Made by a program: the position numbers and the translations under genes
Source: a virus
Virus record (IMG/VR): IMGVR_UViG_3300030329_002105
Span: 1 to 37,231 of that record
Strand: one strand, 5' to 3'
DNA: 37,231 nt
Shown: positions 1 to 37,231 of the stretch, piece after piece
Layout of the letters: each line of letters opens with the position of its first letter
How positions within the stretch are numbered: the stretch's first letter is position 1
Notes under the pieces: model-generated
The model's input: only the letters and a program-made list of their open reading frames with translations
Databases searched by the model: none
What the model was told of the DNA's origin: nothing

Positions 1-637
1 TAAGCAGTGAATTTCCATCATTATCAACACTTACATCTGAAGACTTCTGACCTAAATACCGATCATCAAAATTATCGTAAATAGTGGTAGTATTAGTTTC
101 GCTAATAGCCGCTTCCGTTGCACTAGAAGCTGATGAGGTTGCCGAATTTGCAGAAGCGGTAGCAGAGGCAGCAGCATTATCAGCATTGGTTGTACTTGTG
201 TCAATCTGTGCGTCTACATAAGATTTATTAGAAGCATCAGTACCATTAACAGGAGTTCCAAGGTTTTGGAGAGTTTTGTTTTGCCCTTCCCAATTTCCTG
301 TGGAGTTCTGTTTGAGTGCAATATTTGAATCATCTTTTGCTTCCTGTGATAAATAAAAGTTTTGTTGATTTGCTTTATCAAGGTCAGATTCAGTTAGTAC
401 AGCAGCATCAACAAAGTCAACCTCTAGAGAGGTTTGGTTTGTTGATCTCTTTATCTTTATTGTACTAGTATTTGCTGGTGCTGGACTGACACTTATTGTG
501 GCTGAACTCAACCAAGTAAATGAAGTATCAACTTCATCAACTGTTACAGATACATCTGTTTTATTAATATAAGGAAATGTGACATTAAAACTTGTGGTTG
601 TCCCATCTCCAACATATGATACAAATGAAAGTGCCAT
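1..637 (-). CDS. T7-type tail fibre protein, N-terminal part (cut by window edge)
   Basis: This is the first 212 residues of a tail fibre; the rest lies beyond position 1. The start MALSFVSYVGDGTTTSFNV is the typical opening of the T7 gp17 N-terminal domain (Phage_T7_tail family), which attaches the fibre to the tail tube. Residues about 140-185 are rich in Ala, Ser, Asn and Thr, as in the low-complexity stalk that follows the attachment domain. The ATG at 637 has the Shine-Dalgarno sequence AGGAA close upstream and lies 10 bases after the preceding internal virion gene. Because the receptor-binding C-terminus is missing, host range cannot be read. The family call is firm; the symbol is left blank because only homology to gene 17 is claimed. 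Confidence 0.93.
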   Translation of the reverse strand, partial: MALSFVSYVGDGTTTSFNVTFPYINKTDVSVTVDEVDTSFTWLSSATISVSPAPANTSTIKIKRSTNQTSLEVDFVDAAVLTESDLDKANQQNFYLSQEAKDDSNIALKQNSTGNWEGQNKTLQNLGTPVNGTDASNKSYVDAQIDTSTTNADNAAASATASANSATSSASSATEAAISETNTTTIYDNFDDRYLGQKSSDVSVDNDGNSLL

Positions 638-646
638 AATTATTCC

Positions 647-3600
647 TTAGTTAAATAGGTCTCTAATCTCTTGTGCCTGTTCTCCCTTTCCTTTTTTTGT
701 TTTAGTTTTAGCATTTTTATTCTTTTTAATGAGTTCTTTTAAACTCATTTCGCCTTGGATTTTTCCTGTTTTCCATTCTTTATGAAATTCTTTCTGCATT
801 TGTTTTAAGGCTTCATTCTTATAATCTCGAATTGCGTTTTGGAGTTTCTCCGTTCTCCTTCCTTTAGGAAACATTGCAGTACCATCCAACCCCTCTTTAT
901 CACCTCTGTTATAACTAGGTTTATCCATGATATGTTTAAGTTGTTGGTGGAGTGTTCTTCCGTTTGGCTTCTTCATGGTTGATAATATTTCCAAAGTTCT
1001 ATCGTATGCAGTTTGTCCCTTTGAATTAGTGTATTTTGTTAGATCAATATTTCTTCCAACAATTTTTGATACACCAGTAAAGTTTGCATTTCCTGGGCCT
1101 TCTGCAAGACGGTTCAACTCAAACCTAACAGGATCGTTTTTAGCTTTACCAACCGTAAAAGGATTTATACTCTTCCAAGGTTGACCGTCTGGTGGCATAA
1201 TCTTTTCACCAAACAAATCCCTTCTAGGTTCAAGCACATCTGAAAATCCTGGTGTTTTCTTCAAAACAGCATCTAAAGTGGAACGAGTCTCTTTCATTGC
1301 TTCGTCTTCATTTATAAAATCAAACATTCCAAAAGAGTTAGGGATATATGAAGCAGCCTTCTGTCTCAAAAGCTTTTCCCCAATAAAACCATCCTCATCT
1401 TCTATAATTTTAAATACATCTAATAGACCTTTTAGATACGATTTACTACCAAGGTTATTTGCCATTGCCATTAATGCTCTTCCAGCAACATCATCATAAA
1501 CACCTTGGTCAACCTTATTTGAAATAGCAACCATATCAGCAGCAATACCGAATGGAATTCCATATGGGTCTAGACGTTGAAAATTTATATACCTTCGATT
1601 GTCTTCTAGTAGTCTTCCATTTTCATCCAATGTGAAATCACCAATGACAAACGAATATGGTCTCCATCCTGTAGCCATTTTAGAATCCCTTAATTCTTTA
1701 TCTCTTGGAGCTGCACCAGTAATTCTACCTTCTGCTGCTAGGTTGTAAGACCAAAACCACACCAAACTACCAGTAGTTACCTTACCTAAAGCCAATGATT
1801 TTTGTGATTCAGTTCCTTCCTTCATAGCCTTCCAAAACCTTGCGGTTAAAACGGCAGCGGGTGAATTATCAACGGCAGTTCTAAATAAGTTTGTTGGTAC
1901 TCTTATAAATGGAAGTATTGTTCCTCGTAATGCTGGGCTTTGATTGACAAAGGATTGTAGGTTTGCACCAAAGTTTCCTTTATTTCCTGATTGCCAAGTT
2001 GGCATATCCTTTAGGTCATCAGTAAAGGTTGACTGTCTTGCACGATCCAAGTGCTGACCTTTTGCACCAGCACCAGTTTTGGCATCAATAGCCTTATCCA
2101 TTGCATCCATCATATACTTATCAACTTCACTTACATGAGTTGTCTTACCATTCTTTAATTTAATTGGAACATTCTTCTTAGTAGATTTCCCTAGCTTAAT
2201 TGCATCACCATAAGCTTGAGCTTTTAGTGAAGCCCTAAAGTTTAATTGCTTGAAGAATTCATCTTCTGCCAATAAAAATCTATTAGGAATTCTAACCAAG
2301 TGTCCAAGAAAGTTTATTCCTTTAACAGCTACCCATTCTATAAAGTCCTCTTCTCGTTTTATTGAAGTATCAAAACCAAAATTGCCAGCATCAATAGCTT
2401 TCAAAGCTTGTCCATCAATTGTTCTTGCTGTGCTATCTAGGATTGCATCTTCCATTTGCATTGCTTTCCATGCCATCTTTAGTGCATCACCCACAACGGT
2501 GGTCAAATAAACCATTTCCCTTCCAGCTTCAAACATAGAATCAAAATCATTATTAGGGTTCAATCCACGCATAGCCCCACCAACCATCTTTTGCATTGGT
2601 AGCCAGAAAGTGTTTAAGCTTGCAGAAGATACATTAACAACGTGTGTCTTAATACCACCTAGAATTCCAGCAATCCAAAACTCGTTATGAACATCAACTA
2701 ATTTATCTATTGTGGTTTTCTTTGTAACACTAAGAACATCATCAATTGTTCCACCTTCTCCAGCGGCCTTAATTCTTGCTGCTAGTTGTTCTATTCCTTT
2801 ATCAGAACCGTTTGTCTCTATGATCTCTGCTATTTCTTCTTTAGTCATAGCTCCTTTGGTTCTGATTCTTCCAGCCTGAGTGGTTCGAGCTGCTGATCTT
2901 CTAACTTGTTTTATGGAATCAAAAAGGTCTGCTTGGATTTCGAGAAGTTTTAACAATTCTACTTTTGCTTCTTTGTCTCCAGTTTTATCAACTAATGTAC
3001 CTACTTTGTAAATTTGATGAGAAATTGATCCCAACATTTCTCTACTGGCTACTAGAGTTGCAGCCATATCTTCTGTGCTAGTTTTTAACATCCGCATCCT
3101 ACCTAGAAGTGCGGTCTTATCCATACCAACTGCTTTAGCTACTGTTTGGGCATGAGTTTCAATATCACCATGACCACCCTGTGCCTTAACAAGTTTTGCC
3201 AATGTATCTATTGTTCCTTTGACTGCTTCGGAATCAAGCATCCTATCCCAATTCATAGCACCACTTAATTCCGCACCTCTAGCCCACTCTCCTTCTTTAG
3301 TGTGGAATGTTGTAAGGTCACCTAGTTTTGCAATGAAGGAAGATACTCCACGATCAGTCATTTGAAAGGTGTCAGTCCTTACCTTAAAAGTTTCTCCTGT
3401 AGCTTGTTCGGTTCTTTTAGGTTTACCAACTTTAGCTGTCAAGGATTGTGGGTTTTTCCCTTTACCACCTTTTATAATTTTTACCTCTTCAAAGAATTCT
3501 CCTAATTCTTTTTCAAGAGACTCCTTTGTATATCCCTTCTGAAACTGTGAAGGCTGTCCTGACTTTGGAACTTCCCAACCATCCTGATACTTTTTCCAAT

Positions 3601-5128
3601 TTTTAGTAGGTTTCATCCCACCAACACCCCTTACCGTTATGAAGCCTTCGCCCCCATCTTTCATTGAATGAGACAATTGAAGCATTGCCGTATCTCTAAG
3701 ACTCTTGGGAAGGGTGTTTAAAACGTAAGGAGAAACTACAGTATCAAAATCTTGCTTACCTAAAGTTTCACCAGTAGAAGGATTATGGTTTGGATCGTAG
3801 TGAACCGTTTGTCCATCTGTAAGATCATCCAATGCTCGAATATCAGGGTTGTCTACTCTCCCTGATCCAGCATGAAGTGTTCTCCCTGTACCTTCATATG
3901 CATCGTCAGGATCAATAATACGCCTCTTTACGGACTCCGAAAGTTCCCTAACAGGAACGGAAACATTTTCTCCCCTTCCTATTGCAGTATTTCCAGAACT
4001 TCCACCAAATGATCTATCCTTTTCAGTTACAGAATCTATTATCTTTCTGGATCGTACATCTTTAATATCAATGCCGGCTGGGGTTTCAAACTTACTTGCA
4101 CTACCCAAGTCTTGTTCAATAATATCACCAGCATTTACTCCATGAATCTCTTTCCAACTCCCTTGTTCTTTTTCGAGATTCTGTACAACACCATTCATAG
4201 TGTCAGCATTTTTATCAAGAAACTTTGCGTATGCCTCTTGCCCTTGTTTACCGTAGACTCGCAAACCTTCTTTAAATAATTTAACACCAGTAAAGATAAC
4301 TTCGATTGCTGCACCAGTTACAAAATCTTCAATTCCAGCCTTAAACTTACCCTCAAGAACACCGTCATTTTTATTTGATTCTAGACTTTCAAAAACGTAG
4401 TCCATGACCGGGCCATGTAATGAAGGGAATGTTTGTAATAAGTCTGCTAGTCTTTCTGCATGGGGGTCTGCTGCTATGAATGTTCCCAATCCACCAGCAG
4501 TAGCTTCAAAGCCAACTACCCTTGCCTTACGCTTTGCAATTTCAAAAAGGTCTTTGACGTTCTTTGCTTTACCTTTCCAATCTTGTACTCCCTTTTTTGT
4601 AAACATCCCTAAGATTCTTCTACCAGAAGCCCAACCCAAACCAAACTGTGTTAAGTCAGCTACTATTCTTCCACCAACTGATTCAGGGTCTTTATCCACA
4701 AAATCTACTGTATCTTCAAATTTATCTGACCAAGTTCGTTCAGTTCTGAAAGACGGCATTGGAATGTTTCTTTGTAAAAAAGAATCCTCGTTGGTTAGTT
4801 GTCCAAGAAGTGTAAAGTTATCTACAATATCTCCCCAACCACCAGCAAACTTACTTAAACCCTTATCAAGACCTCTGGCTGTTTCTTTAAGAACGTACTC
4901 AGCCGTTGCGTTATGGTCATCCCTAGTCAGCTTTTTCTTTGGTTTTTCGTCTAGGGTAATTTTGTTTTCATTTTTTTGTTGTTCAACTTGTGCGGCTTCT
5001 TTAGGGTCAATGGCTTCTTCTTTAACTGCCTTGGATGGTTTCTTTTTTTCCTCTACTACTACCTCTTCTTCAAGAGGATCGTTAAAAGGATCAATGTCGG
5101 CATCCATATTTTCATAAATATTTTCCAT
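647..5128 (-). CDS. internal virion protein D / ejection protein (T7 gp16-like), 1493 aa
   Basis: This giant protein sits between gp15-like and tail fibre genes, where T7 encodes gp16, the inner-core protein ejected to span the cell envelope; T7 gp16 is 1318 aa. The first 70 residues are charged (EEEVVVEEKKK). I do not see the lytic transglycosylase signature of the T7 N-terminus. Instead residues about 375-568 look like a class I methyltransferase fold: HAGSGR (415-424 region), VHYDPNH (442-448), FDTVVSPYVLNTLP (461-474) and MKDGGEGFITVRG (489-501). The C-terminal two thirds is alpha-helical with moderately hydrophobic stretches, such as around WFWSYNLAAEG, that fit a trans-envelope conduit. 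The ATG at 5128 follows a weak GGGAA ribosome site, 20 bases after the gp15-like stop. Family assignment rests on size, order and composition. Confidence 0.88.
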   Translation of the reverse strand: MENIYENMDADIDPFNDPLEEEVVVEEKKKPSKAVKEEAIDPKEAAQVEQQKNENKITLDEKPKKKLTRDDHNATAEYVLKETARGLDKGLSKFAGGWGDIVDNFTLLGQLTNEDSFLQRNIPMPSFRTERTWSDKFEDTVDFVDKDPESVGGRIVADLTQFGLGWASGRRILGMFTKKGVQDWKGKAKNVKDLFEIAKRKARVVGFEATAGGLGTFIAADPHAERLADLLQTFPSLHGPVMDYVFESLESNKNDGVLEGKFKAGIEDFVTGAAIEVIFTGVKLFKEGLRVYGKQGQEAYAKFLDKNADTMNGVVQNLEKEQGSWKEIHGVNAGDIIEQDLGSASKFETPAGIDIKDVRSRKIIDSVTEKDRSFGGSSGNTAIGRGENVSVPVRELSESVKRRIIDPDDAYEGTGRTLHAGSGRVDNPDIRALDDLTDGQTVHYDPNHNPSTGETLGKQDFDTVVSPYVLNTLPKSLRDTAMLQLSHSMKDGGEGFITVRGVGGMKPTKNWKKYQDGWEVPKSGQPSQFQKGYTKESLEKELGEFFEEVKIIKGGKGKNPQSLTAKVGKPKRTEQATGETFKVRTDTFQMTDRGVSSFIAKLGDLTTFHTKEGEWARGAELSGAMNWDRMLDSEAVKGTIDTLAKLVKAQGGHGDIETHAQTVAKAVGMDKTALLGRMRMLKTSTEDMAATLVASREMLGSISHQIYKVGTLVDKTGDKEAKVELLKLLEIQADLFDSIKQVRRSAARTTQAGRIRTKGAMTKEEIAEIIETNGSDKGIEQLAARIKAAGEGGTIDDVLSVTKKTTIDKLVDVHNEFWIAGILGGIKTHVVNVSSASLNTFWLPMQKMVGGAMRGLNPNNDFDSMFEAGREMVYLTTVVGDALKMAWKAMQMEDAILDSTARTIDGQALKAIDAGNFGFDTSIKREEDFIEWVAVKGINFLGHLVRIPNRFLLAEDEFFKQLNFRASLKAQAYGDAIKLGKSTKKNVPIKLKNGKTTHVSEVDKYMMDAMDKAIDAKTGAGAKGQHLDRARQSTFTDDLKDMPTWQSGNKGNFGANLQSFVNQSPALRGTILPFIRVPTNLFRTAVDNSPAAVLTARFWKAMKEGTESQKSLALGKVTTGSLVWFWSYNLAAEGRITGAAPRDKELRDSKMATGWRPYSFVIGDFTLDENGRLLEDNRRYINFQRLDPYGIPFGIAADMVAISNKVDQGVYDDVAGRALMAMANNLGSKSYLKGLLDVFKIIEDEDGFIGEKLLRQKAASYIPNSFGMFDFINEDEAMKETRSTLDAVLKKTPGFSDVLEPRRDLFGEKIMPPDGQPWKSINPFTVGKAKNDPVRFELNRLAEGPGNANFTGVSKIVGRNIDLTKYTNSKGQTAYDRTLEILSTMKKPNGRTLHQQLKHIMDKPSYNRGDKEGLDGTAMFPKGRRTEKLQNAIRDYKNEALKQMQKEFHKEWKTGKIQGEMSLKELIKKNKNAKTKTKKGKGEQAQEIRDLFN
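3425..4006 (-). other. methyltransferase-like domain within the gp16-like protein
   Basis: Residues about 375-568 of the ejection protein show, in order, a glycine-rich loop (LHAGSGRVDNPDI), an acidic strand end (VHYDPNH), an NPPY-position strand (FDTVVSPYVLNTLP) and a late strand with a following helix (GGEGFITVRG, then YTKESLEKELGEFFEEVKI). This is the motif I-II-IV-V sequence of SAM-dependent methyltransferases. It resembles the family annotated as phosphorothioation-associated or type-11 methyltransferases, which also have a VLN motif. The match is by eye. Whether the domain binds SAM or has become structural cannot be told from the sequence. Confidence 0.6.
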
Positions 5129-5148
5129 TGTTTATTCCCATATTAAGA

Positions 5149-7665
5149 TTACTTTTTCTTCTTTGACCAATCTTCTAGCCATTTTAAAGATTTATTTGTT
5201 TTAGTTTCTCGCTCTATTTCTTGGAGCTTCTTCAGTCTTTTAGTTTCAGCTTTAGCTTTCTTTTCATCGTCTTCCTTTTTCATCTGTGCTACTTTTTTTG
5301 CTTCTTCTTCCTTATCTTTTTTCCGTTTTAAAATTTGATCCTTTTTTAGTTGTAGTCTTTTTGCCTTTTTAGCAAGTGTGATCCAATCAGTATTAGGTTG
5401 TTTCATAGCTGTGATGAAAGGTTTTACCCATTCCTTCATAATAGGATCACCCATAAACTTATTTACTTCAGTTGCAACTTCATTTTTAGCTATTCTTCTT
5501 TCTTTTGCTTCTACTGCAAGGTTGTTAATATCATCGTATAATTTATCCAACTTCTTGCTAGTTGCTCTAGGATCACCTGGAACTGGTGTAAAATCCTTTA
5601 CCATCTTTGTTCCCTTTTGAAAAAGGTCTGCAAACATTTCTGGATTGTCAACCGTTCTTAATACTTCAAGGTTATCTTTAATAACTTTTTTTGTTTTCTC
5701 TAGGTTTTCCATGTCTTCTGGTGCAAGGCCTGGATTAACTTTATTTATAAGTTGATTAGGTTCTGGAATTTTTGTTCCTGTCATCGCAGCTTGAACTTGT
5801 TCTTCCGTTTGACCTTTCTTAGTATCATATGGGTCTGTCTTTCCTAAACCCACGTTCTGACCTGGCAATTGATTCTCTGGTAACATATATCCTTGTAACC
5901 AAAGTTGAACATCCTTGATTACTTCCACACCTGGAACGGCTTCTACTCCACCATCAAGTCCCTTTGCTCTTGCTCTTAAAAATTCATATGCAGTTAAATG
6001 TGCCTTTAGCTTTAGACTTTCCATACTAACTACCCCAAGGCCGGGGATTACGTATTCTGCATTTTCATCCTTACCCTTAAACATTCCACCAATCATATTC
6101 AAAATGTTGTCCCACATAGGTGAACTGTATATTTGATGTTTAAGAGTATTTTTATTTAATTCCGCTTGCCTTAATTTTTCCCAATGACCTTCTTTAATTT
6201 CTCCTTGTCTAAGGGCTTCATCTATAGCTACAAAATTATTTCCACCATCAGGATTAATTATTTCCCCATATAATTTTAAGTAGTTATCATGTTGTTTGTG
6301 TGTTGGGTGGTAGTATTTAAATGATTCAAACTCGTTCATTTCCTTTCTGATTGTAATTACGGAGTTAACAATTTTCTTCCGCATATTGGGGTCTAGTTTG
6401 TTCATCTCCTCTACTAACCAAGGATCATTCCAACTGCCTTCACCTTTTCTTGTAAGTGCATCAGGATCATTTAAAATGGCAATCTGCCATGACCCTGTAA
6501 GAGTATCTATCCACTCTGATTCAGTTAATTGTTTCCTCTTCTTCTTATCAAAGAAGAGTCGGTTTCTATCAAAGATGGCATTTTTCTTCATATGCTCAAA
6601 TTTCATTTTGAACATCTTGTCTGCCATTGGTTTCTTTGATAACCAATCGTTGAACTTAATATTTGTTTGTTCCTTTTGTGTAATGTAGCTTCTAGTTTGA
6701 GATATTAATTCGGAAATCTTTACGGTCTTGGATATGTATGCTCCAGCATTTCCTTTTATTCCATTTAATACACTCAACCAAGAATCATCCAACGTATCTC
6801 GTGCGACTGATAAAATAGTTCTAGCAAGAGTTTCGTTAGCAGTTGAACCACTCATTCCATTAGCTATTAGTCCAGTTTCAGTATTGTTCAACATATTTTC
6901 ATAATATTTAATGGTAGCGGTTATTACCTCACCTTCAGATGGTTCTTCTCCACCTTTCCATTCAAGTTCTAAGTCTGATAAATCACCTACAATTAACCTA
7001 TCAGCTACACTACGCATCTTTTCACTAGCAATCCTTACACCTTCCTTCTCATTAAATATAACTTGTTGGTCGGTTGCCTTTTTAAGTAGGTTGGCTTCTG
7101 CTTTCTGTATTGCTGGTGCAAATATTTGTGCAATATCCAAGTCACCAAATCTTCCTTGAATATTGTTATCCTTCATAAACTGGTTTAGTTTTTGATTTTT
7201 GTAATCTGTAAATTGATCGCTTATGTCGTTACCATTTGCATTTTCCCAAAGCTTATCGTTCATCATGGAAACTTCTAGATCACTTGCAAATGTATCTGCA
7301 AGGTTTCCTAGTTCAGATTGCTGATAACTACGAATGTAGTGGGGGTTCGCACCTTCAGGAATTAATCCAGATTTAACAGCATCCTTAAAGCTCTTTCTAT
7401 TTATCTGAAAGTCTTTTTGTGCTTTGAGTGTTTGTTCTTTAATCATCCTTTCGGTTCGCTGATTATCAAAGGCTTGATACTTTTGCAAACCAACACCTAA
7501 AGATTTTCCTAATGCTATAAGGTTATCTCCAATTCCTTGGGGTCTCCCATAAGTAACTTGACCAGGAGCAACGAAAGTATCCCTAGCTTGCATTTGTGCT
7601 TGGACATTAGGATCACCTAAATTAAAATCTATCCTTGCCCTATCACTTTGTTTATTTTTTGGCAT
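5149..7665 (-). CDS. internal virion protein C (T7 gp15-like), 838 aa
   Basis: The gene lies between gp14-like and gp16-like genes, the fixed position of the T7 internal core protein gp15 (747 aa). In T7, gp15 and gp16 form the ejected periplasmic part of the DNA conduit. The product is mostly polar and helical. Its C-terminus, about residues 740-838, is extremely rich in Lys and Glu (KKDKEEEAKKVAQMKKEDDE), which suggests a coiled coil. A longer reading frame opens with TTG at 7680, but the ATG at 7665 (MPKNKQ) is better: it overlaps the TAA of the preceding gene by one base (TAATG) and has GGAAGGGAG just upstream. No enzymatic motif was seen. The call depends on position and size more than on motifs. 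Confidence 0.85.
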   Translation of the reverse strand: MPKNKQSDRARIDFNLGDPNVQAQMQARDTFVAPGQVTYGRPQGIGDNLIALGKSLGVGLQKYQAFDNQRTERMIKEQTLKAQKDFQINRKSFKDAVKSGLIPEGANPHYIRSYQQSELGNLADTFASDLEVSMMNDKLWENANGNDISDQFTDYKNQKLNQFMKDNNIQGRFGDLDIAQIFAPAIQKAEANLLKKATDQQVIFNEKEGVRIASEKMRSVADRLIVGDLSDLELEWKGGEEPSEGEVITATIKYYENMLNNTETGLIANGMSGSTANETLARTILSVARDTLDDSWLSVLNGIKGNAGAYISKTVKISELISQTRSYITQKEQTNIKFNDWLSKKPMADKMFKMKFEHMKKNAIFDRNRLFFDKKKRKQLTESEWIDTLTGSWQIAILNDPDALTRKGEGSWNDPWLVEEMNKLDPNMRKKIVNSVITIRKEMNEFESFKYYHPTHKQHDNYLKLYGEIINPDGGNNFVAIDEALRQGEIKEGHWEKLRQAELNKNTLKHQIYSSPMWDNILNMIGGMFKGKDENAEYVIPGLGVVSMESLKLKAHLTAYEFLRARAKGLDGGVEAVPGVEVIKDVQLWLQGYMLPENQLPGQNVGLGKTDPYDTKKGQTEEQVQAAMTGTKIPEPNQLINKVNPGLAPEDMENLEKTKKVIKDNLEVLRTVDNPEMFADLFQKGTKMVKDFTPVPGDPRATSKKLDKLYDDINNLAVEAKERRIAKNEVATEVNKFMGDPIMKEWVKPFITAMKQPNTDWITLAKKAKRLQLKKDQILKRKKDKEEEAKKVAQMKKEDDEKKAKAETKRLKKLQEIERETKTNKSLKWLEDWSKKKK

Positions 7666-8255
7666 TACACTCCCTTCCAATTAGGATCAGTTCTTCTCTT
7701 ATATCCATCGTAGATACCAACCCCTTCATTAGCCACGTTCAAGGCCATTCCCATAAAACTTGGTTGTGCTACTGGTGCTGGTATAAAAGGTTGGATTGCT
7801 TGCATCCTTCCCATAGCAACATCAAATTCTGATTCTTTTTGATATTCTAAATTTCTTTCTCTGAAGAATTGATTTTTATTTACCCCAGCTAGAAAGATTC
7901 CTTCCTGTCTATCGAAGTCACCTAAGAGGGCATTTAAAGAACCACCAATAGCATTGTTCTCCATAGCGGAAGTGTACACTTTAGATTTTGCTTTTAACTT
8001 TTGTCTTTGTACTCGTTGTTTTTCATCTGCATCTATTGATCTTTTTTGTGCTAATTGTTCATTCAATGCAGAAGTTTTATTTATCATTGACCTAACAGCA
8101 AGCTTTCTATTGTCTTTCCTTTGTTGTTCTCGTGCATCAAATTGTGCCTTTTGATATTTAGCTTGAGCCGCTGCTTGCTCTTGTTGACCTTGATAGGTAA
8201 CGGCAGCAGAGCCAACAGAGATTATAGCCATAGTTATTGCCGTTGCATCACACAT
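7665..8255 (-). CDS. internal virion protein B (T7 gp14-like), 196 aa
   Basis: The N-terminus has a short hydrophobic segment (ITMAIISVGSAAVTY, residues 7-21) followed by Gln- and Ala-rich helix (QGQQEQAAAQAKYQKAQ). This is the usual look of T7 gp14-type internal virion proteins, which form the outer-membrane pore during ejection. The length equals that of T7 gp14 (196 aa). The start ATG at 8255 has GAGG upstream and overlaps the end of the gp13-like gene by eight bases. The stop overlaps the gp15-like start by one base, so the three genes are translationally coupled. Family assignment is strong from context and composition. Confidence 0.87.
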   Translation of the reverse strand: MCDATAITMAIISVGSAAVTYQGQQEQAAAQAKYQKAQFDAREQQRKDNRKLAVRSMINKTSALNEQLAQKRSIDADEKQRVQRQKLKAKSKVYTSAMENNAIGGSLNALLGDFDRQEGIFLAGVNKNQFFRERNLEYQKESEFDVAMGRMQAIQPFIPAPVAQPSFMGMALNVANEGVGIYDGYKRRTDPNWKGV

Positions 8256-8718
8256 TTTTTATCCTCGCAAATTCTATAAAGGGGAAACCAAATGCTCCCC
8301 AAGGTTTTTCTTTTATAAAAGTGAACCCTGACCACTTGAGCCAACGAATATGCACTTCATTACTTTTGTCTACTACATTAAATAGAAGTGGGTATTTGTC
8401 ATTTAGTTTGTTTACCCATGTTTTTGTTTGCCTTATAAATTTCTTTGAGTGCTTCTTTGTGACCAATAAATCTGAAGCAACCATCCATATAATGCCGTTT
8501 CCCTGATGTTCAACCACACCAAATACTCCAACCATTTTTTCTTTTTTCTTACAGTTACAAATAATGGAGTAGCACTCTGTACTTAATATATAGGATTTCC
8601 TTAAAACGCTTCTAGGGTCATTACCAGTTGCTTTGTAAAGTTCATCTCTATCGGCTTTTCTTAGTTTGTTTTCTAATTTAAATATATCTTTGGTGATGGT
8701 TTCTCTTACATATCCCAT
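8248..8718 (-). CDS. gp13-like virion protein with GNAT-like fold, 156 aa
   Basis: Located between tail tubular protein B and the gp14-like gene, as is gene 13 in T7 (138 aa, family DUF2833/Phage_T7_Gp13). The family is distantly related to GNAT acetyltransferases. The sequence fits: GVFGVVEHQGNGIIWMVASDLL as the central beta strands, then helix HSKKFIRQTKTWVNKL, then NEVHIRWLKWSGFTFIKE, the typical GNAT end. In T7 gp13 is required for a correct internal core. No evidence for acetyltransferase activity can be given. The gene ends eight bases inside the next gene and begins one base after its upstream neighbour. Confidence 0.82.
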   Translation of the reverse strand: MGYVRETITKDIFKLENKLRKADRDELYKATGNDPRSVLRKSYILSTECYSIICNCKKKEKMVGVFGVVEHQGNGIIWMVASDLLVTKKHSKKFIRQTKTWVNKLNDKYPLLFNVVDKSNEVHIRWLKWSGFTFIKEKPWGAFGFPFIEFARIKNV

Positions 8719-8719
8719 A

Positions 8720-11101
8720 CTATCTTCTAATTGATCTCGTAGTTAAGTATCCTTCCCACTCACTTGCCAAATACCAAGATGGGAAATAACTATCATTGAT
8801 TAATTTAATATTGACCCCTGTGTTTTTACCTAGAACTGGAAACCGAAATGTTCCATTATCCAACGGCACTTGTCCTATTACATTCTGGTTTGAGCCAATA
8901 ACCTTCCCTGTAAATGGATAGTTAAACGTATCTCCGTTTATGATGGATACAATTGCCCTGAAGTAACCAGATTCGTTAAACTCTACAGACCAAGTTCTAA
9001 GTTGTAGTCGAGCATTAATAACAAGTGCCTGTGCTTTTCCTTGTCTGTTACTCTCCTTTACATTTTGTTTGCTGTAGACATATTCAGAAGAAAATAATTC
9101 TCCAAATACAAAAGGCGTTAAGGTTGTATCTCCAATTAATTTAAGGGTAGTGCCTGTACAAGATGAAATAGTAATATCTTCACCAGGAGTTTGATTACCA
9201 AATCTTTTAACAGCTTTGTGTGTTGAGCTAGTATTAACTGTATATGGCAAAGTATATGTTGTTAGGTTTGTTCCAGAGTCGTAACTTTCACCAGTTAATT
9301 TTGTTTCGTCAACCTTCCTATCTAGATAAACATTAAAGTTCATTCCAGGTTCTCTATAATCAGGTGAAACATTCATCTTCTCTAAATAAACACCGTCTGA
9401 TCTTTGCAATACAAAAAATAATTCATTTTCAATAAAGTCAATGTTTAAAACTTTTACGTTATTACCAAAACTCCACTTTGACCATGCACTCTGGAGTTTA
9501 TTACTCCCATCCCAAAAGAATTGGTAAATGTAAACTATGTTTCTACTATTTGCATCATTGGTAATTGCACACAATATGTTTTCATTTGTACTGCCGGCAA
9601 ACTTATATAAGCCTTGCGGTATATATGTAGGTATGTGTGCAGTCACATCAATAGCATCTGGTTCTCCTGTCTCTACTTGGTCAAATAATTCTCGTATACC
9701 AGTAGATGTCGCTTTGTCATTTGCAAAGTAAACACTCTTACCAATTAGAATCGGTTTGGCTATTTTAGAATTCTCAAACTTCGTAGTAGGATTTGCGGAT
9801 ACAGTTTCAATAGAAAGAACATCCCCACCTTTAAGAATATATTGTGTTGTTTCTGAAAATAATAAAACAGAATCTTGATAAGGTATTCCGAAGTTTAGTG
9901 TTTCCACAGATGTTTGACTTACCGCAGCATCAATAACATCACTATCTAAAATGGTTGTTACAGTTGACGGAAAGAAGTCGAAAAAATCTGAAACTTTACT
10001 TAATACATAATTCTCCCCATGCAACATTCCAAGTCTGTTTTTATGGAAAAATATATCTCGTATTTTTGAACCTATAAAACTTGGGTCTGGTGCGGTGTCT
10101 TCATCACCAACCGTTCTTTCACCCCACGTTGCTTTCTTGAAAGTAAAGTTTCCGTTTGATTCTCTAACAAGAATATGGGGCATTGTGGAGGCATCAAGCC
10201 CAACCTTAATTCCAGACTTAACAGTTTCAACCCAATTACCCTCAGAAAAATTAGTTGATCCACTTGGTTCAAACTTTACATAGTAGTTGTCAAATCCAGT
10301 TGTATCATCTCCCTTTACCTCTAGAGTGTATCCTGTCGGTGCAACTACAGGAAGGTCAGAAAAGTTTTGAGTTGATTTTGTAAATGCAAATAGGGCTGAA
10401 CCTGATTGTGAATCTTCAACTCTTAACTCAAAGTCAGTACCATCATTCTTCTTTATGTGAATAACAGAACCACCGATAGCTACTGTATATCCCGATAGGT
10501 TGCTATTAAGGTCGGTTACAAGGTCTGATGCTATTGAGTTTGTTTTAATATCATCAGCGTTTGATGAAGAAGAGTTGTCATTAGTTGTTTTACTTGCAAC
10601 GAGACTACCATCTACATATATTTTATAATCAGAAGAATAATTCCCCTGTTTTACAAAAACCAAACCCTCACCAGTTTGCGTTGAACTTAGTGTAGAGTCC
10701 ATTGCTACGATTTTTTCTCTATTTACTATAAAAGTGTGATCTGCAATTGTTGTTTGTCTAAAGGAAGTTTCAGGGTTGGTTGCACCTAAATAAGAAACAC
10801 CGTCTGGAAAGGAGACCGTCTTTGGTGTGCCATCTATATCATAAACGTCAATATCGTTATTTTTTATAAGCACAACATATTGTTCATTCTCATCTCTATT
10901 AATTGTGTGTATTGTGGCTGCACCTAAAGTTCCACTTTGTATTAATGCAACGTGATCTGTAGAAGGTCTCCTTCCCAACCCATTAACTACAGAAGAAATA
11001 CAATTTAATTGTTCCTGTGCCTGTGAAGGTAATCGAAGAGCTTCAGGTTGTTGTGAGACACCACCAACCATACTAGGCATTGTTTTGCTGACAAGAGGCA
11101 T
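8720..11101 (-). CDS. tail tubular protein B (T7 gp12-like nozzle), 793 aa
   Basis: The length equals T7 gp12 (794 aa). The start PLVSKTMPSMVGGVSQQPEALRL is the conserved opening of gp12 homologues. The body is beta-rich with many Ser, Thr, Gly and Asp residues. Conserved blocks include FHKNRLGMLHGENYVLSKVSDFFDF and the C-terminal SEWEGYLTTRSIRR. The protein forms the hexameric nozzle at the tip of the short tail, where the fibres attach. The start ATG overlaps the stop of the gp11-like gene (TAATG at 11099-11103) and has AAGGAG upstream. Identification is secure. Confidence 0.95.
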   Translation of the reverse strand: MPLVSKTMPSMVGGVSQQPEALRLPSQAQEQLNCISSVVNGLGRRPSTDHVALIQSGTLGAATIHTINRDENEQYVVLIKNNDIDVYDIDGTPKTVSFPDGVSYLGATNPETSFRQTTIADHTFIVNREKIVAMDSTLSSTQTGEGLVFVKQGNYSSDYKIYVDGSLVASKTTNDNSSSSNADDIKTNSIASDLVTDLNSNLSGYTVAIGGSVIHIKKNDGTDFELRVEDSQSGSALFAFTKSTQNFSDLPVVAPTGYTLEVKGDDTTGFDNYYVKFEPSGSTNFSEGNWVETVKSGIKVGLDASTMPHILVRESNGNFTFKKATWGERTVGDEDTAPDPSFIGSKIRDIFFHKNRLGMLHGENYVLSKVSDFFDFFPSTVTTILDSDVIDAAVSQTSVETLNFGIPYQDSVLLFSETTQYILKGGDVLSIETVSANPTTKFENSKIAKPILIGKSVYFANDKATSTGIRELFDQVETGEPDAIDVTAHIPTYIPQGLYKFAGSTNENILCAITNDANSRNIVYIYQFFWDGSNKLQSAWSKWSFGNNVKVLNIDFIENELFFVLQRSDGVYLEKMNVSPDYREPGMNFNVYLDRKVDETKLTGESYDSGTNLTTYTLPYTVNTSSTHKAVKRFGNQTPGEDITISSCTGTTLKLIGDTTLTPFVFGELFSSEYVYSKQNVKESNRQGKAQALVINARLQLRTWSVEFNESGYFRAIVSIINGDTFNYPFTGKVIGSNQNVIGQVPLDNGTFRFPVLGKNTGVNIKLINDSYFPSWYLASEWEGYLTTRSIRR

Positions 11102-11697
11102 TATATACTCCTTGAGATAATCCTGATTGAATCTAAGTTATCAAATACATTTGAGTCTGTATTTTCTCCTTCCGATTCTTTCAAATCTATTAACGCTTCG
11201 TATTCATCTTGGTTTTGAAACTTATGTAATTCACTAGCCCCTAAAATTCTATCTTGAAAAATTCTGGCAGAACGAATGGTTACATACTTTTTGAAAACTT
11301 CTGGAAGTTCATCCCAAGAAAGGAATACAGTAAGTGCTGCTTCTAGGTTTGTTGAAAATGTAAAACTCTGTTTTTTTATGTCATAAAGTTTTAACCCACG
11401 TTGTACAGCATTAATTTCTGGATACTTTGTTGTACTAATCTTTACTCCCAAAGTGTTGTTTGGTAGTGGTAGTTCATTATCTATGTTGAGTGATAGAACG
11501 TATTCTTTTTCTACATTAAAACTCCACCCCCGAAGTTGTGTATGTCTACTTACTTCATGTAAAAGATTTTGTGCCTTTACCGCATCTACCAATCCAGCAT
11601 TATTTAGTGTATTTACAGGGGCTTCTCCAACACAGTCTAATAAAATATTTACGGCTTCTAATTCTGATAATAAAGTTGGTGTGTTTGGACTAGCCAT
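11101..11697 (-). CDS. tail tubular protein A (T7 gp11-like gatekeeper), 198 aa
   Basis: The length matches T7 gp11 (196 aa). Family features are the opening LLSELEAVNILLDCVGEAPVNTL and the block HEVSRHTQLRGWSFNVEKEYVL. The protein forms the ring between portal and nozzle. It is the first gene after the capsid terminator, so it may be read by run-through, as in T7 where transcription past T-phi supplies genes 11 and 12. The start ATG at 11697 is preceded by GAGGAAAAA on the transcribed strand. Identification is secure. Confidence 0.95.
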   Translation of the reverse strand: MASPNTPTLLSELEAVNILLDCVGEAPVNTLNNAGLVDAVKAQNLLHEVSRHTQLRGWSFNVEKEYVLSLNIDNELPLPNNTLGVKISTTKYPEINAVQRGLKLYDIKKQSFTFSTNLEAALTVFLSWDELPEVFKKYVTIRSARIFQDRILGASELHKFQNQDEYEALIDLKESEGENTDSNVFDNLDSIRIISRSI

Positions 11698-11707
11698 TTT
11701 TTCCTCA

Positions 11708-11742
11708 CAAAAAAGGGGAGCAACCCCGAAAGGCTACTCCCC
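11708..11742 (-). terminator. rho-independent terminator after the capsid gene
   Basis: Read on the minus strand: stem GGGGAGTAGCC, a six-base loop, stem GGTTGCTCCCC, then seven T. The stem is 11 bp with two G-T pairs. It lies directly after the major capsid gene, the position of T-phi in T7. Its sequence resembles those at 19685 and 23748. Confidence 0.9.
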
Positions 11743-11764
11743 TAGTGTTTAAAATTTAGAAATC

Positions 11765-12709
11765 TTATTTAGAGATTTCGATTGCTGATTCTGGCCTTAG
11801 AATCCCATGACCCATTGCATATTTACCAAGCATCAATGTACCCTGTCTTCGGATGTCATATTCCATTTCCATCTTGAGGTCTCGTAATTTAACCGTACCT
11901 ACACAAGATGGGTGAAACACAGCACCAACAACATCAGAGAATGTTCCACTATAAGTGTTATTCTCTCCTGTGTTTCCAGAGATAACAGATTGAGGAACAT
12001 TATTAGATTTGAAGATTGTGATACCAGCTACTTCCATAACTTTACCCTTGGAGTAACTACCAGCACCATCCCAATCTTTGTTAATAACGTCTGTGGTAGA
12101 AGCCAAGAGATAATAGTTCTTTGGTCTTAACACACAGTATCGCTCTGTTTCTGGTACATCTTTCTCATCCAGAGTTTGAGCTGCAGTAAACAATGAGGAT
12201 GCTAGAGTAGCACCTGAAGTATCATTGCCGGCATCGGTTATGGTTGTTCCACCAAAACCATCTGGACTAGAAAAGTTAGAGCTTGCTCGTGCAGCAAGTA
12301 TGATTGTTTGTAAAACATTCTTATCATATCGGAGAGCCAGAGCTTCACCCAATTGTTTAGAATATTCTGAACGAACATCATAGTGATTCATTGCCTCATC
12401 CAACTCGTGAATGAAGGCATCGGAAATCAACATCTCATCAATGTTAATAACCTTCTCTTGATGCTTAATTGCGTTAGCACCTATCAACTCTGAACCAGCA
12501 GTATGATAGTCAGCGGCAGCTTTCCACATCACAGGAAATTGTGCAGACTTACCTGAAGTAATTGTTCTATTCATGGTTAAGCCTTGCATAATATTTGTCT
12601 CGTTAAAGGCAGTTAACACCTCACCAGCAAAAACTTTAAGAAATAACTCCTTAACATTTGTACCTGAAGCATTAACTAGACCTATACGAGAAGGTGTTGC
12701 ATTAGCCAT
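11765..12709 (-). CDS. major capsid protein (T7 gp10-like), 314 aa
   Basis: Major head protein of the T7 group (T7 gp10A is 345 aa), of the HK97 fold. Typical features are LFLKVFAGEVLTAFNETN near the N-terminus, TSGKSAQFPVMWKAAADYHTAG, and the C-terminal block containing VGTVKLRDLKMEMEYD and QGTLMLGKYAMGHG. The start ATG at 12709 (ANATPSRIGL) has GAGGA upstream. It lies between the scaffold gene and a strong terminator, as in T7. I see no slippery site producing a 10B-like extension: the stop is soon followed by the terminator hairpin. Secure identification. Confidence 0.96.
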   Translation of the reverse strand: MANATPSRIGLVNASGTNVKELFLKVFAGEVLTAFNETNIMQGLTMNRTITSGKSAQFPVMWKAAADYHTAGSELIGANAIKHQEKVINIDEMLISDAFIHELDEAMNHYDVRSEYSKQLGEALALRYDKNVLQTIILAARASSNFSSPDGFGGTTITDAGNDTSGATLASSLFTAAQTLDEKDVPETERYCVLRPKNYYLLASTTDVINKDWDGAGSYSKGKVMEVAGITIFKSNNVPQSVISGNTGENNTYSGTFSDVVGAVFHPSCVGTVKLRDLKMEMEYDIRRQGTLMLGKYAMGHGILRPESAIEISK

Positions 12710-12823
12710 TTTGTCCTCGTTAGTTAGTTTGTAATAGAAAAAAATCTTCCGTCACAAAGTTACTCGTCACTAGATTATCTTCCGCAGAAGGTCGAGGATT
12801 TTTACTTTTTATGGAAGGGGTGT
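12710..12823 (-). promoter_or_regulatory. capsid leader, possible degenerate phage promoter
   Basis: This 114-base spacer before the capsid gene has no reading frame of note. On the minus strand the stretch TTCTATTA is followed by AACTAACTAACGAGG. The first eight bases match the promoter motif found at 25770 and 34097, but the GTTGCACT centre is missing. In T7 a strong promoter lies here. This is weak evidence, listed only because the spacer needs an account. Confidence 0.2.
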
Positions 12824-13546
12824 CTAGATCACAGATGACCTCGACAACTTCGTATAAACCTCTTGCCTGTAGGCTGGGTCTGTTTTATATTTTTTGCTAC
12901 TCATTGCTTCTATAATTTGGGCAGTTGATTCAAACTTACCACCAGTAGCTGGAACTGTTTCTCCTTTAATTAATTTTGGGTCAATGCCAGTTGCTTTTGA
13001 GTAGCGGTCTTGGAGTGTGTGAACATTCATTTTAATTGCATCCACATTTCCACTATCGTTGATATTGTTGTAGGCTTGCTTTTCTTCTGGTGTAAAGTTG
13101 TTGGCCGCCCATTGAACCATTTGATTGTAGGTTTCAATTCCACCAACTGAATCATAAACTGATTTTAAATTATCTATTTCACTCCTTGATTGTGCCTTCA
13201 CACCACCAATATATGAATTAACAACTTCTTCAGGGTAACCAGCATCAGCTAGTTCTTTGTAGGATTGTTGACTTAAAGCTCCTTCCCTTCGATATTCTTC
13301 GGAGTATTTTTCCATATCAACACCACCAACTTTCCAACCAGAATTCTCTTCTTGAGTTTCATTAGAAGGTTCTATTTTATCTGGTGCTTGTGTTGATCCT
13401 AATTTTGATTCCAGTTCACTATAGGATTTAACAAAGTCATCTACGGTATTAAATTTTTCAGGTAACCATTCAGGTCTTTCAGATACATCAGGAATTTGAT
13501 CCTGTGCTTCTGATTCGCTATTAAATGTTTCTACTTGTTCAACCAC
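12824..13546 (-). CDS. scaffolding protein (T7 gp9-like), 240 aa
   Basis: Acidic N-terminus with many Glu and Asp, then ERPEWLPEKFNTVDDFVKSYSELESKLG, the signature of scaffold/capsid assembly proteins of T7-like phages. It lies between portal and capsid genes, as in T7 (gp9, 307 aa). The start is GTG at 13546; no in-frame ATG exists before the upstream stop, and GAGGA lies at proper distance. The gene begins eight bases after the stop of a 47-codon frame that bridges it to the portal gene. The basic C-terminus (YRQEVYTKLSRSSVI) fits the capsid-binding helix of scaffolds. Secure by context. Confidence 0.92.
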   Translation of the reverse strand: MVEQVETFNSESEAQDQIPDVSERPEWLPEKFNTVDDFVKSYSELESKLGSTQAPDKIEPSNETQEENSGWKVGGVDMEKYSEEYRREGALSQQSYKELADAGYPEEVVNSYIGGVKAQSRSEIDNLKSVYDSVGGIETYNQMVQWAANNFTPEEKQAYNNINDSGNVDAIKMNVHTLQDRYSKATGIDPKLIKGETVPATGGKFESTAQIIEAMSSKKYKTDPAYRQEVYTKLSRSSVI

Positions 13547-13553
13547 AATTTCC

Positions 13554-13697
13554 TCATCTATAAGTTATTTTTGTTCCACTTGGTAAAGTAATCTCTTTAA
13601 AATTTGCACCATTATCTTTATCCGATTTCGGGGCTGGTGGAGATTCCTTCGGCTTCTGCTTGTCTGCCGGCTTCTCTTTCTTGTTTAATGTTTTCAT
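13554..13697 (-). CDS. small 47-aa ORF overlapping portal C-terminus
   Basis: This frame begins with ATG at 13697 inside the portal gene, in the +1 frame relative to it, with AGGAAAGGGA four bases upstream. It continues past the portal stop and ends eight bases before the scaffold start. The product is basic and proline-rich at first (KEKPADKQKPKESPPAPK) and then resembles a folded tail (NGANFKEITLPSGTKITYR). It fills the portal-scaffold gap exactly, which supports a real gene. An alternative is a C-terminal extension of the portal by frameshift, but the ribosome site makes an independent start simpler. No homologue recognised. Confidence 0.55.
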   Translation of the reverse strand: MKTLNKKEKPADKQKPKESPPAPKSDKDNGANFKEITLPSGTKITYR

Positions 13698-15264
13698 TAA
13701 TTCCCTTTCCTACTTCGCCAGCAACACTAGGTGCTACCGATTGCATTAGTTGTTGTTGTTGTGCTTGCTGTGCTTCCATTGCCATAGTTTCTTCATCTTT
13801 AATTAGACCTTCAGTATCTATAGCATCGGCTGTGGCAAGGCGTTTAATAACATCCTGTACATTTATATATCGTTCAATTGTTTGCGGCCCAAGTGTTTGG
13901 GCAATCGTTCCAATGAATGAAACCAATTTATTTCTATCATGTCCTCTGCTTAAAGCTTCGAGTCCAGTTACTATTGCCGGCCTTACCGAATCTTTTGGTA
14001 GTTGTGGCACTTTACCAGCTTTAGCTAATTGGGACATACGCACCCTTAGATATGGTAATTGAAATTCTCTAGATAGAATTGAGTAGAAACCACCCAATGC
14101 TTGTTCTAGTTCTTGTGCCATAAATCGGATTTCTTCGGCAGTAACCCTTTCAGCCTGTCGCTGAACTGATTGGTTTAAAAGAAAGTTTGAAGCTAATCGT
14201 TGTTCAATTTTATTAATTTGTTCTTGAACTACCCTAAAGTCATTAAACTTATTTAATTGTAGAACACCAACATCATCCACAGCACCTTCTCTTATTGCAC
14301 CATTTGGTGAATCTGCAATTGTTCTTACTCTAGTAGTACCGTTTGGTTTAACTAAGAATAAAACTTTAGAGGCTGCAGCCGATCCCTCAACAAGTGCTTG
14401 GGTCAATGATTCAAGAGATTTTAAGTCACCTATATATTCCTCTACAAATCCTCTACCGTAGTCCTGTCCATCCACTCTGTTATTTCTTAGAGCCAACCAA
14501 GGTAAAAGTTCATCAGGATATTCTCCTTCTGAACCTGGAACTAAAATATCATTTGCTTCTTGATGTATTGTCCACTTGTTATAATCATCTGGGTCTCTTT
14601 TCATCCATGTGTAAAGCTCAATGTCTTTATCTTTTTCTTCAGATCGTTGTGCTGTTATTACTTGTTCTCTTATTTCAACTGGCAGAACCAGAGGGTGTAC
14701 TTCTTCCTTTGTTATAATTTCCAGAGGTTTTCCCATAGGGTCTCTCTTCACAACGTATTTATCTAAGTGAAAAACTCTGATACCCTCATCCTTATCAATT
14801 TGAATTAAAACATTACCAGTAATTAGTAGATGTTTAAGTGCCTCAAAAAGAGGAACTCTATCACCAGAAACTTCTATCTCTCCAACAATAACGCTTTCTA
14901 GTTTTCCTAAAACTTTTTCTATTTCAGATTGTACTGATTCTTCTGCTTGTGATTGTTGTTGGAGTTGGTAATTGTTCACAGCTAACCGAAAGAAAGGTGC
15001 ATTAGGTGGTAGGGCAACCATTAATATTTTAGATGCTAAGTTATTAACTCCCCTTGCACCCACACCTTGAAATGGAGTAGGTAAGGAAGTATGAATAGTT
15101 GCCCCCTCTTCAACCATAAGGTAGGGAAGTGTTAGCTTTGCAGCTTCTCTTGCTCTCCTTAAATATGGTTCTCTGTATTCCTCACATTTTTCGTATCGTT
15201 GTTTTGCTGTAATTGATAAGGAGTCCTCTAACTTACTATCAATATAAACTCCTGTTTGTTCCAT
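13618..15264 (-). CDS. portal protein / head-tail connector (T7 gp8-like), 548 aa
   Basis: Portal of the T7 type (T7 gp8 is 536 aa); a dodecamer at the packaging vertex. Recognisable blocks are AKQRYEKCEEYREPYLRRAREAAKLTLPYL at the N-terminus, TPFQGVGARGVNNLASKILMVALPPNAPFFRL, YGRGFVEEYIGDLKSLESLTQALVEGSAAASKV and AERVTAEEIRFMAQELEQALGG. The last 60 residues are Gln- and Glu-rich. The start ATG at 15264 follows a GAGGAATA ribosome site. The gene lies eleven bases after a small proline-rich virion-type gene. Secure identification. Confidence 0.96.
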   Translation of the reverse strand: MEQTGVYIDSKLEDSLSITAKQRYEKCEEYREPYLRRAREAAKLTLPYLMVEEGATIHTSLPTPFQGVGARGVNNLASKILMVALPPNAPFFRLAVNNYQLQQQSQAEESVQSEIEKVLGKLESVIVGEIEVSGDRVPLFEALKHLLITGNVLIQIDKDEGIRVFHLDKYVVKRDPMGKPLEIITKEEVHPLVLPVEIREQVITAQRSEEKDKDIELYTWMKRDPDDYNKWTIHQEANDILVPGSEGEYPDELLPWLALRNNRVDGQDYGRGFVEEYIGDLKSLESLTQALVEGSAAASKVLFLVKPNGTTRVRTIADSPNGAIREGAVDDVGVLQLNKFNDFRVVQEQINKIEQRLASNFLLNQSVQRQAERVTAEEIRFMAQELEQALGGFYSILSREFQLPYLRVRMSQLAKAGKVPQLPKDSVRPAIVTGLEALSRGHDRNKLVSFIGTIAQTLGPQTIERYINVQDVIKRLATADAIDTEGLIKDEETMAMEAQQAQQQQLMQSVAPSVAGEVGKGINENIKQEREAGRQAEAEGISTSPEIG

Positions 15265-15274
15265 ATATTATTCC

Positions 15275-15511
15275 TCATACTGGTATGTTTAGTCCTTGTG
15301 CTGAATCATCACCTATACCCAAGGGAATTCTTAGAGACCTTGTTCCCTGTGCCTTAAACCTTCTCTTTTCGCTTTCACTAGAACCGATAGCACCGATAAC
15401 ATCGTCCTGTAGCTTTGGAGCTTGGGCAGTTTGTTCTGGTGCTGGTGGTGCTGGAACTGGTTCAGGTAATTCGGCTGGGGGTGGTGGACTTGGTACACTT
15501 CCTCCGCACAT
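15275..15511 (-). CDS. small proline-rich MCGG protein, 78 aa
   Basis: The frame is open further upstream, but ATG at 15511 has the best ribosome site in the region (GGAGG, seven bases upstream). The protein starts MCGGSVPSPPPPAELPEPVP, is very rich in Pro and Ala for 35 residues, then carries a basic segment (SESEKRRFKAQGTRSLRIPLG). Small MCGG-type proline-rich proteins just before the portal gene are common in marine T7-like phages. Their role is unknown; a structural or head-assembly role is only suggested by position. The Cys at residue 2 is notable, but no lipobox is present. Confidence 0.8.
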   Translation of the reverse strand: MCGGSVPSPPPPAELPEPVPAPPAPEQTAQAPKLQDDVIGAIGSSESEKRRFKAQGTRSLRIPLGIGDDSAQGLNIPV

Positions 15512-15513
15512 AT

Positions 15514-15699
15514 TTAATCCTCCATGTTTCGTAATTCTTGTTCTTTTAATTTTTGTTTTAGAAAGCGTACAACGCTGGTTTGTCCACCTTTGTACCAAAC
15601 TTCCTCAATTTCCAATTCTAAATCCGCAGATTTTTCGGGAAAAAGCTCATCGAGTTTTTCGACAAGAACCCTGTCAACTGGAACAAAATCATCATACAT
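15514..15699 (-). CDS. small hypothetical protein at head of structural operon, 61 aa
   Basis: An acidic 61-aa protein (MYDDFVPVDRVLVEKLDELF start, ending KQKLKEQELRNMED), probably helical. It ends two bases before the next start and begins a few bases after the candidate phage promoter at 15708-15732, so it would be the first gene of the virion transcript. AAGGG about nine bases upstream of ATG 15699 may serve as ribosome site. The position is that of T7 genes 6.5-7.3, several of which are small virion or accessory proteins. No family recognised. Tight packing and the promoter support it being real. Confidence 0.7.
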   Translation of the reverse strand: MYDDFVPVDRVLVEKLDELFPEKSADLELEIEEVWYKGGQTSVVRFLKQKLKEQELRNMED

Positions 15700-15707
15700 A
15701 GTGTTAG

Positions 15708-15732
15708 CCCTTCTATAAGTGCAACTTAATAG
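15708..15732 (-). promoter_or_regulatory. candidate phage RNA polymerase promoter, copy 3 (variant)
   Basis: On the minus strand, CTATTAAGTTGCAC followed by TTATAGAAGGG. It shares the CTATTA-RGTTGCACT block with the two identical copies at 25770 and 34097 and ends in the same GGG, with one extra base between. It stands immediately before the first gene of the structural module, where T7 has late promoters. The layout (about 20 bases, A/T-rich near the end, GGG start) is that of T7-type promoters. Confidence 0.6.
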
Positions 15733-15767
15733 GGGATTTAAGAGAAAGCCACCCTCTCAAATCCCCT
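15731..15767 (-). repeat. 14-bp inverted repeat between reductase and virion genes
   Basis: Arms AGGGGATTTGAGAG and CTCTTAAATCCCCT on the minus strand, nine-base loop, with one G-T pair. It abuts the candidate promoter and lacks a T-run, so it is not a standard terminator. It could stop or process the upstream transcript, or protect the 3' end of the reductase message. Confidence 0.7.
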
Positions 15768-15844
15768 GTGTTGCCCGATTATTTTTGAATATGGTAGTAT
15801 TCGTTAGGTTGTATTAATGTACTGGTGGGCTTCTCACGAGGCCA

Positions 15845-17809
15845 TTATTTAGTTGGACACACCCCATTCGTACATTCTTCATCTAAAATCTCTTCAAATG
15901 AGTTTGCATCATCCAAATCCACATCCTCTAATTCAGATACATAATCTTCAAATTCTTCTTTGGATACCACCTCTTGTGGAAGATATAGGTATCCTAAATC
16001 CTTTGCAGATTTAGATGGATCATTCCTCAAGAGAAACGAAACACCAACGTAGTAATTCCAATTATTAAGAATCCAATCAATAATATCTGGTACTTCCTCT
16101 TTGTCATAGGACACAGTAATAGAACAATTGTGATCGACATAAGATTCCATAATAGATTTATATGATTCCAATTGTGTTATAGCGGAGTCGTTGTTTACAT
16201 ACTTTCCGTCAACATTATCAAACTCCACATCATTCCACTCCACAGGAAAGGTGACCAGAATTCCTGATTCATCAGTTGGGTTCTCTCTAACCCGATAGCC
16301 AGATTGTTTTAGCAATGGAACAAGTGGATCGTGCTTCGAGAAATTAATATTATTAAGTATATATTTTCCTAATGGTTTGTGTATCCCCTCCGTAGTGTCC
16401 ATAATCTTGGAAAGTGTGCCTGATGGTTTGATGGTGGTAACATTTTTGGGTCTGGGTTTATGAAGTTCATCAGCAATAGAATAAGCACCATAAACGGCAA
16501 TATTAGAAAGCCTACTAAAATCATAACTGGTAACATTACTACACCTAGCAAGGCTAGTAAGTGAAACACCGCACAACCTAAGAAACTCATTGTTTTCATG
16601 CCAAGTCCTTTGTAATATTCCATCGTCTAAATTAACCAGAGTTTGTCTATAGTTTGCTCTGGCCGCCAAATATACTGCACGTTCCAATCCTGAATGATCG
16701 TCTTTAAAAGCTGCAAGGTTCACCTCTGTTAAGTTACAAAAAGATTTATTACCTAGTAGAATTTCAGCACAGGGATTGACACCAGAAAACCAAGGAGCTT
16801 TATTTCTAGCTATATCTCCATTTATAAATCCAGGTTCACTCCCACCGTTATCAAGCATGATGTTAAATATATTCTCTAGTTCTTCCTTCCTTGGTTTATT
16901 CCAAAAGATAAGAGAGTTATTTGATTGTCCACGTTGGGGGTTGTCTACCCAATAATCTTTCTTGGCTCTGGCAAATTCTTCCCACTCTGGTGAGTTGTAA
17001 TCAACCAATGCAATTTCGGCAGATCGTCTTGAGGAAAGAATTGTTCCCAACCAATTAACAATATCTAGAATGTCTATTCTCGTTAGTAATTGTCCAGCCC
17101 TCTTGTTTAATATGAAGGCCACTCGCTCAAAAGCTTTTGAAATTTGTTCATCTCCAGCACTAATCCATCCATAGCCTGAAAGACGTTCTCCGGCAGGTCG
17201 GAGTTCTCTGAAATCAAGAATGAGAGTTGAAGCTCTTTGTTTTCCTGACAATAACTTTCCAATACTTTTAGCCCAAGCTTCCGCGGAATCTCCAAACTTG
17301 ATTGTCCATTCCTTATTATCATTGTTGAATTCTTCAATGTTATGTTCATTGCCACCCTTAGTAGTTCTGTTAGATCGAATAACTTTAATGGTAGGGATGT
17401 ATTCAGCGAACCCACTTAGAGTTCCTACTTGTGGTTTAAAGCCCACACCGCATCCCTGAAGTAGTAACCACAGTACATCTACAACATCGTGTACTGTTTC
17501 TACTTTGGTAAAACTACAATTGAATTGTGAGGCTTCTCTTTCCTTGGCAATCTTAGTTCCACCCAACCAAAGCGTTCTACCTGACATACATATTTTTTTA
17601 TCCAGTATTAATTGTTTTAATTCTTTTAGCTCATCACAAACGTCAGCGTAGTCTGAAGAGTATTTACCTAATGCTCTGTCCCATAACCAAGCTTGATGTT
17701 GAATAACCCTATCAACTATTTGTTCCCATGTTTCAAAGAGTGACCCCTCTTCATTGAGGGGTCTTGAATAAGTTCTCCTTGTAATTATTTGTGACCTTAA
17801 ACTTCCCAA
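15845..17809 (-). CDS. nrdJ: class II (B12-dependent) ribonucleotide reductase, monomeric type, 654 aa
   Basis: Reduces ribonucleoside triphosphates to deoxy forms using adenosylcobalamin. All five cysteines of the Lactobacillus leichmannii enzyme have counterparts: C98 (FNCSF), C347 (NPCAEI, radical cysteine), C358 (SFCNLTEVNL), and C646 and C651 at the C-terminus (CTNGVC). The spacings C347-C358 and C646-C651 equal those of the model enzyme (408-419, 731-736). At 654 aa it is shorter than the bacterial 739 aa. The start is TTG at 17809, with AAGGAG inside the end of the upstream gene. It needs host cobalamin. It works with the MazG-like and dNMP kinase genes of the same operon to supply dNTPs. 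Confidence 0.96.
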   Translation of the reverse strand: MGSLRSQIITRRTYSRPLNEEGSLFETWEQIVDRVIQHQAWLWDRALGKYSSDYADVCDELKELKQLILDKKICMSGRTLWLGGTKIAKEREASQFNCSFTKVETVHDVVDVLWLLLQGCGVGFKPQVGTLSGFAEYIPTIKVIRSNRTTKGGNEHNIEEFNNDNKEWTIKFGDSAEAWAKSIGKLLSGKQRASTLILDFRELRPAGERLSGYGWISAGDEQISKAFERVAFILNKRAGQLLTRIDILDIVNWLGTILSSRRSAEIALVDYNSPEWEEFARAKKDYWVDNPQRGQSNNSLIFWNKPRKEELENIFNIMLDNGGSEPGFINGDIARNKAPWFSGVNPCAEILLGNKSFCNLTEVNLAAFKDDHSGLERAVYLAARANYRQTLVNLDDGILQRTWHENNEFLRLCGVSLTSLARCSNVTSYDFSRLSNIAVYGAYSIADELHKPRPKNVTTIKPSGTLSKIMDTTEGIHKPLGKYILNNINFSKHDPLVPLLKQSGYRVRENPTDESGILVTFPVEWNDVEFDNVDGKYVNNDSAITQLESYKSIMESYVDHNCSITVSYDKEEVPDIIDWILNNWNYYVGVSFLLRNDPSKSAKDLGYLYLPQEVVSKEEFEDYVSELEDVDLDDANSFEEILDEECTNGVCPTK

Positions 17810-17995
17810 TTACCAAATCTCCTTACACGCTACGCAAAGGTCTTTTGCAATTGTAAAAGATTCTTTGAACCCTCTCCATAATCCTTCAACTACCGCAATA
17901 GGTGGTATAAAGAAAAACATAAAGGGAAAACAAATTACCAACAACATCCTTCTTGCTACATTATTTTCTATTCCAGCAAATCCACCACTAATCAT
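17810..17995 (-). CDS. small membrane protein, 61 aa
   Basis: One clear membrane segment, RMLLVICFPFMFFFIPPIAVV (about residues 16-36), with a short N-terminus and a polar C-terminus containing two Cys (LCVACKEIW). The ATG at 17995 overlaps the upstream stop (ATGA), and its stop directly adjoins the TTG start of the reductase, whose ribosome site lies within this gene. The tight coupling supports it being expressed. No family recognised. A role in the membrane during replication is possible but unsupported. Confidence 0.75.
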   Translation of the reverse strand: MISGGFAGIENNVARRMLLVICFPFMFFFIPPIAVVEGLWRGFKESFTIAKDLCVACKEIW

Positions 17996-18462
17996 TCTCC
18001 ACCCCTTTCAATACTTGAATTAACTTTATCCCACATCCTATGAATAAACCTATCTAGCTGTGGGGGTTTATAATTTTTTCCCTTTAGAACTTTTCCATCT
18101 TCACGCTTTACTGGTTTACCATCTTCCAGTTTACTCATGTTGGATTGGTGTATATCCTTGATTAAACCATCAAGATCAATTCCATAAGTAACAGCAAATC
18201 CCGAAATTACATATTGTAAATCTGCAAGCTCTTTAAAAATTTCCAGCATATTTTCTGGTGGTTTACCTCGCATAATATCTACAGCACCCGAAGCCAACTC
18301 TTCATTAAGTTCTTGCATTTCCTCTTTAATAAGATTCCAACGTAATTCAAATAAAGGTAAATCAGTCATCACAACGGAGATGGGTTGCCCCATCCCCCTG
18401 TGAAACTGTTTGACTAAGTTCTCCCTATGAACACTCCACTCATTAAGCTTGTATCGTGACAT
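17992..18462 (-). CDS. MazG-like / PRA-PH-type nucleotide pyrophosphohydrolase, 156 aa
   Basis: All-alpha NTP pyrophosphatase. The metal-binding pattern is visible as KEEMQELNEELA (about residues 46-57) and KELADLQYVISG (76-87), the EExxE...ExxD signature of the MazG/PRA-PH superfamily. The loop SNMSKLEDGKPVKREDGKVLKGKNYKPP is typical of the phage and bacterial members acting on dNTPs or on phosphoribosyl-ATP-like substrates. The gene overlaps the exonuclease gene by 20 bases and the next gene by four. Being next to the ribonucleotide reductase, it probably trims or balances nucleotide pools. The exact substrate cannot be read; relatives in other phages hydrolyse dATP/dGTP, dCTP or dUTP. Confidence 0.85.
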   Translation of the reverse strand: MSRYKLNEWSVHRENLVKQFHRGMGQPISVVMTDLPLFELRWNLIKEEMQELNEELASGAVDIMRGKPPENMLEIFKELADLQYVISGFAVTYGIDLDGLIKDIHQSNMSKLEDGKPVKREDGKVLKGKNYKPPQLDRFIHRMWDKVNSSIERGGE

Positions 18463-19201
18463 TTGGAGACTCCCATAAAATAGGTTTATTATTTACAAAG
18501 TCATAATCTTTGAATCTAAGAATACGAGCTACTCTAGCTTGGATAAGTGCCTCATCTTCGGTGAGTCCACGTTTAATGTAGGCATCCACCACAGTCTCCC
18601 ATGTTGGATTGTCACCAAGAATTTTCTTAGCAGTCTTCTCGCCAACACTAGGGCAACCCGAATACCCATCAGTCACATCACCAGTTAGAGTTTGAAACAA
18701 GTGCCAGTAGTCGGCCTCTTCTTCTGTGATAGTTTTGATACCATCTTCAGGTCGCTTAGTGTTGTAGAGTTTACATGGTACAGTCTTCATATCTTTATCC
18801 ATGCTGACTATAATTCGCTCATCATTCTTGTTAGGTTCTGATCCATAGATACCAAGTACATCATCACCTTCAAGCCCACTCCAAATAAGAGCATCGTGCT
18901 TCATCACCATGTACTGTCGGAGTGAAGGTAAGATCATAGGTTTTCTTTTAAGTTTCCTATTCTCTTTGTAACTAGGTAGGATATACTTCCTAAAGTTTTT
19001 GGTATCGGACAATGCAACAATAATTCTATCCGCACCTAAATCTGTTTTTAAATTCTCAAGATAATCCTCAAGTCTTCCAACTGCTTCTTTCTCATCCGCC
19101 CAAAGAACCCACAGTCCATCACCAAAATCTATAGGCGTTTCCACCTTAGATGCTAGTTGGTAAACTGTTATGTCTCCGTCCAGTAGTATTGTTCGACTCA
19201 T
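18443..19201 (-). CDS. 5'-3' exonuclease (T7 gp6-like, FEN superfamily), 252 aa
   Basis: FEN/PIN-type nuclease. Metal ligands appear in order: LLDGD (residues 6-10), GLEGDDVLG (about 113-121), VSMDKDMKT, and GDVTDGYSGCPSVGEKTA, the helix-three-turn-helix that binds duplex DNA. T7 gp6 is 300 aa and has the same role: removing RNA primers, degrading host DNA and making ends for recombination. The start ATG at 19201 has AAGGAG upstream. It follows DNA polymerase with one gene between, as in T7. Secure family call. Confidence 0.93.
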   Translation of the reverse strand: MSRTILLDGDITVYQLASKVETPIDFGDGLWVLWADEKEAVGRLEDYLENLKTDLGADRIIVALSDTKNFRKYILPSYKENRKLKRKPMILPSLRQYMVMKHDALIWSGLEGDDVLGIYGSEPNKNDERIIVSMDKDMKTVPCKLYNTKRPEDGIKTITEEEADYWHLFQTLTGDVTDGYSGCPSVGEKTAKKILGDNPTWETVVDAYIKRGLTEDEALIQARVARILRFKDYDFVNNKPILWESPNVTIQA

Positions 19202-19212
19202 TTTTCAGTCTC

Positions 19213-19260
19213 CTTAGAAGGAACAACCCTTGTTCTTTTGTAAGTACAGGGTTGCTTGGT
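19213..19260 (-). repeat. imperfect hairpin before exonuclease gene
   Basis: In the 77-base gap upstream of the exonuclease, the minus strand has CAACCCT, a loop of about 17 bases, then AGGGTTG, followed by TTCCTTCT and the ribosome site. It is a weak terminator or processing candidate. The same CAACCCT/AGGGTTG pair also occurs at 25662-25683. Confidence 0.35.
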
Positions 19261-19278
19261 TTTGGTTTATAGATTTTT

Positions 19279-19731
19279 CTATTCTTTTTTCGTTTCATTA
19301 TTTGCTGTCCTGTATATCCATTGCCATTTCTCTGGAATTATTCTCCACATATTTGGGAGTTGCCTAGTTCGGTAGGTGAATGGTATGCCAGATTCGTAGT
19401 GTGTAAATAAAAACCATCCACTTGTAGTTGCCCTAATTGAAGGACAACTATGTGCGTGTTTCACACACCATTCATCTACCTCATACCCACTATGTTGGAA
19501 CGCTAATTGAAAAGGAGTTCCAGCAATTTCAATCGTGACATGGGAAGGCACTATTTCAAGACTCCAATGTAGTGGTAGTTCTGTTTTAAGTGCGAATCCT
19601 TCCATTGCTTTGACAACTATTGGTTCAAGTTCGATGGGGTCTTCATCACCTTTTGAATGTGAAGACCACACCATTGCAACAATATAAAAAAGGGTAACCA
19701 AAACGGCTACCCTCTTTGCAAACGTATTCAA
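19279..19731 (-). CDS. hypothetical protein with N-terminal membrane/signal segment, 150 aa
   Basis: Not recognised. It starts with TTG at 19731, preceded by AAGGAG; the next in-frame ATG is 19 codons in and has no good ribosome site. Residues about 6-21 (KRVAVLVTLFYIVAMVW) form a membrane anchor or uncleaved signal, so the remainder would be periplasmic. The rest is rich in Trp, His and aromatic residues (EVDEWCVKHAHSCPSIR, two Cys that could pair). Oddly, the DNA polymerase terminator lies within codons 7-16, so the message is made only when polymerase reads through. A lysis, entry or exclusion role is conceivable, without support beyond the export signal. Confidence 0.65.
   Translation of the reverse strand: MNTFAKRVAVLVTLFYIVAMVWSSHSKGDEDPIELEPIVVKAMEGFALKTELPLHWSLEIVPSHVTIEIAGTPFQLAFQHSGYEVDEWCVKHAHSCPSIRATTSGWFLFTHYESGIPFTYRTRQLPNMWRIIPEKWQWIYRTANNETKKE
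19685..19713 (-). terminator. rho-independent terminator after DNA polymerase, inside the next ORF
   Basis: Minus strand: AGGGTAGCC, loop GTTTT, GGTTACCCT, then TTTTT. The nine-bp stem is perfect and the T-run adjoins it. It resembles the capsid and amidase terminators (core GTAGCC...GGTT). It lies about 32 bases after the DNA polymerase stop and overlaps the N-terminal codons of the 150-aa protein. Confidence 0.8.
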
Positions 19732-19744
19732 AATTTTCTCCTTG

Positions 19745-21556
19745 TTAGTGTGTTTCTGCCCAATTAGTTCCTACTTTGTACTCACCATCTAATGGACATC
19801 TAAAATTAAATTGTCTTCCAGCTTCAACAATTGAATGTATTGCTAGAGTTCCAATTATATTTTCCAAACCCCTTCGGACTTGGAGTTGCATCTCATCATG
19901 GATGTGAGCCACCATTGCCCAATCCGTTCCATACTCATAACCTTCCTTCTTCACAAGATCATGGAGTATGACTGTGGCTTTCTTCACAAGAAGACCACCA
20001 GCAGATTGAAGTAAGGTGTTCAAAGCAGAATGTTCAGAGCGACAAGACAACACTCGCCCATCTATTCCCTTTAAGTGTCCTTTCTTTTTAAGGGTTTTAA
20101 TTATGGTGTCTCTTAATTGCTTTAAGGCTGGAGTCTTAGCAAGAAATTCTTTCTTTAACTTTCTTCCTTCCTTACCAGAGCCACCAACAATCGAACCAAT
20201 CTTTGCATCACCAGCACCATAGAGAAAAGCGTAGATAAAAGTTTTTGCTTTATCTCTGGTTGGCAATCCTGCCGCCTTCTGGTTTGCAGAGTGAATGTCA
20301 CCTTCGATAATCTCCTTCACATATGCACCACCATCATACTTAGCCATATAGTGGGCAAGGCAACGAAGCTCAATACCAGAAGCATCAGCACCAACCAACT
20401 TAAAACCATCAGGTACAGTAAATAATTCTCTACACTCTTTACCATACGCAACTTTCATTGAAGGTACTTGAGCTACGTTAGGTCGTTGGTGAGTACACCT
20501 TCCAGTTACTGCACCATTAGTTGTGACAGTTCCATGAATTTTACCTTTGGGTGTAACAAGCTTTAGCCAAGCTTGTGATCCCTCACCAATCATTCCCAAC
20601 CTCTTATCCAACATAAGGTATTGGGCTAAGAGTTTTGCTTCGGGGTAGGGGAGACTATTTAAAACTGTCTCGTCAACTTGAGGCTTGCCCTCTTGAGTAA
20701 ACTGTTTAGGTTTCCAGTTATACTTATCAATCAGGCAACGTGAGATGTGATCTCTACTGCTTGGGTTAAAAGTAATCTTCTTAACCTTCACAGTAGGTAC
20801 ACCTTTCTTATACCCAAACCTTTTAGAATTAACTTTGGGTGTGAAAGGTGTTCGTACCTCCCAATCAGAAAAAGACTTCTTTAGTTCTTCAACTATCTCT
20901 CTCTTTTTATTTCCTAATTCAAGATATAGTTGTCCAGCCTTTTGTTCATCAAAAGCAAAACCTATTTCTTCTTGTTTCTGAATACAAGTTACAAAGTCAT
21001 GTTCAAGTTTGATTGCATCTAAACTGTATTCTTTTGTTTGAATTAAATCCCACAAGAGTGCGGTGACTTTTGTATCCTGAATACAATAATCAATCATTTC
21101 CTGATTTAACTTTTCCCATCCACCAGAGTAGTCACCCTTGTGGTTACCAAGTCGGTGACCCCATGCTTCGAGTGAGTGTCTTCCAATCATCTTGTTTGGA
21201 AACTCTGGTCTTCGCTCACGATATTTAAAATCATCGTTACGAATTTCAGGCCAGATCAATCGGGATAGTACAAGTGTATCCATTAACCTTGGTGCATTTG
21301 GATGAACAACTACGTTCCGAAACCAAGGATGCAACTTAATGATTACTGGAATGTCGTACTTGATTATGTTGTGACCGATTAAAACATCGGAATACATTAC
21401 CCTACGGAGACCATCTTCAATGGTTGCACCTGGGCCACCATCGCTAGTAAATGTACCAACCTCTCCGTTATCTATGTTCCGAAGAACTAAACAATGAATC
21501 TTTGAAACGTCTGGAAGTAATCCATTAGTTTCTATATCCAATATGAAGCGTTCCAT
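19745..21556 (-). CDS. DNA polymerase, family A (T7 gp5-like), 603 aa
   Basis: Replicative polymerase with 3'-5' exonuclease. Exonuclease motifs: LDIETNG (D7, E9), LIGHNIIKYD (59-68) and YCIQDTKVT (157-165). Polymerase motifs: A, DASGIELRCLAH (D391); B, RDKAKTFIYAFLYGAGD (K438, Y442); C, HIHDE (D554). The residue matching E. coli Phe762 is Tyr442. It is about 100 residues shorter than T7 gp5 (704 aa), mainly before FNPSSRDH (264-270), where T7 has its thioredoxin-binding loop. So clamp use may differ. The start ATG at 21556 has GGAGA upstream. The gene lies between dNMP kinase and a terminator. Confidence 0.97.
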   Translation of the reverse strand: MERFILDIETNGLLPDVSKIHCLVLRNIDNGEVGTFTSDGGPGATIEDGLRRVMYSDVLIGHNIIKYDIPVIIKLHPWFRNVVVHPNAPRLMDTLVLSRLIWPEIRNDDFKYRERRPEFPNKMIGRHSLEAWGHRLGNHKGDYSGGWEKLNQEMIDYCIQDTKVTALLWDLIQTKEYSLDAIKLEHDFVTCIQKQEEIGFAFDEQKAGQLYLELGNKKREIVEELKKSFSDWEVRTPFTPKVNSKRFGYKKGVPTVKVKKITFNPSSRDHISRCLIDKYNWKPKQFTQEGKPQVDETVLNSLPYPEAKLLAQYLMLDKRLGMIGEGSQAWLKLVTPKGKIHGTVTTNGAVTGRCTHQRPNVAQVPSMKVAYGKECRELFTVPDGFKLVGADASGIELRCLAHYMAKYDGGAYVKEIIEGDIHSANQKAAGLPTRDKAKTFIYAFLYGAGDAKIGSIVGGSGKEGRKLKKEFLAKTPALKQLRDTIIKTLKKKGHLKGIDGRVLSCRSEHSALNTLLQSAGGLLVKKATVILHDLVKKEGYEYGTDWAMVAHIHDEMQLQVRRGLENIIGTLAIHSIVEAGRQFNFRCPLDGEYKVGTNWAETH

Positions 21557-21564
21557 AATTTCTC

Positions 21565-22134
21565 CTAATTTAAATTTTCTTCCATTAAAGAGTTCACTAG
21601 GAATTGCAAGTGATGAATGTCTTCTTCGTTCTTGATAACTTCACTTACCTCAATCAATCCCATAGAAGTTTCACTTCCATGCGAAGATGAAACACTCGAC
21701 AATAAGGATGATTGTGAATGTGGTCTTTCAACCTTCCATACACTTCCACCCATATCTTTGATTGCTTGTTCTTCGTTTGGATAGCGACAATCATCTGTAA
21801 CGATGTGATGAAAACCTTGGGTAACGAGAGCCTTCACTCTGTCCTTCCAAATGTTCACCCAAAAATCCTCACCCATTATTTCTCTGCCCCACTCTTGACC
21901 AAGTGTTTGCATTGCATACCTTGGAGTATTTAAGGAAAGTAAAGGCATATCTTCTTCCTTCATATTTCCTTCGAGTTCAGCATGACCTAAACCAATGGAC
22001 TGAAGCATCCACTTCAAAGGCTCTGCAAATTTAATCAAGGCAAAGTCATGTTCAGCCACCAGGTGATTAGCCACAGTAGATTTGCCTGACCCAGCCCTTC
22101 CTGTTAGGGCAATAATTTTAATAGTCACTTTCAT
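21565..22134 (-). CDS. deoxynucleoside monophosphate kinase-like P-loop protein, about 190 aa
   Basis: The N-terminus carries a Walker A loop, ALTGRAGSGKST. Later blocks FAEPLKWMLQSIG, RYAMQTLGQEWGREIMGEDFWVN and HHIVTDDCRYPNEEQAIKDMGG are those of phage dNMP kinases (T4 gp1 and relatives). It phosphorylates dNMPs from degraded host DNA to dNDPs. The open frame is longer, but upstream codons overlap the primase gene; ATG 22134 or GTG 22128 is the likely start, the latter having AAGGAG at ideal distance. It ends nine bases before the DNA polymerase start. It overlaps the primase end by up to 17 bases. Confidence 0.85.
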   Translation of the reverse strand: MKVTIKIIALTGRAGSGKSTVANHLVAEHDFALIKFAEPLKWMLQSIGLGHAELEGNMKEEDMPLLSLNTPRYAMQTLGQEWGREIMGEDFWVNIWKDRVKALVTQGFHHIVTDDCRYPNEEQAIKDMGGSVWKVERPHSQSSLLSSVSSSHGSETSMGLIEVSEVIKNEEDIHHLQFLVNSLMEENLN

Positions 22135-23734
22135 CTCCTTCATTAAAGGGGTTGTCTTGTGCTTCCAACAATCTCCCTGTTTCTTTTGAGTAATCAAGAC
22201 AACAAGCAATGCCGTTGTCTCCTGTGTAACGATTCTTTAAAACTCTAACGGTGGTGCGGTCTGGAAATTCTTCGCATTGTTGATTGCGTTCCAAACCAAT
22301 AACCATGTCAGAGAGTTGTCCAATTGCGGCTGACCCTCGTAGTTGTGACAAGGATGTTTGACCACCCTCTTCATGTCCTGTACCACTAGGTCTTTTAAGG
22401 TGGGACACTAAAATCAAACCAATGTTTAACTCTTCTACGAGGGATCGTAGTTGAGTCATAGCATTGTCAATCATTCTTCTTTCATCACCTTCACCCATAC
22501 CACTCACCATGATTGATATGTGATCCAGAACAATCCAACGGCAACCACAACCTCTTGCCATGTAGCGGATTTTGTTTAGAAGATTGTCGGATTCGATTGA
22601 ACCCCAATGGTCATAGAAGTAACAACGATCTTTAATTGCATCCCATTCTTTTTTGATTGCACCTTCACCTAGTTCTTCTCTTGCTTCTGGTAGGTGGATA
22701 GGTTTGTTCAAAAAGATAGAAAGTAATCCTCGAATAGAACGCTTAACATTTTCTTCGAGGGCAATGTAACCAACGGTCTCACCTCTTCGGATCAAATCAG
22801 ATGCAACCTCTCTGCACACTTGGCTCTTACCAATTCCAGAACCTGAACAAAGAGTTACAATCTCACCTAAACGGAGACCATAAGTTTTATCGTTGAGACC
22901 ACTCCAAGGATATTGGATGCTTGATGTTTCATCTTCTGCAACAACCAAGTCCCAAGTATCACTACCTGAAATAATTCCATCAGGTCTGTATATGGAAGCG
23001 TTCCAAATAGCTTGGATCAACTGGTCTTGCCTATCCTTGCCACCGCATAACATTTCGTTAGCATCTTTCAAGGGTAGGTGAACTATCTTTGCCTTGCCGG
23101 GTGAGAGTTGTAACGCACACTCCTGTGCAGAGGATTGTCCAGCCTCATCCATATCAAAACAAAATACAACTGTATCGAATCCTTCAAGCCACTCAAGGGC
23201 AGAGGCAACATCCTTCTTGCCACCCTTTGCACCTGAACTAATGGATACGACAGGCCACTTGCAATTCCAGAGTTCAGCAATTGAAAGTGCATCAATCTCA
23301 CCTTCGGTTACAACTACCATCCTTCCAGAATTAAAAAGATGAGAACCAAAAAGTCTGTTAGTTACTTTTTTATTTTCACCAATCCAAATGAAATCTTTAT
23401 TTGGAAAGCGAATGTGTTGAGCAACCTGTCCAGTATCATCACGGTAAGGAGCTACCTGTACTGGACTTCCGTTGTATTCGGCAACCATATAGCCATACCG
23501 TCTACACGTTTCCTCAGAAATTTTTCGCTTCAAAAGTGCTTTGAATTCTCCGCTTAGAAGGGATGAATTCCTTTTAGGTGTGGACTCACAAACTTCTCCA
23601 TCACCTTTCTCGTGATACTCACAACCAAAACAAAAACCGTGACCATCATCGTAACGAGCAAGGTTGTCTTTGCTACCACACGAGGGGCATGGTTCATGTT
23701 GCAAGAAAGTTGACTCATCATGTACAGCTTCCAT
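22118..23734 (-). CDS. bifunctional primase-helicase (T7 gp4-like), 538 aa
   Basis: Start taken at ATG 23734, with AAGGAGA just upstream; the frame is open to 23833 but that part crosses a terminator and the amidase end. Zinc ribbon CPSC...CFGC (C16, C19, C35, C38) reads the priming site. TOPRIM primase follows (VVVTEGEIDALSIAE, then VVFCFDMDEAGQ). The RecA-type hexameric helicase has Walker A SGSGIGKSQ, Walker B WIVLDHISIM and LILVSHLKRPSG. Length is close to T7 gp4A (566 aa). The acidic end (NPFNEGDESDY) fits the tail that contacts DNA polymerase. First gene after a strong terminator. Confidence 0.96.
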   Translation of the reverse strand: MEAVHDESTFLQHEPCPSCGSKDNLARYDDGHGFCFGCEYHEKGDGEVCESTPKRNSSLLSGEFKALLKRKISEETCRRYGYMVAEYNGSPVQVAPYRDDTGQVAQHIRFPNKDFIWIGENKKVTNRLFGSHLFNSGRMVVVTEGEIDALSIAELWNCKWPVVSISSGAKGGKKDVASALEWLEGFDTVVFCFDMDEAGQSSAQECALQLSPGKAKIVHLPLKDANEMLCGGKDRQDQLIQAIWNASIYRPDGIISGSDTWDLVVAEDETSSIQYPWSGLNDKTYGLRLGEIVTLCSGSGIGKSQVCREVASDLIRRGETVGYIALEENVKRSIRGLLSIFLNKPIHLPEAREELGEGAIKKEWDAIKDRCYFYDHWGSIESDNLLNKIRYMARGCGCRWIVLDHISIMVSGMGEGDERRMIDNAMTQLRSLVEELNIGLILVSHLKRPSGTGHEEGGQTSLSQLRGSAAIGQLSDMVIGLERNQQCEEFPDRTTVRVLKNRYTGDNGIACCLDYSKETGRLLEAQDNPFNEGDESDY

Positions 23735-23747
23735 AAAATCTCCTTTC

Positions 23748-23785
23748 AAAAAAAAAGAAAGGGAGCAACCGATAAGGCTACTCCC
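23748..23785 (-). terminator. rho-independent terminator between amidase and primase
   Basis: Minus strand: GGGAGTAGCC, loop TTATC, GGTTGCTCCC, then TTTC and nine T. The ten-bp stem is perfect apart from G-T pairing. The TAG stop of the amidase gene lies inside the left arm. Related to the terminators at 11708 and 19685. Confidence 0.92.
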
Positions 23786-24218
23786 CCTTTGTATTATTGT
23801 TTTCTGTAGCGTGTAACCAAACTTGAACGTCAAAGGATGGACAAGCCTTGTTACTTATTTCATTGTGACCAATAACTTTTAGATCATGGTTGGTCTGACC
23901 GATCAGATGTGAGATCACCCCCTTGAGTTCTTCCATTTGTATTTCAGTAAAATTATTTTCAGGTTCAAAACCTGAAGTAACTCCACCAATTAAACAAACC
24001 CCCCAAGATTTATGGTTGTAGCCTTTGGCATGAGAGCCAGCCCTATGGAGTGGCCTTCCATCCTCAACTCTTCCATCCCTTCTAATTATCTTGTGGTAAC
24101 CACACATAAGCCACCCTCTCTGCCTGTGCCATATGTCTATCTCTTTAAAGCCAATGTCAGATTTGGGTGGGGTAGCAGAACAATGAATCACAATCAGTTC
24201 TACATCTTCCTTCCTCAA
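23778..24218 (-). CDS. N-acetylmuramoyl-L-alanine amidase (T7 gp3.5 lysozyme-like), 146 aa
   Basis: Zinc amidase of the Amidase_2 family. Residues match T7 lysozyme: H12 (IVIHCSA), Y41 (CGYHK), H118 (VIGHNE), K124 and C126 (NKACPSFDV), corresponding to T7 H17, Y46, H122, K128 and C130. T7 gp3.5 (151 aa) cuts the cell wall and also binds and inhibits the phage RNA polymerase; the same double role is plausible. It lies between endonuclease I and primase, as in T7. The start is probably TTG at 24218, with AAAGGGA 12 bases upstream; no better ATG exists. The stop lies in a terminator stem. Confidence 0.93.
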   Translation of the reverse strand: MRKEDVELIVIHCSATPPKSDIGFKEIDIWHRQRGWLMCGYHKIIRRDGRVEDGRPLHRAGSHAKGYNHKSWGVCLIGGVTSGFEPENNFTEIQMEELKGVISHLIGQTNHDLKVIGHNEISNKACPSFDVQVWLHATENNNTKGE

Positions 24219-24234
24219 TAGTTAATTTTCCCTT

Positions 24235-24576
24235 TCAGTTAATAAGTTCATAAAAAAAATCTGCAACTTTGTACATCTCTTTTGGTTCTGCATCTGACTT
24301 AATACAGTTGGCCTTGTTCGAGATCACTATTACGTTACCTTCAACGTATCCCTTGGAAGGAATGATTCGATCAAGTGTAGGTGAGTTATAATATGCACCC
24401 TGTTTTCCTCTATTGAATTTCATTTCAAAACCGAAAACAGGACACAGATTATCTTTAGGCCAGATTGAATCTAGGTAGGTATAGGAAAGATCAAAGGGCA
24501 AGCCTTTTCTTCTGGCTCTTCCTCTGGCATTTGTCATCATGTTGTTTATGCATCTTCTTGGTATTAAGTGTTTCAT
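24235..24576 (-). CDS. HNH endonuclease, 113 aa
   Basis: Start chosen at ATG 24576, which has AAAGGAG seven bases upstream; the open frame is longer but overlaps more of the endonuclease I gene. The N-terminal half is basic (TNARGRARRKGLPFDL). The HNH core is CPVFGFEMKF (Cys in place of a zinc ligand), SPTLDRIIPSKGYVEGNVIVISNKANCIKS, typical of small phage HNH enzymes of homing or packaging-nick type. It overlaps the 3' end of endonuclease I by 86 bases, unusual for a free-standing homing gene. T7-like phages often gain HNH genes near here. Target unknown. Confidence 0.85.
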   Translation of the reverse strand: MKHLIPRRCINNMMTNARGRARRKGLPFDLSYTYLDSIWPKDNLCPVFGFEMKFNRGKQGAYYNSPTLDRIIPSKGYVEGNVIVISNKANCIKSDAEPKEMYKVADFFYELIN

Positions 24577-24967
24577 CAATCCACTCCTTTGGAATCGAAG
24601 ACTTTGCATACTTAAACCCATGTCTATCGCACCACATTGCATAAGTTGTAGTGGACTTCTTTGAAATGTAAGTATGGGGATTAGAGAAAACAAAACGAAC
24701 ATCCAGATTGGGATGTTGTTCTTTTATGAGTAGGTGTTTCTGTCTGTCACTCGTGACAAACCTTCCTTTTACCTCAATGTAAATTCCATTCGGCAAAAGA
24801 AAGTCTGGAGTGTATTTTGAATTTCGGCTAGGTCTTAGAAAGCTAATTGAGTGCGGTTCATACTCAAACGTAACACTAACCTCACTTAACTCGTTGGCTA
24901 TCTTAGCTTCTAAGCCTGACCGAAACCCATCAACTCTTTTGACGTTCTGAAAATTAGAAGTCTTCAT
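24491..24967 (-). CDS. endonuclease I / Holliday-junction resolvase (T7 gp3-like), 158 aa
   Basis: Start chosen at ATG 24967 (MKTSNFQNVKRVDGFRSGLE); with this start the catalytic residues fall at E20, D55, E65 and K67, the same numbers as in T7 endonuclease I (149 aa). The motif is GLEAKIANEL, then YTPDFLLPNGIYIEVKGRF. It resolves branched DNA and helps degrade host DNA. It begins 14 bases within the SSB gene, so the two are coupled, and carries the HNH gene over its end. The sequence is a clear match; the C-terminus is basic (CQRKSQKKRLAL). Confidence 0.94.
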   Translation of the reverse strand: MKTSNFQNVKRVDGFRSGLEAKIANELSEVSVTFEYEPHSISFLRPSRNSKYTPDFLLPNGIYIEVKGRFVTSDRQKHLLIKEQHPNLDVRFVFSNPHTYISKKSTTTYAMWCDRHGFKYAKSSIPKEWIDETLNTKKMHKQHDDKCQRKSQKKRLAL

Positions 24968-25613
24968 CACCTTCAAACACTTCACTTGCAACTTCGACTT
25001 CTTCTTTTTCAGGAATGGTATTTGCTGTACCTTCCTCTTCCACAAACCCAAACGCATCTGCCGTCTTCTCACTACCAGTTACTAGGTCAATGACCTGAAC
25101 TGCTTTGAGTCGAAGAGTTACACCAGCTTTGTTTGTTGAGTTCATAAAATATGGAATGGTTTCAAATGCTACTTTGATTTGTGAACCACCCCAAATCTCT
25201 GTACCCGAAGGATAGGGAACTCCTTTGCAATTAAATATTGCCGGCCTTTGAGTCCAGGTTTTGCCTGTCTTGGGGTTTTTACCTTTACCCCTCAACTTAA
25301 AACGGAATCGAATGTTGCCATTCAATTCACCCTGATCGTCTTCCATCTCCTGATAAGGAGCATCAGCTTTTTCAGGTTTCTTTCTTGAACCTTTCTTTAC
25401 TTCTTTTGCCTTTTCAAATGAAGCATCCAAGGCACGATCAATGTGACCCATGATTCCTTCGGCATCCTTACCATTGAGAACCAAGTCAACAAGATAAGTT
25501 CCATCCTCATCTGGCAGTTGTTTCTTTTCCGATTGAGAAAAGCTAACGGGTTCTGTCAAATAAGGATACATAGCACTACCTATCGGGGTAGTAACCATCC
25601 CATTCTTGCTCAT
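24954..25613 (-). CDS. single-stranded DNA-binding protein (T7 gp2.5-like), 219 aa
   Basis: An OB-fold SSB of the T7 group. The size is near T7 gp2.5 (232 aa). Family traits are GNIRFRFKLRGKGKNPKTGKTW, AIFNCKGVPYPSGTEIWGGSQIKVAFE and YFMNSTNKAGVTLRLKAVQVI. The C-terminus is strongly acidic and ends in Phe (EVFEGDEDF), the tail that contacts DNA polymerase and primase-helicase in T7. The start ATG at 25613 has GGAGAAG upstream. It follows RNA polymerase with a small gene between, matching T7 order. Secure. Confidence 0.94.
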   Translation of the reverse strand: MSKNGMVTTPIGSAMYPYLTEPVSFSQSEKKQLPDEDGTYLVDLVLNGKDAEGIMGHIDRALDASFEKAKEVKKGSRKKPEKADAPYQEMEDDQGELNGNIRFRFKLRGKGKNPKTGKTWTQRPAIFNCKGVPYPSGTEIWGGSQIKVAFETIPYFMNSTNKAGVTLRLKAVQVIDLVTGSEKTADAFGFVEEEGTANTIPEKEEVEVASEVFEGDEDF

Positions 25614-25749
25614 ATACTTCTCCTTCTATAATTGAGTCCGTAAACTCGTTGATAAGACAACCCTCGTTTGTGAGGGTTGCTACTAGGTCAGTTGGCAACG
25701 CTAAATCGTTTAAAATTAAGATCATTGCGAATGCTTGTGCTTTACTCAT
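25576..25749 (-). CDS. small 57-aa protein between RNA polymerase and SSB
   Basis: ATG at 25749 has AAAGGA five bases upstream and follows the candidate phage promoter at 25770-25795 by about 20 bases. The product starts MSKAQAFAMILILNDLALPT and ends in an acidic, aromatic tail (YEQEWDGYYPDR). It overlaps the SSB start by 38 bases. Its place just before the SSB gene is that of T7 gene 2, whose 64-aa product inhibits host RNA polymerase, but I see no sequence proof of that role. The 8-bp hairpin CAACCCTC/GAGGGTTG lies within its codons. Confidence 0.7.
   Translation of the reverse strand: MSKAQAFAMILILNDLALPTDLVATLTNEGCLINEFTDSIIEGEVYEQEWDGYYPDR
25662..25683 (-). repeat. 8-bp hairpin within the 57-aa gene
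   Basis: Minus strand CAACCCTC, loop ACAAAC, GAGGGTTG. No T-run follows. It lies about 50 bases before the SSB start and could be a processing or pausing site that sets SSB translation. Confidence 0.5.
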
Positions 25750-25769
25750 GGTGTTCCTTTCTAGGTAGA

Positions 25770-25795
25770 CCCTTTAGTAGTGCAACCTAATAGAA
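25770..25795 (-). promoter_or_regulatory. candidate phage RNA polymerase promoter, copy 2
   Basis: This 26-base stretch is identical to 34097-34122. On the minus strand it contains GTTGCACTACTAAAGGG, preceded by TTCTATTAG. The end ACTACTAAAGGG resembles the initiating part of T7-type promoters (ACTATAGGG). It lies between RNA polymerase and the first replication gene, the place where middle promoters begin in T7. Host sigma factors would not need so exact a repeat. Confidence 0.7.
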
Positions 25796-25833
25796 TAATT
25801 GCTAAATAGATATGTTTCCCATGCGGGAAGTAT

Positions 25834-28278
25834 CTAGGCAAAAAAATACTCACTCTCCAGAATCCCATTTAAGTCCAGTTCTCCAAGTGGGGGTATCTCT
25901 GGTATCATTCCAAGTTTTTCAGGTGGTAAAACGGCACACACCTCGTCACGGAACTTCTCTAACAGATTGTCCTGAAACATCTCCACAAAACAACCCCTCA
26001 AACTACTGGCTAAAATGTCTGAATCCTCTGCCAGCGTTCCGTAAGAATCGTGAATCATGGAAAAATTTTTGACTCCATTTTGGTATGCCTTATTGACAGA
26101 CAGTATCAATACCGAAGCATCCAATGAATGGACAAAGTTCGGAGCAATCCCTTGGGCTTGCCTTCTTTTGTGAAGCTTCGATGTTGGCTCAACCAAAGTC
26201 AGGTGAATGTTTTTATTTGTGGATTTTTTCTGCTTTGTACCTCGCACCACCGAATCGCCTAGCTGTGTTTTTACTCGCAACCTTTTTAGGTCGATGTAAT
26301 TTTGCATGACCACAAATCCAGAAGGTGAAGTCCAGATTATGGGAAGCTCTTCGGATGAAACTACCTTGGCTACCTCTTGAAGCCAACCCATAGCTGAACG
26401 AGCTGCAATTACAACCTCACCTATGGATGCCCAAATAATATTGGAGAGATAGATTGTCATTTTAAAACGATCATCTTCCTTCCAAGGTTCGGTGTGACCA
26501 AGTTCCACCATGTCCTTGATATAATCTTCGGTGAAGTCACGGCATGAATACCTCGTACCACCATAAGGCAGAACCATGACAGGTCTCTTGGTTGCCTTCC
26601 TTGAAATCCCAAACTCCAACCATTGCTTTGCCATGAGGTCACTAGAATTTTTTAGCTTCTCAATAACAACGTCAGCAACCTCTTTATAAATATCTTCAGG
26701 TGTGTCGGATGGGATGAGGTTTACAGCTTTGCCACCAACGTGATCCCTTAAAAGAGAAGAGAAAATCTGGATGCCATTACAAGAACCATCTTGTGCAACT
26801 GGCAAAGTTGATTCATAATTTGGATCATCCTTTATGGACTTCCACTCAAAACAAAATGCCAAAAACTGCCAAGGCTTGTCGCACTTTGACCACCAATCAA
26901 CAACGCTGAATGGATCATCGGCTGTCTTGAAAATTTTATCTTCATTTTCCTGGACCCACTTAATCCTTCCTTCAAATGAAAGCTTATCCTCACCAAACAC
27001 ATTCGCACCGTGAATCGCAAGCCAATTCATTCCCCGATCCGAAGTGATCTTTTTGCCGTGAGCAAATAGAAGGAGAGATTTTGAAAGGTCACAACCTTGG
27101 GGGTTGAGGAAGTTCGGGGTGGCATAGACTCTGCCCCTGAAGTCCAACTGGTAGGGAAAATAAATCTCATCTTCCTCTACAAACTTATTGGCAATATAAA
27201 GGAGTTTGGCTTGATGAATTTTCTTTGAGTTCTGCCTGTGATTTTCAGCGTGAATCTTTGAAGCTTGCCTTGACCAATCTTTACGAGCAACTGAATTTTC
27301 CTTGATGTCTGCCGGCTTCGGTGGAAGAGGAATAAAATCTCTTGAAGGCATCTTGCCAACACTCCAACCCAACTCCCACATTTCATCCATCACTTTTAGA
27401 ACTTGAGAATTAATTTTCCAAGGAACTTCCTGAAGGGTGTTCAAAGCCTTGTAAACTTCGGGTGTCGTTTCAGCAAGGTTTTTCATTTCCTCAAGATAAT
27501 TATTGTTGGTTGTCTTGATGAGTTTTCTTCTGATCGTTGGAGAATAATATCCACCGTCAAAGGGACAAGTCCAAGGTCGGGGTGGAACAATCATTGGAAG
27601 ATTAAAAGGTGCTAATACTTGCTTCCTCTCAATCTCTTCTTCGATCCAGTTAAGGGTTTCATTCGTAGCCTGAAGAAATGAGGGTGTTCCTTTTCGTTGC
27701 CTTTGAATTGAAATTTCTGCAGCTCCTGTAGCGGATATAAAAATCTCAATCAGTTTCATTCCAAGGTGGAGCTTGTCTTGTTTATTCCAACCTTCCCAAA
27801 CAATATCTGCCTTGTTTGCGGAGTGAATGAGTACGGCTCTCTTCTTTTCAAATGATGAGTAGCGTTCAAGGTCTCGAATTAGAGTTCCCCATAGTTCGGG
27901 ATTTTCCTTTTCAAACGCAACAAACCTGGCCTGATCTTCAACCGCTTTGGCAATGGTCAATGCACAGGATTGAAGAGTCTTCACTCGACTGATGCAGTTG
28001 ACAATTGTTTTACAAGTTATGAAAGCAACCACAGGCAAATCATTACCTCGAAGATATTTACCAGCCCTATGTTTTCTACCTACGGTCTTGGATGATTTTT
28101 TGAGGAAAGCTTCAATACCATGAACGATAGGTTCAATGAATTCGGAAGTCATTTTCACCCCATAAGGTGAGTTTCCTTCCATACCTTTCTCACGGTTCTG
28201 GTGGATGGAATCGGTGTATCGTTTGACTCCCATCCCGATCATTTCCCTTTCAAGTTCTAATTGTTTTTCTAGACTCAT
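25834..28278 (-). CDS. single-subunit DNA-directed RNA polymerase (T7 gp1-like), 814 aa
   Basis: Transcribes middle and late phage genes. Catalytic residues by comparison with T7 (883 aa): D497 in QDGSCNGIQIFSS, K564 and Y572 in RKATKRPVMVLPYGG, and D744 in MIHDSYGT. The motif LDFRGRVYA lies at 378-386. The end is FFA, as T7 ends in FAFA, needed in the active site. In the specificity loop (about 668-690) the T7 DNA-reading residues R746, N748, R756 and Q758 are replaced (QLGDSVVRGTKQKK), so the promoter must differ from that of T7. The ATG at 28278 has AAGGAG upstream. No phage-type promoter precedes it, fitting early transcription by the host enzyme. Confidence 0.97.
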   Translation of the reverse strand: MSLEKQLELEREMIGMGVKRYTDSIHQNREKGMEGNSPYGVKMTSEFIEPIVHGIEAFLKKSSKTVGRKHRAGKYLRGNDLPVVAFITCKTIVNCISRVKTLQSCALTIAKAVEDQARFVAFEKENPELWGTLIRDLERYSSFEKKRAVLIHSANKADIVWEGWNKQDKLHLGMKLIEIFISATGAAEISIQRQRKGTPSFLQATNETLNWIEEEIERKQVLAPFNLPMIVPPRPWTCPFDGGYYSPTIRRKLIKTTNNNYLEEMKNLAETTPEVYKALNTLQEVPWKINSQVLKVMDEMWELGWSVGKMPSRDFIPLPPKPADIKENSVARKDWSRQASKIHAENHRQNSKKIHQAKLLYIANKFVEEDEIYFPYQLDFRGRVYATPNFLNPQGCDLSKSLLLFAHGKKITSDRGMNWLAIHGANVFGEDKLSFEGRIKWVQENEDKIFKTADDPFSVVDWWSKCDKPWQFLAFCFEWKSIKDDPNYESTLPVAQDGSCNGIQIFSSLLRDHVGGKAVNLIPSDTPEDIYKEVADVVIEKLKNSSDLMAKQWLEFGISRKATKRPVMVLPYGGTRYSCRDFTEDYIKDMVELGHTEPWKEDDRFKMTIYLSNIIWASIGEVVIAARSAMGWLQEVAKVVSSEELPIIWTSPSGFVVMQNYIDLKRLRVKTQLGDSVVRGTKQKKSTNKNIHLTLVEPTSKLHKRRQAQGIAPNFVHSLDASVLILSVNKAYQNGVKNFSMIHDSYGTLAEDSDILASSLRGCFVEMFQDNLLEKFRDEVCAVLPPEKLGMIPEIPPLGELDLNGILESEYFFA

Positions 28279-28320
28279 TTTTAGCTCCTTTTTTATAGAG
28301 AAGTTATCGATGTAGTAAGG

Positions 28321-28354
28321 GTTACGTTACAACTGTCACGTTTTGTAACGTGAC
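28321..28354. repeat. GTYACG repeats, left side of the tRNA/att core
   Basis: Plus strand: GTTACGTTAC (28321-28330), GTCACGTTTT (28335-28344) and the inverted GTAACGTGAC (28345-28354). The last two form the dyad GTCACGTT-TTGT-AACGTGAC. Similar elements lie on the other side of the tRNA at 28574-28598. They may be arm-type integrase sites or an operator in the leader of RNA polymerase. Confidence 0.6.
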
Positions 28355-28384
28355 GTAAAAAATCCTTTCGCTATGGGAAGTATT

Positions 28385-28423
28385 AAGAAAAAAGAAAAGC
28401 CCAGCCCCGAAGGGCTAGACTTT
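28385..28423 (-). terminator. rho-independent terminator downstream of integrase and tRNA
   Basis: Minus strand: AGCCC, tetraloop TTCG, GGGCT, then GGGC and a T-rich run (TTTTCTTTTTT). The TTCG tetraloop is classic. It separates the integrase-tRNA unit from the RNA polymerase gene. Confidence 0.85.
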
Positions 28424-28456
28424 ATATGAGGTTAGTTATGTTTCCCAAGAGGGTAG

Positions 28457-28491
28457 CACTTCACAACGGATTTTAAGTCCGAAGGGAAGTG
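28457..28491 (-). repeat. anticodon-arm-like hairpin beside tRNA-Leu
   Basis: Outer arms CACTTC and GAAGTG (6 bp) enclose a 4-bp stem CGGA/TCCG with the seven-base loop CTTAAAA on the minus strand. That loop is identical to the anticodon loop of the tRNA next to it. GATTTTAAGTC is an 11-base direct repeat (28469-28479 and 28533-28543). The hairpin overlaps the tRNA 3' end by two bases. It may be a second core-type integrase site or the remains of a former att site. Confidence 0.65.
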
Positions 28492-28573
28492 GCCTGAGAG
28501 GGACTCGAACCCTCAAACCCTTACGAGTGCAAGATTTTAAGTCTTGTGTGTATGCCAATTCCACCATCAGGCC
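28490..28573 (-). tRNA. tRNA-Leu (anticodon UAA), complete; likely attP core
   Basis: The 84-base cloverleaf includes a perfect seven-bp acceptor stem (GGCCTGA/TCAGGCC) and discriminator A at 28490. The anticodon arm is CAAGA-CTTAAAA-TCTTG with anticodon TAA. A long class II variable arm follows (about GCACTCGTAAGGGTTT). The T arm is GAGGG-TTCGAGT-CCCTC. No CCA is encoded. All parts look intact, so it could be a working tRNA. It lies 38 bases after the integrase stop, on the same strand, which is the usual place of attP in tRNA-targeting phages of this group; integration would then be into a host leucine tRNA gene. Confidence 0.93.
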
Positions 28574-28598
28574 GTTACGCAACGTGTTACCTCGTGAC
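28574..28598. repeat. GTYACG repeats, right side of the tRNA/att core
   Basis: Plus strand GTTACGCAAC (28574-28583), then AACGTGTTAC (28581-28590) and CTCGTGAC (28591-28598). These share the GTYACG/CGTRAC core with the elements at 28321-28354. Together they flank the tRNA, as arm-type sites flank the core in many attP regions. Confidence 0.5.
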
Positions 28599-28611
28599 GA
28601 TGATACTAACA

Positions 28612-29634
28612 TTAGTTGGCCTTTCTTAAAATAGTTAATTCTGGCTTAGACTCTAGAACCTTGACCGCATCCATAAGGTTGGATGGTGCTAGGTGAGCAT
28701 AGCGGAGAGTGATCTGGATGGATTTGTGTCCCATCCATTGTTGTACTACTTTGAGACCGATCCCTCGTTGGACTAAACGAGAAGCACAAGTGTGGCGAAG
28801 GCAATGCGGTACAAACTGGCTATCGTCTGCCAACCCCATGATGGTCTTGAGTCGAGCCCAAGGTGTTCTCATCCAATCTTTGGAGAACATGAAGGGTTTC
28901 AACTCACCATGCATCCTTCTAGATAAAATTGAGGCCACTCTCTTGGTCATTGGTACTGATCTGGAATCATCATTCTTGGTGTCCCAAACCGTGACCATGT
29001 TGGTTTCAAAATCAATGTCCCTGAAGGACAGGGATCGTAATTCACCAACCCTGAAACCAGTATCAATGAGGCAGACAACCGCATCATAGAAATCATCCTG
29101 ACTCATTTGAGAAATAATCTGAAGCATCCTTGCTTCTTCCTCATAGGTCACCCATCGGATTCGGCCTTTTCCTTCCTTCTTTCGAGGCATGAAAGGCTTT
29201 GCCTTGAGGTGACCTCGCTGTACTGCAACTGTCAACATCTTGGACAATGAAGCCAGTTTGCGGTTGATGGTTGCATCGGACTTCTTTGCATCTTTGAGGA
29301 AGTCAATGTAGTCATCAATCGCATCGGTGTCGATGGTGTCTAAAGGTCTCTTCTCACCAAAAAACTTAATAGCTTCTTTGGCATTACGGATGCTTGACAC
29401 TTCGGCTTTTGAACCATCCCAAACTGATTCGCTAGTTCTTCTAAATGCATCTTCCAGAGTCCATGTGGATTTAACTGCCGGCCTGGATGATGCACCGTAG
29501 CGAAGCTCTTCAAACTTTTCCTTTTCCAAGAGTTTAGCTTCCTCTTCGGAGTGGACAGTCTGAACAAATCTAGGTTGACCCTTAACCGTGACATCGACTT
29601 GAAATTTACCATTAGGTTTTAATCGAATTGCCAC
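28612..29634 (-). CDS. int: tyrosine-type site-specific integrase, 340 aa
   Basis: Catalyses phage integration and, with help, excision. Catalytic residues: R195 (DTGFRVGELRSLSF), K220 (WDTKNDDSR), H277 and R280 (PHCLRHTCASRL), H303 (WMGHKSIQIT) and Y312 (LRYAHLAP). The SAM-like core-binding domain spans about 55-145; the N-terminal 50 residues form a small arm-binding type domain (KPNGKFQVDVTVKGQPRFVQTV). It starts at GTG 29634, one base overlapping the TAG of the MarR-like gene, with AGGAGA upstream. The tRNA-Leu just after the stop is its likely target. All key residues are present, so it is probably active. Confidence 0.96.
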   Translation of the reverse strand: MAIRLKPNGKFQVDVTVKGQPRFVQTVHSEEEAKLLEKEKFEELRYGASSRPAVKSTWTLEDAFRRTSESVWDGSKAEVSSIRNAKEAIKFFGEKRPLDTIDTDAIDDYIDFLKDAKKSDATINRKLASLSKMLTVAVQRGHLKAKPFMPRKKEGKGRIRWVTYEEEARMLQIISQMSQDDFYDAVVCLIDTGFRVGELRSLSFRDIDFETNMVTVWDTKNDDSRSVPMTKRVASILSRRMHGELKPFMFSKDWMRTPWARLKTIMGLADDSQFVPHCLRHTCASRLVQRGIGLKVVQQWMGHKSIQITLRYAHLAPSNLMDAVKVLESKPELTILRKAN

Positions 29635-29978
29635 TATAAAATCTCCTGTAAAGTTTTGGCAAAGCTCTCACCCTTCTTGGTCAAAGTCAGAGTTTTGACT
29701 CTTTGATCCATAGGATCGTACTCTGTTTTGATTAGGTTCAAACCAGCCTTTTTCTGATAAGTCCAATCAGATAAATTGGACACATTACGAGTGATTGTCG
29801 CATTTTGAAAATCTAGTTGTCTGGCAACATCACTCATGGTTGTTACCTTTCCCTTCCTGACATTGTTTGCAACTAGCAGAAATACACAAAGCGTTTGAAT
29901 AGGCATCTCCTTATTCAAAAGGCGAACCCTTTCCAACACTTTTGCTAATCTTTCAAGTTGGTTTCCAGAAGAAGGCAT
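29634..29978 (-). CDS. MarR-like winged-helix regulator, 114 aa
   Basis: Winged helix-turn-helix: helices PIQTLCVFLLVANN and TTMSDVARQLDFQNATITRNVSNLSD (recognition helix about 63-75), then a wing and LTLTKKGESFAKTLQEIL, the normal MarR ending. Shorter than bacterial MarR proteins (about 140 aa). It is coupled to the integrase by a one-base stop-start overlap, so it probably controls or is controlled with integration. Its operator may be one of the nearby dyads (30292-30311 or the GTYACG repeats). The ATG at 29978 has AAAGGAG upstream. A lysogeny switch role is inferred from the pairing only. Confidence 0.85.
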   Translation of the reverse strand: MPSSGNQLERLAKVLERVRLLNKEMPIQTLCVFLLVANNVRKGKVTTMSDVARQLDFQNATITRNVSNLSDWTYQKKAGLNLIKTEYDPMDQRVKTLTLTKKGESFAKTLQEIL

Positions 29979-29995
29979 TTATAAAACTCCTTTGT

Positions 29996-30175
29996 TTAGT
30001 TCCAATGATAAGTTTGTCGGGATTGGTATGCCAGTATTACCTCGTACTTATTGTAGCTGATAATAATTTCATTGCCTACCCTTTTGAATCTAATACTTTT
30101 GACTGGAAATTCATACTTCTGTACTAAAATTGAAAATCGTTTGAAGAAAATAAAGTTAAAAACTATGGGATTCAT
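29996..30175 (-). CDS. small basic hypothetical protein upstream of MarR-like gene, 59 aa
   Basis: ATG at 30175 has AGGAGA about ten bases upstream. It ends 17 bases before the MarR-like start. The product is hydrophobic at first (MNPIVFNFIFFKRFSILV), then basic and beta-like (FPVKSIRFKRVGNEIIISYNKYEV). The composition looks like a true protein, in contrast to the flanking AT-rich non-coding sequence. It would be the first gene of the integrase operon. An excisionase or regulator is possible at this place, but no such motif can be seen. Confidence 0.65.
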   Translation of the reverse strand: MNPIVFNFIFFKRFSILVQKYEFPVKSIRFKRVGNEIIISYNKYEVILAYQSRQTYHWN

Positions 30176-30291
30176 TTCTATCTGTCTCCTGATGTTGATA
30201 AAATTTAGAGATAAGAAAAGCTAAAAATGAACTGTAGTTACTCTATAAACCCCCCTTTCTTTAAACTAAATGGTTGCGACAAATCATCTCT

Positions 30292-30311
30292 ACTGATATT
30301 ATCCCATCAGT
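30292..30311 (-). promoter_or_regulatory. operator-like dyad over an extended -10 element
   Basis: ACTGAT-8-ATCAGT inverted repeat. On the minus strand its centre reads TGGGATAAT, an extended -10 form (TGN then GATAAT). It is 120 bases before the 59-aa gene. A repressor bound here would block transcription of the MarR-integrase operon. Function is inferred. Confidence 0.4.
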
Positions 30312-30440
30312 TTTATCTCAAGATAATTTCATTTAGTGGTTAATATTTTCCTAAACCAGCACCTTGCTGAATATAGGTAATTTTACTACTTAGAAAATAC
30401 CAGAATTCTACCAAACTTGCAATACTATAAAATCAAAAAT

Positions 30441-30506
30441 CGAGCCGGCCCTGGAATTGTAGCTTCGGGTCGGATGATATTACTAACTCAAGCCCAGGCC
30501 GAAGCC
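30441..30506 (-). ncRNA. GC-rich island with strong fold, candidate structured RNA or terminator
   Basis: Within very AT-rich surroundings. Minus strand starts GGCTTCGGCCTGGG and ends CCAGGGCCGGCTCG, with arms CGGCCTGG and CCAGGGCCG able to pair with one bulge; an alternative pairing is GCTTCGG with CCGAAGC. After it comes ATTTTTGATTTT. It could be a terminator for the 100-aa/methyltransferase operon or a small RNA. No known riboswitch was recognised. Confidence 0.45.
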
Positions 30507-30780
30507 AAAAAAAAATGTCAAAATTTCCCTAAAAAAGCAAAATTCATAAATGCAAAAACCCAATGCCAGAAAATTGACAAAAACTATACTTAAATTTTAA
30601 AGGCTATAAAATCCTGAATAATCCGTATAAAAACCCCCAATAAAATTAAACTTCAAATAATTGACATTATAAGACCTTTAAAAAGACCTCGAAAAAAAAA
30701 ATAAAATTATTTTTTATTCTTACCTTCAAAAACTATCAAAATTATAAAACAATGGCATACGTTTTAAGGCCATTTGAAGA

Positions 30781-30810
30781 GCTATAAAAGGTATATAACC
30801 CTTTATAGCC
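30781..30810 (-). repeat. hairpin after the 100-aa gene
   Basis: GCTATAAAAGG paired to CCCTTTATAGCC across a seven-base loop (one bulge). It lies 26 bases after the stop of the 100-aa gene. No T-run adjoins it. Confidence 0.5.
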
Positions 30811-30835
30811 TATCAGATAAGCTTAAAAAGGAATT

Positions 30836-31138
30836 TTACTTATCAATATATATCCTAATTGTTTCGGCATATTCTAAAGGTAGACTTTGGTCATAATGCC
30901 GAAGGTCTAAACCGTCAGGCCTATTTAAAGGTGATCTTCGGCCTGAACCCCTGAACCTTACCTTGTACCCTAAAGACCTTAAAGCTTGTCTTAAAATGGA
31001 AAGGATAGGCTTTGTATCCTCGTTATAGGCCACCTTCGCAATATAACGGTGTGGCCTATCCTGATTAAAATTTAAATCAATAAATCTTTTACTATCTCTA
31101 AAGGTTATACCTTCGGTTTCACTAAAGTATGCTTCCAT
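30836..31138 (-). CDS. hypothetical phage protein, 100 aa
   Basis: Start chosen at ATG 31138 (MEAYFSETEGITF), with AGGTGG five bases upstream; the open frame goes three codons further to a GTG. Basic central part LRQALRSLGYKVRFRGSGRRSP and a conserved-looking end, LRHYDQSLPLEYAETIRIYID. Similar YDQ-LPLEYA endings occur in small hypothetical proteins of phages, from memory; function unknown. It follows the methyltransferase after a 149-base spacer containing a long hairpin. The word GGCC is common here, as in the neighbouring genes. Confidence 0.75.
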   Translation of the reverse strand: MEAYFSETEGITFRDSKRFIDLNFNQDRPHRYIAKVAYNEDTKPILSILRQALRSLGYKVRFRGSGRRSPLNRPDGLDLRHYDQSLPLEYAETIRIYIDK

Positions 31139-31223
31139 AAAAACCACCTTTCCTTAAAAGGCCATTCATTAGGCCATTAATAAAAAACCACCGTTAAAGA
31201 ATCAAACTAGGCTTAATTCCTTA

Positions 31224-31277
31224 AAGGTGGCCTTCTCACATCCAATATAAGCTCGAATTATGAGAAGACCTTACCTT
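31224..31277 (-). repeat. long hairpin after the DNA methyltransferase gene
   Basis: Minus strand AAGGT-AA-GGTCTTCTCA, loop of about 22 bases, TGAGAAGGCC-ACCTT: ten bp (one G-T) extended by five more across a two-base bulge. No T-run. A likely mRNA end or attenuator between methyltransferase and the next gene. Confidence 0.6.
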
Positions 31278-31287
31278 TACCCTTGAT

Positions 31288-32541
31288 CTATATTGCCTCT
31301 TCTAATGAATCAGCTAAACACAGATTATACTCTTCAATATCTAATTCTTGTTGCTTCTTAACGTTCCTAAGTATCCAAACAAATACATTAATAGTAAAAC
31401 CATTCCCAAGCATTTTATAACGCTGGCTATTTGAAATAGGTTTCATTACTCCGTGTATATCTTGCCCATAGGAAGTGTATTTATCAGGCACAGTTTGAGA
31501 CCTTTCGCACTCTAAAACGGTTATATACCGCAACCCTTTTTTGTCAGGTATGCCAAAAAACCTTTGAGAAGAGCAACCTTTAAAATGTGAGGCCTCTATC
31601 ATTTGCACCTTTTCCCTATCACCCTGAATTCTTAAAGATTTATTTTTAAGCTTTCCGTGTCGCTCTATCCATTGAAGCATTTTTTCAGAATAGTAATAAT
31701 TATCAGGAGCATTTTCTTCCTTTATATCCATAAAGGTTAAACCCATAGAAGTATAATTATCAGGAATAGTTTGAAGCCTTTCGCACTCTAAAGGTGAAAG
31801 TTTTCGCCAATTGTTAGGCTCAATAAATACTTTGGGTTCTCTGTGTCCACCTTGCATGGTAGTTAAACACGAAGCCTTTCCAGTATCCTTATAAACTCTT
31901 TTTATAGATTCATTACCCTTTATATTTGCATTGCCTATATGGTGGCAGTCGGAGTTAAAAGTTTTTTCTTCAAACTTCAATTCCAATTGTCCACCTTTAG
32001 TTTTTGGATTCTCTTCTAAAATATCTTTTAGAACCGTGTCGCTGGTTTTATAAGAATCGATTTCTATATTAGACCAGTAAAGCCTTTGCCTATTCTGTGC
32101 TGAAAAATCCTTACTATTAATCAACACAGGTTCAACACCTAATTTTTCAGAAATGATATTTTCCCATTTCTTTTTCATTTTTACATTTTCTAAAATGAAT
32201 TTTATATTAGGGTTCTTTTTTCTTAGCAATTCTAAAACCTCAAAGGTTTTATAGAATAATCCAGACCTTGAACCTTCTAGGCCTTTTCCATTTGCTTTAC
32301 TAAAAGATAAATCTTGACACGGAAAACCAGCACTTAAAATATCTATCTTAGGTAATAAGAAAAAAGGGATTTTAGGATTATTGATATCACCTAATTCTAT
32401 AGTGGAAGGAAAGTTTAACCGTGTAACACTTGAAGCGTATTTATCAATCTCACACGAAAAATAATTATCATACTTTATACCAGCCTTTACCAATGCTAAT
32501 TGAAAACCAGAGCATCCATCAAATAAAGATAAAACATTCAT
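31288..32541 (-). CDS. C5-cytosine-specific DNA methyltransferase, 417 aa
   Basis: Methylates carbon 5 of cytosine in DNA. Motifs: I SLFDGCSGFQLAL (5-17), IV GFPCQDLSFS (72-81; catalytic C75), VI LENV (117-120), VIII QNRQRLYWSNI (149-159), IX RKLSPLECERLQTIPDNYT (246-264) and X SQRYKMLGNGFTINV (372-386). Unusually, a second motif IX, YITVLECERSQTVPDKYT (339-356), stands between IX and X, giving a 110-residue insertion. All catalytic motifs are intact. No cognate restriction enzyme is seen, so it is an orphan enzyme, probably protecting phage DNA. The target is unreadable. The ATG at 32541 has AAAGGAA upstream. It belongs to the accessory module between the genome ends and the integrase operon. 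Confidence 0.93.
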   Translation of the reverse strand: MNVLSLFDGCSGFQLALVKAGIKYDNYFSCEIDKYASSVTRLNFPSTIELGDINNPKIPFFLLPKIDILSAGFPCQDLSFSKANGKGLEGSRSGLFYKTFEVLELLRKKNPNIKFILENVKMKKKWENIISEKLGVEPVLINSKDFSAQNRQRLYWSNIEIDSYKTSDTVLKDILEENPKTKGGQLELKFEEKTFNSDCHHIGNANIKGNESIKRVYKDTGKASCLTTMQGGHREPKVFIEPNNWRKLSPLECERLQTIPDNYTSMGLTFMDIKEENAPDNYYYSEKMLQWIERHGKLKNKSLRIQGDREKVQMIEASHFKGCSSQRFFGIPDKKGLRYITVLECERSQTVPDKYTSYGQDIHGVMKPISNSQRYKMLGNGFTINVFVWILRNVKKQQELDIEEYNLCLADSLEEAI

Positions 32542-32613
32542 TTTTAATTTCCTTTCGGTTAAATTTGCTTAATAGAGAATTTTACTTAATAGCAATAATT
32601 CGTATAAAAAAAG

Positions 32614-33351
32614 TTAAACTTGTTGAACAAATTCTGTGTCTTGTTTATTCGCAGAACCTTTAGCTCGAAGGCCTACAATTGTTTGAGGTTTATCGAATAT
32701 CCTCATGTCGTGTAAATCTCCGTCAATTACTGGATAATCAATATTGTTAAAGCAAAAAGTTTTTGGAAGAGGTTTATCTCGTTTAACATTAAAAACCACA
32801 CTTACATTTGAAATGGAATTTTCAAGAAGGTAGGTTGCATTATCTCCGTTTGTCCCATCATAAGAGAACGTCAAATGATAATCAGGATTGTTACGATATG
32901 AAATTACCCTGTTATAGTTTTTGGTATAGTCATATAAACAATCGAAAGGCCTTTCTTCTTTCGGCAATGCTAAAAGGCTTTTAACAATTTTATCTGTGTC
33001 GCTTGTACCGTTTGGCCTATAAGCGAAAAGTTTTCCTTTCCTTTTTGCTTTTTTATAAACCTTGACTAATTCTTTTAAAAGCAATTCAAAAAATAATGGA
33101 TAATCTTGAAAAAATAACTTTGTTCTTTTAACCATTGCCTTCTTATTCATTCGCAACCTTCCAGAACCTTTTAAGCAACCTTCAAAGCATTGTTCTGAAA
33201 ATGGACAAAGTATCTTGTTTGGTAGTAAATAAGTTAAAGCATTAATCCATTCTGGATAGGCCTTCTCTGTTTTCTCAGTTTTAACTGTGGTAGAAATTAA
33301 ACAAGGTAATTTCTCAATTAAGAGTTTTTGCAATATAGTTAAGTTTTCCAT
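32614..33351 (-). CDS. GP88/DUF7227-like phage protein of unknown function, 245 aa
   Basis: A family widespread in phages and plasmids, known here by its ordered blocks: CPFSEQCFEGCL (C49, C55, C59; a CX5CX3C cluster), RPNGTSD, YDYTKNYNRV, YHLTFSYDGTNGDNA, NVSVVFNVK, VIDGDLHDMRIFD and the final VGLRAKGSANKQDTEF. The three cysteines with repeated beta-strand blocks recall radical-SAM or metal-cluster TIM barrels, but that is only a resemblance and no function is established. The family name is from memory. The ATG at 33351 has AAAGG upstream. It precedes the DNA methyltransferase by 72 bases. Confidence 0.75.
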   Translation of the reverse strand: MENLTILQKLLIEKLPCLISTTVKTEKTEKAYPEWINALTYLLPNKILCPFSEQCFEGCLKGSGRLRMNKKAMVKRTKLFFQDYPLFFELLLKELVKVYKKAKRKGKLFAYRPNGTSDTDKIVKSLLALPKEERPFDCLYDYTKNYNRVISYRNNPDYHLTFSYDGTNGDNATYLLENSISNVSVVFNVKRDKPLPKTFCFNNIDYPVIDGDLHDMRIFDKPQTIVGLRAKGSANKQDTEFVQQV

Positions 33352-33369
33352 TTTAGAGACCTTTCTTAT

Positions 33370-33471
33370 CTAGTAAGTTTTTAATAAAAAAAATACAAGG
33401 TGAATAATTACATAACTAAAGGTAAAGCCTAAAAAATACATTGTTAACAATTCAATAAATGATGTTTTCAT
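33370..33471 (-). CDS. tiny membrane protein, 33 aa
   Basis: ATG at 33471 with AGGAAAGG five bases upstream, the same ribosome site as other genes of this module. One or two hydrophobic segments occupy nearly all of it (LLTMYFLGFTFSYVIIHLVF). It ends 18 bases before the GP88-like start. Too short to assign; a membrane role is likely. Confidence 0.5.
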   Translation of the reverse strand: MKTSFIELLTMYFLGFTFSYVIIHLVFFLLKTY

Positions 33472-33798
33472 TTAATACCTTTCCTAATAAGTTAAATTAT
33501 CTGGAAAGTTTAAGGTATCTATAAAGGAAGTAAAGCAAAAAAAATAAATTGCATGGTATGTATAATGGATGGATAAATTTAAAATTTTACGTTGTCAATA
33601 AATTGAATGATGCCAATATTAAACCACAATGGATATATTATCCCTCGTGTATCCTATCTAATGGCCTTCGATGCTACGCACGTCACATAAATGGCACGAG
33701 GCGAGAGCTTTTCGGCTCGCCCTGGCGTATTTAATGAATAGATTTTCGGCCTATCGCACATGGGGTAAATGGGGTTCGATGCTATATCATATATCCCC
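33472..33798. other. non-coding region, probable site of the physical genome ends and early promoters
   Basis: No convincing reading frame. Minus strand has a consensus -35 TTGACA at 33593-33598, followed after 17 bases by TATCCA, a poor -10. A GC-rich folded stretch lies at 33660-33735. TTCGATGCTA is directly repeated at 33667-33676 and 33775-33784. In T7 order the terminal repeats and early promoters fall between the last post-terminase gene and the first early gene, which here is 33.4-34.1 kb. The exact ends cannot be seen in a single-copy assembly. Confidence 0.45.
33671..33734. ncRNA. GC-rich nested hairpin, candidate structured element
   Basis: Plus strand: TACGC ... GGCGAG, ten-base loop, CTCGCC ... 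GCGTA, so that a 6-bp hairpin is nested in a 5-bp stem. GC-rich amid AT-rich sequence. No T-run on either strand. It may be an RNA element, a packaging site or a remnant of a mobile element. Confidence 0.3.
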
Positions 33799-33963
33799 TC
33801 ACATTTTTCTACCAAAATAGTCTTGTTTAGGTGGGTAGACTATAGACCATTGACCACATTGGCATAACCAGGTGGGCTTGCTTACAGGAATATTAATCAT
33901 GCTCTCTAGGAGATTAGGTAAGGGTGTCTCCTTTTTAGGGGGATTAGTTAGGGTGGTCTTCAC
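33799..33963 (-). CDS. early small protein with CXC motif, 54 aa
   Basis: Starts at GTG 33963 with AAGGAG ten bases upstream. It is the first frame after the promoter at 34097-34122. The product is proline-rich at first (MKTTLTNPPKKETPLPNLLE) and ends KPTWLCQCGQWSIVYPPKQ, whose paired Cys and Trp look like half of a zinc ribbon. Codons 3-6 form one arm of an 11-bp inverted repeat (33947-33957 with 34031-34041), which could fold the start region. Small proteins against host functions sit at this position in T7. No homologue recognised. Confidence 0.6.
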   Translation of the reverse strand: MKTTLTNPPKKETPLPNLLESMINIPVSKPTWLCQCGQWSIVYPPKQDYFGRKM

Positions 33964-34041
33964 TTCGGGTAATCTCCTTGGCTATTTAAGTTAAACTTTA
34001 AGTGTTACTTGTCTATTCTACTTATTTATAACCACCCTAAC
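33947..34041 (-). repeat. 11-bp inverted repeat enclosing a ribosome site
   Basis: Minus strand GTTAGGGTGGT at 34041-34031 and ACCACCCTAAC at 33957-33947, perfect, 73 bases apart. The loop contains AAGGAG and the GTG start of the 54-aa gene. It may control translation of that gene. Confidence 0.65.
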
Positions 34042-34096
34042 TATATCCTTCTATATAGGCCATTCTAGGTCTACTTTAAGTAATCCTATATACTCC

Positions 34097-34122
34097 CCCT
34101 TTAGTAGTGCAACCTAATAGAA
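34097..34122 (-). promoter_or_regulatory. candidate phage RNA polymerase promoter, copy 1
   Basis: Identical over 26 bases to 25770-25795 and similar to 15708-15732. On the minus strand it ends GCACTACTAAAGGGGGAG. It stands after the post-terminase genes and before the 54-aa gene, near the inferred left end of the phage genome. In T7, phiOL lies there and helps replication and DNA entry. Confidence 0.7.
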
Positions 34123-34132
34123 ATATGTCTAT

Positions 34133-34249
34133 TTATGCGTCTTCAAAGAACTCATCGCATTGGTACAGGAAATCTGCTAGTTCTTCTTCGGGATCTACCA
34201 GACGGAAGACCACATCCATTCCTCCACCTTCCCATTTAAACTTGTCCAT
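34133..34249 (-). CDS. small acidic protein, 38 aa
   Basis: ATG at 34249 overlaps the end of the upstream 29-codon frame by 14 bases; GGACAAG, a poor ribosome site, suggests translational coupling. The acidic end (DPEEELADFLYQCDEFFEDA) looks protein-like. It ends ten bases before the candidate promoter. Its position is that of T7 19.2-19.5. Unknown function. Confidence 0.5.
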   Translation of the reverse strand: MDKFKWEGGGMDVVFRLVDPEEELADFLYQCDEFFEDA

Positions 34250-34325
34250 AAACCCACATCGACATTATCCATCCGAAAAAGAACACCATCATATGTCTCA
34301 ACCAAGGTTTCTTCATCCATTTCAT
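34236..34325 (-). CDS. tiny membrane protein after terminase, 29 aa
   Basis: ATG at 34325 has AAGGAG six bases upstream and lies ten bases after the preceding stop. A basic start (MKWMKKPWLRH) is followed by one membrane segment (MMVFFFGWIMSMWVYG). T7 gene 19.5 also gives a small membrane protein here. Function unknown. Confidence 0.6.
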   Translation of the reverse strand: MKWMKKPWLRHMMVFFFGWIMSMWVYGQV

Positions 34326-34335
34326 GTCTTTCTCC

Positions 34336-34611
34336 TTAAAGTTTTTTAGTAACGATCTCAAATTCTTCATTATTGCCATGAACATTCTGTATAACCATCT
34401 TATTTATAATTCTTCCACTAACGAAGTTCTTACCAGTTTTATTACTAGAAGATATTTCGGAGTCTATCCATTCCCCTTCTTCTAAATCAAAGTGTCCAAT
34501 AAACGGACATTGTGGACAATCGCCGGCAATAAAATAGTTCTCGAAGATTTTATCCACATAGGTATCTAATACTTCTGTACAAGTAGGACATTCATTTAAA
34601 CTTGCATCCAT
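34336..34611 (-). CDS. zinc-ribbon-like hypothetical protein, 91 aa
   Basis: Start taken at ATG 34611, inside the end of the terminase gene (16-base overlap); the longer frame upstream is terminase in another frame. Two CXXC pairs, ECPTC and GDCPQC, about 26 residues apart, form a likely zinc ribbon (MDASLNECPTCTEVLDTYVD start). The second half is acidic then beta-rich (HFDLEEGEWIDSE). The upstream ribosome site is poor, so it probably depends on terminase translation. T7 gene 18.5/19 neighbours do not include such a protein. Unknown function; packaging or nucleic-acid binding is possible. Confidence 0.7.
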   Translation of the reverse strand: MDASLNECPTCTEVLDTYVDKIFENYFIAGDCPQCPFIGHFDLEEGEWIDSEISSSNKTGKNFVSGRIINKMVIQNVHGNNEEFEIVTKKL

Positions 34612-36278
34612 TTTGAGTCGCTTTCTGAAGAGTATCCAACACATCCTTCCATGAATTTGTCCAGTTCCTCTTTTAGCAATTCTTCTTTTCGACTGTTTAC
34701 TTGTCTGTCTACGTCTGCTGCCATTTGTTCCACCCAATAGTTAACTGCAATTGACAACACATCTAACCTATCATCGTGTTTTAATGCTCCCTTCAAAGAG
34801 GATATTCTTGTCATTTGATAGATGAGTTGATATTGAAGTGCTTTTTCAGGTGGGTGGTGTTGTGTAGACTTAAAATCTCTCTCTATAACCTTCTTATCAA
34901 TAATCAATTTGTGATTATTCATAACTGGTTCTAGGGTGTCTATAATTCTTCGTTCTTTCTGGATATGGTGTCGTACTTCCTCAATAGTTACAGGGTAAAT
35001 TTTAGTTACTATAGGAGTTAACAACTGAGTAAACATACCGTCACCGAAGTTTGACTCAACTACTATCATGTTAACTTTGCTTCTCTTCGCTATAACTGCT
35101 AGTGCCTTTAAGGTCTCATCAGCATAACCACCTTTTGTACCACCTAAATCCGTAACAAATAGTTGTCCATTTAACATCTTCACTACGGCATAAGCAGTTT
35201 CATCTTGTCCTCTGCCTGAAGGATCAATTGCTAGAACCGATCCTTGATAATCTATCCAATCCCCTTGAGTCCTCATCGGTCTATAGAAGTTGTCACCGTT
35301 TAAGGCTACACAGGGAAGATCATCAATAATTAATTCGGGTGCTGATGCCCAAACTACTTTTTCAGGGGCAGATTCAGGGTTGGTGTTCATAATTACCAGA
35401 TCACTTACTTTGAGTGGGTAACGGTCTTCATCACTTAGTCGAGTGTCTAGCATGAATTGGAGAGCAAAGCCTGTCCTTCCGTAACTGGCTTCCCTTTCCT
35501 GTAGGTCTAATTCATCGAATCTTTGCGGATCAGTAGGTTGCCCTATTAAGGTAGAATCCTTTTCCAGTTTGTTTCCAATGTATGGTGCAAGGTTATCTCC
35601 ATATATAGAGGCATAGTCTTTTGAGGGGTATCTTGCCGGGTAGATTCTAGTCGAATAACCACGAGGGGCTAGTACGTTGTACAGAGATTGTTCGCATTGT
35701 GGTGTCCCAAGGAAGATAATTCTTCCCCCAGGTTTTACAATTGCATCAAACTCTTTAACAACTTCTCCCATTTTGTCTCTCATAACTTGTGTTTGAGAGT
35801 TATTAGGTACTTCGACATCATCTCCTATTATTACATCGCCTCGACTTCCTGTTAGCTGTCCAAGTATTCCACCAGATTTAACTGAAGGTTGGTGGCTTGC
35901 TTTAGCTGGTGCTACATCAAAACTGATCTTTGATTTACGTTGGTCTTCTCTAGGGACTAGGTGCTTTAGTATTTCCATCTCTGTAATGATACGGAGAGTA
36001 AACGTACTAAAATCATCTGCCCTATTTTTTGATGCAGACACTACCATAATATTTAATTGAGGATCACAGTAGAGTAACCAACATACAAATGCAGAGGTGA
36101 TCCATGATTTGCCTACCCCTCGAAAAGCTTCAAGTACCATTCTCTTATCCCCATGTTGGAGATAGTAGGCTATGTCATATTGTATGGGTGTTGGTTCAGG
36201 TAGTCGGAGATGTTTCCAAACCACATAAAGAAATATTCGGAAGTCTTCTTTTAGTGGCTCATTAGTTGTGGCGTTCAT
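34596..36278 (-). CDS. terminase large subunit (T7 gp19-like), 560 aa
   Basis: ATP-driven DNA packaging motor and end nuclease. Walker A: VLEAFRGVGKSWITSAF (about residues 50-66). LNIMVVSASKNRADDF follows, then DVIIGDDVEVPNNSQ, and RIIFLGTPQCEQSLYNVL as the coupling motif. The RNase H-like nuclease starts at VLAIDPSGRGQDETAYAVVK. Length is near T7 gp19 (586 aa). ATG 36278 is preferred over TTG 36284; both overlap the end of the small subunit gene. The C-terminus, GCVGYSSESDSKWMQV, could be the portal-binding tail. Secure identification. Confidence 0.96.
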   Translation of the reverse strand: MNATTNEPLKEDFRIFLYVVWKHLRLPEPTPIQYDIAYYLQHGDKRMVLEAFRGVGKSWITSAFVCWLLYCDPQLNIMVVSASKNRADDFSTFTLRIITEMEILKHLVPREDQRKSKISFDVAPAKASHQPSVKSGGILGQLTGSRGDVIIGDDVEVPNNSQTQVMRDKMGEVVKEFDAIVKPGGRIIFLGTPQCEQSLYNVLAPRGYSTRIYPARYPSKDYASIYGDNLAPYIGNKLEKDSTLIGQPTDPQRFDELDLQEREASYGRTGFALQFMLDTRLSDEDRYPLKVSDLVIMNTNPESAPEKVVWASAPELIIDDLPCVALNGDNFYRPMRTQGDWIDYQGSVLAIDPSGRGQDETAYAVVKMLNGQLFVTDLGGTKGGYADETLKALAVIAKRSKVNMIVVESNFGDGMFTQLLTPIVTKIYPVTIEEVRHHIQKERRIIDTLEPVMNNHKLIIDKKVIERDFKSTQHHPPEKALQYQLIYQMTRISSLKGALKHDDRLDVLSIAVNYWVEQMAADVDRQVNSRKEELLKEELDKFMEGCVGYSSESDSKWMQV

Positions 36279-36477
36279 CCTCAAACTTAGGGAGTGAGGA
36301 TAACAAGTTTGCTATCGGAGAGTCTTGGATAAACTCTGCTTCAATTCCATTGTCTTTTAAAAATTTAACGGCTACGCTAAGTTCACTTGCAGTTGCTTCT
36401 CCTGTTTTAATTTTTCGGAGTAATTCATTTGCTAGTGCCTCGTGCAGCTCACCTAATGTTTCTTCTTTCGCACTCAT
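36262..36477 (-). CDS. terminase small subunit (T7 gp18-like), 71 aa
   Basis: A helical protein directly before the large subunit, as gp18 in T7 (89 aa). Conserved features are ELHEALANELLRKIKTGEATASELSVAVKFLKDNGIEA, typical of the T7-group DNA maturase A family. It selects concatemeric phage DNA for packaging. The ATG overlaps the upstream stop by four bases (ATGA), and its end overlaps the large subunit start, so three genes are coupled. Confidence 0.9.
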   Translation of the reverse strand: MSAKEETLGELHEALANELLRKIKTGEATASELSVAVKFLKDNGIEAEFIQDSPIANLLSSLPKFEDERHN

Positions 36478-36869
36478 TTACTTCTCCCATTCATCTTCTC
36501 AAAGGTTCTCATTGCTCCTAAACCTAAGAGTGCAGTTACTAGAGTCATCATTGCATCAAGTGGCATTTCAGGCCCAGGCTTCCCTGTGAACCATTGTATA
36601 CATGGATTAACAATGAAAGACATTCCTAACCCAGCCCCACATATCCAACCAATAAATGGTCTCCAACCAGCAACGAAGGGTGACCTATGTTGTGCTTCTA
36701 CTTTATTAATCTCTGTTTGTACCATGTGAGGTTTCATTGCAAGTCGAGCCATAGCTTCTTTCTTGCTTAACTTTTCCTCTTCACTTGTATAAACATCATC
36801 AATAATATTTCCTATTGCCTTAATGGGTTCAGCTATGCCTCCCCCAAAAAGGCTTGATAATATCCCCAT
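36474..36869 (-). CDS. putative holin (3TM / GTA-type holin family), 131 aa
   Basis: N-terminal amphipathic part (MGILSSLFGGGIAEPIKAIGN), then a polar helix (EEEKLSKKEAMARLAM), then membrane segments around RPFIGWICGAGLGMSFIVNPC and LDAMMTLVTALLGLGAMRTFE. The phrase HRSPFVAGWRPFIGW is a hallmark of the family known as holin of 3TMs, for gene-transfer release. It would make the pore that lets the amidase reach the wall. Placed before the terminase, as the T7 holin 17.5 is. The ATG at 36869 has GAGG upstream. Confidence 0.85.
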   Translation of the reverse strand: MGILSSLFGGGIAEPIKAIGNIIDDVYTSEEEKLSKKEAMARLAMKPHMVQTEINKVEAQHRSPFVAGWRPFIGWICGAGLGMSFIVNPCIQWFTGKPGPEMPLDAMMTLVTALLGLGAMRTFEKMNGRSK

Positions 36870-36877
36870 GTATTACC

Positions 36878-37132
36878 TCATTCAACAATTTTGCTTATTG
36901 CAGCTATTGTTACTATTGCACCTGTAATTAATCCCCACATTCTTAGTGCAGTAGAATGTGAAACTTTCATAGAGGCAATTTCAGATACGATTCCATTTCG
37001 CTTAGATTGTCCTCTCAAAATAAGCTCATGGTCTTCTACTTCTTCTCTAGTTGCTTTTAGAGAGGCTTTCATCAGTTTAATATCTGTGTGCATCTCGTTC
37101 AATTTTTCAAGAAGTACATCTTTTTCTGACAC
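36878..37132 (-). CDS. small coiled-coil membrane protein (XhlA-like), 84 aa
   Basis: Residues 1-55 form a coiled coil (LLEKLNEMHTDIKLMKASLKA), and residues about 64-81 a single membrane span (MWGLITGAIVTIAAISKIV). This is the design of XhlA-type lysis accessory proteins. It precedes the holin gene by eight bases. The start is GTG at 37132 with AGGAG six bases upstream. It probably works with the holin in lysis; alternatives are a pinholin or spanin-like part. Confidence 0.75.
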   Translation of the reverse strand: MSEKDVLLEKLNEMHTDIKLMKASLKATREEVEDHELILRGQSKRNGIVSEIASMKVSHSTALRMWGLITGAIVTIAAISKIVE

Positions 37133-37147
37133 GTTCTACTCCTATCT

Positions 37148-37231
37148 TTATAATAAATTTGCGTTCTTTCTATTAGGATTACGAAATATAGATGTTTTTT
37201 CAGTAAGTTCTTCTAATATAGGAAACTCTTG
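37148..37231 (-). CDS. 3' end of a gene entering from the right edge, last 27 aa
   Basis: An open frame from the window edge to TAA at 37150-37148, ending in EKTSIFRNPNRKNANLL. It is 15 bases before the next GTG start. In T7 order the gene here follows the tail fibre or is its end. Too little is seen to identify it. Confidence 0.6.
   Translation of the reverse strand, partial: QEFPILEELTEKTSIFRNPNRKNANLL

Follow-up and report, generated by a model that had tools for sequence, protein, structure and literature searches.

The gp16-type ejection protein of a T7-like phage probably carries, as cargo captured in its variable slot, a class I methyltransferase that would be delivered to the host and act early, in the manner of a polyvalent effector. 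According to the mechanism that we propose, a class I SAM-dependent methyltransferase would have been captured into the gp16 slot between two conserved blocks, and the gp16-like protein would be part of the virion core and, by analogy with T7 gp16, would enter the cell threaded together with the DNA. Once there, the domain would refold in the cytoplasm, which supplies SAM, and would methylate a host or phage target before the phage genes are expressed. A protein, an RNA or a small molecule would be a more likely target than DNA, and the domain would work like the effector of a polyvalent protein.

The carrier is encoded on the minus strand of the window, that is, of the whole stretch of 37,231 nucleotides that was analysed (IMG/VR record IMGVR_UViG_3300030329_002105). 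Its main parts are the following:

647 to 5128, minus strand: gp16-like internal virion (ejection) protein of 1493 aa, assigned from phrog_6651, identity to relatives and gene order
4253 to 4693, minus strand: N-terminal conserved gp16-family block, residues ~146-292, the upstream edge of the slot (profile anchor)
2705 to 4252, minus strand: variable slot of 517 aa, delimited by comparing gp16 relatives between profile anchors
650 to 2704, minus strand: C-terminal conserved gp16-family core, from residue ~809 (alignment and profile anchor)

Among the PHROGs, the ORF matches phrog_6651, an internal virion protein, with an E value of 3.4e-32, and it shares 27-30% identity with the pelagiphage 'internal virion protein D'. 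The surrounding genes follow the T7 order, the ORF adjoining gp14/gp15-like genes, and both the family core and the gene position place it within the T7 gp16 type. Gene order, N-terminal block and C-terminal core are common to T7 gp16, phrog_6651, the pelagiphage protein D and the window protein; the latter differs from its T7 gp16-type relatives in a slot that is ~200 aa longer and holds the methyltransferase, and in the lack of a transglycosylase by Pfam. Indeed, no Pfam match to the N-terminal transglycosylase domain was found in the gp16-like protein, but as this domain is phage-specific (PMC8954989), its absence does not exclude gp16 membership. It has been described that the C-terminal part of T7 gp16 is located in the host cytoplasm (PMC8954989). 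On the strength of gene order and homology, the gp16-like protein is predicted to be a virion component that is ejected into the host, and the position of the domain together with the family of its carrier makes it plausible that the domain is ejected and acts early.

An earlier note, made from the letters alone, had read a plausible SAM-binding motif order in residues 375-568 of this gp16-like protein and had named a Rossmann topology as a feature to look for. The motif order was read correctly: these residues correspond exactly to positions 3425-4006 of the minus-strand ORF at 647-5128, all the named motifs are present (residues 380-534), and profile and fold agree with it. The domain and its motifs are distributed as follows:

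3434 to 3997, minus strand: class I SAM-dependent methyltransferase-like domain, residues ~378-565, from the held-out profile, tblastn and fold matches
Residues 380-385 of the minus-strand ORF: motif NTAIGR
3857 to 3877, minus strand: motif I, LHAGSGR, residues 418-424, the glycine loop, with H for the usual D
3785 to 3799, minus strand: YDPNH, residues 444-448, end of strand 2, position of the acidic residue
3707 to 3748, minus strand: FDTVVSPYVLNTLP, residues 461-474, motif IV region, holding the invariant N471
3626 to 3655, minus strand: GGEGFITVRG, residues 492-501, strand 5 with R500
3527 to 3544, minus strand: FQKGYT, residues 529-534, family motif with the invariant Q530

Taken as a single sequence, the domain stretch had no convincing match in Pfam, PHROGs or the PDB, so a simple scan could not settle the methyltransferase call. 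A weak methyltransferase match was obtained in NCBIfam (E 0.075), and tblastn retrieved a phage 'methyltransferase' (E 6e-5) and a Vibrio plasmid 'class I SAM-dependent methyltransferase' (E 8e-6). When phage, Vibrio and further relatives are aligned with the window domain, a common motif set emerges. A held-out profile built from 11 relatives, with the window left out and a search space of Z=100,000, matches window residues 414-554 with 72.5 bits (E 1.7e-19), while the best score among 5000 shuffles of the stretch was 9.4 bits, which establishes homology to methyltransferases beyond chance. Profiles made from a single branch also find the window, either with the Vibrio relatives only (E 2.2e-13) or with the phage relatives only (E 2.7e-7). 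Designed TIM barrels among the top PDB profile matches were rejected as chance, since short repeated helices were aligned. The closest relatives of the domain are stand-alone methyltransferases of Vibrio plasmids (~33-36% identity), which share with it the N-terminal TAI/TSI and SxP motifs and NTLP; unlike the window domain, they are separate genes of ~190-210 aa outside any virion protein. In the tree the window lies beside these plasmid copies, with long branches and no strong support.

The predicted structure points in the same direction. Two AlphaFold runs, one of 246 residues with a 21-sequence alignment and another of 201 residues with a 33-sequence alignment, gave a mean pLDDT of 68 and 73 and a pTM of 0.71 and 0.72, respectively. 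Foldseek comparison of both models with the PDB recovered the Rossmann-type methyltransferase fold, the best 50 matches all being enzymes of the class I methyltransferase fold, with moderate TM-scores (~0.3-0.5). The solved structures matched are small-molecule, tRNA or uncharacterised methyltransferases and mostly not DNA ones. Model confidence is lowest at strands 1-2 and the glycine loop, the N-terminal half having a pLDDT of roughly 40-75. As judged by homology and model together, the domain is of the class I SAM-dependent methyltransferase type.

Conservation was assessed in 32 aligned relatives, a set dominated by one phage branch. The residues invariant in all of them (T381, G423, N471, R478, G493, Q530 and L538) are kept in the window, and R500 is the same residue in 31 of the 32. 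In the SAM loop the GxG is kept and the acidic residue is replaced by H419, a position occupied by D in 30 of the 32 relatives and by N in the closest (Vibrio) ones. Given H419 in motif I and the low-confidence model at this loop, methyltransferase activity of the domain is no firmer than plausible. The domain might instead be a degenerate relic that has lost its methylating activity and retains no more than a structural or binding role, as the H in place of D, the long branch of the window in the tree and the departures from well-conserved columns could indicate (60 columns reach 90% conservation or more in this mostly phage-branch set, and of these the window keeps 25 and departs in 35). Such decay is nevertheless unlikely, because no residue invariant across the relatives has been lost, the Vibrio relatives likewise lack the D at motif I, and the reading frame of the domain is intact, with a third-position G+C resembling that of the rest of the gene.

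A second alternative, also raised in the earlier note, is that the domain, once ejected, shields the incoming phage DNA from restriction by methylating it, a role that P1 DarB is thought to play. DarB offers a precedent as a virion-borne methyltransferase that protects DNA (PMC5512222), and in both cases the methyltransferase lies within a virion protein, in the window by homology. However, DarB is an adenine methyltransferase with an NPP(Y/F) motif fused to a helicase (PMC5512222), and the window protein has neither: the [DNS]PP[YFW] catalytic motif of amino DNA methyltransferases is absent from the whole gp16-like protein, as is the PCQ motif of cytosine-C5 DNA methyltransferases, and no helicase that could act as a DarB-type partner was detected in it by Pfam. 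The profile and fold matches are, in addition, mostly to methyltransferases other than DNA ones. TIGR04096 (dnd_rel_methyl), a putative methyltransferase model named for its association with DNA phosphorothioation, recognizes 10 of the 12 family members aligned (best E 1.4e-38), which would favor a link to DNA, but it does not detect the domain of the window at E <= 10, and membership of the latter was rejected. Likewise, a PAPS-reductase gene, the link to phosphorothioation, is present on two plasmids with stand-alone methyltransferase copies but was not found in the phage carriers examined. Even though the phage has a separate C5 DNA methylase gene, DNA modification or anti-restriction by the ejected domain gains no support from these comparisons, and we regard it as distinctly unlikely.

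The preferred reading, that of captured and delivered cargo, draws on the comparison of gp16 relatives. The alignment of pelagiphage Gjalp with the window protein is restricted to 140-309 and 681-1492, and in the closest gp16 relative (L017) the methyltransferase part is missing. Between the two profile anchors, the slot of 517 aa in the window compares with ~250-380 aa in most relatives and 1732 aa in the largest. On these alignments, the methyltransferase domain has been inserted between the two blocks conserved in gp16. Of the 108 distinct gp16-like ORFs, only three kinds have a detectable methyltransferase (the window with a near-identical copy, L026 and L189), and in L026 and L189 it sits in the same slot as in the window. 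That of L026 has an independent Pfam match to Methyltransf_23 (E 5e-7), while that of L189 is weaker (profile E 1.5e-9, Pfam 0.0028). T7-type TerL genes are found downstream of gp16 in both, with a fibre gene as well in L026.

Other contents of the slot can be listed alongside. HExxH occurs within it in L026, L189, L052, L034, L031 and L215, as a motif count only, and suggests peptidase-like cargo; ART-PolyVal or DUF3990 matches in L072, L076, L082 and L085 are weak and fall below curated cut-offs. Hence, the reading of the gp16 slot as an apparent cargo bay, holding early effectors of the 'polyvalent' kind, is firm on the methyltransferases and suggestive on the rest. More tentatively, T7-type gp16 proteins of environmental, largely marine phages may quite possibly serve as delivery vehicles in general, with different effector enzymes exchanged in the central slot (non-DarB methyltransferases, HExxH peptidase-like and ADP-ribosyltransferase-like), so that even small T7-like phages would deliver enzymes before expressing their genes.

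The methyltransferase module is also found beyond gp16. A scan of viral sequences yielded at least 284 loci with it, and among the 80 retained from these, most of the complete ORFs exceed 370 aa. It lies inside a ~3100-aa phage protein with ART-PolyVal and DUF7178 matches, is fused with a cell-wall hydrolase (Hydrolase_2) and DUF7178 in CRP-3 and with a lysozyme in HTVC104P, and is located in the annotated tape measure of Myrna. Plasmids and phage MJing1 have the module as a stand-alone gene, and the enzyme can thus be of use without ejection; action in the producing cell (e.g., late in infection, on virion proteins or host factors), with an incidental location in the ejection protein, would fit these copies but is very unlikely, as the recurrent fusion to cell-wall hydrolase proteins or a tape measure and the repeated use of the same gp16 slot favor delivery. 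In the stand-alone plasmid copies L015 and L008, genes of the PAPS-reductase family lie beside the module or a few kb away. DUF7178 and the module share a polypeptide in three different contexts (L002, L011 and L189); this partner is absent from the window, and no mention of it was found in the part of the literature covered.

Polyvalent proteins are a published concept for phages and conjugative elements (Iyer et al. 2017, PMC5512222). They resemble the window protein in being large, probably virion-associated proteins that carry enzyme cargo, and relatives combine methyltransferase, ADP-ribosyltransferase-like, HExxH and DUF7178 parts, L026 and L189 having methyltransferase and HExxH in one protein and L189 also DUF7178. 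On the other hand, a single enzyme domain was seen in the window gp16-like protein, whereas a polyvalent protein is expected to have at least two unrelated effector domains. The carrier also differs, being of the T7 gp16 type, which is not mentioned in the main text of PMC5512222, and so does the enzyme, which is not of the EcoKI/TaqI-like adenine type to which the methyltransferases of that work, such as DarB, mostly belong. In the part of the literature covered, we found no T7-type gp16 described as carrying a methyltransferase. Methyltransferases delivered with phage DNA have so far been known mainly as DarB-like DNA methylases, and a different family in a T7-type ejection machine, in a slot where other phages have other enzyme-like cargo, suggests that the delivery of pre-made effectors extends to small podoviruses. 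The well-studied gp16 now offers a defined place for probing effector delivery.

As judged from gene content, the 37-kb record belongs to a T7-like phage, with a T7-type RNA polymerase, primase-helicase, family A DNA polymerase, portal, tube and nozzle, as well as gp13- and gp14-like proteins, fibre and terminase. The phage is probably of marine origin, since its gp16 relatives are those of pelagiphages, roseophages and cyanophages. A separate C5-cytosine DNA methylase gene (31291-32541, minus strand; PF00145, E 5.4e-41) could protect progeny DNA, and a tyrosine integrase gene (28615-29634, minus strand; PF00589, E 4.5e-28), present in this T7-like phage, suggests a temperate or formerly temperate life cycle. 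The genes at the record ends (2-637 and 34596-36284, both on the minus strand) are those of tail fibre and terminase; because the break of the record falls within the tail fibre gene and the terminase lies close to its end, the genome is probably permuted or incomplete. Over 10,006 matching bases, 3 differences separate a second contig (L003, IMGVR_UViG_3300020477_000200) from the window, and each of them changes an amino acid of the gp16 core (codons 1091, 1101 and 1103).

Follow-up and report, generated by a model that had tools for sequence, protein, structure and literature searches.

Three predicted promoters of a temperate T7-like phage and the proposed pairing of their recognition box with residues of the phage RNA polymerase

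Promoters tend to be particular to each T7-like lineage, and a new sequence was therefore to be expected in the genome analysed here, a 37,231-base viral record taken at its full length (the window). In the T7 RNA polymerase (RNAP), promoter positions -11/-10, -9, and -8 are read by N748, R756, and Q758, respectively (PMC5937735). For LUZ100, a temperate T7-like phage of Pseudomonas, promoters phi1-phi8 have been mapped by ONT-cappable-seq and a MarR-like protein has been proposed for repressor control (PMC10134795). The RNAP promoter of the marine cyanophage Syn5, ATTGGGCACCCGTAA, has also been characterised (PMC3950665), so that promoters of marine T7-like phages, described in the earlier note as hard to find, are not wholly unknown. 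Like the window, Syn5 represents a marine T7-like phage that has a promoter to itself, but the two differ in sequence and lineage; promoters are not mentioned in the genome paper of the closest cultured roseophages (PMC11092137).

The window represents a temperate T7-like phage (Autographiviridae), in which nearly all genes are coded on the minus strand and 8.5% of the sequence is noncoding (Table 1). Its single-subunit RNAP, the cognate enzyme that a T7-class promoter calls for in the same genome, was identified by matches to PHROG 414 (E 2e-261), Pfam RNA_pol (E 1e-111), and T7 RNAP (E 3e-128), and its closest relatives are only ~47% identical. The RNAP gene is followed by genes for SSB, endonuclease, amidase, primase/helicase, DNA polymerase, exonuclease, and ribonucleotide reductase (RNR). 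Judging from gene order, the natural genome end would lie between terL and the early genes, since the record was opened inside the virion genes. LUZ100 shares this gene order, and its RNAP is ~39% identical to that of the window. A tRNA-Leu near the integrase, also present in LUZ100 and Pasto, is a possible attachment site.

Table 1. Features of the window considered in this study, in order of transcription
Feature	Coordinates	Strand	Remarks
terL	36284-34596	minus	first in transcription order; 984-nt gap follows
Site A, TTCTATTAGGTTGCACTACTAAAGGG	34122-34097	minus	candidate promoter after terL, right-end/phiOR-like position; exact 26-bp repeat
DNA methyltransferase	32541-31288	minus	among early genes
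Transcriptional regulator, MarR-like	29978-29634	minus	PHROG 9665
Tyrosine integrase	29634-28612	minus	
tRNA-Leu (TAA)	28573-28489	minus	between integrase and RNAP
Overlapping inverted repeats (GTTACGTTACAA/TTGTAACGTGAC; GTCACGTT/AACGTGAC)	28321-28358	minus	just upstream of RNAP gene
RNAP, single-subunit T7-class, 814 aa	28278-25834	minus	
Specificity-loop segment R668-T694	26197-26277	minus	from alignments
Loop insertion of ~13 residues (~679-691)	26206-26244	minus	placed before H692
Site B, TTCTATTAGGTTGCACTACTAAAGGG	25795-25770	minus	38 bp past RNAP stop codon, before SSB/replication genes
RNR	17809-15845	minus	then portal, scaffold, capsid, and tail genes
Hairpin	15731-15767	minus	touches front of site C; 16-bp stem, without T run
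Site C, CTATTAAGTTGCACTTATAGAAGGG	15732-15708	minus	variant, between RNR and portal/virion genes

Sites A, B, and C are entirely noncoding and together form a direct-repeat family, the only one in the window with three copies, the third being given as 15709-15743. Site C departs from the 26-mer by three changes and a 1-nt insertion (one 1-nt gap in the alignment). The two identical 26-base copies and their variant, as described in the earlier note, were confirmed by repeat and shuffle tests. With at most three mismatches, the 17-mer core found two sites against 0.07 expected, and two sites appeared in 0/100 shuffles; the alignment score of site C was 32 against a mean best of 23.9 (sd 1.7) in 200 Markov genomes, none of which scored as high. 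Chance origin is excluded for A and B, and separately for C; the GTTGCAC core by itself is not rare (five minus-strand and three plus-strand copies in the window). The sites were correctly described as lying in the transcribed orientation, since the minus strand carries nearly all genes, and as a family they occur as several coding-strand copies in intergenic gaps before gene modules. Placement before gene blocks holds for B (replication) and C (virion) but only loosely for A and the early block, because A follows terL and is still ~750 nt upstream of the earliest gene recognised in that block.

Only two further stretches in the viral collection contain an exact match to the 17-mer core. L004 is near-identical to the window, and L003, with ~85% identical DNA, keeps site A at 20/20 bases (34097-34116, TAGGTTGCACTACTAAAGGG) between diverged flanks and behind a small upstream gene that ends differently, indicating that its conservation has a cause other than coding. 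A single-sequence scan gave no close RNAP relatives and an SSB-anchored scan no close relative covering site B; B- and C-type sites were compared in distant relatives only. Among the post-TerL regions of 22 terminase relatives, a clear box was found only in L013. A 24-nt block adjoining site A, ATAGGATTACTTAAAGTAGACCTA (34066-34089), is fully kept in L003 and has a partial ACTTAAAGT copy further on; it is possibly related to the terminal repeat, packaging, or replication.

Distant relatives were compared by an anchored search for 17-mers from the gap after the RNAP gene that have further copies on that strand, the reverse strand serving for comparison; the search recovered the experimentally mapped LUZ100 promoters as a positive control. 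It found the GGTTGCAC box in the Roseobacter phages CRP-171 and CRP-361, in Bordetella phage BB8, and in many uncultured phages. Site-B equivalents are present in CRP-171, CRP-361, BB8, L104, L109, and others. BB8 has four GGTTGCAC sites, all at canonical places (on either side of RNAP, before portal, and after terL), and CRP-171 has five intergenic ones plus a sixth within a gene, whereas its reverse strand has no copy. Equivalents of site C were found in L275 (AGTTGCCC), CRP-171 (16270), and BB8 (19070), and L275 has in common with the window a small gene after RNR; the L275 record (G001) carries RGTTGCMC four times on the coding strand, two copies flanking RNAP, and three times on the other strand. 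The position of site A is also occupied in LUZ100 (phi8), BB8 (40995), and CRP-171 (38216). Loss of the motif at equivalent places in relatives, named in the earlier note as the outcome that would speak against it, was thus checked, and the motif was present, A in L003 and B/C-type sites in distant phages. The same search gave no motif in the Votkovvirus pelagiphages HTVC200P and HTVC119P.

The sites have a T7-class promoter layout, with an AT-rich stretch at -17 to -13, a box at -12 to -8, a CAC-type core, an AT-rich melting region, and a purine, A, at +1. The register was set by comparing 34 sites with CAC placed at -7 to -5; at +1, a position not used to choose sites, G occurs in 23 of the 31 non-window sites, the three window rows being left out of the count. 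All three window sites have A there, and GGG begins at +4 (A and B) or +5 (C), that is, 3 or 4 nt after the predicted start. This varying distance argues that GGG is not the start, and a start at GGG, as predicted earlier, is not the best prediction, since the usual-G position falls on an A upstream of it. Among the closest known systems is SP6, which has sites such as AATTAGGTGACACTATAGAAG (L184, 8411) that share ATTAGGT..CACTA...AAG and the register with the window, and in which Arg at 748 pairs with GG. SP6 differs in having GA rather than TG at -9/-8 and Lys at 756 rather than His with a 13-aa loop insertion; a promoter of SP6 specificity (GGTGA at -12 to -8, Arg/Lys at 748/756) was rejected, as the window has GGTTG and Lys/His. 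The CACTAAAGGG-like 3′ part of the window site resembles the T3 promoter, but T7 and T3 have a different -12 to -8 box, and in the register that the window shares with its relatives the GGG does not fall at +1.

The box varies with the residues predicted to read it. Among the 169 RNAPs whose downstream gap could be used, the box, defined as [AG]GTTGC[AC], lies behind the RNAP gene in 14/17 enzymes with Tyr at 756, 1/67 with Lys, and 2/34 with Arg; in L211, one of the two Arg exceptions, a short insertion displaces its Tyr. With an aromatic residue at 756 the box was present in 16/23 loci vs 4/146 otherwise (naive Fisher p 1e-13, the rows being non-independent). All loci with a repeated GGTTGC or AGTTGC motif have Lys at 748 and Tyr at 756, whereas Asp or Glu at 748 pairs with CC-containing motifs and never with GGTTG. 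On the tree the box label changes 12 times, at least 8 of which are forced by well-supported branches, and residue and box switch together in the sister pairs L109/L185, L211/L219, L200/L152, and L180/LUZ100. L276 (Tyr-Leu-Ser) and L277 (Tyr-Cys-Gln) were chosen by box, with an aromatic predicted before the loop was seen, and both have Tyr at 756. A first strict out-of-sample test in prophage-like loci (exact GTTGCAC, [YH]L[TIG]) gave 1/3 vs 4/75 (p 0.18), the lack of significance being due to a false loop match in L199, the AGGTTGCCC variant of L211, and CGTTGCAC stretches at RNAP ends with other loops; the box definition was widened after it, so that the residue-position test is partly post hoc. 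Our results favour, with some reservation, a simple, recurrent code of T7-class polymerases in which Lys748 plus an aromatic at 756 would read GGTTG at -12 to -8 and Asp/Glu748 would read CC, a pairing gained or lost many times among temperate Autographiviridae; the window enzyme would do the same through His and a 13-residue loop extension.

In the window loop (RVKTQLGDSVVRGTKQKKSTNKNIHLTL), K670, H692, and T694 correspond by alignment to T7 N748, R756, and Q758, and L693 is nearly invariant in A3. The loop segment has 53 aa, compared with 37-42 in the other RNAPs compared, T7 included; L245, a Pseudomonas prophage-like RNAP, also has a long loop (55 residues). The insertion makes the residue assignment less certain, and AlphaFold gave pLDDT <50 for residues 676-696, at the tip of the strand pair E662-667/E695-702. 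Lys at 748 fits the GG class by sequence, and across the group the box follows positions 748, 756, and 758; the window, with His instead of Tyr, lies just outside the set of enzymes from which the rule was derived, and its own residue assignment rests on alignment by hand. CRP-171, CRP-361, and BB8 have a Tyr-Leu-Thr/Ile loop and the GGTTGCAC box at equivalent gene positions but, unlike the window, mostly G at +1 and an extra site upstream of RNAP. LUZ100 likewise has promoters after RNAP (phi2/phi3), before the virion genes, and after terL, but its promoter is ATTACCACACAGGTATGG with Asp/Leu at 748/756, and one lies upstream of RNAP.

Taken together, conservation in a diverged relative, equivalent boxes elsewhere, and covariation with the loop support the proposal in the earlier note that these are cognate sites of the phage RNA polymerase, and the three sites are very probably promoters of the phage's own RNAP in the SP6/T7 register. 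It is very unlikely that the repeats are instead binding sites of another phage protein, for example the MarR-like regulator or a factor for replication or packaging. Three copies could suit a regulator, and the conserved 24-nt block beside site A in L003 indicates that the region holds other signals. However, the motif is without dyad symmetry and follows the specificity-loop residues of the RNAP in many lineages, and the inverted repeats upstream of RNAP, which differ from it in sequence, are the likely operator.

It is still less probable that the sites act in the transcript as processing or terminator elements. A strong hairpin does adjoin site C (-23.8 kcal/mol, z -4.5, 0/200 shuffles) and may stop upstream transcription, but the fold at site A is insignificant (z -0.15) and that upstream of B weak (z -1.65), Rfam has no match except the tRNA, and the covariation partner is a DNA-reading loop; explanations by hairpin or Rfam family were accordingly rejected. 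The chance that the sites are host sigma-70 promoters is close to nil: they do precede gene blocks, yet sigma-70-like matches overlap none of the three and occur at the shuffled rate, and the conserved box lacks a -35/-10 layout. A sigma-70 identity was rejected as -35/-10 hexamers with 16-18 nt spacing are absent over the sites.

As promoters of the phage RNAP, the sites could work as follows. The AT-rich CTATTA would provide the upstream contact, GGTTG (AGTTG in site C) would be read in the major groove by K670, H692, and T694, and CAC would serve as the shared core, after which TACT or TTAT would be melted and RNA would begin at the next A. From these sequence features we infer polymerase binding, start sites, and expression classes: the host polymerase would first make the phage RNAP, the replication genes would then be expressed from site B and the virion genes from site C, and transcription from site A, which lies beyond terL at the end of the genome, would run through the terminal region and reach the early side of a concatemer. 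By analogy with T7 phiOR or LUZ100 phi8, site A would be a right-end (phiOR-like) site and not an early-gene promoter. The phage promoter upstream of RNAP, present in most relatives including LUZ100, is missing in the window, where that place holds the inverted repeats, a candidate operator of the MarR-like regulator. It seems, then, that the window RNAP does not amplify its own expression through a phage promoter, and a repressor may control it, comparable to the proposal for LUZ100.

The window sites represent a predicted new promoter sequence in a familiar promoter class, and six of the motif strings were not found in the literature searched, which included few subscription papers. They provide a concrete, testable pair of polymerase and promoter for a temperate T7-like phage from the sea, in a group where most transcription signals lack annotation, and open the lysis/lysogeny wiring of abundant ocean phages to testing. 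A rule from loop residue to box could predict promoters in uncultured phages from sequence alone, and polymerase-promoter pairs are sought as orthogonal transcription tools.

HTVC019P-type pelagiphages (L095, L099, L101, L126-L131, L150, and L175) have their own repeated post-RNAP motif, AAGTTACACTATTAG or AAGTACCCATAGTAG, apparently their undescribed promoters. The window also encodes a holin of the GTA_holin_3TM family (Pfam PF11351; 36474-36869), a family often found in phages of Alphaproteobacteria. The DNA methyltransferase gene contains a 45-nt imperfect direct repeat (31472-31516 and 31748-31792), and its protein matches methyltransferase families in two stretches.
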